The notes below the pieces were generated by a model. That model worked only from the letters and a program-made list of their open reading frames with translations. It was not told the DNA's origin and did no database searches. From Perkinsus olseni (lineage: Eukaryota > Perkinsozoa > Perkinsida > Perkinsidae): 64,000 bases of DNA. The position numbers were made by a program, and so were the translations under genes. Below are positions 1 to 64,000 of this stretch, piece by piece (position 1 is the first letter of the stretch; each line of letters starts with the position of its first letter). The stretch spans positions 62,001 through 126,000 of the forward strand of contig JABANP010000031.1 of the NCBI GenBank assembly GCA_013115135.1, in the 5' to 3' direction.

Positions 1-3000
1 CTTAGCATAAGCAAGAGATATCCGAGCCCAATAATATTGGGCTCGAGTTCTGCTCGAGTACACTCTCCTCCCCTCACAGTGGGGACGCCGACGGTCCTGG
101 GATCATAAAGCATTTCAGTCGTTCTGAAACCGTTCGAACTGAAGTCCAAGACTTGACGAAACTGGCTCACCTCGTTGGGAGGATATTTTTCCACCGCGGC
201 GGGCAAAATCACAGCTGATTATTGTACCCTATTGACCCGTGGGCCACGGGCCGTGGTGGCCCACCACGCTTCAGTAGCCGAAGAGTGACTTGTGATGTAT
301 ACCACAGTGGAGTATACATTCTAAGATGAAAACATGGGGTGCATTCTTAGAGCATTCTGATGCTCGTCCGCATATGAAAAAATCGTAGTTGATCGAGCGG
401 ATACGGCAAGAAATGGACGGAACGAGCACAGGGTTGTCGGACGAAAGAACTCAAGAAAGAACGGTAATAACTTATTACTGATGAGCATATGGGCTCGATG
501 AGGCCGACAGTCTCATTGAGACTGTCTCAAGAGTCTGAGACGCAGACGCAAGAACTCCGAGATGACACGAGATCGCCAAAAGAGTTTGCCATTTACATAC
601 TCGCCACCAACGAGGGAATATACCACCGGTCGAAGAGTCCGCGAGCGATCTTTGGCTATACAGAGGCCAAAGGTATCTGTACAGATTAAGTGTGTGATTC
701 CTGCAAGAGTCCGGCGAACACGGCAGCCATTAGGCTGGTGGCCAATATCCCCACATATAGAACCTATTTCGCCTGGTGACCCGAACTGGCCCAGGTCGGG
801 TCCACTCGGTGAAATCCGCTGGAGCCTTTCCCCGAGACTTCACGAAAGAAGCTATGTGATGGAACAGACAACATCACGAACAGCAAAACATGGTCATGAA
901 TACATCGATGGACACCAAACTTGTCACGACTGCACCGTATCCGAGGCTGCACCATCGGCATCTAAAACTGACGAAGTAGGTCAGCGAGCATGCACGGTGA
1001 GTCATGATCGGTGAGGGAATGCCAACAGTTAACTATCTTCCGAAACTCATTCGCTACTTCCCGAAAGAAATTTTCCAAGATATTCTCGCGTTCCAGAGAA
1101 GGGTTGTGCGAGTTCAACTGTGACTAGGCAAATTTATGCGTGACGCGTACAGTTGCATCATATGAACTGGCCGGCTCCATAGTTCATCACGCGTCGAGGA
1201 GTATTGGGAGAAGAAATCTTCTCATAGGTCCTATAATATAGGAGTTTGTAGCGCGCTATACAGCTGCCATGAAGCGTTCAAAACTATTGAAGGACCTGTT
1301 AACCTAAGGATATGAGTTTAATCATACAGCCATCTTGGGCTGCTGTCAGTAGACTCCTGCCGACGCTCCAGGATATACGTCAAGCAGACGCGGCGAACCA
1401 TTGAAAGGACGAGTAACTCGCCTGTAGAAATAAATTCTACAGGCAATTATTGCTCACTTCCCGGGTGAGGTTGCTGGTCCAGCAATGCTGGAGGTAGTTA
1501 GGTATCATTTAATCATAAGTTGTGGTTCAAAACGTGGCAAATCAAAACTGGTAGGAGACAGTAGTGCCTCACACTGTCTGCTCCTCAGCTATCTGCCCGA
1601 ATGCCTCCGGATTTGGCTGCTCCCGAGCTCGGTCGACCGTCTGAGGTTCGTCGCAGAGTCTGAGGTGAGGCAGCGACAAAGGGGCATCTCGAGAACGTCT
1701 TGTAAAGAATTGCAGCCTGAGAGCTCACCAGAGACGGTCCGCTCTAGGACATGGTGATCTTGGCCGGAGAGTGAAGGGTGTTCAGCATCATCGGCTTCAT
1801 CGTGTCTGAAGACGTACTCAATGGACCATGAAATATGCTGGCGGCCACAGAAGGGCCTAGCACTGCTAGGCTAGCAGGCCAGACTACCAAATCTATGGGC
1901 AAAGACTCACTCGCGTTTTTCCCTCCTATTTTTGTAATTAATCAACTTCCTCTTCATTTCGTACCGAAATCCTGATGGAAAGAGTAGCAAACGTGATACA
2001 AACTGAGCTAACAGCTCGGTCGCTGTGTTCTGTGTGCCAGCTCGGTTCAGCTCGGTTCTGGGTGCCCCCACACCCAACCAGCAGCAACTACACACCTCCG
2101 TCGGAGCGTTCCGGTTGAGCGCCTTATCGACGGTTCTCCCGCTGGAAAGTAATGGTGGATTTTCCGGTTGGGAAAAAGAGTTGCCCAGAGCTGCTCTCAA
2201 ACATGGAAGCTGTATATATCGGAGCCAGCCCGGGCTCAATATATCAGGGATTCACAGGGCTCCCGATTGATGTGAGCTTCGTGCTACAGCTCTCACTAGT
2301 CATCGAACAACATTCTTTGACTGGACTGTATTACCGAGCTCAGCGAGTGACCAAAATTATCACTTTTGCCCCGGTACTACCCTGAAGGACTTCCACATGT
2401 TCTTATACACTTTCCTGTAATCACCCTCGAATGGGGGTATAACAAACTTCGGTGGCCGCGCTTCTGACGGATGCATCTGGGCCTGATACCTTGACGAGGC
2501 TGAAGGGAAGGAGGACACTGTAGTGGACAGGGGGTCGGCTGCAGCAGGTACCTCGATATATCCGCCTGTACCCCAGCCTTGATACCGGTGTCAAAACAGG
2601 ACTTGCGCTGAGGAGGGACGCCGTCCTTGTTGAAGCATGGGTGAAACAAGCACTGCTCAGCGATCGAGGTGTTAGCAGCGCGGTAAGTACCCAACCCAAG
2701 CTGCCTCCACCCTGAACACAGTCAGACAAGTGGCAGGGCTTCCATGATACTCAACCCTTCATGGACGATATCTCCATCAGACCCAGTAGTAGGATGTAGA
2801 CAGCACGAGGATGCGACTCCTCCGCGGCGCGGTACGCTTCAACCACCCATTACTATAACACTAGTCTCTTCAACCCCTGTCAGCATTCGGCCAGGAGGAA
2901 GGTGCTAGAACCAACGGATCGCCTAGGTAGAAAATAGGATCGATATCACAGTAGCTTATCGTAAAGCAGATTCCAAGGTTCCCCCGCTGCATGCCTCCAG

Positions 3001-3100
3001 CCGAAGGGAGCGGCCCCTGTTCGGGTCCTCGGCCCAGATCCACTCATTAGCTCTCCAGTGATTGAACCAATGCAATCACTTCGATAACAAGGGCTCAAGA
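1..3100. other. No supported gene; cluster of short palindromes
   Basis: I find no reading frame with family resemblance or convincing exon structure here. The stretch holds several short perfect inverted repeats: 24-44 (10-bp arms, 1-nt centre), 295-319 (8-bp arms, 9-nt loop), 1208-1223, 1229-1243, 1420-1444 (10-bp arms, 5-nt loop), 1471-1485 and 1856-1870. It reads as intergenic DNA or the edge of a gene lying outside the window. Confidence 0.4.
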
Positions 3101-3138
3101 AACTCTGTTACCATTATTACTACCAAATGTATTGTTTA

Positions 3139-3667
3139 TTAAAACAAACGTCGGCGATTCATCTCCTCCTCCTGCTTAGCCCTCTGCTGCCTCTTCCGCC
3201 TCTCCCGTCTGCCTCTAGTCCTCACGCTGGCTCTGGAAACTCCCTCCCTTTCGAGCGCGGGGGGCTGCGGATTAGTGGAACTGAAGGCGATGCTGTCTTC
3301 AACAATAGGGCAGCAGTCCAGGAGTACTGACCCCCCATTATTGTTCCCCTGACGGCGCTGTCGTTTCCTCGGCTTCCGGGGCTGTTGCACCGGTTTTCGG
3401 TCCTCCCACGACTTCTTACGTTTGCGGGAAGAAGCCTCAGGAGCACCGAGAGATGCCTGAGAATCGACCGCATGCCAGGATTGAACCCACGACCTTCCGG
3501 TGTGCAACACTCACATTATTATCAACCCACTGTCCTCCTCCTCCTCCCCTCAACGTGGACCCACTCGGACTGTAACCACCCGACTTGCTCGGCGAAGCCC
3601 CTCCCTCCTTACCGGACGCTTCGTTCTGTAAAATCAATTTCAAGAACGCTCTCAGGGCTGAATTCAA
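3139..3667 (-). CDS. Small basic protein, C-terminal exons
   Basis: The function is not recognised. Two minus-strand exons join in phase 0 across the intron at 3457-3514 (donor GTGAGT, acceptor TTCTCAG). The encoded tail is rich in Lys and Arg, with KRKK-type clusters, and ends in NRRRLF before the stop at 3139-3141. The upstream exon is Gly/Ser rich. An acceptor-like sequence (TTTTACAG) near 3628 suggests at least one more upstream exon, so the true start is unknown and the listed upper limit is only the first in-frame Met. A nuclear or nucleolar basic protein is possible, but that is inference from composition only. Confidence 0.5.
3457..3514 (-). repeat. Introner-like intron, tRNA T-arm family (sense)
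   Basis: This 58-nt intron carries CCGGAAGGTCGTGGGTTCAA followed by TCC, the 3' anticodon stem, variable loop and T-arm of a tRNA. It has a GTGAGT donor and a CTCAG acceptor, and its removal joins the flanking exons in phase 0. Confidence 0.8.
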
Positions 3668-4846
3668 CGACTAAACGACAAGGCAACGACGCTCTTGAGA
3701 CTCAGGAAGGGGAGTTGTTCATTGTACAGCCAAAGCATCTCTCAATGGGCCTTTACTTTCAACAACCCCCCCGACCTCAGCATGGAACCAATCAGTTGCC
3801 CACCTCGTCACGGGAAGTAGCCCGGCCTCTCTCAGTCGCTACCGATATACCATCCCTAGCTCGTCGCCAAGTAAGAGAACGCTCAGCCGCTAAGTAGTCC
3901 TGGCAAGGGGAATCTTGAACTCTTACAGTTCCTCAGCGCTTACCTGCGCAGTGAACCTGCTGCTTGGCGGAATCGGTTTGTTAGACCGGATCAACTGCAT
4001 GACCAAATGGTTGCGTAAACGCCTGAATGAGCAACTTTTTCCGCCAAAATTTTGGTACGACAAAATCACAATACCTTTTGTGTAGCCCTCCCTGGTGTCT
4101 AACATCAGTGCCAGAGGCGAAGGCTCCTGTCAACCCGCCAGCATTCACTCGACCCGCCGCCCCTCTCTTTCTACCCCTCACGGAACCTCCGGCTACACTA
4201 CCTAACCGAACGATTATACACGGGGAAAAACGGCTCAAGTGGTGATGTCCGTAGCATATGCAGCAAACGTATGAGTTGGAGGAGGATAGGGTACGCAGAT
4301 TCTCCCGAGCATACCAATAAGATGATAACTCTCGTTCAGCCCCTGACTCTTTATATCAGGGGGGACTGTGATCGCTATTTCATTATCAAATCCGGGATGC
4401 TCTCAGAATTGGACTGAATCGGGTCAACCCCGACGGCGAGAGACGTTAAAACTGCATTGTTGTCGGCCTTCAAGTCCGGGACTTGTACTTCGAATGAGAC
4501 GGCGTGATGATGATGATGATGATGATGATGAGCAGATGATAATCTGCCTGAGATCTCTGTATAATCATCACCCCTGACCTCCACAACTACTTCCACCGAC
4601 GGGTCCACCCTCCCATCGTACTCGGCAAGCGTAATACTGTAAGAGGAGGAGGAGGACGATTGGGGATGGTGTGGAGGGGTTACGGAGGAGGATGTTAACC
4701 CCGACTGACTATGTTGGTGAAATGCCTAACCGTCCAACTGCCCAATCTGACCAGTGGGCATGCGTGCAACCCCTGAGGGGCACTGATTGGTCGCGTGATG
4801 AGTGTTGAGTACGAGATTGGTACAACTGAGTCCGTAGCCATCTTGA
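3668..4846. other. No gene resolved
   Basis: This probably contains upstream exons of the gene ending at 3139 and 3' flank of the gene ending at 4847. I could not assign coding exons. It includes a perfect GAT microsatellite at about 4505-4530 and one copy of the GCATGCGTGCA motif near 4757. Confidence 0.3.
4505..4530. repeat. (GAT)n microsatellite
   Basis: There are nearly nine uninterrupted GAT/ATC triplets. Either strand would encode a homopolymer (Asp or His), and neither frame is supported as coding. Confidence 0.9.
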
Positions 4847-4852
4847 CTACAG
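4831..4852 (+). other. Spliced-leader-like 22-mer
   Basis: The sequence TCCGTAGCCATCTTGACTAC plus AG matches the dinozoan spliced leader pattern (DCCGUAGCCAUUUUGGCUCAAG, from general knowledge). The match is exact over 13 of the first 14 positions against that consensus, with the mismatches concentrated in the last third. It lies antisense to the 3' end of the LARP7-like gene, overlapping its stop codon, with no plus-strand gene evident downstream. It could be an SL relic or chance. Confidence 0.4.
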
Positions 4853-7800
4853 TTCTACAATGGCTGGGTTAGACAGTGAACCCACAAGGCGGCCTTCCAG
4901 GACGGTATATCTACCCTTCGATCCGCCCCCGCCGCCTCCAGCAGCACTCCACCCTCCACCAGCTCGCCGCCTTCGTTGCCGCATTCTATCCACCAGGGAA
5001 TGGATGCTCACTCGTTGAAGATGGGCAGCACATCGCCGCTCCGCCTGGCTCAGGCCGTATCTGAGATCCACGCAGGTTCGATCCCACCACATGACACTTC
5101 TCAAAAACTACAGTTTCCCGGTCCCTGGCGGCCTCCACTCTTTATTGCCACTCGCACAGTCCGTCCACGCCGTCGGCTTGCCACCTCCACCGACATCATC
5201 CTCCATCCCTCGCGGACCAGCAATCACTCGAGGAAATGGCTGAGCAGACAGTGTCCAACGCTCCCATCCGGAAGGTCCCGGGTTCAACTCACAACATGGA
5301 AGGTTTCCTTAGCCGGCTTGAACCGTCTCATCGGCATACTCATCCGCTCACCACCACCCTTCTCCTTCTTCATACCCAGCACCTACCACCAAAGATACGC
5401 GTATCTTCCCGCAGCCGCAAGATTCCATCCGTCCTCATCACTTCCTTCCAATACTGCGTACACTCTGCTGCGTTCAACTTCGTTATCACCGGCCGTACCA
5501 ATCCATCAACCGTCAGTAACGGACCCGAGTTCCTACAACCAGGAGAACCAGCTAACCTCATGACATCAATCTCGCTCGCCCAGCTAATCGATTCCACTGT
5601 TCATCATATAACAAAATTTGTATCGCGCACTTCTACCGATCGAGAAAGGATAACAGATTTTAATTGCCCAGAAAAATTCCTGCTGAAAATTTCGTCCGGA
5701 ATAACAGACGCGTGCCAGGATGAATCTTGAGATGAGCGGCAACACATACAGATGAGACTACGCAAAAAGTGGAAAAATGTTCTGATCTTATCCCCACGAT
5801 TCCTTCGCACAGGAAGATATTTCCTGTCGCATCTTAGGATACCATTAACCACTATACTGATAAATTTCCGTTCGCCGAGCTATTGTGATGAGATGGCTTG
5901 GCAAACTAGAGGGAACCGGGCATACATATTTTTCGAAACACCTCTCAATCTGCTGTCGAAAAAAACCGCATGAAACACTCACTGCTTCACGAGAAACGTC
6001 AAAGGCGGATGAGAAGTGGGGGACACCTTCCTCAAACCTTACTCGAGGTCCATGGCAGCAAAATCCCTCTCCTTCTTACTGCGCAGTCTGATATATGCTT
6101 CCCAATTATTACCACCTCTATCTGATAAGACGGTAATAACGTCCCAACCGAGAATAGAGCCGGGGACCTTTCGTATGATAGCCGTAAAACTCACCTCCCT
6201 GTGGCGGACGGATGTCCACATGCTGCGACACTGTGCTGTGACCCGCCCATTGTCGCAATTGCAGTAGACTAACCGGTGGTAATCCGCTCAGATGAAGTAA
6301 CTATACAAAAAGCGCGCGCCCGATTGATCGATCACAGGCGGTATCCCGGTGTCAACAGCTCTCACTGAAAGCTTCCGTATGACTGAGGGCACCTCCTGCT
6401 TGATCTTTTCATTCTGAAAATGACAAATCAACAACTTGAAAATAAACCGTAAAAATTGCGGAAAAAATCAAAAAAATTCTAAAAATGGCAGTAGCAAAGA
6501 CCAAACACTGTTTCCCTCCCTACTGTATCAGCATAACTGAAGATATCATCTTGAGGCTTCGGTGCCACTCCCGCACCGTACTGGGTGTCAGAATCACTAC
6601 TCGAGGAGGAGGACGAGTACGAGGACGAGGTGTCAGAAAGTGATGATGATGACGACGACGACGAAGAAGTAGAGGAGGAAGAAGAGGACGATGATTCATC
6701 ATCATCATCATCATCATCGCTGGTTGATGATGAGGTGGTTGGTGATGGTGCAGAGGTTATCGAATTGGAGGAAGTAGAAGGGGCTGGAACTGAGGAGGAA
6801 TAAGGCCTTCGTTATGCAGGGGAGGAGGGCTTAGTGTATTCATATGCTATTATCATTATCCGATTCCACAATTGGTCACCTCTAGTCGACCGACATCAAA
6901 GATATTTTTCCGCTATTGACATTGATCAACCTAAGATACGCACGCTCCAAGTTAGAGCCTAGTGCGTATCCTAGGATACGCCCCCAACCCCGCAAAAGCA
7001 GGACTTTCCGAGAGCGGACAGAATACCTCCATTGAACTCCGACGATGCTGAAGAAGGTGGTTCGTCAATTTTCCGCCTTTTTCGATCGTCTTCCTCGCGA
7101 ACTTGTTTCCCAGGCGGTGGTACAGTACTAGTGCTCCCCTCCGACCTAAAACAGCAGTGTCAGGGATCGAACCCGGGACCTCAGCTCACTTCCCCTCATC
7201 ATCCTCTATTGACCACTTGGCGGGGTCAAATCCCTCAGCATAAGCATGATGATTGTCAATCTTGTTAACATTCTTCGCTCTGACATCCGAAAGGTCCCCG
7301 GATCGAGCCCACCGCCTTGAACTTTTTACTTATAGTATGTATCCCGTAAATATCTGAATTTCCCACCAGTGATGACCCTCAACCTTCGCCCGTCCGAACG
7401 AATCTCCCAATCCTTCGGCCACCTTCCTACAAAGCGGTTGGACATGGGAAAGTAGCATAAAAACATATAGGGTCATCAAGGAAGGACAAACTCTCACCAT
7501 CAAGCTGCCTCTTGGCCGTACGGGCCTCCTCCTCCGTATTATATTCGACGAAGCAATAACCAAGGTTGACACCTGAGGGTACGCAGGTTCGATCCCGGCA
7601 TCTGTCATTTTTACATACCTGTTCGAGGGTGATTTGGGATAGCGATGTAATCCACTGTAACCGCAAAACCAAACTTCTCTCCCGAGGCCACACTCTCTAA
7701 GACATCCCATAGCATGCAATCTTGCTCATCTTGCATTTCCTCAACGCTCTCACTTATCATATTCCTATCAACATTATAGGGCAGGTTCTCCATATAAACC

Positions 7801-8475
7801 GTCCTCCTCTCGAAGTCAGCCACTTGACCATCAATGATGATATTACCCAGCATCGGATACAGCCGAAAATTACGACTCACGTATCTTTTCCCTCTAACAA
7901 AAACCTTTGCTGTGCGCCAAGATACCTCCATTATCCTTTCTTACTCCTTTTCACTCAATACCAGCACTTCACTGTTGTTGATTGCAGCCAGCAGCTCCGT
8001 TTCAGTGCACCTGGCAGCCACCTACTCAGGAAAAATGCGAGAAATTTGCTGGAAATTCCCAAAATTTTCCCGAAAAATTCAGGAAAAACTAGTAGTTATT
8101 ATTACCCCAACTTCCGTAGTTCGCCCCATGTGATGATATCATCAGTGGGCACCCAAGGTTGACCATCGCCTTGGACGTCACGTTGGGCCAGCTCCTCAGT
8201 GATGTACCGATCTCTACGGAGATTTGCATCCGAAAACTGACCAATTCAACCTATTCCGTATCTTGCATGAGTCAAGCTTGGATACTCACATAAAACTCAA
8301 GCTGTTCCTGTATTCGGTCCAATCTATTCATCTGGTTACTCATCGCCGTAACGACACTTCTCGATCGACTCGGGCCGCGGTGTCGATGATGATGACGCCG
8401 CGCCGGTGGTGGTGGCGGCGGCGGTCTAACCCGACTGGATCGCTGTTCATGTCTATCATCCGCTCGCCTCTGCAT
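4847..8475 (-). CDS. La-related protein, LARP7 type (La motif + RRM + Ser/Asp linker + second RRM)
   Basis: LARP7/p65/Pof8-type proteins bind the 3' ends of pol III RNAs (7SK, telomerase RNA, U6). In order the exons encode: a Pro-rich start; a La motif (IQEQLEFYFSDANLRRDRY, then WVP); an RRM with RNP2-like TVYMENLPYNV, IPNHPRTG and RNP1-like GYCFVEY; a charged helix; a long Ser/Asp tail without Met (6524-6790); and a second RRM-like domain (LLHLSGLPPV, then WEAYIRLRSKKER). A QYW motif follows, as in the LARP7 C-terminal xRRM. The C-terminus is Arg/Gly rich and stops at 4847-4849. At least 11 introns rejoin in phase, including five T-arm elements. Exons between about 5600 and 5990 and around 7820-7970 are unresolved. 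Start is the Met just before the Arg-rich segment; an upstream exon is possible. LARP7 type is inferred from domain order and motif similarity. Confidence 0.8.
5061..5111 (-). repeat. Introner-like intron, tRNA T-arm family (antisense)
   Basis: This 51-nt intron of the LARP7-like gene has GGGATCGAACCTGCG on the sense strand, so the tRNA motif is inverted. The acceptor is GATCTCAG. The junction is phase 2 (CT|A) and joins GTGKL to YGLSQAERR. Confidence 0.85.
5240..5292 (-). repeat. Introner-like intron, tRNA T-arm family (antisense)
   Basis: This 53-nt intron has a GTGAGT donor and a TGCTCAG acceptor. It contains TTGAACCCGGGACCTTCCGG, the inverted tRNA T-arm plus anticodon-stem segment. It rejoins exons in phase 0. 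Confidence 0.85.
5383..5441 (-). repeat. Intron with GATACGC palindrome
   Basis: This 59-nt LARP7 intron (phase 0) contains the perfect 16-bp palindrome AAGATACGCGTATCTT. The same GATACGC core recurs in the intron at 6791-7026. Confidence 0.75.
6122..6194 (-). repeat. Introner-like intron, tRNA T-arm family (sense, diverged)
   Basis: This 73-nt intron (GTGAGT donor, TTATCAG acceptor) holds ACGAAAGGTCCCCGGCTCTA then TTC, a diverged T-arm. Its removal joins RPPQG to DRGGNNWEAYIRL in phase 1. Confidence 0.8.
6301..6365 (-). repeat. Introner-like intron, ATCGATC/GCGCGCGC family
   Basis: This 65-nt intron contains GATCGATCAATCGGGCGCGC followed by GC. It lies between exons encoding VIRKLS and LLHLSGLPP (phase 0). 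Near-identical cores occur in introns at 9062-9123 and 16270-16339. Confidence 0.8.
6414..6523 (-). other. Intron with in-frame stop, LARP7-like gene
   Basis: This 110-nt intron starts GTAGGGAGG and ends TTTTCAG. Reading through it would terminate at 6479-6481 and hide the second RRM. Splicing joins the Ser/Asp linker to NEKIKQEVP in phase 0. Confidence 0.7.
6791..7026 (-). repeat. Intron with GATACGC foldback
   Basis: This is a 236-nt intron. It carries a foldback of CCTAAGATACGCAC (6930-6943) against GTGCGTATCCTAGG (6962-6975), with one mismatch in 14 bp, followed by another CTAGGATACGC. Confidence 0.75.
7146..7189 (-). repeat. Introner-like intron, tRNA T-arm family (sense)
   Basis: This intron is only 44 nt: GTGAGCTGAGGTCCCGGGTT continuing CGATCC, ending TTTTAG. 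The B-box fills about a quarter of it. It rejoins in phase 2. Confidence 0.9.
7280..7329 (-). repeat. Introner-like intron, tRNA T-arm family (antisense)
   Basis: This 50-nt intron contains GGGCTCGATCCGGGGACCTT plus TCGG, an inverted T-arm and anticodon stem. It rejoins TYYK to AKNVNK in phase 2. Confidence 0.85.
7573..7618 (-). repeat. Introner-like intron, tRNA T-arm family (antisense)
   Basis: This 46-nt intron (GTATGT donor, CCCTCAG acceptor) splits the RRM between PRTG and VNLGYCFVEY in phase 1. It contains GGGATCGAACCTGCG. Confidence 0.9.
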
Positions 8476-8729
8476 CACTAACGGATGACCACATACGACC
8501 AGGACTCAACCAGCTATGGAAGAAACAGGAAGATACATTGATAATAACAGTGAACACCACGACACCCCAGCGGTTGATGATAAGAATCTTATTTAACGTG
8601 AGGCCGATCCCTTTAGGCTGACATCCAAATCCAGATGACGCCGTTTGTTCGGTCGAGCCGCAAGATTCAGTCCAGTTTGAGCCTGAAGAGGACACAAGAT
8701 ATCCTACTGCGCACAGCGAAGATTCTCGT

Positions 8730-12537
<3,808 letters not shown>

Positions 12538-12569
12538 TGATGGGGATCCGCGACGGAGACCTCAAAGAG

Positions 12570-12668
12570 CTTACAGAGGAATGACCGTACTCTCCCGAAT
12601 TAATTCAGCATGGGCTCACGAGCACAGCAAGAAAAATCTTGTCCCTGGGATTCGAACCCGGGTCTTAC
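12570..12668 (-). repeat. Putative 5' UTR intron with tRNA T-arm (sense)
   Basis: This 99-nt GTAAGA...TGTAAG stretch lies just upstream of the PAP start codon and carries ACCCGGGTTCGAATCCCAGG. No coding flank is available to confirm splicing. Confidence 0.5.
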
Positions 12669-12884
12669 CAAAGAGTAAATTCCAGTGACAGAGAGCTCCC
12701 GCATAATTATATTCAGTAGACCAACCTCGAATCTCCCAGCCGTCGTACTATTTTCCCACCGCCAATCCGCACAAGCAGCGAACGGTCTATAAACAGCAAA
12801 CCCAAAATGATGCTCAGAAACAGCGCTGAGACAAAACGGTTTGAGCATGCGTGCAGAATATTAGGTACTGGTATCCAAGGTCGA

Positions 12885-14449
12885 TCATGGCAGCGGACGG
12901 ACTCTGTTGAGTAATTCCTCTAGTATCCCTAGAGGTAGCCCCATAACACTATCACTACCTCCTTCGATACTCTTCACAAACTGAGAAAACGTAAGGTAGA
13001 GCAAGATTTCAAGACGCTAACCTGTCACCCACCGGCCCCATGACGTCATCCACGCAGAAACTTCCCGCACATCGGTAAACCAAACTGTCGGGGTCCGACA
13101 GAATATCATCAATCACATCCTCGGGGATAGGATGAAACCTGTCCACACTTCGACTCCAACTCCGTCGCACACAGACTTATCCCGCTGCACTAAACAGAAC
13201 CATGATACACTAAATCGAAGAGCAGCCACTGCGGGAGGGGGCCAAAGATCCGAACTTTGAGATGCAAATACAGCAGACGGTAACGAGTCGCTTAGAGTCG
13301 CTATATAAGATTGCAGCCCCGTGATAATGAAGCAACCACATGCGGACCGAACAAGTTAGACGACACTAAGACGAGTGGAGCCTCGGCGTTAGACTACCAC
13401 GTAACAGCCTTATGTCGTCCAACCTCTCTCCTCCCATTCAGGCAATCAACTACTACGATAGCCGTCCATGTGACAACTCCCTTCCCTCCAGAATAATCCA
13501 GCATGAACCTACGAAAAATAGGAGAAGCTCCATGGCCAACCACAGCCCGTGAAGAATGGCAACAAAGCTCATCCACCATCTAGACTCACATGGACGGAAG
13601 GTTCCCAAAACCTCACTTCATTATCACTCTCGGCAACACGCCATCATCCGGACCGTGAAGGCATAAGGGAAGTAGAAAACGTAGCACAAAAAAACTCATA
13701 ACAGTCGAGCACAAATTTTTCGATACCCATGCTCATCAACTTTTGTTACCTCTTCGCCTCTTCTGCGCTCTCCGGTTTTTCCCGCAGTTCGTCCTCGCAA
13801 ACAGCAACCTGCAAAACGCCGGAATCGAACCCGGGACCTTCGGATAGCCATTCGCGCACCATTCCTACTAACCAGGGAGTGTTATCTCTCACAGGCACTC
13901 TCATCAAATGTAATTGTCATCCATCCCGAATAGTTCCTATCCAGTCAGGAAGAGGCATGCAGGCCCCCCCCTCCTGGCTCGACGACAGCATGTTTTACAT
14001 ACCTGGTCCGCACACAAAAGCACAACATCCATGCCTTTCAGTCGGCCCTCCAACACGTCAGCCTTCCCACAGGCAATCGCAACACAAGTATCCTGAAAAA
14101 CCAACAACACCCCCAAATCTTCGCCGTGCGCGATAACAAAGATTCCCACTCCGGAGCAGGCAGCGTAAGCTCAATCAACGATAAACCTACCTCCGGGGTA
14201 TCAGCCCGGATAGCCTTCTCATCGATCCCCGGATCCATGGCCGCTGTATAACGGCAATTAGTAGCATCCAAAACCTTTCGCCGGCCCAAGGACTGGCTCC
14301 CTACAGCGAAACAGGACCGCCTCTTCCCTTTCCCCCCTCCTCCATGTACTACCCAGAACCACGTCATTGCACACCATCAGCTCCTTCAACCTCCTCGACG
14401 CTGCTGGGAGAGGGAACTTCAAAGTCGAGCGGGTCATTAGGGATGCCAA
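12885..14449 (-). CDS. Maf-family nucleotide pyrophosphatase
   Basis: Maf (ASMTL-N) proteins hydrolyse non-canonical or excess nucleoside triphosphates in the cytosol. Spliced exons give PAASRRLKELM (cf. the SPRR-type motif), the segment AMDPGIDEKAIRADTPE (conserved DE), then KADVLEGRLKGMDVVLLCAD with QVAV (the GAD-T-V strand). These are followed by LREKPESAEEAK, SGGKGVVTWTAIVVVD with GRREVG, and finally SIEGGSDSVMGLPLGILEEL. It stops at 12885-12887. Introns rejoin in phase and include a T-arm element (13809-14002) and a CAAGATT element (12981-13032). The classical SGSPRR loop reads AASRR, so activity is not certain. The region between about 13140 and 13390 may hold another exon. The start is the first Met of the exon, and 14437 is an alternative. 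Confidence 0.85.
12981..13032 (-). repeat. Introner-like intron, CAAGATT family
   Basis: This 52-nt Maf intron contains CGTCTTGAAATCTTGCTC (sense). It joins DDVMGP to FVKSIEGG in phase 0. Confidence 0.8.
13809..14002 (-). repeat. Maf intron with tRNA T-arm (sense)
   Basis: This 194-nt intron contains ATCCGAAGGTCCCGGGTTCG followed by ATTCCGG, close to its acceptor TTTGCAG. It joins LLCADQ to VAVCEDE in phase 0. Confidence 0.85.
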
Positions 14450-15002
14450 CGGACAGGAGAGACAACCGACTACTGTATTCCCCGTTCACAGGAAAATCGA
14501 TCAACCGTTTCATAATTAATTAAACTATAAACACAAGGCTGCCGTCTAACACGTTACCGAGGCACATGTTTTCTACGTGTTTGCTCTACTAACATTTAAC
14601 CCTTCCTTACAGCGTCGTCCGCAAGATATCCTTCTATGCGCACCCGCAAGAATATGCGCATGCGTGCAAAGATTTGCTAGACACAACTGTTCTTTTCTTC
14701 CATCATAATTTTTTCTGTTTTTTTGTCAACAGCTGGCAATTCACAGGAACTTTAGAGGTCTTTTCGAGTAATCATTGACGCTTTCAAAATCTGAAACGAA
14801 AAAGACACGTAAACATGTATCGCTTCGCTCCGCCTATTCACAACCCTACATCTATATACCGAGCAATTCTCTTTTCCTCTCAGGACTCGCTTCCTTCAGC
14901 TCGGCCACAGCTACCCTGAGCTGATTCGGCCTCCCATCGGGCTTGCTGCTGCTGCCTAGAAATAAAAGCAACTGGCAGAATACTCTGCGCTACCATCACC
15001 AT
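14450..15002. other. Intergenic, with three dispersed intron-family motifs
   Basis: Between the Maf start and the PAM2-gene stop lie copies of AATCGATCAACCGTTTCA (14494-14511), GCATGCGTGCA (14661 region) and ATCGCTTCGCTCCGCC (14820 region). These may be UTR introns or free element copies; no coding flank was found. Confidence 0.4.
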
Positions 15003-17530
15003 TTACATTCTGCGTCGTTGCTTAGGCCTTTCCCTCTCGACTTGGGATGTACTATCTACTGAACGAGGGTAATCCATCCACCCAGGTTCGATCCCTGGAC
15101 CCTACCCTTCTTAGAAGGATCCTCAGTCGACTCTTTCTGTCTCTCATCCATAATCTTCTTAACCCGCATTTGTACCTAAGAGTCCCCTTCCCTCCAGCAG
15201 ACCAACCCATCATCCCTCTGTACTTGTGCCTCCTCCTCCGCCTTAGTAGCAGCAGCAGTGCCCCAGTCTATCAGCTGCTCATCGTCCATAACCGGCATGC
15301 CTGAACCATCTCTTCCCTTCCCATGGGACCAGATACTATTACTTGGGACGTTCGGATGATAGCGTGAAAGATGCGTTCCCTGCGCCTGGGCCAGTTGCAC
15401 GGCTTGCATTTGAGCCTTAGCGAACGCTGCCAGCTGAATATAAAGATGCCGTGACAAGGATTCGAACCCGAGGTCTCCAGACCCCGATACCAAAATACTA
15501 CCCCGCCCATGTATCTTGCAGCCATAAACTGATTCTGATAATATCTCGCCGCCGCCACTGCTCGTCGGTGATCCATCAGTGAGTCCAAGAACCTTAAACA
15601 ACATCAACATGACCACCACAGAGCCCACTGCCCGCCAGTGATGCCTATCGAACTTTCTCGATCCTATTTTCCGTTCCCCATCGCCTCACCTAGTCGTAGG
15701 AGCTGTGCCGTGTCCAGCAGGGACGAACTCAGGAGCCTTCGCGTTCAACTTCATAGGCTCAGGCTTCTGACTCTTGCTCTCCTCTTGCGGGACTATCGTC
15801 AATGGTGTCCCTGGGTTAGCAGCGCTAGCTGCCGCTGTCGATAGTCCAGGGGGTGACTGTGACCCCAATGCTTGGGACTGCGGCAGCTGAACAAAAAACA
15901 TCCCCCGCTCGGATCGAACCCGGGGCCTCTATGTATCACCTCCACTGGAGCCGGCGCGCTCCTTTGCGACGAGTTCTCGTCTTCCACCGGCGATTTCCTT
16001 CCTACGAGGTCGTCCTTCTTATCATCATCGACCAGGATGCCTAGAATACGTTAAGGAAATCCAAGTTTGCAAGATTTCAAGGCGTGTCTTACTGACACCA
16101 TTGAAGAGGACGCCAGCCAGTTCTGTATCACCGGACACTTCTGCTGCTCTGATCATAGCCTCATAGCTGCCAGAGGAAAAGTGTCAAAAAACAGAATAAA
16201 ATTTCTTCGCTCCGCCTACGTCTGTGGCTCGATAATGACCCCTGCCAACGTGAGGGACTGCAAGACTTCCTGGCAGACAGCGGATGCCTACCCACGATAA
16301 GGCAATCGATCACGAGGGCGCGCGCAGATGGGCGACTACCTCACTGGGGAAGTTGTCAATGGCTGATTGTAGAGCCTTGCGCGCATCTTCGTTCTTCAAC
16401 GAAATACCTAGGGACACCGACAGATGGTCAACGGACTGCCCGCCTTCTGAAAGAAATCGTCACGCGCCACAAAATTAGGCATGCAATTGCGCAATGCTCT
16501 CATGAGCGACCTTCAGAGATATCATCTCACCTGCTCCCTTCCCGACTTCCTTTACAGAACCGAACCCAGGCGGGAGTGGCGGCGCGGTTTTAACACCTTC
16601 CAGAACATGAGCTCGAGAAATCTTCGCTGTGCGCACAAGATACGCTGCGCAACTCCACCCACCGCGTTTCGGAGATTCAGACGACTTTTCATCCCCCGCC
16701 TTCTGCTGCTGCCCGACGCTGCGAGAAGCAGCTACCACTGTAGCACGCGGGGAGGTTCCAAGGCCTTCCAACTCAGTGGGGCGGTCCGAAGCGGCTGAAA
16801 ATCAATAATTCGCTCCGTTGGGGTTGAACCCGGGTCAAATGCTACCGGCAGTAGCGCTCCTGATTATATCCTCCTTATCTAGCCGCTCCCCACGCAGCTG
16901 TTCACCCTGAAACCCCAAGCACTATCGCCATTGCACGCCACTGCGATGACACTACCGCTTGAGCTGGACGGTGGTGTTGCTTGAGATAAGTTGCCCGGCT
17001 ACTACGACTGTTGCTGCTTCCCGACGGATGCACAGCCCGGAGCGCTGGAGAGGCTCTAGAACTGCATCGCGATGATGCTGTGGGTGGTATTATCTGCGGC
17101 TAGGCTGCATGAAGGGTCATCCCTCCTCCCCATTACCCTCTTCCTTGTAGGGCTTCCGAAGGGCCTCGGTTGGGCTGGACTGACGGTAGTAATATTCAAC
17201 AAATCATCATCAGCAGTAGACGGCGGCACTTCACCGTCTGACTGGGCCTCCGACGACTGTCGGCCTTGTGTGAGCTGAAGGCGACGATGACAGCAGCCCG
17301 GAGAGGTCATGAACCCCACCTTGAGGTAGATCGCAGTGACGATGATAGGGATGAGGATTCTCAGCAACCAGGTGACGGCACTAGAAATCTGTCAAGTGAA
17401 AATTTGTGCTACTTTAACGACTGTAACCAGTCATTACCTGGAATACTAGAGTAGTCCCTTGTGCAGTGTTCTGGATAACGAAGGGGGAGTCAAGATACTC
17501 AGCAAGGAAAGCCATCATTGCTGAGAGCAT
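15003..17530 (-). CDS. Membrane-anchored protein with PAM2-like motif
   Basis: Product family is not recognised. The N-terminus (MLSAMMAFLAEYL...) leads into one hydrophobic segment (LLRILIPIIVTAIYL), likely a membrane anchor or signal anchor. A long Ser/Pro/Ala-rich, probably disordered region follows. It contains KLNAKAPEFVPAG, which fits the PAM2 motif (L..NA..F.P) that binds the MLLE domain of poly(A)-binding protein. A helical Ala/Gln-rich tail and a basic C-terminus end at 15003-15005. At least ten introns rejoin in phase: 15059-15105, 15434-15501, 15887-15939, 16041-16098, 16167-16219, 16270-16339, 16447-16530, 16795-16845 and others upstream. One exon junction near 15200 is unresolved. 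The combination suggests a membrane-tethered mRNA-binding partner, which is inference. Confidence 0.75.
15059..15105 (-). repeat. Introner-like intron, tRNA T-arm family (antisense)
   Basis: This 47-nt intron contains GGGTCCAGGGATCGAACCTG then GG, an inverted T-arm with paired stem. It joins EDPSKK to VDSTSQ in phase 1. Confidence 0.9.
15434..15501 (-). repeat. Introner-like intron, tRNA T-arm family (sense)
   Basis: This 68-nt intron contains GGAGACCTCGGGTTCGAATC then CTTGTCACGGCATC, a T-arm with a preceding variable loop. It joins ARYMGG to LAAFAKA in phase 0. Confidence 0.9.
15887..15939 (-). repeat. Introner-like intron, tRNA T-arm family (sense)
   Basis: This 53-nt intron contains GAGGCCCCGGGTTCGATCCG. 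It joins SAPAPVE to LPQSQAL in phase 0. Confidence 0.9.
16041..16098 (-). repeat. Introner-like intron, CAAGATT family
   Basis: This 58-nt intron contains GCCTTGAAATCTTGCAAAC. It joins AGVLFN to GILVDDD in phase 1. Confidence 0.85.
16167..16219 (-). repeat. Introner-like intron, TTCGCTCCGCC family
   Basis: This 53-nt intron begins GTAGGCGGAGCGAAGAAATT. It joins IIEPQT to YEAMIRA in phase 2. Related cores occur near 14820, 49109 and 54655. Confidence 0.85.
16270..16339 (-). repeat. Introner-like intron, ATCGATC/GCGCGCGC family
   Basis: This 70-nt intron contains GCGCGCGCCCTCGTGATCGA then TTG. It joins DNFPSE to EVLQSLT in phase 0. Its orientation is opposite to the copy at 9062-9123. Confidence 0.85.
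16447..16530 (-). repeat. Introner-like intron, CGCGCGCCACGAAATT family
   Basis: This 84-nt intron contains TAATTTTGTGGCGCGTGACG. It joins EVGKGA to the residue completing EGGQSVD in phase 1. Confidence 0.85.
16795..16845 (-). repeat. Introner-like intron, tRNA T-arm plus CGGAGCGAA core
   Basis: This 51-nt intron contains GACCCGGGTTCAACCCC followed directly by AACGGAGCGAATTA, the core of the TTCGCTCCGCC family. It joins IIRSAT to AASDRPT in phase 1. Confidence 0.85.
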
Positions 17531-18410
17531 CGGGGTTGCTCAGTCGACGGTTGAAGAGAAATAGCGATGGAAGAAGAAAAAGCTACTCATCACATACGCG
17601 AATCGCGACAAGGTCCGAGAGAAGGGTCGCAGTACGCGTGAAAGTCGCGCGCGCCATTTTGATCGATTGAACGGCGCGAAAATTGCGTCCGCCGAGATGC
17701 CCTCGATGGGTCTAAAAGGTGCTGTAATTGTGTTGCCGCGTTACTAACACGATTATAGTGTTGTGAGCTTGTTGTCTTGCGACTTCGTAATACTGTGTCG
17801 TGTGCCCCACTGCCAGCTGCGTTGTCTCTCTAGAACTAGACAATATCTAGTAGATATTATTGATACTACTACTCTATGATTCCAAGTTTTTGAGACTGCG
17901 TAACATCCACTTCAATCAGCACGGTTACCTGTGTCAAACTCAAACCAGAGTAGCGTTCTCATTGGCCAGACTACTAACAGGCGCCAGACAGGTGAAGTGT
18001 AGCATCCCTGCTGTTATTGTTGTACTGCTGCTTCACAAATATGGTGATGAAGAGAAAACGAAGTTCACTAGAGTACGGATGAAGATGCGGCACAAGCTTT
18101 GTAAGGTTGATACCGTAGTTGACACCGGATCTTGTCATTAGTGCGATCAGATCCGATTGTCATCTGTTGTAGCGATGGTGTCAGGGATCACGGGGAATAT
18201 GATATGACACAGGGGCATTATTGGCTTTAGTCACCTGTTACCCAAGCTGCTTGGGTAACAGGCGACTAGGCTTGGGCCAAGCATGATGCTCGATATGGAA
18301 TTTCCATGGATTACGCTCTTGTGTGAGCTCTGGCAACATCCCCGGTTGGGCCTCGGTCAAACGATTGCCCCAGGAACGCCACCCTACGTAAGGACCTCCT
18401 CCTTCGACTT
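17531..18410. other. Intergenic, no gene resolved
   Basis: It contains a copy of the GCGCGCGCCATTTTGATCGA core near 17645. It also holds a long interrupted palindrome at 18229-18267: CCTGTTACCCAAGC, a 1-nt centre, and its exact complement, extended by five more pairs after one mismatch. Confidence 0.5.
18229..18267. repeat. Long near-perfect palindrome
   Basis: The arms are 14 bp and perfect (18234-18247 and 18249-18262) around one T. They extend by TAGTC/GACTA beyond one mismatch, giving about 20-bp arms. A second shorter odd palindrome (GCTTGGGCCAAGC) follows immediately. Confidence 0.9.
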
Positions 18411-19207
18411 TTGAATGGCACATTGCCGAGTGAGCGAAGCTTAGTCTGCCATCACTTCCAAGATACCTTAGAGCACTCGCTCGCTAAGAATTATTGCATC
18501 CGATCCCGAGGGGATATGACGACGAGTGAGCTAGGACTCGAAACCCAACGAACCTATATCGCGTCTTCGACGGCATTATCTTCCCGTCCCTTTCAGGGTT
18601 ATCCCCCTTGGAGTAGAGACTTCTCATTCGATACACGGAAGAACGAGGCTCTCTGTAGATATAATAACCTCGATTTGGAGAGCAGATATGAAGCTGTTGG
18701 GCCGGAGGTCTCTATCATGTCAGTTCAAGACAACCTGATTCGCACGTGCTACATAAAATGTCCATTCACAACCACCAGCCCGAAGTTTTATGCAATGTGA
18801 GAGGTGGTAGATATTCCGTCCTCATTCTCCCTTACAGATACGGCGATGACGAAGGCAGACTCACCGCGTACTATCCGGGAGGAGGCAAGTACACCCATTT
18901 CCATGATGATGGAAAACCTTTCCTGAACGACACTGGCCTAGACCCGCTCAGGATAAATTCTAGCAGTATACGCGAGATAAAACTGAGACTGAACTTGGCG
19001 GCGAGCAAGATACAATTCAGACCTGGATATGATCCTGCCCCCGACACGCCTAGCTATGATGATGATGAGCCAACTTTCTTCTATGAAAACGGGGACGACA
19101 CCACTGCTTCTGGGGGCGATGACGAAGAGCCAGAAGAGCTATGTTTGATGCGAAAAATAAATACGACTACTGGACCGCAAGCACCGAGCTCTCAATCGAA
19201 GAGCTAG
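18411..19207 (+). CDS. Unrecognised acidic protein, two exons
   Basis: A 126-codon open exon joins a second exon across a 41-nt intron (GTGAGA...TTACAG, about 18789-18829) in phase 2. The second exon is rich in Tyr, Gly and Asp (YGDDEGRLTAYYPGGGKY) and carries a strongly acidic stretch near the end. A short overlapping frame (19141-19323, ELSIEELEEVCSAAMDLV) may be the real C-terminus if another splice exists. The first Met is assumed; there is no clear signal peptide and I recognise no family. Confidence 0.45.
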
Positions 19208-19323
19208 AGGAGGTATGTTCGGCTGCGATGGATCTTGTTACACAAAGATTCGAAAAGTTTGATCGATTATGTGCCGCTCATTACGAAGCCCTGAACGGAG
19301 TCTTTGGTAGAGACAACGTGTAA

Positions 19324-20753
19324 GCGGAAATCCCTCCCTCCTGGGAAGGAGCGAGAAACAGACGCAGTGGGGTGGGAGATGAATATATCAATGTTTACCA
19401 ATCTTTTTCGTTCTGATTTTGTTTTTTCGTGTTCTTTTATTCCCATTTCATCAACAATGGTGATGCTGATGTAGACTACATGTAGTTGTATGCTCTTGCG
19501 GCGGCTACCCAGGTTTAGCGTTTTCTAGTACATTCGAATGCCTAGGGCTATCACATGCCACTCGGTGTCACCAGAGACGGGGAAGGTTCACCCTTGGCCA
19601 GATGCCCAGTGAGCTCCCCGTGTCTAACAGTGTTAGACTAACACGTTAAGGAACCAAGCTTGGAGAAGGGAAAACAGTGACCTTGCCTCCATGGCCTGAC
19701 CATCTCCGTCGACTCAAGCAAACGCTGTTAACGTCACCGAGCTATTCATTATCTGAAATGTTGTGAACGAGGGCTCATCTCGCAAAGTAAAGTATCGATG
19801 CTGCTGTTTTGGGTCGCGATGGTCAAACCCGACTGAGCATCGCACGTTGTTGCATGCCAATACTCAAGCCTTGAGAAGTGTACTTCGGAGTTATCATTAA
19901 CCTCTGGTATGCTACGCAGAAGCAGGCGCTTTGGTTCAGCGCTGTCAGAGGCAACAGTTACAGAAAGTATTCCGTTAAATCCGAGTGTTGAAGAACGAAG
20001 TTTCGCGCTGTATTGGCTCAATACACGCTCAGCAGTGTCGACCTTCACGGCATCGCAGCGTGAGTCGGCCAGAGATTTATTTGCGTGGAAGGAAGGAAAA
20101 CCAGTACGAACGGGCCCAAAAGCCGCGGAAAGTGAATGAGCGAAATTTTCGAGGATCAACCTGATGTTAACCACTTAATGGTGGTTGATACTGCTGTAAT
20201 ACAGCAAGTACTTGCGGCTTGCATGCCTGATGTGACTACATAATATAGTCCACATCACAGAAGAAGCAGTTCCAGCGATGTGGCGATGACGCAGACTCTC
20301 TACTGCGATACTATTGCAGAAGATGTAGTCATATATCAAGCTTTAGCAATACCAATGCATCCGATGCATCGCCACGAAGGCCAAAGTCTGAGAAAGTGTG
20401 TGTCTGAGTTTGTAGTCCAACGCTTACGGTTCCGGCTTAGTTGGACTCTTGTCGTAAATGTGCTCAGTTGGGGGCTCTCTGTCTCGTTTACATGCAATCA
20501 GACAGGTCGTCGAGAAGTCTCTCAGGGGTACGCAAAAAGGACGTCTCCTGTTAGGGGAGGTTCCACCGTCACCACTCTCGCGATCATCAACCACCACATA
20601 CTTCCGCTTGCCATAGCTAGAGGTGTCAGGTAGGGTAGATCACACAGGCATTACCCTACGCACCAACTAGGGAACAAGACACACAGAAGTGCTAACTAGT
20701 ACTCACAGCGAACATCATCATCACAATCATGATCCATGGAAGAATATCAGATC
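19324..20753. other. Intergenic, no gene resolved
   Basis: It contains perfect odd palindromes at 19622-19638 and 20192-20206. A CTAGAGGTGTCAG copy lies near 20620. Confidence 0.4.
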
Positions 20754-21443
20754 TCAGTGCTCGACACCAAGTTCCTCTAGGAGAGGCCAACCATCTCTCC
20801 TCCATCTCTTATGGCGAGAGATGCTTGGCTTGGCTACGACCGGTACCGCAGAGAGGAGCGGAATCTGTTCTCGTTTTGTGGGGCCGGGAGAACTCTTCTT
20901 GCTCCTGAGGCGCTTGAAGGGCCTCTTGAAGCATGAGGAGCAGGTACTCCTAGTCTCAGACTCTTCATCCGTAGACTCTTCGCCCGCATCTTCTCGTTGT
21001 TGCGAAGAAGCGTCCTGCGGGGATCTTATTCTGAGGATCGAATCGCTTCGTTTGAGCCGACCAGCCGGGCTGCGATCTCTGGTAGCATGAGAGCTGTCAG
21101 AGAACTCCACCAAGTGTGCGCTCTCTTCGTCGGCCCATCTGAGCTTCCTACTCTTCCTCGGTGGAATAATATTACTATCCCATGGACGAGGGGCCCGAGT
21201 CTCACGGTAGCGAGGGAACAATTCTCTACTAGTATAAGTCGTCCAGACAGTCTGATCACTGTTGCTGTTTTCGGCTGCTGTTGCCGCAACAGGTCTGCGA
21301 GCGTCGGTTCGAGCTCGCAGTCTCGTGATCCTCTCTGACTTCCCTTGGAGTACACTGATGCAATCAGAGCAGAGTATTATGAGAGCAACGAGAGCTTTGG
21401 GATTGGTCATAAGATGGAAAGAACTGTGAGAGGCCGTCGTCAT
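20754..21443 (-). CDS. Secreted basic protein, family A copy 1
   Basis: There is one open exon of 229 codons. A hydrophobic segment at residues 12-33 (MTNPKALVALIILCSDCISV) is a probable signal peptide, so the second Met may be the real start. The mature part is Arg/Ser rich with a KLRWADEE motif near residue 107 and a Cys-Ser-Cys stretch near 180. A related KIRWADEK motif occurs in the gene at 23394-24264, so this is a small local family. No known domain was recognised. The neighbouring minus-strand genes also encode secreted-type proteins. Confidence 0.65.
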   Translation of the reverse strand: MTTASHSSFHLMTNPKALVALIILCSDCISVLQGKSERITRLRARTDARRPVAATAAENSNSDQTVWTTYTSRELFPRYRETRAPRPWDSNIIPPRKSRKLRWADEESAHLVEFSDSSHATRDRSPAGRLKRSDSILRIRSPQDASSQQREDAGEESTDEESETRSTCSSCFKRPFKRLRSKKSSPGPTKREQIPLLSAVPVVAKPSISRHKRWRRDGWPLLEELGVEH

Positions 21444-21853
21444 GGCTTAATGCGGCCGCCTGATGGGTGGATGGGTCGAGCAGGATAGGACGTGAGAATC
21501 GAGAATGTGACTCAGCTTGCGGAGCGCTCCTGTCCAGTTTATTAGGGAATGTCAAATGCCATAATGGAAGAACGTGTCAAGGCATTCGCAATGGCATGCA
21601 CCAGCGAGTGCATACCACTCCTTTCTGAAATCGTGAGAGTTGAATGTGTTGACACTCGCACTTCCCCTGCCACGACTAGAAGACCGATGGCCGCGAGAAG
21701 TTATTCCAGCTCAAGCGCTCTGCCCCATTTTGAACAAAATACCATTTGCAATGTAACACGGGATAACAACATACACCATTGATGCACAAAACACTTGGTC
21801 GTGATGATGACCATGATGATGCTGATGAGGGCATCTCCAAAGGCGATGGTCTT

Positions 21854-23137
21854 CTAATGGGTAGCCTCATACTTGTACATCGGAGGGACTCCTGTGGAAG
21901 GATCGTAGGTGAGCACCAACCCTCCTCGCTCTGTCTTCGAAGGCGGACTGGTTGCCTCACCCTCGTCGGCCGTATCATTCAGAGATGGTGTGAGATCAAC
22001 CGGATACTTTTTTGCAGCAGCATCGTAAATACGACAAAGACTCTTTCGGAGAGTACTGCACGACCAGTCACTCGAGGAGCCGATCACATTAGACAAGAGC
22101 TGCTCAGTGATGCTTCGGCGAGGGCTTGCAGTGCCTTCACGGTCGGCTATGTTAATGAGCCATACCGGATCTTTGAAGCATTGACGCTCGTTGAGGCAGC
22201 AGACCCCCTCTTCTTTAGCCCTGCAAAAAGCGCAGAAAAGCCACGACAATCCTGCATTCGGAGCAATCGCACTCACCAGCGGACGACTTCCTCTTTACTC
22301 CCCTCCATGCAGTCCACTCTTGCCGTCCTGATTCTGCCGCCCTCAGAGCTCTGGGCCAGCCACATCCCCTTCTCCCATTCGATCGCGTCGTAGTCGTAGA
22401 TGTACGTCTTGCCTCCTGAAAAGTTGGTGTTGGTGCGGTACGGTTTTTAGTTCCCTCCAGAAAATCGGTTCGGTTATTGCAACTACCTTGAAAACCAGGA
22501 AACTCTGTGGCCTTGCACTTTTTCTGATACCCTACACGAAACCTGTGTAGTGTAGAGTGGTGCAAACATTGGTCCGTGACGCGCTCGCCCAGGTGGCTAG
22601 CTACTCCTAGCTATACCTTAGCTCTACTGATATAGTCTGTAATCTGTCGTCGCCTGCCCGTTGTAGGGATCAGCGGCGTCGGCCATTGTACGTGTGTATC
22701 TGTTAGTTTGGTGAGCGTGCTGGCTCAATTTTGCCCACCCTCTGCCACCCGGGTAGTTTTACTGTCTGCATCTTGGACGTGCAATCTACAGCTGTCGGTG
22801 GATGGCAGTCCGATGGCCCAGATTTGATCGGCAGGGCGGGACGAGTCGAGCTGACGAGTTTTGGGTGGGAAGCTGCGATCGGGCCTAGGTTTGCATGAGA
22901 GCAACCAAAATTGATGGTCGTGCGAAAAGACAAAACCAAAGTATCTTTCTTTGAGGCTACGCACATGCTGCTATCTAACGAGGGTCCACTGGAAGCGCGC
23001 CTTACTCTGATGAGAGAACGACGCAGTGAGCCGCGGACACTGCTTCCTCGGGAGAAGGAGGCCTCGACGAAGGTGCTGGGACAATGCTGGAGAAGGGTGA
23101 TGATGGAGATCGCGATTGAAGGGCTTCTTAGCATATC
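21854..23137 (-). CDS. Secreted Cys-containing protein, family B copy 1
   Basis: Exons encode KKCKATEFPGF, then GKTYIYDYDAIEWEKGMWLA, RIRTARVDCMEG, CCLNERQCFKDPVWLINI and CSTLRKSLCRIYDAAAKKYP. Introns at about 22417-22487 (GTAGTT...TTTCAG) and about 22240-22296 (GTGAGT...TTGCAG) rejoin in phase. An exon at 22703-23137 starts with a signal-peptide-like segment (MLRSPSIAISIITLLQHC) and may be its first exon, but that junction is not proven. A paralogue with the same block order lies at 24511-25330. The spacing of conserved Cys suggests a small disulfide-bonded domain. Function is unknown. Confidence 0.6.
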
Positions 23138-23393
23138 AATGTGCAACAAGAGAGTAATCCTTGCAACGACGACGATGCGACTCAGAGGAAGCCTCACATG
23201 TTTAGCTAGAGGTGTCAGAATGATGATGATGACGAACCGTGACCGCGCGATGGAGATACCGTTCGAGTTGGGGAACCAAACAACCGCAACAACAACAACA
23301 AATCACAATAAACATCATCATGACGTCATCGAACGACAGCATAACCATGATGATCATCATCATGGACAGGGCCTTATCGAACATTGATCTTCG

Positions 23394-24264
23394 TCACGTA
23401 GCGTCCACCTTTGGGCCTCTCTTGGGAAGGCAAAGAGAAAGTGACCTTACCAACCCCCTCCGCAGAGGTGACCGGAGGGGTCGTGGTCGCCGTTGCTTGG
23501 GTAGTTTTGCGATCAGGAGAGGCTCCTCCCATCTCAACCTTCTTGTCCTCGAGCCCTCCTCCGGTATGACTTCCTTTTCGGAGGACTCAACCTCGGGCTT
23601 TTCAATCTCACCCTCTTCCTCCGATAGCAACACTCCCGTATCCCTTTTCTTAAGGATAGGAGTTCACACGCTTCAGCTGAGCAGGTGCCGCCTTGTTGCG
23701 GCCTCCTCGTCGGGAGAGGAACCCCTGGTCGTCCGAGGCTTGCACCAATGGTATCCCCCTTCTCGTCAGCCCACCTGATCTTCCTATTTTCCTGGGGCAA
23801 TATCTGGTCACCATCAGAGCCCTGCGCGGCGACAATTCTAGGTTTGATGGGAGGAGGCTGCTGTGTCCCTCCATCATCATAGGGACACCGCTGTTCATCA
23901 CCGGTTCCAAGACGCGATAGTGTATTCCGTCATAAGCAATGATTCTGCCGGCGGGTTGAGCGTAGATTGGAGCCACAGGGTGAGCGGGAGCGACATGAGG
24001 GTACGGAGAAGAGGCCCTCTTCCTGACCTTGCCAGTTGAGGCAAAACAGTCCGGGTGGGTGATGAGGAGAATAGCTAGTATCTTGAGATTCATCATTATG
24101 GAGAGTGCTGGGGTGGAGATAACTGATATCATAATAAAGGCGACGGAGGAGTAGCACAGCGATCGGAACATCAGAGCACTTGCGAACACTGTAGCATTGA
24201 GGGAGGCCGAGTGGGGTGTTATCCAAGGGCTCCGAGAGCCGGCGTTACACACACTGTGATGCAC
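23394..24264 (-). CDS. Secreted basic protein, family A copy 2
   Basis: A hydrophobic start (MMNLKILAILLITHPDCFAS) is a likely signal peptide. The following exons switch frame through unresolved introns and encode DGIHYRVLEPV, then ILPQENRKIRWADEKGD, then a Lys/Arg-rich tail. KIRWADEK matches KLRWADEE of the copy at 20754-21443. Exon limits inside 23394-23800 are uncertain. Confidence 0.5.
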
Positions 24265-24510
24265 TTTTACCTCTAACCGGCGGAGGCGCCCAGGAAGGAT
24301 AGGGCGGCCGATCTTCTCACGAGGGGAGGTTGTTCAATTGTTTCTCCCATGACCTTCGATACGAGCGAGGCAGTGGTATGCATGAATCCTTTGGGAGTAC
24401 CACCGCCCCTCGTGAAAAGCAACATCATCTGGCACACACACTGATAAACATAGACATCATTACATGAATACAGCAGACATGAAAGAAGCAGCCAGCAATA
24501 CTAGCAGCAT

Positions 24511-25330
24511 CTAGACGGTTGATTCGTAGGAGGATAGCTCCAAAGTGTCCTGGAGGGTATCATCAGAGATGGGGGCCGACCTAGGCCGCCTCGCGTAGTT
24601 GTAACGAGCAGGACGACGATGATGGACCAGCTGCTCGAGGTTGGCCGCGGCCATCGATGATGGAGCCCGACTAGCCGTGGTTTGGCCCTCTGGGTACTCA
24701 TAAGGCTGCGGACGACGTTGTGTACCGTCCACGTTCTGATGATAATAACGAGGTAGCTTTGGACGTAGTGTTACACGATCCTCATCATCCACCGCTCGCA
24801 GGGTTGTCTTAACAGGATACTCCGCGGTAGCATTTTTATATAACAAGCAAAGTTGTCTGCGGAGGCTATCACACGACAGGTCTCCGGTGGCTGCACTCTT
24901 GAACACGTTGAGGAATAACTTCTGGCTGAAGGTTTCACGTGTGCTGGATGTCCCGCGAGGAATTTTTATATTCATCGCCCAGACAGGATCCACGAAGCAC
25001 TTCTCCTCGTCCATGCAGGCAACTCCCTCGTCTTTGTCCCTAAAAAAGCCTCACTACTATCGAATATCATCACAGCCATTCTCGTGGCACTCACCAGTAC
25101 ACGACCTGTCCACCATTTCCACCGCTGCACTCGACCCTGTCAGTCCTCAACCTTCCCTTCTCAGACCTCTTGGCAAACCACATTCCGTTTTCCCACTTTT
25201 CGTGATCGTAGCCGAACACGTAGTCCTTCCCTAAACGAACGAAAATCTTTTACATCAACATGAACGGAAGTTAAATTCAACCTACCGTAGCTTCCATGGG
25301 AACCTCCTTGACTTCACATCTTTTCTGAAA
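24511..25330 (-). CDS. Secreted Cys-containing protein, family B copy 2
   Basis: The exon blocks parallel copy 1: RCEVKEVP, GKDYVFGYDHEKWENGMWFA, GRLRTDRVEC, VACMDEEKCFVDPVWAMNI and CDSLRRQLCLLYKNATAEYP. A longer Pro/Arg-rich tail follows, ending at 24511-24513. Introns with GTAGGT...GTTTAG and GTGAGT...TTTTAG rejoin in phase. No N-terminal signal exon was located. Family membership is clear from block order; function is unknown. Confidence 0.6.
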
Positions 25331-25999
25331 AGAAGCAAAACGGCTGCGTCATCTAGCTAGGCCACATGGCCGACACCACGCCTAGGAGGACGTTGACAAA
25401 GTGAAGTACTGGTCGGCTCAAACGCCACTGAGAACCACTGAAGCAGTCTGTTTGCTGTCTCCTTGAGAAAGCGGCTATAGGGCCCACGGGGCTGTGCTGC
25501 TCAATAGTACCCAGAAGAGGAAGAACTTTGAGTGACCAATCAGTCAAATGGGAAGGGGAGGATGTCACAAGAAAACAGCCACGCAACTGATACGGAATTC
25601 CCTGGGAAGGAGCTTTCACCGAAAAGGAGAGAGAATCGTGACCAAGTTAAATTCCGGGACATTAATGCAGAATATAGACTGACCTTAATAGCACATAGGG
25701 ATAGGCGAGTGGATCCACCTCGAGTAAAGGGGGCGCTAATGAAGATGTTGTAGTCTTGAAGCCAGACAAGGATGGTCGTTATGGAAGATACCTTTGACAC
25801 CATGGCGAGCGACAAATAACTAGTGATAACTATTCCCTCATCCCAACGGGGTGAGAACATCAACTCCGTTGCAATATACACCAGGGGTCGACACAGCAAA
25901 GCAATCACGCCCATGAAAATGCCGGCAGGAGCAGCAGCCCCCCCACTTGCGAGATCTGGCAGATCAGGTTTGCGTCTGTGGCAACTATGAGTGTCGTCA

Positions 26000-26500
26000 G
26001 CTTCGATCGCTTGCAGTCACTGGTTCATACATGTACATCGGAAGAGCCTCCCCGGACGCCTTACCGGACGGGCTATCGGAGAGTACCAATTCTCCTTAAG
26101 AGCAGCAGCAGTGGCGTCACCACGGTCGTTATCATCTCCAGGCGAGGCTACATTGACAGGCTTCTGCAGTGCGCAGCATCGGACATACGACAGAGCGCTT
26201 CACGAAGGCCGTCCAGTCCACGGTGATGCGAGGAGCAGCCCGTCTCGAGCAGAGCGTACGGCTGATCGACAGGACTCATCTTGATGCGCTCGAATGTCCA
26301 CAGAGCTTATTGGGTCTTGGGAAGCATCGACGCTCATCAAGACGGGAGACTCCTCCCCTTACTTGCCCTGAAGTCGGACGAAAGGCAGACGACCACTGTC
26401 GCAGTCCTTATCCTGCCGCCTTCCTCGGGCCTCTTGCCACATGCTCTTCTCCCACCCGAAGCTATCATAATCGTAGATGCAGGTCCTTCCGACCGAACGA
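26000..26500 (-). pseudogene. Decayed family B copy
   Basis: DNA homologous to the family B exons is recognisable (CIYDYDSFGWEKSMW; a shifted GGRIRTATVVVC; LDERRCFPRP; LREALCRMSDAA). A frameshift after SMWQEA, loss of the PVWxxNI block and an early stop after RSLSM indicate a pseudogene or a strongly altered copy. Confidence 0.55.
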
Positions 26501-26759
26501 ACGAGAAAGAGTCACAGCTGTGGTCAGTGGGGTTGTAGAAGCACGACGATGGAAAGCGGAGCGAAGTTTGAAGGGAGCTTGGCCGCTACGAACTTCTTCC
26601 GAGGGAGCAGACATTGGACCTGGCTTCAGACGGCCAGCGGTAGCATGACCGCTGCGGCAACAAACGATTATTGAAGCTTGGAGAAGCAGCGGGAATTGCA
26701 ACCGTAAGAATCGATCCACGAGTAACTCCAGTTCGTGTGAAGCTAGCATCAACTAAGAT

Positions 26760-28490
26760 ACGGTAATGCTACTGGACGCTGGTGATGGCAACGGCTACAC
26801 TTGAGGATCACCCGAATGGGAGAAAGTCACTGAAGCAATATACCGTCGCTGATAACAGTACAGCGTAATAGTAAAACTGCGGGATGGGGAGATGGTTGTT
26901 GCTGAACGCGCTCAGAAGCGTACTCCGACCCTCCTTAAAAACACGAGATGACAAGTGGTAGCAGTTGAGTTAACAAAGCATAATCATGGAGAACATCAGT
27001 GATTAGGTCAAGCTTTAACAGAGTTGTAACGGAAGCATAGTTTCTCCAGGAGAATATCGTAGGCATTGGAAGCCTCGACGAATGTACCTCCGAGAGCCTT
27101 CATTAGATGAGCAGCGGCTTCGGCGCACATCTTCTCGTCTTCATAGCTTTCAAGGGCGAAACTGATCTCCCCTATAGGGTCATCGAACTGCTTGTCGTCC
27201 TTGGTGACAATACTGGTGGTGGGGTTACTGAGGGAGAAGGAGTTCAGTACAGCGGATTCCCTATCGCAGGATCCGCATCACTATCCAGGAACACGCCCTG
27301 TGACTCCACGTAGGGGACAATTCCAGGTGTCCTTCGCAGTGAAGAGAACTACTGCTGAGGGAGCGGGTGAATGTCAAGCGACGCTGTTGCATGATACTCG
27401 ACATGCTCGGTTTCCACTCACGCGACGGCGACGATGACTCAACATAATCGGCGACAAGAAGCTGAGCTCACATTATGTAAAGTGGAGTGTCTTCTTCGGG
27501 AATATCTTTTGAGCCACATTGTAGCTTGAGCATTGAGATGTAGCCTCTACCCTTCTTCTCTTGAAAGGCGGAAGTAGATCTCAGAATCGAAGCTTCTGGC
27601 AGTGGCGGGGAGAACGCCACAGACATCAGACTCTGGAAGAGCGTCTATCCGCCAGCTACTCTGCGATGTACAAAATGAGGTAGCAATCATTCAGTCATCG
27701 TTCACACCTTCAACCACTTCTTGGGGAAATCAGGCTCGGAGTGGGCTTGTAAGGAGTGCAGGGCGCGGGGGGTACCCAATAACAGGGAAGTGATGGCGGC
27801 CCTCGTACGCATGCACGAGATGAAAGTCTAGCTGGAAACCTCTTGAAAAATGCATAGAAGGGAGTTCTCGGCGGTGAGCTGTTCAAGAGCAGATAAAGGC
27901 GATTGATCTGCACTAGTGGCCTTCTCATCTCTGCTAAGGGTCACAGGAAGATCTGCCTTGTTGAATGCCTTAGAAGCTCGCCTTACACGGGCTCAATCAC
28001 AGGAAAACTCGGCGATGAATTTGACGGTGATGATGAATACGGCAACGGGTGGTACGTACATAGCTCCCCACGACGTACCAACACTTCGTCGCGGGTATCA
28101 CCAACTCGAGCTTATTCTTACAGCCCCCATTGGCTTCGTCGAAGGTCTTTCAGCATTCATAATGATGACTTAGATTGGCTGGAAACATCTTCTTCGAGCG
28201 CGTCAATGACTTTCCGCGCGAGACCGGGCGGGCGACTTGACAGCAGAGCTCGCTCCAATACGTCCACTAACAGACGCGACACCTCCGATGAAGTTTGGGC
28301 GTATTGTTAGTTGAAGATGGTTCAGAACGTGCCCCCTTACGTTAGTGAGACCGTCTTCCCAAGAATGCGCTGATACCGGGCGTGCGCGCTTTATTCCTAG
28401 CGGAGCGAAACGACTCAGGAATTCGACGATTGTCCTTCTTTTTTAGCACGCGTACGGCAGTGAAGGCCTGGTAGTTTAACGTGTAGGAAA
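26760..28490. other. Region without a supported gene
   Basis: Several open frames exist on both strands, but none shows family resemblance or clear exon chaining. Plus-strand coding is possible in 27100-28310. Confidence 0.3.
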
Positions 28491-29467
28491 ATGGCCGATC
28501 AACGTACTGTTGGGGATATGCTAGCTGACACGCTGATAACAGCGATGAAGGAGAAAGGAGGAGCAGTTGGACAAAGAGATTGAGAAGTATCTTAGGTTGA
28601 TCCGCGCAAGATCCGAAATAGGTCAATTTGTGACATCACTCGTGCAATCGTCCAATCCGGACATATTGATCGAGCATTGTTTCCTCCGAGTGTTTATCCA
28701 ATCACGCTTCAGGTTGGACAATTTGAAAGAAGATGACATTGAAGAGATCAGACGAAAGAGGTTGGAGGAGATGAAGGAAGACTATAAGGCCAGTCTGGTG
28801 GGTGATGATGAACAGTCGTCGCTGGACGAGTGTTAAGTAATGCCTCAGGAGCTCCGTTCGAAGGGACATGGTGAATACACGGAGTTGCATTCCGAGAGGG
28901 AGTTCTTTGAAGCGAGTATCTTTAGGTCGTTTTGGTGCCACATGAGTGTTGTTAGGCTGCCAAAGATTCCAGGCTCATGGTTTGTCACTTTTATAGACCG
29001 ACCACGTGGCGATGTCAGATTGTAGATAAGTAGGTCCCCGGATCGATCCCCGGTCAAGTCATTTTTGTTGTTCCCTTAGACACTTGACCGTTCTAGCAGA
29101 GAAGTACATTGGAACCAGGTTTGTCAAGATCAACGCTGAGAAGGTGAGGGCTTCGCAATACCATCTACTCCACATCTCCGTTTCTTAGTCCCCGTTTTTA
29201 TGTGACCGATTCAGAATTATGATGCTGCCTACGATGATGCTGGTGAAGGATGGTAAGGGCGGGGTCCTTCGCTGTCGGCTTGAGGGCACTACAGGCCCCT
29301 TCCTCTCACGGCAGTCTCTATGGCTGCTCCCATCAGCGTGATAAGGTCGATTTTTGGTAGGTAAGACGGAGCATTCTATCATCGGCTTCGATGAGTTTGG
29401 CGGTGGAGACGACTTCGACACCGATGCCATTGAGGAGGTGATGGTGACACTGGTCTTGCTAGGCTGA
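28491..29467 (+). CDS. TXNDC9 / phosducin-like 3 protein
   Basis: TXNDC9 (PhLP3) is a thioredoxin-fold cofactor of the CCT chaperonin acting in actin/tubulin folding. Spliced exons give LDNLKEDDIEEIRRKRLEEM, then SKGHGEYTELHSEREFFEAS, VCHFYRPTTWRCQIVDKHL, YIGTRFVKINAEK, SPFLCDRFRIMMLPTMMLVK with DGK, and IIGFDEFGGGDDFDTDAIEE. It stops at 29465-29467. This matches the family block by block, including its lack of a CXXC. Five introns rejoin in phase; one (29030-29079) carries a tRNA T-arm. The N-terminal 25 codons read one base out of frame with the helix, so the first exon junction is unresolved. An insertion of about 8 residues (GKTEHSI) precedes IGFDE. Confidence 0.9.
29030..29079 (+). repeat. 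Introner-like intron, tRNA T-arm family (sense)
   Basis: This 50-nt intron starts GTAGGTCCCCGGATCGATCC then CCGG and ends CCCTTAG. It joins QIVDK to HLTVLAEK in phase 2. Confidence 0.9.
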
Positions 29468-30609
29468 CAGTTATTGATCTCCGCAGGTGCTTGCCACTTG
29501 GCAGATCGTCAAACGTCGGAATTAATTAGATGTAACCCCAAAGGGCGAGTATCTGTATGAACGCATTTCGGACGAAAGTGTTTTGTTGTCTAAGCGACAC
29601 CGCGTCCCATCTTCAGTATCTTTCATGTCATTGCCTCTTCGTTATCTGCTACGGTTAAGGTCAGCAAACCAGGTGGGTATGATCAGAAGCATCAGTACCA
29701 AGCCGGAAGCTCGGACGAAGCAAGTCGAGTAAGATCTCTGCCTCTGCGGTATGCTTCTTGTCCGTTCTTGCTCATGATGATTCTGATGATCATGGTTGCT
29801 TTCAGGTGGACCCAACGAGTGGCCTTGCCGTTGGCGGATGTCGTCAATGGGGACGCTGCTGGGGTGACCGGACACTTGGAGGTGTCAGAAGAGGGCATGT
29901 CTCCCAAACGACCGACTCGGAAGCAGGAGATGAGGTCGTAGTATGTGAATTGCCGTATTTGATTTGGGTAGTTTCAGGGCGCGTGAGAAACAGCGCAAGG
30001 CGTGGATGGGGAAGGAGATGACAGCGTTGATGGATGATGGTTGGGATTACGAAGGGAAGTAGTGCATCGCCACCACAGGGACGCTCGGCTTGAGCGGTGC
30101 TCTCAGATGGCGAGGGGAGCATCTGCCTGAGGATCCCAACGTACTGTATGATGTGCTGCCGAAGGCTCATCTTCGTAAAGCGGTGGTCATAGACAAGGCC
30201 TCCGGCGTCAAGAGGTGAGATTCTACGTTAACGTATTATTATAGTATGAATCAGCCTCGCGCGACCTTCCCGTTGTCGAGCTCGAGTGTAGGGCTTGCTT
30301 CGAGGAACTGTTCTCTCGAACTCACGTCAATGCTCCACGTCCTCAAGTTTCAGGTGGATTCCAATAGCCAACCTCCCCCCGGGTGGCCTCGTCGAAGTAG
30401 CTTCCTCGTCTACTGTGAAGTATCAGTCGGACAGAGGCTTCTGGGACGCCATCTGTCGACGGGCTGAGTATATCAGTCATTCCTTCACTGTAAAGCAGAT
30501 TCGTAGCTTACTAGGTAAGCGGGGCAGCAGTTGCACGCATGCGCATTTGAGTGCGCACAGGAGCTTTGGCCAGGGCGGAGTGTAGAGCTCATCCGGGGCT
30601 ACTGAGGAA
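29468..30609. other. Region without a resolved gene
   Basis: A plus-strand frame at 29770-29950 (MIMVAFRWTQRVALPLADVV) and several short frames exist, but exon structure could not be fixed. Confidence 0.3.
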
Positions 30610-33840
<3,231 letters not shown>

Positions 33841-34914
33841 TGAGATGAGACGATGCGACGATGCGACACCGTGATGACGTAGATTGGTGATGGTTGTTGT
33901 TCGCGTTGGGTATTTTTACAACCGAGGTACTAGTCTCCAATACCTTGTGGACTGTGTTGTGTTCCCATGAGGTCTTCATGCCTGAGTCCCCCATACCATA
34001 ACTTCACCATTTCAGCGGCTAGAGGTTGCCGGTGGTAATGAAACTCGAAGCGTATTTATGGTATCAAAAAACAAAGTCGCTTTGAAGGACATGAGTACGG
34101 CTTTTGATGGCACGTACATTTACGAGTATTATAAACAATGTCTGGGATCATTCAGCTCCGAGAGTAGTCTGCGTCTGCCGACCGAATCTCCGGGAGAAAT
34201 CAGCGTATTCAACCTGATGAGGAATCTTGAGGTCAACCATGCAAGATGCAAAAGAGGTCAACTGCTCGAACCTGTCCCTCGTTTGTTGCCCGCTCCGTTA
34301 TCTTCTGGTACATCATGCACTTCTCGAATGCTGCACGAGTCAGGAAACACTTATCCTCCACTGAAGGAGTCACCATCACCCTCAACAACCCGCGTATCAT
34401 CTTACTTTGTGAAGAGCCTCTGCCAAGGAACATGTAGTCCTTCCCTGTTCTCACCGATTGCGCCAAAGATAATTGGCGACACATTGACCGTGAAGCTGAC
34501 GAAGAATTCGCTTCCGTGAAGAAAGGGTTGAGCTTCTCACATTGAGCTCCATCTCGCACGGTTGAGGTAGTTCTGTGGACATAGTCCTACGGAAGGTGCT
34601 CCTGTCATCTGGCCTCTCCTCATGCATCTAACAGAAGCATCAGGCAGTACTGCAGTCCGTACAGCAACAACCTACTTCGCGAAGTGCTCTCTGGACCCGG
34701 AGCACTTATCGTAGTTGGGGTCGCCAGTTCCGGGCAGGTACCTGATGATGCACTCAAAGCTCATCAGCTTAGAAGGGGTCAGCATGGTTATTACGGAGTG
34801 TGGTCGGTTCTCGCCTCTCTCAAAAAGGCTTTCACACAGTCAGTGTGAGCAGAGAGTTCCTTATTACAGGTAGGAGTAAACGAGGATGCTTCCATCACTA
34901 CACGACGCCGATAA
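33841..34914. other. Region with a possible minus-strand secreted exon
   Basis: A minus-strand frame at 34233-34559 (GKDYMFLGRG..., VEDKCFLTRAAFEKC) vaguely recalls family B blocks, but the similarity is too weak to assign. No other gene is resolved. Confidence 0.3.
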
Positions 34915-35655
34915 CTACACCATTTCCCGAGCAAATAAAATGTTTTTTCGTTCGGTTTAAACCATTTTGATAGCAATTTAGCGAGTGTCATTGGAATTAA
35001 AAAATTGTCAAACCAAATTCGTTTTGTCACCCAAATTAATATTATGAGCAAATACGATTTAACCCGTGTCATTCTATTTAAATCGATTTTGATCCAATTT
35101 CGCTATCTGAATCATTCTGCTAGTACGATCCTTTCCTGCAACTCGAGCACATACTCTAAGCTCATGAAACACGGTAGAACACTAATGCTCGTGAATCACG
35201 AGTCGTGATTCTTGCCAACGGTAACCACACTTCAATGATTCGATCCGGTGGAAGTTCCTCTGAGAACGCTGCCACGTGTGACATCATGTCACTGGCGTGA
35301 TGTCACGGCTACTACTGTATATGAAATATCTACCATGTTGCGTGTTACCCTCAGCTAATGCTGTGCCTTAGAAGTCCGACGCCATTGACGTTGATCATAT
35401 TGTGATAGGAGCTACGGGATGAAAATTTCACGATGAGGCATGCAATGAACAATGGGGATGCGCGCGACTAATTCGGCGACTACTGTAGAGCATTCTAAAT
35501 TGCATGGAAAGTGAGATTTAATTTGCGCGACATGAGGTTTTTAAAATTGCTAAAGTGTTTAAAGTGGATGAAAACTTTTTCAAAACAAACTTCGGTTTTT
35601 CAGGCCCTTTTAAATCAAACGAAAAAACATTTTATTTGCTCGGGAAAAGGTGTAG
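34915..35655. mobile_element. AT-rich element with terminal inverted repeats
   Basis: The left end (34915-34964, CTACACCATTTCCCGAGCAA and onward) and the complement of the right end (about 35604-35655) match at roughly 45 of 50 positions. The shared core is GAGCAAATAAAATGTTTTTT then CGTT. The interior is AT-rich, contains a further imperfect copy of the end near 35045, and encodes no transposase. It resembles a non-autonomous DNA transposon of about 740 bp. Confidence 0.6.
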
Positions 35656-35799
35656 AACGAAGTGAGCTGATTACCGTTGAGAAAAGACAAGACGGCACAA
35701 GTGCGCAAGATTTCCATCTCGAATGCTGTTTCGGCCCAAGTTCCTCGCGCTTCAATCTCTATATTCACTCAGTACAAAGCACAGTAGTAGTGCCTCCAC

Positions 35800-36611
35800 G
35801 AGTGTATCCCTTGCTCCTCGTTTCACTCTTCCTTAACACCACAGAGGGCCTCTCCTACCGCGCCTCTCCTCCTCCCACCAAGCGCCCCCGTGCCACTGAT
35901 GGGGCAGCAGCCTATGAGAGAATGCTTGACAAGGCGATATTGTCTTGCGATGAGAATCGTCGTCGGAAACGACGTGAACGGTATGGTGGCCAAAAACTTG
36001 ACGAACTGGGTTAAGGTGTGATGTAACTTTTTTCCGGAGTGTAATTTTCTGATTTTCAGGAGAACACTCGGATTGACTACTCGAATGGGACGACTCCTGT
36101 CGGTGGCGGCGTCGGGCTATGCCTCAACTTCGATCATCTTTGACCGCCATGAAGGGCCTCGAACTTTGCGGCTGTTGTCTTTGCCGTGCTTCGACGGCAC
36201 CCTTTACAGAGGGTAATGATGAGACGATGCAGCAGTGAAAGCATCGCGTCTTTTAGAAGTCTTTGTGTCTAGGGACTTCGAGGGAGCCATTCACGCAAGG
36301 AAGAGGGCAAGGAGTGGTACATAGCTCAGGATTCAGTAGAGAAACTTGGCATTCTTATGCCGCCCCTCGACAAGGCCAGGTGTCGCTCTGCCACGATTAC
36401 TCTTCTCGAAGAGTTGGGAGTGGTTACCGTTAAGGCAGACACATTCCCTTTCGATCTTCTTCAAAGGGGACTGTGTGACATTTTTACTTCGAAGAGCAGC
36501 TCTGTCGAGCACAAGAGGGACATACCCTCCTCAGTCGGTTCTCCTGCCGTGGGTAATCTGCACGAACGAAGAAGAGGAAGCCGTATACGGCCTCTTTTTG
36601 ATATACCGTAA
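35800..36611 (+). CDS. Secreted-protein tandem family, copy 1
   Basis: A leader-like segment (VYPLLLVSLFLNTTEGLSY) is followed by blocks shared with copies 2-4. These are a DYSNGTTPVGGG exon, LPCFDGTLYRG, then a last exon with RDFEGAIHARKRAREWYIAQ, LGILMPPLDKARCRSATI and FDLLQRGLCDIF. It stops at 36609-36611. Introns were inferred by comparison with copy 4. The start is uncertain because no Met lies immediately before the leader in frame. Confidence 0.55.
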
Positions 36612-36899
36612 CCCAACCCTGACTGAGCATGTTGTAGCTCATGCCTGATGGCCATCTGCTTGTTGTTGCCTTTTGAGATGTCGCTGTCCGCTCTTCCCCT
36701 CGGTGGGCGCGTCTCGTTACTTCGTCAATCAGCAGTCCCCTACCGTCAACGGCAGTACTCTTGCTTTACCGCTCGTGGAGGGAACCTCGGCGTCGTAGTT
36801 GATCATCACCGTCACCCACAGTATTCATGCTACTCTCGTATACCCCTCTTGCCGCACTTCTGGCCTACTGTACTGAAGGGCTGTCCGCCGTTGCTGGCG

Positions 36900-37745
36900 G
36901 CAACGGACCTCTCACTTCCCAGGTAAGCTTCATTCAGGTTTACCTTGCAGTATTCGCTGTAGGACGCCAACTGGGAGGAGCGCGATGAGGTGTTGGAGGA
37001 GGCGCTGTCCTCTTTTGAAGGCGTTCGCCTGGGGCAAGTGGCTCTCTACGGTGGCAAGGAGTTCAAGACTTGGGTTAAGGTGAGTTGTCAAGTTATATAC
37101 TTCTCTCACTTTTCCCTTCTTGTCATACATTCTGAGCCGGGCATTCGTGACGAAGTGGCGAGATCGCTCAGGGGAGGAATTTAGTTTAAGGGTTCCGCGT
37201 TGCTGAAGCTCGTACCGAAATAATAATAGCAGTGCAATGCATCGCATCAAGATCATCATCAATACTCAATCCTAATTTCAGGAGGGCACTCGAATATCCT
37301 ACGTTGAAGAAGGACCACCGGGAGGGGCGTGCAAGGTGTCCGGGAAGACCGCCTCTTCGGCTACAATATCCTTCCACCGCCCCGAGGATACCAAAGTTTT
37401 GGTTACATCAACCTTGCCGTGCTCTGATGGCACCGTTTATAAGGGGTAAGGCTGATGGCGAGTCTGTTCACAGCATCAATGGGAGCGTCACCTTCCTGTG
37501 TCAGCGACCTGGATGGTGAAATTCAAGCAGAAAACGGGAAGACCGGGAAGAAGTGGCATCTGGCTCGGGACCCACTGAAGAAGTTGGACATCCTGATGCC
37601 CTCCATGAATACGGAAAGGTGCGGTAGTGCTACCATGTTCATCCTCAACGAGTTGGGCGTGACGAAGCAGTCTGAGAGTGCCCCTTTCAAGCTGCTGCAT
37701 GAAGGACTCTGTGACCTATTCCACCGTGCCAGTGAGGCTAGCTGA
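36900..37745 (+). CDS. Secreted-protein tandem family, copy 2
   Basis: Exons encode ERDEVLEEALSSFEGVRLGQ then VALYGGKEFKTWVK, then EGTRISYVEEGPPGGACKV, FHRPEDTKVLVTSTLPCSDG TVYKG, and a last exon with SDLDGEIQAENGKTGKKWHL, LDILMPSMNTERCGSA and FKLLHEGLCDLFHRA. It stops at 37743-37745, earlier than copy 4. The signal exon (probably about 36660-36830) was not resolved. Confidence 0.6.
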
Positions 37746-37868
37746 TCTCCTGCTACGCTCGAGTAAAAGGCACGGCAGAGCACCCCCACCATCAGCCCGT
37801 TGAGTGCCTCCTAGTCCTCGTTTTTTGCGCTGTCGTCTTTTACCATCGTCAACAACAATCCTCATCAG

Positions 37869-39267
37869 ATGTTCATTAATCGCCATGCTGTTATGTTATG
37901 TCAACCCTCGGTGTTACTTCGTCAATTAACTACTTATCCTATCCGGGATGTCAGTGTGAAAAAGTTCCTTCATGCAGCTTCCGTATCCGCTCACCGTCGC
38001 AGTACTGGTAGCTCGCCTCACACCAGGGCTGTCCAGCGCTCGTGGGGATGGTCAACTGTCCAGTTTCAAGGTAGAAGTTATATCTGCGCCGATTGCCCTC
38101 TAGGAATTGGTCAGAGTACTGCCACCATTTCAAGCTCGCCCAATGACGATGGATGGTCTCCGTGTGTGGCGACTCCAAAGGAAAAAACCGTTGGTGGAGA
38201 AGGCGAGCACATCAGGCTCCTCTTCGACGGGAAGAGGTTTTAGAGTGGATCATCTTCGCTGCCCGGGTTTCCGCTACGAATTGTAATGCTTCAACCGTCG
38301 CTGCCGCCGGAGGGACACCTCAGCGCTCGTGCCTTGTTTCGTGCAGGGACAGCGAGGAGGGTGTCTTCTACTACCGGAGAGGCTACAAAACGGAGGGACA
38401 TATTCAGTCATGTGGAAGTAGGGGGGCGGAGACGTGCGAGGATGCGGTTGTGTCCTTGGAAGCCCATCTCCGTGACATGTTCGAAGTTGAGCTCCCGCCG
38501 TCTTATCAAACCCTTCAATACCAATTATGCGTCCAGTTCGCTGGAGAGAAGCTCTCCACTTGGATCACGGTAAGTTGCCTTTGGCGGTTCTGGCCTGTTA
38601 CAATCGCAAGCATCTTCTTTCAGGACCGGACTGATGTCTTCCACTCGCGAGAGGGTACACCAATAGGGGGCTGCGTTGCGAATGCGGTAGGGGGTATATC
38701 ACCCCCGATCATCTTTTATCGTCACGGGGACACTGCCTTTCTGAAAACACAACACAATGTCCCGATGGTACCACGTATGAGGGGTAATAATGAGGTCATC
38801 CAGTGGTGACATCACCGCCAGTCTTCTCAGACACTTTAGTGGGGCGATACGCGCAAAGAACAAAAAGATGGGACAGCGGTGGAACTAGACACAGGACCAG
38901 CTGGCAGAGTTGGAGATCTACTCGCCTCCTCTCGAACCAGTAGCATGCTATGTCGCAACCACGTTCATCTTCAACGGGCTGGGCTGATGATGATACTCCC
39001 CCTTTCGAACTCTTACAGAAGGAGATGTGCGACTTGTTCCACCGTGAGAGCCGTTCGGTCGAGAAGACGCACATCCCCACTGTTGCTACTCCCGATACGC
39101 GTAATCTGCACACCCGTCGTACAGGAGGGACTATCCTTCCAGTGAAGAAGCCTGATGATGCTGTGGACTACAGGGGCGGCTTTAGAATCAATCCGAAGAT
39201 AACGCCACAAAGGATTCAAAACGTGATGATCGGAGAAAGGAAGGTACTGACAGGAAGGAGAGGTTGA
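37869..39267 (+). pseudogene. Secreted-protein tandem family, copy 3 (pseudogene)
   Basis: Homologous exons are present (CEDAVVSLEAHLRDMFEVEL, SYQTLQYQLCVQFAGEKLST). The exon equivalent to LPCTDGTVYKG is frameshifted. The last exon has an in-frame TAG where copy 4 has WDMAQDPL, and a TGA after FIFNGLG caused by an 18-base deletion. Its last 190 bases (38991-39183) are nevertheless about 94% identical to copy 4. Confidence 0.7.
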
Positions 39268-40058
39268 AGGGCTAAGGGGAGACACGGCAAGGAAAGAAGA
39301 GCGTTGCCGAGGGGCCACGGACCAGAGTCAAGTCTAGCTAAGCTCGAATGGTTGTCTTCTATGTCGTCGTCGTTGTTGCTGTTTTCATCCCCTCTAATGT
39401 AAATTCATCTACGAGCTGTTATATCATGTCTATTGTCATTACTCGGCTTGCTTCATCAATGGTTGGGATTGGTTCCCTTGCTATGGGTTCCTTCTGGTCC
39501 CGTTATCCAGTATCGACCTAGCCGTGGCGTCCATGAGAGAAGTTCCGTGCGAGAAGCGGAATGTCTCCGTGAGAAAGCTCTTCTCTGCTTTATGATCGCG
39601 ATTCTGTCGCGGGCGAAATTGGCCGCGCAGAGTTTCAGAAGACAACAGCGCGATAGGGCAAAAGTGTATGAATTTTCGATAACCTAAGTGATAATGCCAG
39701 TGTAGTTAAGCAAGTGGCCAACTATGAAAACTCAGCGTAAGAACAACACTGATGAGGCTGTCCACTGACGTAGACTAGTGCAGTTGAAGATAGGACCTCA
39801 GGGTTCCGCAAACCTTATACCCCTTGAGTTCCTCATCGGTGATAGCAAGCTAAACCCGCAGATGGAGAGTGTAGTAGGGGCAATGTGGGTCGACCTAGTT
39901 ACACCTTGACTGGGGAGACGGGCAAGCATCAGCCTCTGTGTAGGTGTGGCGAGGTTAATATCAAGTATTCTGATGAATACCCATATCCCACATCAGTACC
40001 TCTAGAATAGCACGAGTACCGCTCTCCTACCACATTTCGACCGCATCAGTTGCTGCTC

Positions 40059-41684
40059 ATGTTACCTCTGTATCCACTCCTTCTGCTACTGCTGGTCAGC
40101 CGTTCTGAAGGCTTGTCCAGCGTGGATGAAGACCGACAGTCGAGTTTCAGGGTGAGCTACAGTTCCGCTGCTACTGACGAGAACCAACTGGGGACTGTCA
40201 GGATACGAGTGACATCACGACTTTGGTGAATACATACGGCACGATGACTTGCGTCGTGACTCCGAAGGGAGCTACTCTTGACGATCATGAGAAAATAGTC
40301 CTCCGCTTCAATGAGTATCAGAAAAGTCTAAAGACTGAGTCCCTGCAGTGCTACGGCAAGATTCGTTATGAACTGTAACAGTCTCGCCACGCCGAGTGAA
40401 TTCGCGGACGCTTTCTGTGTTCAGTCAGGAGAAGGAAGATTTCAGGCGAATCATGCCAGATGGAAGCAAATACAGTATTACTGATTTCCTCGACGATTTT
40501 CAGGCAGTGAATGCGGAGAGCTGTGAGGACGCAGTGAAGCAGCTGGCTACTTATTTCCGTCGAGCATTCACCTATGATACTCTATCGTCGTACCAGACCC
40601 TGCAATACCATTTATGTGTTCGTTACGGTGGCAGGGAGCTGAAAGCATGGGTGAAGGTGAGTCCGGTCCTCCCTCCTCCGGTGAGCTTTCCAGTCTCCGG
40701 TGGATTATCCTCAGAGAGAAGGTCGCATGAGCTTTTCGAGTGACAATACACCAACGCCGGGCTGTCTCCTCTACAAGCCAGGCTACATGGCCAATCCGAT
40801 CACTTTCCACCGTCATCACGAAACTCGGACTCTGAGAATCCTATCGTTGCCCTGCACAGACGGGACAGTCTATAAAGGGTAGTATCAACGCCGCTAACTG
40901 AATGTGAAGCGTCCTTGTGTGTAGGGATCTTGATGGAGTTGTCCATGCAAGAAACAGGAGCGAAGGGAAGGAGTGGGACATGGCTCAGGACCCGCTGGCG
41001 GAGTTAAGCGTCCTCATGCCGCCCCTCACTGACGACAGATGCCGTATTGCGGCCTCCTTCATCTTCAACGGCCTTGGCGTGATGGAAAAGTCTAATGATG
41101 ATACTCCCCCTTTCGACCTCTTGCAGAAGGAGATGTGCGACTTGTTCCACCGTGACAGCCGCTCCGTCGAGAAGACGGACATCCCCAATGTTGCTACTCC
41201 CGATACGCGTAATCTGCACAACCTTCGTACAGGAGGGACTATCCTTCCAGTGAAGAAGCCTGATGATGCTGTGGACTACAGGGGCGGCTATAAAGTAAGA
41301 GTGAAGGCGTCGATACATAAGGGAGAGGAAAAGAGCACTGATGCGCCGGAAGCGACGAAGGAAGTCGATGAGGAGAAGGCGAGGATCACTCAGGCGGAGG
41401 CAGCAACCTCGAGACGCGAAGATGAACCAACGAGGGGCCCGGAGGCATCGGACCGCCGCGGTGAGGATGTGGTGGACGCTCCCGGCCCATCAGAGGAGTC
41501 AGAGCATGTGCTTGACGCCACAGCTCAATCGAAGACGTCGGAAGGTAGTGTGGTGGAGGGCACTGGTCAAACTTCGAAGACGTCGAGACAGTCCAAGAGA
41601 TGGAAGAGCATTCGACGCATTTTCAAAGTCCTCAAGCCTGGAAAGAAGTCCTCCTATTCGGTCACGGCCACTTCTTCTCAATAG
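40059..41684 (+). CDS. Secreted-protein tandem family, copy 4
   Basis: The Met at 40059 begins a clear signal peptide (MLPLYPLLLLLLVSRSEG). Later exons encode VNTYGTMTCVVTPKGATLDD, NAESCEDAVKQLATYFRRAF then YQTLQYHLCVRYGGRELKAW, TFHRHHETRTLRILSLPCTD then GTVYKG, and the long final exon (RDLDGVVHARNRSEGKEWDM...). The final exon continues past the family core into a charged Glu/Arg-rich tail of about 130 residues, absent from copies 1 and 2. It stops at 41682-41684. Spacing and order match copies 1-3. No known domain; a lineage-specific secreted family is inferred. Confidence 0.65.
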
Positions 41685-43244
41685 TCCTCCATGTTGTCTC
41701 ATGCGCTGTTTATCTATCAACATGCTGTCCTGTGGTGTCCAAAGCGCTCGCCCGACTTGCGTTGATCAATCAGAGTAGATCTGAAGGAACGACGCCGGAA
41801 AAATGAGAATTTCACAGCGCAGTCGCCGAAAGGACGCATAGAATCCGACTACCCTTCTCTCTAAGGCGTAGCAACTCCCCAGTCCTAGATGGTAAGGCGA
41901 CTAGCTCGGACTGCATCACTGGGAGGTCGAAAGCAGCTCTCCTCTTTTCGAACTTTGGTCGGCTCGCTCCCGTGACTTCACATTGTGCTGACGATCAACT
42001 ATCCCCGGAGGGACGGTCCTAGCTCAGGTAATACGTAGATGGGGAGCCCCTCCTGAAATCTGCATTCTGAGACATGTGCCACAGGCGACGACTCAGTCCT
42101 GTATAAAATTCAATATCCCCACCGGTCTCCCTTCGACGAGCTACAACTCCTTCCCCGCCACCATCAACCGTGGGCCAACTGAGATGCTGAGCCTTGGGAG
42201 TCATCCGTCACTCGAAGATGCCCCATCCTGCATCAGTTGTTTCCACCCCATGTATATCGGCCCATGGCAAGAGCTAGAGTTAGCTCGCCTCCTTGCTCAA
42301 CATCGTTCCTTCGCCAGCAGCCAACGCAGACAGCAGGAGGACTCAGCGGCCACTCGGATGAATGACGGCAATACGATCGTTCCATCCGAGACAGACTATC
42401 GGATGCTCGACAACTGCAGTAACGACTTCGTTGCGTCGTCGCTGCTATCACGCTGTTCTCTCAGGTAACGAGTCTGAAGGGATGGTCCTGCCGAGGCTGC
42501 CCCCTCTCCGAACGCTTCGCCGCGAAATGACCGGTCGACGCGATGGTCAGCAGAGGTCGACTATGGACTTCGCAGATGCCCCCACCTCCTCGCGTTCGGG
42601 AAGAGCGGCCAACATCTCTATACGATACGACAGGCTGCTCGGCTGCCCACCTCAGGAGCTCCCGCCTGCTTTTATTCGTGAGCCAAGTACCCTTCCTCAC
42701 GATCAGCAACAATCATTCTGTGTACCCCAAGTGTCTTCCCAGGTGCACCGCCGCCGTTGCCCAGCGACTGTATATTGCCGCAGCTCGTGCCCAGGACTCG
42801 GTAATGCATCACTAAGATAAGCCTATCGGCGAACTCACCCTTACGCAGGCGCTGTCGTGTTGGTATCAAGTCACGACCCCTACCGCACCTGCCGACGATA
42901 GAGAAGCGACGCCTCCATCTCGAGCGTGTGAGGAGGGTTTATCTCCGAAAGCCGACCCAACACGTCACGGCGGACAATGCCAGTGACGACCGTCCTTCTC
43001 CTCGTCCGAGCTCATCACGTCCCTCCAGTACCCCTAGGCAGGACGATGCTGATCTGGACGACCCCTTGATAGCGTGGAGCAACAACTTAGATGTTGACAA
43101 GTTGCTGGAGAGCCCTCAGCTGGCCGTGGCACCCATTGGTTGACGAACCTGCCTTCTGAGTTGCGTTAACAGTCCATCGTACCAAGGGAACTGATAACCA
43201 AACAGCCATCGTGTTGCATTCACAATTCGCGTGAGCAGTCCACA
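41685..43244. other. Region without a resolved gene
   Basis: Open frames exist on both strands (for example plus 42076-42468 and 42928-43143), but I found no family resemblance and no reliable exon chain. Confidence 0.3.
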
Positions 43245-44553
43245 CTAGCCATTTCGGCAGCATCCACGTGTCGTGGCCGCATGCGTGGGGGTATCCCCGG
43301 CACCAAGAGTTATTGGAGTTGTGGTAGGGTTCCCGGACCCGGCCATCGACGACGCCTGCAATGGCAGCTTCTGGGCGATCGCCTCGAAGAGCGCCACGAC
43401 ATTTTGACCTGCCATCACGATCAAGCCCCATCCGAGCAGCTTCGACTACTACCAGTTTTGGCACTGGTCTGACAGAAAACGAGACCATGAGTGATGGCAT
43501 ACTCGCGAGCGGTGGCAACGGATACTCTGAGGAAAAGAAGAGGGTCGAGCAGTTGTGGAGGGCGGTCGTCGAACTCCTGATCAGCGACGTCCATTTTGTT
43601 GGCTGCAAGTGCCACAACAATGTCCGGGTTGTTGACCATCGACAACTGTTTGACCCTGAGGGAGTTCATGAGGCACCTCTGTCGCCTAGTTGCCGACTCA
43701 CCAGTCCTGGGCTCTGATAAAGCTAGCCATCGAAGTCTGGTCGTACACCACTATCGCGCAGGACGCGTTACGGTAGTACATCGGGGCTAGGGAACGGAAC
43801 CTCTCCTGGCCTGCTGAGGGCAACGACAATGCACCACTAGGACTAGTGCTGCGCCACTGGTAACAGCGAATGAGGGGACAATGCTGTAATGCTATCGTGG
43901 TTCGATAAGGAGCTACGATGGAGCGAAGACAATAGACGAAGATTGGATTCCAAACGGCAATACTTGGGTCACCCGAGTCGGGGGTTGTGTTCTCAATGAG
44001 TCAGCCTTAACAATGCTACGACCACGGGTGAGAGGTTTGGTCCATACGAAACTACACTGGCCGGGGGTCGGACGGGGGTCATTCGATGAGTAGGCAGAAG
44101 TCGCACCCCCTGTACAATAGACTAATGCTGAAAATGAGAATGGATTGCGGAGTTGATGTTGGAGCGCTAAGTCGAGAAATAGACTCTGGAGCTCAAAAAT
44201 ACGCAATCAAACATACCGCTAACCACTAAGAGAACAGATCGCACCTGCAGTATCCCAGATCTCGAATTTGATGAGCCTGTTGGAGCCCGGGACCAGCAAG
44301 TCTTGCGTGGAGAAGGCCGCCCCGATGGTCGTCTGGACGGTGTCCGCGAAGGAGTTGTGCACCTACCACTCGATAAAGACGAGAGAATGATGATGCTCAC
44401 AAATCTTTGGACGAGTGACGTCTTCCCGACCGAAGCATCGCTGAGAGGCAGACAACAGTGACAGGTCCACCGGGAAGATGAGAGGCTCCCTTCTCACCCC
44501 AGCAAGACCAGCTTGTAGCCCTGCTTTCTACCGGGGGCGGCGCCAACGGTCAT
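43245..44553 (-). CDS. RAB5: Rab5-type small GTPase
   Basis: Rab5 directs early endosome fusion. Spliced exons give [20 protein letters not shown] (P-loop), [36 protein letters not shown] then [34 protein letters not shown] then [27 protein letters not shown], and a C-terminus ending GCCRNG with the double-Cys prenylation site. IGAAF and the CC-x-N end are Rab5 hallmarks. It stops at 43245-43247 and starts at 44553. Introns rejoin in phase: 44441-44497, 44363-44400 (38 nt), a long one of about 420 nt after WDTAG, and three of 44-48 nt further on. Confidence 0.95.
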
Positions 44554-46146
44554 ACCGAAGCAACGAAGCTCACCGATAGACGGCACGATTGAGGACTGTG
44601 GGCAACGCAACACTTCCCCTGTAATACATCAACACGGACAACAAGGATATAAAAGTCTCGAAAGGGTTTAGTTAATTTCATAACCGGAGGGCCACGGGCG
44701 GGAGTGGTCGTAGTCGGAATACCAAGGCTTGAAATGGCTAGAGGTGTCAGTAAGAGGCCTGGCAACGGCAGACCAATCACGCTGGACGACGAGGGTTCAC
44801 CGGTCACCTCCACAGGTGCGAGGGGAAGTATCGATCATCTGCTGCTGTGGGCGAATCAAGGCCGTCCGAAACTGAGCGGAGCGATGCTGAGGATACTGAA
44901 AGACGTTGTTGACACCTTTCCCTTGAGGTGAGTTAACAACGGATTGGGTGGGGGTGGGCAGGTCCAGGGTGATGATGCGCAGCTTGGGTCTCGTCAAGGG
45001 AGAGTCTAGTTCTTCGAGGGCCATCATCTGCCATGCCAGTGCCCACCAAGCATACTAAGGCCGCCGCTACCTCGGTGCTCGTCACGCGTGATGCATTCTG
45101 CAATCGCGTCATCTGCGGGTCGTGGGCCGCGGTTCTGCTGCCCAGAGCTGCTTGGAACCGGGAAAGTTGATTGTCGAACCTAAAAGAGCACCCGGCCGCA
45201 TCGGGGTTGGCGAGGTCATCTCTCACGTGAGCCCTCCGTTGGCTGCGGGTTCCTTCGGTTGTTCACTCGCGTCTACACCCGCAGGGTTGATCGCCTCCGC
45301 GGGCCTGCCAGGGAAGCTGCGAGGTGATTGTGCAGAGATCTTACCGATCAGTAGACCCATCAGTCTGGCGAGCACGTTGAGCCCGACTCATCTGCAGATC
45401 CATGAGGTGCTGACCAATGTCCGCACGGCGAAGATTTGAAAGATACGTCGTAGTTAAACGGGAGAGGGACCTGAGCCCACCAAAGGCAATCGCCTTCTGT
45501 CACTTCGCAAGCATCTCATACCTATCCGGACTAATCGACTGCACCGCAGCGTCCAGGCGGCTTCGTTCGGCCCTCACGATAGCCCCGCCTCGAGGGAGTT
45601 GGTCGGAGAATAAAACGCCGGACTTCGACACGGGTCTGGGAGGACAGAGGATGGCGCGCACGCGATAGAAAAAAAGATACGCAGGTTATGAGCATATAGA
45701 TTGACCTCGAGCACGAGCTTCCGTATCTTGCATTCGACGAGTAAAAAGAAATTTTTCCCCCCTTTAAAATTTCTCCAGTGGAAACTTACCGTAGCTTGTC
45801 AGCATCAAACGGTACGGGTTCGCCGAGTAAAACAGCAGAACGAGATCTTGAAATCTTGCTCGACCTTGAGAGCTTCTCAAAGTCGATAAGATATGCCAGT
45901 CGGTTCTCTCTGGTGCCTGGCAGAGAAGCTACTGGCCGGAGGTCGGCGGCCACCTACTGGTTGTCATGTCTGCATCGTCGGACGGGGTGAACTTGCTCTC
46001 GTGAAGGGCCCGAGAAGCAACATTGGGCCTTGGCAGCATCCTGAGGTCGAGCGCGTAAGATACGAAACAGGTCGACAGGTAGAACCATAGCCTACTTATC
46101 AAATTGGGGTATTCTTATAGACCCCAAGCCGCCGCCTAGCAAATAA
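44554..46146. other. Region without a resolved gene
   Basis: Competing open frames on both strands cover 44550-45670. A CTAGAGGTGTCAG copy lies near 44740 and a GCACGGCGAAGATT copy near 45424. I could not decide a coding strand. Confidence 0.3.
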
Positions 46147-46670
46147 GCGTCACTTGCAGCGCGGCTGAGAGGAGCTCCTCCGACTGCCTTCTTCTGAGAA
46201 GCCCCACCAGTCACATCGCGATCGCATATCCTCGCGCACGGCGAAGGATTCGACCCACCTCCTTCGGGGGACCAAATAATCGTCTTCATCATCATCCCAA
46301 TCGTCATCGTCATAGCCGTACAAAGTCACCTTCTTCGACTTCGCTTTGTCCAAATTCTGATGATAACAACAATTTCAAAAACTAGTGGACACCGAAGCGC
46401 CCCCGGCCTTTCGACGATTGTAAAGTCAGAACACCCGAAAGAACAAAACACCTTCCCCTCCCACCTTCGAGCTATTGATGGCTTCTGCCCGTTTCTCTAT
46501 CTTCTTCACTATCGCTCGGTGCCTCGCCGCCTCAAGGACCCTCACTCGACCCCTCCGGGTTTCTGATGGCTCCCGTGCGTTGAAGTCGGGTATCTACATC
46601 CAATGGTCGTCGCCAGCCCGACTCTCGCAGGGAGTCACCTTCAACGACGGCCACCGCACTTCATGATTCG
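46147..46670 (-). CDS. Unrecognised protein with acidic patch
   Basis: Two minus-strand exons appear to join. The first is basic and helical (REPSETRRGRVRVLEAARHR); the second is DKAKSKKVTLYGYDDDDWDD continuing into an acidic run and YLVPRRRWVESF, ending in a basic tail. The intervening intron would be GTGGGA...CATCAG (about 46355-46450). No family recognised. The start is unknown. Confidence 0.45.
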
Positions 46671-46762
46671 GCCTGTACCGTGTGTACTCGGGCACTTCTC
46701 TGCTCAGGAGCTCCCGCCTGTTCGCGTTGAGAAATAGCAAGATTGCAAGATTATAAAAGATA

Positions 46763-47438
46763 CTACCTGAGTCTATCCTCTCTACTAAGCGAAAGAAAGA
46801 CGGCCGATGACAGCGGTTTGACAGGCGGCTTCGGTTTCCGCTGTATCGTCACAGGCGCTGGTTTGTTAACGTGAACCGTTGCTTCAGCTGCTTTCTTCCT
46901 CTTTTCTGAACAAAGCAAGATGTCCGGCCTAGGGATCGAACCCGGGTGGAGAAATAGGGTATTCAGCCAATACGCCCATTGTCTCAACTAACATCGGTTG
47001 TCGCCCAAACTCTAAAGCGTTCAAAGGGACTCTCTGCTGCGCAAAATTAGAAATCGATTTAGCCTTTGCAAAGCACAGCGGGGAAGGGCTACTCCCTCCC
47101 AATGGGATGCTAATTGTTCTTCTCTCTTCCTCACGCACGACGTTCCGATCGGAGCTCTTCTGCAGCTGAATCTAAGACGTCCATTCAATACAGTGCACGA
47201 CGACGCTCATTTCTGATTCACAGGCATGCTGAAATTAGAACTCTCCCGCTCGGTTTTTGTGCAGCCCTGTGAAGGCCCTCTCGCGATGCTCTTTCGAGTC
47301 CGATCCGCTGCACTTGGTTTCGAAACGATGGATTAGACGATAATATTGATACCACTCCATCCGTTCTTCGCCCCCTCCCTCACCTCTAGCCAATTCATGC
47401 CTCCGCAAGAGTACGTTCATCAGCTCAGTCACCCCCAT
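46763..47438 (-). CDS. Unrecognised gene with a tRNA-like intron
   Basis: Minus-strand exons include EWYQYYRLIHRFETKCSG, QQRVPLNALEFGRQPMLVET and KRKKAAEATVHVNKPAPVTI then QRKPKPPVKPL. The last is Lys/Pro rich. The junctions are not settled: the frame before the tRNA-like element does not connect cleanly to the Lys-rich exon. Confidence 0.4.
46921..46990 (-). repeat. Probable intron with tRNA T-arm (sense)
   Basis: It contains CCACCCGGGTTCGATCCC and ends TTTGTTCAG. A possible donor is GTATTG near 46988. A GATGT / ACATC pair flanks the element at roughly tRNA acceptor distance, suggesting a more complete tRNA relic. Confidence 0.55.
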
Positions 47439-47708
47439 GTAACGCCGCCGTCGCTTCTTCGACTTCTTCAGTTTCGCAATCGCAGCCGAGGATTTCCCGA
47501 GTGAGCCCGTCTAAAACGGAGATGCTGTCATCCTGCCTCTCAGACAAACAGCCCGTCAGTTCTGCAGAAATAATTCCACGTTGACTGATACCAGTAAAAT
47601 AAATTTACGATATAAAATTTATCTAATAAATAAATAAATAAATATTTTCATACAGATTTTTTATTTTAATAAAAAATTTTCATAAAAATTCAAGTTTGTT
47701 ATAAATCA
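47139..47708. other. AT-rich spacer
   Basis: It is mostly non-coding; 47580-47710 is strongly AT-rich (runs of AATAAATAAATA). It separates two minus-strand genes. Confidence 0.4.
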
Positions 47709-48150
47709 CTAATATACTAACAACTCCTGCGGAACGCGCCAGAAGCCGTTGTGACGAGAAGAAGTGTAAATCGATCAACCGTTTCAGACGGTTTCATGAG
47801 GATATATTTAATTCTATCCCCTCCAAGCTCACCGATTGGGATTTTCGGAGTTGAACTTGCTGCCGAAGCATGTGGGAGTAGTCGTACCAAGGGTCCACAT
47901 CGAGTCCTGCGATGAAGAGCTAGAGGTGTCAGTATAAAACTCACCCATCTCACCGAGTTGTTTTCGCAGTGCATCCGAGCTCAGTGGCGGTCGACTTCCC
48001 TATCGCTGAGACCTCCCCTCCTGCGAGTAGGTAATTAGGAGATGACGATGACATGGACAGAGTTAACGAATGCTGATGATGATGATGATGATGAATAGTA
48101 ATACTGCGGTTCATCAGTACATTCACCCATACGGAGGAGTTCTTCAAGAC
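47709..48150 (-). CDS. Unrecognised protein, C-terminal exons
   Basis: Exons read SRPPLSSDALRKQLGEM, then GLDVDPWYDYSHMLRQQVQL then RKSQS, then a short end with stop at 47709-47711. Introns 47907-47944 and 47727-47832 rejoin in phase and carry different repeat families. Upstream exons are not resolved and the family is unknown. Confidence 0.5.
47727..47832 (-). repeat. Introner-like intron, ATCGATC/CCGTTTCA family
   Basis: This 106-nt intron contains CCGTCTGAAACGGTTGATCG then ATTT, with a small CCGTCTGAAACGG foldback. It follows RKSQS in phase 0. Confidence 0.8.
47907..47944 (-). repeat. 38-nt intron carrying the CTAGAGGTGTCAG motif
   Basis: It has a GTGAGT donor, then CTGACACCTCTAGC, then ATCGCAG. 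It joins QLGEM to GLDVDPWYD in phase 1. It is one of the shortest introns in the window. Confidence 0.85.
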
Positions 48151-48414
48151 GAGTAGCTCAATTTTCGCTATGGGGGCTGCACATCGGGGAGTGTCCTCTT
48201 TTCTACATCAAAAAGAGGAAATGCGGACTACTTGAATGGAGGCCATTGTGAGGTCTCTGTCGTCTGCGAATTGGAAGCAGGTACTGCAAGTGAAAAGGTA
48301 TCCTGAGGTTACCCATGCCCGAAATAATTGACCAAGTCGAATCAGTACAACTGGACGTTAGAAAAATTACGAGCATGTCGAAGTTAAAAGATACGCGGTA
48401 AAAATAAGATACGT

Positions 48415-51100
48415 TCAAGGTCGAAGTTCATCAAAATCGCCGATGCCCAGCAGCATATCATTTGTTATGTCGAGCACCAGCATGTGGCCCGGGCTATGCG
48501 TAACAAGAAATTCCGGATCACCGGAGATTGCCCCGACGGTTGACGTCACCCCGCAGCACCAAAATACACAAACCTGGAAAGAAGGGAATCTTTCCGCACG
48601 AAAATTGTTCATGCTAACCTCATCCTCATGCACCTCAACCGCGTCACCGTAATGAGGAGGTTGGGAGATGTCGACGCCGATGGCCCTTCCGTCGCCGATG
48701 TGGACAGGCCGGCCGTGGGCTAGAGGATATCGACTAGTGATCTGTATAACTTGAGGTATCTAAGCATGAGAGGTTAACCTACGAAGTGCAAGAATGGATG
48801 TTAAGATATCTTTCGCAGTGACCGAGGAAATCAAGCTGAGCTCGATATTTGTGGGGAAAATTTTTTCGAAGGAAATTTTCGAATTTTTCGATTTTTTGAT
48901 ATTCTTACTTGATCTAGCCGGTAAGGTCGCATGGTCACGACCAGCACGCCGCCGAAGGGTCCAGCAACCTGGGAGAATATAAATCGATCGCGCGATCGAT
49001 TGTAAATACCCTACTTTATTGGGTATGTTGGTACGATACATCGACACATTCTTGCCTTGAACCATATGCCTGGGTGGAGCACCTGCCTACAAAAATGCCA
49101 AAGATGAATCGCTTCGCTCCGCCATTTTATATCGATCCATCACTGGTTAAGCTTATGACTGCAACAGCTAGCTGATGAAATGCAAGACACGGAATCAATA
49201 ATCGATCGACCGTTTCGTGCTAACTGTTCACCGGAACATCGAGACGTCTAGATAGCGGAAAAGATATCTTGGCAGTCGATTACAAAATATTAATTTAACT
49301 AATTAATTCTATAATGATAATGTTGATTTTACAATTTCCGACTCAGCAGCAATTTGTTCTTTTTGCTCATGATTGTCTCAGCCAATTCGAAAGAGCATTG
49401 AGTTGCTTATGGAGTGGTATCATTTCCCGATGAAATCCCCTCTTCCACGGAAAAAAATCACAAATTAAAATTCTATTTTCGGAAGCATTTAATCGAAAAT
49501 ACAAAACAGGATTTTCGCGACTACAAGGTCACGGTAGATCGAAATCGATCAACCGTTTCACTTCCCTTAAACAAGTATCTTACGGTGCAATCTTACCCGC
49601 CTCCGCCAGTTTGTCCTCCCATGAAAAGCTGCAGCCGAAAACGAAGCCAGTGAGACCCTGAACATCCTCTGGCACGCTAACGTCCGCTCGCAGCACTTCA
49701 ACCTTGTCATGGCCGTTGTAAACTGTGTACTTGGGAGCGTCTGGAAAGAAGAGAAAAATACTCCTAGACAAACATTTCCCCAGCCCTTCGCCGAATCGGG
49801 TAGAATTACTTGCTATACCACATTTCTACCAATTCACTGCGAAATTCACAAACCACTATTATAACATCGATTCTACCTCTTCAACTGAGTGGCGTTTTAC
49901 TATCAACTACTGATTGTGATGGTACGTCCGTTGCAAGATGACTGTACCATTATGCAACACATCATTCTAATTGTCAATAAATCTTCTGCGTGCGAGACGA
50001 AGATATCTCGTTCAACATTCGCGAATTATCAATCAATGTCAGCGATGCTCGGACACACATTCCCGGCACGTCCTCTGATGATTGGCTAAGAAAGTCAACA
50101 GACAAGAGAAGAGTACTCAGCATCAGCTGGCGACAAATAACCTGTATCGGCTCGCAAATAGGGAACCCAGAGACCACCTCATAAACAGAATTGTCGGAGG
50201 GTTGGGTGTGCAAAATTAGTGATTAGTTCGAAAAAAGGTAAACCCGCCGATACTCCCATGGGAAATCCCATAGATTTTTTCCTCTAAGAAAGAAGCAAGC
50301 GAAAAAACGATTATTGCCGCGAAAATCGAGCGTAGCGTCTCATCGATTCTCACAAATCCTGTGGAGTGTGCACTCACCGGTGAGGATATCAGCTCCCGGA
50401 GCTACAACAGCCGATATCAACTTCAACCGACGATGGCCGTCCGCGTCGGTGGTAGTGGTGGAATCGATCGTCTCCAGTAGGGGACATGCTTGCGGATTGA
50501 GAGCACAGAAACGCTCGAAGTCGTTCTTGTATTTGGACGGGAGCATCACTAAGTTGGCCTGGAGACAGGAAGACATAGTAGCTACGAAGCAGCAAATGAC
50601 GAACTACTTTTTATTCTAATTTTATAATTATAACAGTTGGAAAACCCTTTTTGAAATTAGTGGAAATGATAAAGATCGTAGTTCACAGTTCATACCACAC
50701 GAGAGCGAATCAGGCAAGCAGCGACCTGGGCAGCTTTCAAAGCGTGCAAGACAAGAGAAGGGACTCTCTAACTAAAACAAACTAGACTCGCAGCCTAGTC
50801 TACAGCCTTCCTTCATGTCTAGAACGGATGCTACGTTTGGAGCGAGTAAGGCTGATGACGAGAGGTATCCTGAAACTGCCACGGTAAGCTCCTAATTCTT
50901 AGCAGTGGCCAAGCTCCTCCGCGACGACTTTCCGCGTAAAAGACACGAGAAAAAGAAAACAATAGAATTTGCTCTGGTAGTAGGTGATAACCAATCCCGT
51001 TTACCTGCACATGTCCAGGTGCTTTACCCGACGTCGGGCCTGACCACACACCATCTCTGCACTCTTCACGGACCTTCGCAGCAGCAGTAGCGTCTACTGC
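48415..51100 (-). CDS. DUF1445 putative hydro-lyase / D-glutamate cyclase-like protein
   Basis: This family is common in bacteria and fungi. Exons encode [54 protein letters not shown] then [129 protein letters not shown] and [20 protein letters not shown]. It stops at 48415-48417. Block order matches DUF1445 throughout. Introns include 48969-49014, a long one between ILT and APKY, and one of about 450 nt after GHVQ. The first exon begins upstream of 51070 and was not resolved. Transfer from bacteria is possible, but the gene is fully intron-bearing. Confidence 0.88.
48969..49014 (-). repeat. Introner-like intron with 20-bp perfect palindrome
   Basis: This 46-nt intron contains AATCGATCGCGCGATCGATT, its own exact complement. 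It joins TNIPNK to VAGPFGG in phase 0 in the DUF1445 gene. Confidence 0.9.
49530..49602 (-). repeat. ATCGATC/CCGTTTCA element at the start of a DUF1445 intron
   Basis: After KLAEAG the intron begins GTAAGATTGCACCG and soon carries GAAACGGTTGATCGATTTCG. A further copy lies near 49203 in the same or the next intron. Confidence 0.65.
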
Positions 51101-51672
51101 ATGATCTCGCAGTCTGAGAAGGGAGTTCAGCGCAGTTTATATCAAAAATTTTTGTCGAATTTGGCCGGGAATTTTTTCACTCACATGCGCTCTTCGGGGC
51201 CGAGTTTGTGAGACGAGAGAGAATCGCCACTGTTGACCATGAGCCTCTCTAACTAAGAACGTTAACGCGCTTTCGCAACGCTCTCTCAATAAGGGTGCTG
51301 ATGGAGGTTCCGAAAAACTGCATTCAATTTGTGTGCCGCGGTGAAGGGAACCGCGGAGTGACATCAAAAATCGACATGTAACCTATTTCCTCTGCGGCAG
51401 CAAGGGGACTTTCGGTCAACCTCTATGGCTTGTGATCGTCCTACCCGCACAAGCCCTACGGCATGAATTCGACTACTTAATAAAAATCTGGCCCTTGTAA
51501 AAAAGAATCTTTCGTGACTGTTAAACCCGTTAATCGAGTTCACGCAATGATGCTTTTATTCTACCAATTTTAACACTAGTACTGATGCGGATTTTTCAAC
51601 GCATCTACTGCCTCTGACCCTCGCAGTTTGAAGCCAAGTATTTGACCGCGCGCCACGAAATACAAACCATTA

Positions 51673-51879
51673 CTACCTCCTCCCTAGCTCCTGTATGGCG
51701 CCTCTGGTCCTTTTCAAGGCCTTTCCCTCGTCTAAGTGGGTGTGCAGTTGTTTTTGGTCACTGTAGTGCCATTTTCCGGTTTTTTCATCAAAAATAGCAT
51801 CCCCCACCATCCCATCGTATCCCGTCTCGAAGCTCCACTTGCGGTCGGGCGGCATGAAACTGAAAAACTCTACCATCAC
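51673..51879 (-). CDS. Unrecognised protein, last exon
   Basis: A minus-strand exon reads FMPPDRKWSFETGYDGMVGD then AIFDEKTGKWHYSDQKQLHT, ending in a basic tail at 51673-51675. It is rich in aromatic and charged residues; no family recognised. Two CGCGCGCCACGAAAT copies lie beside it: 51650 (just past the stop) and 51974 (upstream, likely in an intron). Confidence 0.5.
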   Translation of the reverse strand: MMVEFFSFMPPDRKWSFETGYDGMVGDAIFDEKTGKWHYSDQKQLHTHLDEGKALKRTRGAIQELGRR

Positions 51880-52133
51880 GCGCTCGGATCTTTGCGGTTA
51901 TGTCTCGAGAAAATCAGCTAATGCCTTCTTTTCTTTCGTGGAATATCTTCTGCGCGTGCGTGCAAGACAATTTCGTGGCGCGCGAGAAGTGTAAATGAGC
52001 GTTTCAGGAACCCCAAAAAGAGATCTACACGAGAATCATTCCCTTCCCATAGGTTCAGCGCCTCATCATGGCGTGGGAGTGTTAGCACAAAGTTAAACCG
52101 AACCTACCGAGCTCGACAAGCGAGAGCTTGGGG

Positions 52134-52154
52134 AGTCACCAGCGGGTGGTGACT
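52134..52154. repeat. Inverted repeat in intergenic DNA
   Basis: AGTCACCA, a 5-nt loop, then TGGTGACT. More complementary pieces (CCAGGACT / AGTCCT / TCAGTAGAA-like) follow between 52160 and 52280, so this spacer could fold extensively. Confidence 0.7.
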
Positions 52155-52888
52155 GAGCGGCGGCAAACCCAGGACTGAGCCGAGTTTTTTTCTGTTCAGT
52201 AAATCCGTCCTGGGAGCAACTCGAGGAGCAGTCCTTGGATCGATCCTAGGACTGGTTTATTGGTCTTCTACTGAACAGCCCGACTGGTTCGTGGACGCAA
52301 GGCTGATTAGATTTCCCCCTCCCCGTGTGGACGTCGGGTCGTTCCTATGGGTAACCCTGAAGGCAGCGTGGTGGTGGTAGGCTACTGGTCATGGTACGCT
52401 CAACTCTTGACTCTTAAGTGTGCTCCTGTGTTGGTTAGGACTGCTCACTTCCTTCACCAATAGAAGGATCTTGAAGGAGCTATACCATCCTAAAGCAATG
52501 GCAGGGTCTGACGTTATCGTGGGGAGAGGGTCATGATACAGAAAGTTCGTGGAAAAAAGCGGTTTCATATTTTATGGGGAAATTATCGCGACGTGTCTTT
52601 TTTGCGATGGTGATGTAAAGGTAGGCGTGGATGAGTGGGTGAAGCATCCAGCCGGTGTCGCTTCGCCATAACTCATCAATTTAATGTGCACGGTGCTTTT
52701 GTTGCTATCTGTCCTTCTACGTAGTCCACCGCTAGAATTACGCGGTCGACGCATTGGGCAAGCTTAAAGCTCGACTAAGAAGTAGACCGACTTAGGTGTG
52801 AGACAGGGCGGTACCTGAGTGCTCAGGATCTTCATGACCTCAAGGGGAAACTACTGGAAAAATTGGCAACCTCGCAAGTAGTTGAAAG

Positions 52889-53524
52889 ATGTACCAGCTC
52901 AACGCAATTGCCGTTGTCGGACTCTCACTGATCAGCATGTTGTCTCATGTCCTTCTCGTCGTCTTCACCATCTTCCGATCGGCCACATCACAGTCCCGAG
53001 AGGGCAAGTCAGGCGCCATCAGAAAGCTCCGCACTGCTGTTGTTAACATCAATAACCAATTAAACGACGTCGTAGAGGCCCTCAGTGAGTTGCTAGGGGA
53101 AAACCCTCCCTCGAACGACCTCCCTGAGGGCGTGGCGTCGGAGGAGGGCGTGGTGGTCGATCCCGAATGGCTTAAGAAAGCTATAGATGTTATGTATGGT
53201 GGAAGAGATCCGACTGCGCACAGCGAAGGATATGCGAAAGATACTCCTACGCACAGAGAAGGATATGCGGAAGATACCATTGCGCACAGAGAAAGATTCT
53301 CCTTTTCGTCGTTGCGGTTGAAAGACTTCCGTGAGCAAGTACTCTCCTTGTTCACCGTCGATGAGGATACCGCAGCATGGCTATGGGGTTGTGCTGTTTG
53401 GCTTCTTATGTTGGTCATTGATATTGGCCTTTGTACGGTGCTTATGATATACGCTAAGGGGGGTAGTATTGATGTTAGGGACACTGTGAGTATGCAGGAT
53501 TGGATACTATCACAAGTAAGTTAG
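52889..53524 (+). CDS. Two-TM membrane protein with 11-residue repeats
   Basis: A single open frame of 211 codons. A hydrophobic N-terminus (VVGLSLISMLSHVLLVVFTI) is followed by a helical region (RKLRTAVVNINNQLNDVVEA), then two full and one partial copies of an 11-residue repeat (THREGYAEDTI type, 53213-53300). A second membrane segment (WGCAVWLLMLVIDIGLCTVL) follows. No family recognised. The last codons may run into an intron (a GTAAG follows QVS-proximal sequence), so the C-terminus could be longer. Confidence 0.6.
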   Translation: MYQLNAIAVVGLSLISMLSHVLLVVFTIFRSATSQSREGKSGAIRKLRTAVVNINNQLNDVVEALSELLGENPPSNDLPEGVASEEGVVVDPEWLKKAIDVMYGGRDPTAHSEGYAKDTPTHREGYAEDTIAHRERFSFSSLRLKDFREQVLSLFTVDEDTAAWLWGCAVWLLMLVIDIGLCTVLMIYAKGGSIDVRDTVSMQDWILSQVS

Positions 53525-54825
53525 GGTTGTTAGTGGACGTCTCTCGACTCTCGTTACTGTTGTCGGGATTGATCCTGGTCGTAGTCCGATTCTGATAGTG
53601 TTGGTGCATCCAAAGATCAGCCTGGGGAGAACTGAATAGGTCAAAGTGGATATTGTAAAATGCTGACTGCTCGTACACTCAAAAGCATCATCTTCTTGCA
53701 TCATAGACTCGACCGAACTCAAGTGTTCGGAGCTTGCTCGTATCCCAAGTGCAACCACGTCTCGTTGAAGGTCGGCGGGGATCTACCATTATAATATACA
53801 CCATCTCTCGGGCATTGATGATTCGATCTATCCTGCGTACATAGAAAGCTCCCATCGTGTTGTTATTCAGCTGTCGATGAGTTGCCTGCTGGCCTTATCC
53901 CTCCGACTGCTGTCCTTGTTTGTGGCCCCTGAAGACAGCCTTGCTGCCCATCTCATGGACGCCGCCCTGCTCACGTTGAGGGTTCTCGGTGTTGTCACGA
54001 TGCTTGTTAACCAGGGCGATGCCAGGGGGAAACAGGTAATAGGATGTTTCGAAAGGATATGTGGCTGGTCCACCGTGAATCGCTTTTCTGCACGTTGATA
54101 CAACTAGTCGAATGGGTGGATTGATAGGTTTTTATTGATAGCGCAATTTTGAAGTCAAAACACGTTAGAAAGTTGCGCAGGTAGGAGATGGCAATCTTCG
54201 TATTATCATTTGTATTATGTTTTTCGGGGCTGTGAGTTGATAATAAATACATACATGTCAAATACTTCTTGATTCAAGAATCTTGAAATGGATTTTTGTG
54301 TATGGTCTTAATGCTACTGTGCATGTATGATGGGCCTTGACTAGACTACCCAGAAGTGAGCAGGAAGATAAAATTTCATTTTCAGGAGAAGTTGTCGGCC
54401 CCCGTTCGGTCATCTTCACACGCAAGGTCAGCGACTCCAACAAGGTATCATAGAAGGCAAGGAACAGTGAGAACGCCAGAATTCAGTGAGGGGGGAGAAA
54501 TGTGCTTACTGGGATTCGAACCGGGGTGCGAGGTGCCTGTTCGTCTAGCGTGTGCCTTTCACGCAGCTAGATGTTGCTTTATCGTCTCCTTTTGTGATCA
54601 TCAGGATCGCCGATTGTAGAGGGTTGTCGGCCGAGAGTGGGTTCGTCGTGAACGGAGCGAAGCGAAGCGATTCATGTTTTATCAATTTACTGTAGCATGA
54701 GATATTAGTTGTTACTAGTGAATCAAGTGAAGTTGAGTTGGGTGGGATTGAACTTGGGTCGGTCGTATGCAAGTCCATGGTGGGTCCCGGTTAAGCTGAT
54801 TGCCGATAGGTTTAAAGCTTGTTTA
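53525..54825. other. Region with two isolated tRNA T-arm copies
   Basis: No gene resolved. Inverted T-arms lie near 54508 (GGGATTCGAACCGGGG) and 54749 (GGGATTGAACTTGGG), just upstream of the EEP gene, perhaps in 5' UTR introns. A short TM-like frame (SCLLALSLRLLSLFVAPEDS) lies at 53877-54098. Confidence 0.4.
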
Positions 54826-57373
54826 ATGATGAGTAGTGCTACTACGGCTCCAATTGGAAAGGTTACGAAAAGGCGGGTGAGCACCAGTAAAGGGACGATG
54901 GAGGATCTCACTGTACTCACCTACAATGTTGATACCGCTATCAAAGATATGCCTCAACGAACCAAGATACTGATTGAGGTAATACAACCTAATTACCCAG
55001 GTGGCACGATTGTAGATAGTAGAGGGGTAAGGGATTCCGTCAGGAAATTTCTCTGCATAGCGATTTTTCTGGCGGTTATTTAAGGGCTCGTAGTTGTGCA
55101 ATATGTTTTTTATAGTGCCCGCTGTAATCGGGATCAGCAACCTGTAGGAGTGGAAGCGGCGTTATCTTTCCTGAAGCTTTCGGAAAGATTTAACTTGGAC
55201 GTATCAGCCGAATCGATGACATATAGCTAGATTTCGTGTTTGATAAAACTTGAGTGGTTCTTCGCCTGCTACACCATTGCTGCCTCTCAGTGTCTCCAAA
55301 ATCGTGATTATGATGTCGTATGTTTACAAGAAGTATTCAGTAGTGCTATGAAGGAAGCCATCACCAACGGCCCTCGAAGATCAATATTATGTAATGCTAG
55401 TGGCCCTGCTCCTCCGCTCCTCCGATACTTCTTGTATCTTTCTCAGATCTTATCAGCAGATCATTCCGCGCCATTCTACCCCTTCCAGTCGTTCCTACCA
55501 TCGATGCTGCTCACCATCGTGGCCAATGCTTTTCCACCGTAAGTAAAGGCCGCTGGGGGCCTCCTGATTTGCCTGGGAATAGAGATCTGACCACTCTTCT
55601 ATTTTCGTGGCGCGCGAAATATCTCCCGTCCGATCCATCACTAGAAGCTGGCTTCCTTGCATTCCGCATCTCTTTGCTGCCGGCGAGTATACTGGGCACG
55701 TTGTGAAGGACGTGCGATGTGGAAATAACTGGCATTCGTGTCTTTCTCAGGATTCTGCGGGCCCTGGCTTTCATCGCCGCAATTCTCCTCTGCCCTCCGG
55801 TTATGAGGTTGGCCTCACAATATGTGAGTCTGGCTAGCGGCATGGTCTTCTTCGTCGTCTCCTACTCCGAAAGGTCCGGGGTTCGAATACCTGAATGTCC
55901 TTACCGGGGGTCGAACTTGCGCGAGTTTCCACCCTCAGGTTTTCCACTGTCTCCAATACGCCAGCGCCTTCCACAGCGAAGGTCGTTCTCAACCTTTCGA
56001 CTACATGGGCCTCACGATCCTTCTCAATAAGAAGAGGTTCAGTGACGCACAAGTAAGGAAAGTGTCGCGCGCCACGAAATTCATTCTGGCTTCGTCGGGT
56101 CAGGTTGAATGTGCGGAGCCGTTTCAAGTGCAAGGTTATACTGCCCCAGTTACCGGATGGGGTTGGATATGGTTGTGGGTAAGCAACTCCGTCACTGCGC
56201 CACGAAATTATTAAGTATCTTTCCATCTGTACCAGGTGGAATGGACCTTCCTTCGTCCGGGGTATCTGATTGTCTCCGGCGAGCTCAGTGGCGCGGCTGG
56301 TCAAATTCTAACTATAGTGGACCTTCATTTTGTTCTTGGAAGGGAGAGAGATTGTGTGAACCCTAACAGGAAGGCGCAGGCTGACGAGATACTCTGGGCC
56401 GTGGATCAGTAGGTCCCGGGTTCGATCCCCGGGAGGGTTCATTCTACCTCTCTTCGAAAAGGTACTCTCCTAAGAACTCCCAAGTTATCGTGTGTGGTGA
56501 TCTCAATTGCTCGACTTTCACTTTGGATGAGGACAAGATGGATCACGTAGAGCTGATGGTGAGAACGGACTTGTGCATGCGTGCAATTTTATTGTGTCCC
56601 CTGTCCCTTGGTAGATGTTTAGTCGTAACAAGTATCATGATGCTCTGAAGGTCTTCAATCCCGAGGCCGGCCGACTTCCTGACGACCAAATGCGTAAGGT
56701 CGTCACCAAGGCCCTTGCGGCAAGGCATCGCGATGAGGGCGTTGAGAAATCGCAAGAGAGCAAGAATCCTGATAAATCTGCCGATGAGAAGAACGACGAG
56801 TCGCTTGAAACAGAGATCGCTGATGACGAGCCGAAGATTCAAGAGATAAGCGAGGACGAAGCTCCACTAGTCGCCAAAGATACCGTTGAGGAAACGCAAG
56901 ATTGCAAGAAAGTGGCGGAGCTCGACTCGGAAGTCGAAGAATCTCTGGAACGCCTGAAGTTGCCGATCACTTGGGATGGGGTGAGTCGCCTCGAGCGAAG
57001 CGCTGCCGCAAAAGCAGCTTTTGAACGACAGGTGAACAACCCGAAGACGCGGATCAGCGATCCCGGTGCCGAGTTGCGCTGCGACTACGTCTTTCTGAGG
57101 GATGCACCAGAACCGGAGCTGAGGACGATCAAACTGGTTGAGAAGGAGGTTGGGCTAGGTTCACTCGTGCAAGGCTTCACAGCCATTCCTTGTCAGATGC
57201 GTATTGTGTTCGACGGGCTGACCAGTCCCGCTGAAGGCGTTGCTCCCCTTCCTATTGTTTCTGATCACTACGGGGTTCAAGTAAGACACTTTACTGAGCT
57301 GATTTCCCAGGCGCTGCGGCTTCTCAGGTCTCCTTCGCACTGGAGAGAGTGTCGTCGTGAAGGCATCGGATGA
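54826..57373 (+). CDS. EEP-superfamily phosphodiesterase with hydrophobic insert
   Basis: Endonuclease/exonuclease/phosphatase fold hydrolase (sphingomyelinase, TDP2 and inositol phosphatase relatives). Active-site blocks in order: DLTVLTYNVDTAI (Asn), YDVVCLQEVFSSAM (metal-binding Glu), MGLTILLNKKRF, LTIVDLHFVLG (cf. THL), VIVCGDLNC (GD-N) and PIVSDHYGVQ (SDH). Between the Glu block and MGLTILL are three hydrophobic stretches ([40 protein letters not shown]) not usual for the fold. They suggest membrane association. Introns placed in phase: 54979-55290, 55539-55644, 55687-55750, 55824-55938, 56053-56103, 56179-56235, 56409-56461 and 56559-56612. The start is the first of two Mets; the stop is at 57371-57373. 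Substrate is unknown. Confidence 0.85.
55539..55644 (+). repeat. Introner-like intron, CGCGCGCCACGAAATT family
   Basis: This 106-nt intron (GTAAGT donor, ATCACTAG acceptor) contains ATTTTCGTGGCGCGCGAAAT. It joins ANAFP to SWLPCIP in phase 2. Confidence 0.85.
55824..55938 (+). repeat. Composite intron with two opposed tRNA T-arms
   Basis: This 115-nt intron joins RLASQY to VFHCLQYA in phase 0. It holds CCGAAAGGTCCGGGGTTCGA then ATACC in sense, and GGGGGTCGAACTTGCGC in antisense about 25 nt later. Confidence 0.85.
56053..56103 (+). repeat. Introner-like intron, CGCGCGCCACGAAATT family
   Basis: This 51-nt intron contains GTCGCGCGCCACGAAATTCA. It joins RFSDAQ to VECAEPF in phase 0. Confidence 0.9.
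56179..56235 (+). repeat. Introner-like intron, GCGCCACGAAATT variant
   Basis: This 57-nt intron contains ACTGCGCCACGAAATTATTA. It joins GWIWLW to VEWTFLR in phase 0. Confidence 0.9.
56409..56461 (+). repeat. Introner-like intron, tRNA T-arm family (sense)
   Basis: This 53-nt intron starts GTAGGTCCCGGGTTCGATCC then CCGGG, an intact 5-bp T-stem and loop. It joins WAVDQ to YSPKNSQV in phase 2. Confidence 0.93.
56559..56612 (+). repeat. Introner-like intron with TGTGCATGCGTGCA
   Basis: This 54-nt intron contains TTGTGCATGCGTGCAATTTT. It joins HVELM to MFSRNKY in phase 0. Confidence 0.88.
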
Positions 57374-57470
57374 GTTTCTGTAGAGTTGGCCATTCGTTAA
57401 GCGTCGAATGAAAGCGTTTAAAAACAAATCGTTCAACATTTATACTAAGGCCGGGTTGCGTTAGTCAGGA

Positions 57471-57963
57471 ATGGAATCTTTTCTGTGCGCGTTTTCGGAG
57501 ATGTTTTTGGCTCATCACATTCCGGGTGTGAGTGGGCATTTGAACCCTCACCCTTGCCAAGAGGCTGACGTGGCCGACTGCGCACTGAAGGCCCTTCGGG
57601 AGAGGATCCTGTACGGCGAGTCGCCGATGGATAACATCAACCATGACGATTATGATCCACAGAGAGCCCTCCACTGTAGCGTAATTTCGTGGCGCAGTGA
57701 CGCTTGATTGACTCCCACGGACGCCCAGATACAGTTCCGGATCCTTATGGTGATCATAACCATCATCATCCCGTGCCGCGCAAGACCTCGTCTTCTTTCG
57801 CCGGAAGAAGATTTCATAGTAACAACAAGTCTCACGTTTCGTTGGGTTCCCCACTCCTTTCGCCGACGTACGGCGAATACGCCCTCTGTCTTGTTGGATT
57901 CGTGATTATCCAAGAGAGTTCCGAGTCGGGAGTGAATAAGCAAACGTTGACCGGAGCATGTGA
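57471..57963 (+). CDS. Unrecognised gene, exons around a CACGAAATT intron
   Basis: Exons read NINHDDYDPQRALH then YTVPDPYGDHNHHH, SPLLSPTYGEYALCLVGFVI and ESGVNKQTLTGA. The junction across 57674-57726 is in phase 1 (T|AT). A GTGAGT follows the last block at about 57960, so the gene continues. A C-terminal continuation or neighbour of the EEP gene is possible; no family recognised. Confidence 0.5.
57674..57726 (+). repeat. Introner-like intron, GCGCCACGAAATT variant (inverse)
   Basis: This 53-nt intron begins GTAGCGTAATTTCGTGGCGC then AGTGACG. The flanks are coding and in phase. Confidence 0.8.
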
Positions 57964-58099
57964 GTGAAGCTCCGTGCCGAACTGTGGACAATGCGAGTTG
58001 GTGTGAATCTATGTCGCACTAGAATGATTATCCCACGGGTTCTAGTACAGAGTTTGATAGAAAAGTCGCGAAGCGCGTCGATTGGCTAGTACGGTTACT

Positions 58100-58907
58100 G
58101 TCAACTAGGATGGGATGAGAACAAACTCGCGATGGTCGCCCAGCAGGTGGGTCCTCGTTCGCCACCACGTCGGAAGAGCAAGTACATCGGCTGGGGGATG
58201 GGACGTTCGCTCTGGTTAACGAATCTGTGAGGAAGTTGGCACAGGTGAGCAATAAGTCGCTTGATTGTCTTCTCGCGATCACATAAGCTCGATCGAATCG
58301 CACCCGGCCGTCCTACTGAATATACTGGAAATCGACAAAGAAAGAAGGGTCTGGTCATTGCTCCAGGCTTAGCACAGAAATTTCGTCGCTGCTGAATTCA
58401 ACAACACTACCGCGTTCAGCATAGGGCTGAGTTCTCTCGTATCTCCTCAGTGGGTGTGTGGTATCGGTGTAACCGTGGCATCATCAGGGGTCAGTTTGGC
58501 GGCCCTCAGTAACATCTGGCCCCAAATGTTCCAACTGAGGTAAGCGACGCTACAGGCGTTGCCTCACCACGTTGTTTAGTAAATCGGAAGAATCTGCTGC
58601 GAGGGAAGCTTCCGATGAAACTGATGAGGATCCGCCAGCTCGGGTGAGTTCTTTTCGACTGCCATTCGCGATTCATTCAATTCACAGGGAGAGATTTCCG
58701 GTAAAAAGATTCCCGTTACTCCTAGGTGGCGATAGAGAGCATAAACGCCTCCGATGTCACCATCCACCGCCCGCCGACAGACGCGGTCGTCACACCCCTC
58801 GCAAGCTCGCGTAGTGTACATAATATTGTGAGCAATAGCCTCAGTGCTTTCCTCAAGCGAGCAGAATTCAATGGCGATGATGATGATACTGATGCTTCTG
58901 TAAGTTG
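58100..58907 (+). CDS. Unrecognised multi-exon gene
   Basis: Plus-strand blocks DGTFALVNESVRKLAQ, then FNNTTAFSIGLSSLVSPQWV then CGIGVTVASSGVSLAALSNI (hydrophobic), KSEESAAREASDETDEDPPA and VAIESINASDVTIHRPPTDA then LSAFLKRAEFNGDDDDTDAS look like consecutive exons with GTGAG donors between them. No family recognised; boundaries approximate. Confidence 0.4.
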
Positions 58908-59877
58908 ACTTCATGGCGAGATGGTGATCGTCTCTAGCCTAACAGTGTTGAGTGTTTGACGAGGTTAAAGGTTGAAACACCACCCTGGGGATCTTGAAAC
59001 GCGCGAGGTAGAAGTATCGTCGAAAGTGGGAGACGAGTTGCTTGCAACCACTTTATGGTTGATGAGTAGAAGAAAGAAGCATTGAGATTTTGTTCCAATC
59101 GAACGGCTACTTCGGCGCGACAAAACCTTCTATGAATATAAACAATACCTCTGGTTTCGTTCACGCAAAGATTCTGCAGAACCTCCTAGGTCGAGGTCCA
59201 CACCAGCCCGAGGAAGGTGCACGGCACATACTCTAGATTGCAGCATGCATGCTACCCATCACTGAAGGCCCTTCAGTGAAGGGCCAATCGCCATTGAGCT
59301 AGTTGCTCTTGCCGTCAATTGACGGGTAAGAACGAATTTTCCCTGTGGGCAGGATCGACCTCGTTATGTGTTCGGGCGAAGATAATCGGAACAAGTACCA
59401 TTACAGAAGTTTCCTTCGGAAAGAGTCTCCACATGACTTGTACCATCAAATTACTGAGAATGGTGGTATGTATAATACTAATTTTTAACATTCGTTCGTG
59501 CAATTACATCATCAAACCATCAATGACATATCGCTACAACTCACTATCCGCTTCCGCAATATGATGCTGCTTCCAGAAAAGCACAAGCATTTGACCCCAA
59601 TCGTTAGCGTTTTTCGGCTCCACGCACTCATCGGGGTTTTCCAAACTCAACAACGGCGCAAGCAGAATTCAGACTTATCCGAACACGCTTAAAAAGTTCA
59701 CCAAACAATCATCAGCAGCAGCAGCAGCACCAACGCATTCCAGCGGACTGCTAACAACGACTCGAACGGAATTGCCAAAAAGTTGAACTACGCCACCACT
59801 GGCTCTTCTTGAACGACTTCGGGAGCTGATGCTCTCATTGCAACACTCGGATCCGATGTGCTGAAACAAGAGAACCG

Positions 59878-62002
59878 TCAAGATCTAATCAGCAACGCAG
59901 GGAGCGCAAATCGACGGAAACAACGGGGAAGAACAAGTGAGGCAAATTAGATGGCAGACGATTTACCTGTTTGCGGCAACTAGGCAAGCGGGAGGCTGCT
60001 CATAGTCACCGTCGGCCAGGAGCTCGCAAAGATAACCCTGGAAATCTGTGTAGACGCTCGTCGGCAACGCTGTGCCGTCCGGCTTAGTCAGGAGTGGACC
60101 CTGAGCAGAGCCAAATACAGTCCCCTTAGACTGAGACTTAGGGGGCCTTATTCCCGCAGCAAACGCGGCCTCTACCAGCGAGGAGCCACCATGAACAGGG
60201 GAATTCCATCAAAACCCTTACCCCAGCGACCGGCATCGAGACCTCGGCAGTGGCGTTCTTCGACTGCATGAAGAGATCTTCATTCTTCGTGTAATTGTAG
60301 TGGCAATGTTCAACCGCGCCGAACTTGGCGCCCTATAATAAAATACACTACCACACAGAAAATAAGTTGAGATCAACCACCATAAATAAACGAGAATCCA
60401 CAAATAGAAGCCGAAAAGGGAAAAACGTTGGAAACATAATTTTTTTAACAGCTGAGCTCCACGGAACGTTCGAAGGACACGACCTACCGTGAAGCCTGGA
60501 ACCACTCCAATGCAGCCGGCAGCAACTGCCTCTAGCTTGAATTGGAACTAAAGGCAGCGGGGAATCGTGAAATACGAGCCGAAAAGCACTCGGTGCTTGC
60601 TCACCCAGAAGGCCATGACATCAGTGAAATTCTGTAGTCTATTGGTAATACACGCGACCGTCTCCAAAGCGCTGACAGCGTCGCCATCAAAGGCATCTGG
60701 GAGCGTCAAGTGTCAACGCCAACGCATTAGCCCGCTAGGGCCCCTCACCAATGACACAGCGCTGATAGGCATTGAGAGCACACTCAGAAGTGCCGTGGAT
60801 GCAGGAGGCCCCTCCACCGAAGGACGGTACCATTTGACCGTAGGGCACCAAACTTATGTTCAGATTAGCATACCTGGCTGAATTGAATCAGACAGGCAAG
60901 GCGAGTGATAGTTCCACTGACCCCTTGAAAGAAGCCAAGGCGGGGTTGAGTTGCTCACTGATGAACGTGGTGCTGGCGGGGTCGAGAGAACCATAGTACC
61001 TGAGTGTTGAGGGAAGGGCATCAGGGAGAGAGGATCAACCCAGACCCTACAAGCTGAGAGAGATGGTCGGTCGGCACACCCGAGGCATTTCGTAGCTGTT
61101 ATTCTTCAGGTAGCCGCAAACGTAACCTTTGAAATCGGCGTAAGCGTCGGGCATCTGTTGGCCCTTTTCGTCGGTGAGCCAAGGGACGTACTGCAAGCAG
61201 AGTTTCTGACAGTACTAACACCTGCTTCGGTGGCTCTAGGCTATCAGTCTCGTTCTTGGCGGCTTCTTCGAGTCTGGCTGACCACTCGGAAGAGGTGTAG
61301 CACATTTCGACCTCGGCGAACCTCATGCCCTGAAGCTGACGATGGATCGAGGAAACGCGGGGTGAACGGCGATACATTGAAGTTGGTGTCCTCTAACACG
61401 CACATCAGAGCGAACGTCTCCATCGGTATCTGCACCAGAAAAGTAGCGGTTGCGTTAACCGAGTTGACTCACATAATCAACGCCGGTGAAGTTGTAATTT
61501 TTGAACGCTTTTTCCATGCACAGGATAACCGGAAGGTACTTCGCCGGGTCGTTGTCGAAGACATCTGCGTTGTTATGAAGTCAAACTCTTGCCGAGCTTG
61601 ATGAAGCTTACCAATAATGCATCGATGGTAGGCGTTACCCGCACACTCGGTGTCACCGTGCTGACAGGTGCCGTTGCGAACGTTGCCGTAGGGGATTAGT
61701 TTCATATCCAGATTCACGAACCTGAGCAGTTGTCGAATACAGCATTCGCACACCGAGATGCGGCTCTCACTTAGCGGTCTCCGGATCATCGATAAATGGA
61801 GCGACCTGGTCAACCATGAACCTCTGACAATAGGGGCACAGGGTCTCGTAGTATCTGAAGAGAGTTGTTCGAGCAGGGATGGGAGGGGACGACAGGCGTA
61901 CAGTTGAAAATGAAGCGCAGGGGGAGCGGGAGTTGAACTTTTGTAGGCTTTATAGCCAGCAAACGCTGCGACTGCCGCAACCGTAGAGACGATCTTAATC
62001 AT
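59878..62002 (-). CDS. Tandem-domain GILT thiol reductase, second domain lacking CXXC
   Basis: GILT enzymes reduce disulfides in endolysosomes. The N-terminus is a signal anchor (MIKIVSTVAAVAAFAGYKAY). Domain 1 reads ALHFQLYYETLCPYCQRFMV (catalytic CPYC), VNLDMKLIPYGNVRNGTCQH then GDTECAGNAYHRC, ETFALMCVLEDTNF, VEMCYTSSEWSARLEEAAKN, QYVPWLTDEKGQQMP and a VCGYL end. After a 59-nt-scale intron, domain 2 starts TISLSLYYGSLDPASTTFIS: the CXXC position is DPAS. It continues ANLNISLVPYGQMVPSFGGG, SCIHGTSECALNAYQRCVIG and TALPTSVYTDFQGYLCELLA. The stop is at 59878-59880. The phase-2 join between domains supports one polypeptide, but two adjacent genes cannot be excluded. Confidence 0.82.
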
Positions 62003-62732
62003 GATGACTAGGTGTAGGTGAAGCAACCAGCTAACGAGGAAGTGGAGGAAAGGAAGGGCTATGAGAGACTTGTCCAAGCGTGATGAGACGGTTTCAGCAC
62101 GCGTGCACATCAAAAAGTATCTTGCGCATGCGTGCAGTAGACTTTTTATGTTACATTCCGATGGACACCCTTCGATATTCCACCTACACTGCTATAAGTT
62201 TGAAAGTCTATACTACTTACTATTGATTGATAGCCTGTGCTGCTTGCGGGCGTTTGTCTGTCTGTTTGGCTGGTTAAGACCATTGATGAACGTTTCACCT
62301 GTGATCCGTATGATCTACCATGTCAGGCGTGCCCGTTTCCACCCAAAAAAACAACACTGCTACGCTTGGTAGCGGCATCGAGACAGAGCTGGTCGTCCGA
62401 CCATGCGGATGTGTGCAGGATATTGTGAAGACACTCGCAATCGTGTTCGTGCAAAGTAACCTGCGGTTTCGACGGAGGCCACTGACCTAGAGTCTCCGAC
62501 TCAGTTTTTCTATCGCTTTCGCTTCCTCTCGTTGTTGTTTCAGCGACAACTCTCTCTCATTGGTTGCAATTCTCACGGGAATGATGAAAATGCCTGTGAT
62601 TTCTTGAGTTGTTTATCATTGCCGCGCAGGCGTGTGGAACCTGACAAAATGTCGCTCGTCCAACGGCGGCGAACAATAATTCTCGCGCGCCACGAAACTA
62701 GAATCGTGTTGGTGTTGTTCGTCATCATGTTG
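62003..62732. other. Spacer between divergent genes
   Basis: It holds GCGCATGCGTGCAG (62124-62137) and CGCGCGCCACGAAACTA (62686 region), both intron-family motifs, upstream of divergent coding regions. No gene resolved. Confidence 0.35.
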
Positions 62733-63020
62733 TGATGGCCGTTGCCTCTCCCTATGAAAACGAGCTCGATGCAGCAATCGACAAACTCCGGTCTCTGACG
62801 GCTAAGCAGGGTAAGTTCTCCCACACAATCAACTTCAAGTCGATTATCAAGTTGCGTGAACCATAGAAGGACACTAACACTATCTGTTGTTGTTTTTATT
62901 GTTCACAGGGTTCCCTTGCAGCCTCGCGCTCCGAGAGGACCCTGGCCATCATGTTCGGTGGAAAGAAGAAGGCGAGAAAAGCAAAGCAGCGGCGTGTTGC
63001 TCGAACTGGTAGGCCGAACA
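62733..63020 (+). CDS. Short Lys-rich protein, two exons seen
   Basis: MAVASPYENELDAAIDKLRS then LTAKQ is followed by an intron (GTAAGT donor). An exon reading ASRSERTLAIMFGGKKKARK then AKQRRVART follows if the acceptor is CTTGCAG. An alternative acceptor, GTTCACAG, changes frame. The C-terminus is strongly basic. No family assigned. Confidence 0.45.
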
Positions 63021-63428
63021 CTGCGGCCTCTTTCACAGAATATTTTTGGAAAAATTTTTGGTGTAAAAGTGAATACTGAGAAAGAACTCTGAATGATACA
63101 ATTCTTGAGCAACTTCCGAATTTTTGTCTTTTCGTTTTTTTCATACCAAATTTTTCGTATTTGTTTCTCGTGAAATAGGAATTTCTCGCCTCGTGATGCG
63201 CCGTAGTATATGATGACAATCATCAGGATATTGAATCGATGGTGAATATCCTAGCCACAAATTTATTTGCTTTTCCGTAATTGGTGACGACAACAATGAG
63301 ACAGAAGGTCTTCGCTACGAGAGCAGAGTTAATCTTCGAGTTCCGCGCCGGGCCTCACGCCAAAAAATCGCTCGTCTGCATGATCCCTTCCCACTATTGC
63401 CATCGTCAACTACTTTTTCAGTTTCGTC

Positions 63429-63614
63429 TCATCCAAAAGCATCGCCATCTTTGGCCCACCAATTCCAACGCAACAGGTAGTAGCCTGCGGTCATCGTCAT
63501 CACCAGCGCAGAACCGAACTTCTGGCGCATTCTGAGGTGGATGTGCTGCCTCTTTACCGCGATGTCTGTCTGTACAGTTGGAAATGAACCGCTGGGGTGG
63601 TTCGTGGTTCTCAT
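63429..63614 (-). CDS. Possible small membrane protein
   Basis: A minus-strand frame ends MRQKFGSALVMTMTAGYYLL then RWNWWAKDGDAFG. It has one potential membrane segment and an aromatic C-terminus, as in small respiratory-complex subunits. There is no further support, so it is a tentative call. Confidence 0.3.
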   Translation of the reverse strand: MRTTNHPSGSFPTVQTDIAVKRQHIHLRMRQKFGSALVMTMTAGYYLLRWNWWAKDGDAFG

Positions 63615-64000
63615 CTCGAACGCTTGCGGGATGAATCTTCGATAGTCGTTTTGTGAAGGAAATTTATACTGTTTTCACCGCGATGAAAGGAAGTCTCTCT
63701 GGTTTAATATACCTCTGAGGAGAGCTTCTTGACAATCCGTCTGATTGCACTGCATGTCAATGCTACAGAGAGCCCCCAACTGAGCACATCGGCTTCGAGT
63801 CTAACTAAGCCGGAACCGTAAGCGTTGGACTATAAACTCACAGACACAACACAAAAAATCTATGAAAGATATCCTTGGAAGTACGCTTCCATACCCTAAT
63901 TGTCTAACAAGAGCTGGTTTATGAAAATTGAGATCGGTTTTGATTGCAAGTTTGCAGTAAACTTAAGACAGTAGGCGCCCTCCTTAATAGCGATTCGTTA

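What the first reader, a model, noticed from the sequence alone, without database searches (positions are those of the whole stretch)
3457..56461. tRNA T-arm / pol III B-box sequences are the cores of very short spliceosomal introns
I find about 25 copies of GGTTCGATCC-type sequence (or its complement). In at least 15 cases the copy sits inside a 44-115-nt GT-AG intron whose removal restores reading frame in a recognisable gene (LARP7-like, PAP, Maf, PAM2 protein, TXNDC9, EEP). Many keep the flanking tRNA segment (ATCCGAAAGGTCCCGGGTTCG pattern). Both orientations occur. An intron of 44-59 nt cannot hold a tRNA gene, so these are 3' tRNA fragments or a short tRNA-derived element turned into introns. 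Introners are known in several protists; a tRNA-derived class is, to my knowledge, not described. The mechanism is inference.
Basis: partly seen in the sequence, partly recalled or inferred. Interest (0 to 1): 0.93.

Follow-up and report, generated by a model that had tools for sequence, protein, structure and literature searches.

The report
Introns built from tRNA 3' ends
In the clam parasite Perkinsus olseni many very short introns (about 4 to 16 in a hundred in the sampled stretches) look like the back end of a transfer-RNA gene, in either direction, which points to a new raw material for making introns.

Summary
The window is Perkinsus olseni. It carries 27 tRNA-3'-end-like sites, 19 inside predicted introns (12 sense, 7 antisense). 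The exact core GGTTCGATCC occurs 1682 times genome-wide against 97 for the reversed control. In 174 kb, 31 of 48 sites lie in predicted introns, which are 12% of the bases.

The anatomy is a tRNA 3' end: about position 40 to C72-A73, then a T-run and no CCA. A profile built only from this genome's real tRNAs finds 30 sites, 29 of them among the 48. Introns with the element are no longer than others, so the element is the intron.

Against simple capture of tRNA fragments: T-stem halves pair no better than shuffled halves, while real tRNAs pair 93-100%. I found no target-site duplication and no empty site among 31 junctions recovered.

Best reading: a tRNA-derived introner family, inserted in either orientation by an unknown route. 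The novelty is the raw material. RNA-seq and sister-species comparison are still needed.

The parts
5061..5111 (-). predicted intron, 51 nt, element antisense
5240..5292 (-). predicted intron, 53 nt, element antisense
7146..7189 (-). intron of the La-related protein 7 gene, 44 nt, element sense
   Evidence: excised in the published P. olseni protein
7280..7329 (-). intron of the La-related protein 7 gene, 50 nt, element antisense
   Evidence: excised in the published P. olseni protein
7573..7618 (-). intron of the La-related protein 7 gene, 46 nt, element antisense with GTATGTAAAAATG start
   Evidence: excised in the published P. olseni protein
11313..11358 (-). intron of a poly(A) polymerase gene, 46 nt, element sense; highest-scoring window site (40.2 bits); starts GTAATCGAAAGGTC = tRNA 35-48
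   Evidence: gap-free alignment of the spliced protein to solved poly(A) polymerases
11476..11563 (-). predicted intron of the poly(A) polymerase gene, 88 nt, element sense; exact borders uncertain
11742..11800 (-). predicted intron of the poly(A) polymerase gene, 59 nt, element antisense; an earlier run of the finder gave other borders
13809..13859 (-). predicted intron in a Maf-like gene model, 51 nt, element sense
15434..15501 (-). predicted intron, 68 nt, element sense (GGTTCGAATCC type)
15887..15939 (-). predicted intron, 53 nt, element sense
16795..16845 (-). predicted intron, 51 nt, element sense, lower score (22.2 bits)
29030..29079 (+). intron of a thioredoxin-domain gene, 50 nt, element sense
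   Evidence: domain match spans the junction
32181..32226 (+). predicted intron, 46 nt, element antisense; gene model here is weak
32520..32558 (+). element that looks longer than the usual 3' piece; called intron, not
46906..46988 (-). predicted intron, 83 nt, element sense
55881..55938 (+). predicted intron, 58 nt, with two element-like sites in opposite directions
56409..56461 (+). intron of a gene with published P. olseni and P. marinus homologues, 53 nt, element sense
   Evidence: published P. olseni and P. marinus proteins are continuous across it

Best explanation
A dispersed, intron-concentrated family of short elements (about 38 nt) in Perkinsus olseni, each a tRNA 3' end: variable region AGGTC, T-arm with the pol III B box, acceptor 3' strand ending C72-A73, then a T-run like a pol III terminator. 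Each element makes up most of one GT-AG intron of about 50 nt. Read in the sense direction, the T-run serves as the polypyrimidine tract and the 5' splice site often falls at tRNA position 35-38. Read in reverse, the same T-run gives a GTAAAA-like start. I infer that such introns arose when tRNA-like DNA was inserted into exons in either orientation and spliced out (introner behaviour). I also infer that the element pool exchanges sequence, so that the two sides of the T-loop are no longer matched. Shown: sequence anatomy, tRNA identity, intron location, both orientations, abundance. Inferred: insertion as the origin, the route of copying, exchange, and the roles of the T-run in splicing.
For: Genome counts: AGGTCCCGGGTTCGATCC with up to 1 mismatch 527 against 0 in the control; GGTTCGATCC-N10-CATTTT 162 against 0; GGTTCGATCC 1682 against 97; GTAATCGAAAGGTC 65 against 0. 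Location: 31 of 48 sites in predicted introns that are 20755 of 174000 bases, binomial p about 1e-17. tRNA identity: a profile from 9 isoacceptor groups of real tRNAs finds 30 sites over 14 bits against 0.6 in shuffles, 20 of 30 in introns; 29 of the 30 are among the 48 sites, and one of them is the tRNA-Glu gene itself. At sites over 11 bits, at least 3 T in positions 74-77 follow in 60% of 15 sense, 64% of 11 antisense and 45% of 11 intergenic sites, against 5% by chance, although the T-run is not in that profile. The element is the intron: median length 53 nt with it (n=73) and 52 nt without (n=415), p=0.18. 5' splice sites of 41 sense copies peak at tRNA coordinate 35 (7 copies), with 17 at 35-38. 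Both orientations: 17 to 14.
Against: T-stem pairing is at shuffled level (49-65: 52% against 50%; 50-64: 61% against 62%; 51-63: 43% against 48%; about 122 copies), which intact tRNA fragments would not show. No target-site duplication (mean run 2.08 against 2.02 permuted, n=73). No empty site: 31 of 32 joined junctions returned matches, none continuous across the junction. Few intermediate scores in introns: 0 of 168 other introns of 44-80 nt score over 2 bits, and only 3 intron sites of any length lie at 6-14 bits; continuing insertion and neutral decay should leave more. Fourteen of 48 sites lie outside predicted genes and 3 in exons, one of the 14 being a real tRNA-Glu gene; 9 of 20 further copies with 281 nt of context were not placed in an intron.
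Confidence: 0.6

Rival explanations
1. Selected binding motif: the B box (with the T-run) in introns is kept by selection because a protein such as TFIIIC binds it, whatever the origin of the introns.
For: Sharp conservation at 52-62 and 72-77 with near-zero information at 66-69; few intermediate scores in introns. In four gene-copy pairs, by my count on the alignments, 12 substitutions in 208 intron positions and none in the 40 B-box positions (2.9 expected, chance of none about 0.05).
Against: A binding motif does not explain AGGTC, C72-A73 and the T-run at exact tRNA spacing, nor shared longer pieces such as GTAATCGAAAGGTC (65 copies). The four-pair count is small, and detection itself needs an intact B box.
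Confidence: 0.25
2. Spread into existing introns: the motif moves among introns by gene conversion or template switching between copies and does not create introns.
For: Halves unlinked (between halves 2 of 168 column pairs with z over 3, within halves 12 of 91 and 8 of 66). One gene copy (L045) carries 18 extra nt including TAATCGAA (tRNA 36-43) and 5 intron substitutions, while its aligned exon flanks are identical to those of the other copy (L092). No empty site found.
Against: Introns with the element are not longer than introns without it, so the old intron body would have to be replaced each time. Within-half linkage is mostly between neighbouring positions (2 of 45 and 2 of 28 pairs at distance 5 or more), so the unlinked halves are weak evidence alone.
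Confidence: 0.25
3. Reverse splicing of a tRNA-like intron RNA into new sites, as proposed for fungal introner-like elements.
For: Gene bias and lack of target-site duplication and terminal inverted repeats, as described for fungal introners in Gozashti et al. 2022 (PMC9860276, passages).
Against: Antisense copies are as common as sense copies (14 and 17); reverse splicing keeps orientation. Ends are not shared between copies beyond the tRNA part.
Confidence: 0.05
4. tRNA-derived SINE, 5'-truncated, inserted by a LINE reverse transcriptase into genes.
For: B box and T-run; variable 5' ends.
Against: No conserved A box upstream and no shared tail after the T-run; no target-site duplication; elements concentrate in introns.
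Confidence: 0.1

Closest known systems
Introners / introner-like elements (Micromonas, Aureococcus, fungi and others; survey in Gozashti et al. 2022, PMC9860276, passages seen)
   Same: Many similar short introns in unrelated genes; strong gene bias; some known families also lack TSD and TIR.
   Different: Core is a tRNA 3' end with pol III signals; both orientations; only about 38 nt shared. The main text of that paper holds no 'tRNA' and no 'Perkins'; its supplement was not seen.
Amoebophrya introner elements (PMC7789003, passages)
   Same: Invasive intronic repeats in a related alveolate parasite; general transposase-mediated movement ruled out by its authors.
   Different: Those are described as non-canonical introns with inverted and direct repeats; here GT-AG and no such repeats at the ends.
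tRNA-derived SINEs (recalled, no call)
   Same: B box, pol III terminator-like T-run, dispersed copies.
   Different: No A box, no tail, no target-site duplication, concentrated in introns.
Introns gained by double-strand-break repair, as in Daphnia (PMC4202315, seen as a search listing only)
   Same: Short filler DNA without target-site duplication could become an intron in either orientation (recalled).
   Different: Filler there is not one recurrent sequence type (recalled).
Nuclear tRNA genes of this genome
   Same: Positions 43-50, 52-62 and 72-73.
   Different: Element lacks the 5' half, T-stem pairing is lost, cmscan finds none in the window.

Membership tests
Introner | similar introns in many unrelated genes | tested here: met
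   27 of 255 predicted introns up to 130 nt carry it: 17 of 108 in the window, 6 of 46 near it, 4 of 101 in eight other stretches; genome counts
Introner | segments are spliced as introns | tested here: met
   4 window introns excised in published protein models; transcripts themselves not tested
Introner | recent gain: presence/absence between alleles, strains or species | tested here: inconclusive
   none of 31 recovered junctions (of 32 sent) has a continuous match in the same genome; 40 of 46 candidates were scored; no other Perkinsus genome available
Introner | element boundaries coincide with intron boundaries | tested here: met
   length equal to other introns; 5' splice site at tRNA 35-38 in 17 of 41 sense copies; the ends vary from copy to copy
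DNA transposon / MITE | terminal inverted repeats and target-site duplication | tested here: not met
   no conservation outside about tRNA 40-78; no duplication above permutation
tRNA-derived SINE | A box plus B box, 3' tail, target-site duplication | tested here: not met
Functional tRNA gene | cloverleaf with paired T-stem and acceptor | tested here: not met
tRNA 3' end (sequence origin) | match to a profile made only from real tRNAs of the genome, with terminator at 74-77 | tested here: met
Reverse-spliced intron | single orientation relative to genes | tested here: not met
   17 sense, 14 antisense

The most novel reading that the evidence does not exclude
tRNA 3' ends with their pol III terminators are a recurrent, orientation-independent raw material for making spliceosomal introns. 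The T-run doubles as polypyrimidine tract or as GTAAAA start, so a tRNA end is nearly a ready-made intron either way round. In P. olseni thousands of introns arose this way, and the pool keeps exchanging parts at the B box.
Probability: 0.45. Interest if true: 0.88.

Novelty: new variant of a known kind. Interest (0 to 1): 0.78.

Why it matters
Where new spliceosomal introns come from is a long-standing question, and many known introners look like DNA transposons or have no recognisable source. A tRNA-derived class would give a source that every eukaryote has, explain why both orientations work, and make intron gain testable by comparing Perkinsus strains. The combination of a conserved B box with an unpaired T-stem is unexplained and may point to a pol III factor acting on introns.

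Tried and rejected
A first guess at the order of the pieces, GGTTCGATCCGAAAG, has 0 matches in the genome.

Palindromic B-box drift: a first profile counted each site on both strands, because GGTTCGATCC resembles its own complement; discarded and redone with one strand per site.

MITE/hairpin reading (core as a bare inverted repeat): rejected because AGGTC, C72-A73 and the T-run sit at exact tRNA spacing.

Insertion into pre-existing introns: disfavoured by equal lengths.

Old decaying family: disfavoured by the few intermediate scores. Against this, the other introns as a group score slightly above shuffled introns (median -12.0 against -13.6, p=0.0006), so weak remnants are not excluded.

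Independent fragments of intact diverse tRNAs: disfavoured by the pairing test. Registers with a 7-nt and a 6-nt loop were both tried.

Anticodon-stem pairing upstream: no signal.

Finding the parent tRNA genes: only 63 of 7618 first-look candidates were scored and they cover few isoacceptors, so parents remain unidentified.

Rfam on 15 further sources found one real tRNA-Glu and 5 weak matches under their gathering scores.

For the poly(A) polymerase gene no Perkinsus protein is named among the 24 hits at E up to 1e-40.

An apparent inverted duplication (L032/L033, L034/L035) was only overlap of neighbouring loci; L033 and L035 were left out of the training and copy sets.

Literature: the listings showed no report of tRNA-derived introners or of introners in Perkinsus. 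The library is open-licence PMC only, and one search listed 40 of 67 papers that hold the word.
Full report
WHAT AND WHERE. The window is part of a 61.5 Mb eukaryote assembly of 968 contigs. It is Perkinsus olseni, a parasite of bivalves: the La-related protein 7 gene at 6926-8331 encodes a protein identical over the shared part to a published P. olseni protein except at one exon end, and a second gene matches another P. olseni record at 246 of 248 residues.

CHECK OF THE OBSERVATION. GGTTCGATCC with at most one mismatch occurs at 19 distinct places (21 matches) against 4.6 expected. I wrote a gene finder with a coding model, splice-site matrices and an intron-length model, trained on the window and fetched stretches. 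In 174 kb not chosen by the motif (window, L061-L063 near it on the same contig, and eight 10-kb stretches at fixed coordinates of other contigs) it predicts 290 introns. A 40-position profile finds 48 element sites over 14 bits against 0.6 in shuffled sequence: 17 sense and 14 antisense in introns, 14 outside genes (one of them a real tRNA-Glu gene), 3 in exons. Introns are 20755 of 174000 bases, so the enrichment is strong (p about 1e-17). The eight other-contig stretches alone have 9 sites in 80 kb: 5 in introns, 3 outside genes, 1 in an exon. Of predicted introns up to 130 nt, 17 of 108 in the window carry the element, 6 of 46 in L061-L063 and 4 of 101 in the eight stretches. The window is richer than the genome: 10 exact cores against an average of about 1.75. 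Extrapolating from the eight stretches gives about 7,000 sites genome-wide; this is an inference from 9 sites. Twenty further copies picked by B box and CATTTT, each with 281 nt of context, fall in predicted introns in 11 cases (6 sense, 5 antisense) and not in 9.

SPLICING. The gene finder saw loci chosen for the motif, so I looked for outside evidence. Published proteins excise 7146-7189, 7280-7329 and 7573-7618 and 56409-56461. Solved poly(A) polymerases align without a gap across 11313-11358, and the thioredoxin domain match spans 29030-29079. These are gene models and homology, not transcripts.

ANATOMY. Aligned on the B box, conservation runs from about tRNA position 43 to 77 and is close to nil outside about 40-78: A44 G45 G46 T47 C48, a variable stem, GGTTCGATCC (52-61), a variable stretch, then C72, A73 and T at 74-77. 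No CCA follows position 73. The spacing GGTTCGATCC-N10-CATTTT occurs 162 times against 0 for the reversed pattern. The longer 5' piece GTAATCGAAAGGTC (tRNA 35-48) occurs 65 times against 0. To avoid circularity I built a second profile only from real tRNA genes of this genome (9 isoacceptor groups, positions 37-73). It finds 30 sites over 14 bits against 0.6 in shuffles, 20 of 30 in predicted introns; 29 of the 30 are among the 48 sites, and one is the tRNA-Glu gene, which is also in the profile. The T-run, which is not in that profile, follows in 60% of 15 sense, 64% of 11 antisense and 45% of 11 intergenic sites over 11 bits, against 5% by chance (42 sites at that threshold against 5.2 in shuffles).

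RELATION TO THE INTRON. Introns with the element have a median of 53 nt (n=73) and others 52 nt (n=415), p=0.18 (introns over 130 nt or within 25 nt of a stretch end were left out). If the element had landed inside existing introns they should be about 40 nt longer. In 41 sense copies the 5' splice site peaks at tRNA 35 (7 copies; 17 at 35-38). In antisense copies the intron often starts just beyond the T-run, which then reads GT..AAAA. So the same DNA provides splice-friendly ends both ways round. Four other recurrent short motifs that I counted are also denser in introns than outside genes, but less markedly so: 0.14-0.39 per kb in introns against 0.03-0.11 outside, while the tRNA core has 1.11 against 0.10.

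WHAT DOES NOT FIT SIMPLE CAPTURE. Across about 122 distinct copies the T-stem pairs 49-65, 50-64 and 51-63 form in 52%, 61% and 43%, no better than when 3' halves are dealt out at random, also when the better of two loop lengths is taken per copy. The 29 distinct real tRNA 3' parts in the fetched loci pair in 93-100%. After dropping 33 copies with the exact 18-mer used for fetching, 89 remain. Within-half column pairs with z over 3 number 12 of 91 and 8 of 66, between halves 2 of 168; at distances of 5 or more the within-half excess shrinks (2 of 45 and 2 of 28), so this is suggestive only. Scores are nearly bimodal: of 168 other introns of 44-80 nt none scores over 2 bits, only 3 intron sites of any length lie at 6-14 bits, and the number of intron sites stays at 31 for every threshold from 8 to 16 bits. 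An old neutral family should show more intermediates. As a group the other introns score slightly above shuffles (median -12.0 against -13.6, p=0.0006), so faint remnants are possible.

INSERTION TESTS. In 73 introns the direct match around the two splice junctions averages 2.08 nt against 2.02 when pairs are permuted: no target-site duplication. Of 32 joined exon flanks sent, 31 returned matches (one did not recover even its own exons; 40 of 46 candidates were scored) and none is continuous: no match crosses a junction by more than 9 nt. Several gene copies share the intron. One pair differs: L045 has a 65-nt intron and its copy on C274 (L092) a 47-nt intron with identical aligned exon flanks; the longer one has 18 more nt including TAATCGAA, plus 5 substitutions (the exact placement of the 18 nt is ambiguous). 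This is one example of exchange or renewal inside such an intron.

INTERPRETATION. I conclude that P. olseni has a tRNA-3'-end-derived, introner-like family. That the sequences are tRNA 3' ends and that they are the bodies of introns is well supported. That they created the introns is the best reading but rests on length and boundary arguments. Reverse splicing is disfavoured by the two orientations. Classical DNA transposition and SINE retrotransposition lack their marks here. Plausible routes, all inferred, are repair of breaks with tRNA-derived DNA, or reverse transcription of pre-tRNA 3' ends. The mismatched T-stems and the near-bimodal scores remain unexplained; recombination between copies and selection for the B box are the two ideas to test.

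LITERATURE. In passages of Gozashti et al. 2022 (PMC9860276), introners are described mainly as DNA-transposon-like, with fungal ones interpreted as reverse-splicing elements; the words tRNA and Perkins do not occur in its main text. The Amoebophrya paper (PMC7789003, passages) describes introners in a relative. A 2011 Perkinsus paper (PMC3101222, passages) reports P. marinus introns of 39-1622 bp, most under 100 bp. The listings of my searches showed no tRNA-derived introner; the library is limited to open-licence papers.

Noticed in passing
window 9187-9241, 16447-16530, 56064-56103 and elsewhere: Another dispersed short motif, AATTTCGTGGCGCGCGA-like: TTTCGTGGCGCG with up to 1 mismatch 8 times in introns, 8 outside genes, 1 in an exon in 174 kb (0.39 against 0.07 per kb).
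   Followed up: partly
window and L061-L071: Further recurrent short motifs GCGGAGCGAAGC, GCATGCGTGCA and GCACAGCGAAGAT, denser in introns than outside genes.
   Followed up: partly
L045 1481-1545 and L092: Two gene copies with identical aligned exon flanks but introns of 65 and 47 nt; the difference is 18 nt of tRNA-like sequence plus 5 substitutions.
   Followed up: partly
L080 (C27:79826-79986) and C79:27112-27637: The same two exons lie 66 nt apart in one copy and 431 nt apart in the other, so something of about 365 nt sits in or replaces that intron.
   Followed up: no
L044 467-572; window about 32470-32558: Copies that by eye look longer than the usual 3' piece, with a possible D-arm/A-box region; not listed by Rfam as tRNA.
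   Followed up: no
L019 (C823), L029 (C179), L030 (C778): Long tandem arrays of tRNA genes (Arg-TCT, Thr-TGT, Ile-TAT), many slightly different.
   Followed up: no
window 7894-7944: The published La-related protein 7 model uses a different exon end near here than my model (20 alignment columns).
   Followed up: no
window 52225-52260: Imperfect palindrome around GGATCGATCC at 52237, not scored as a member of the tRNA-like family.
   Followed up: no
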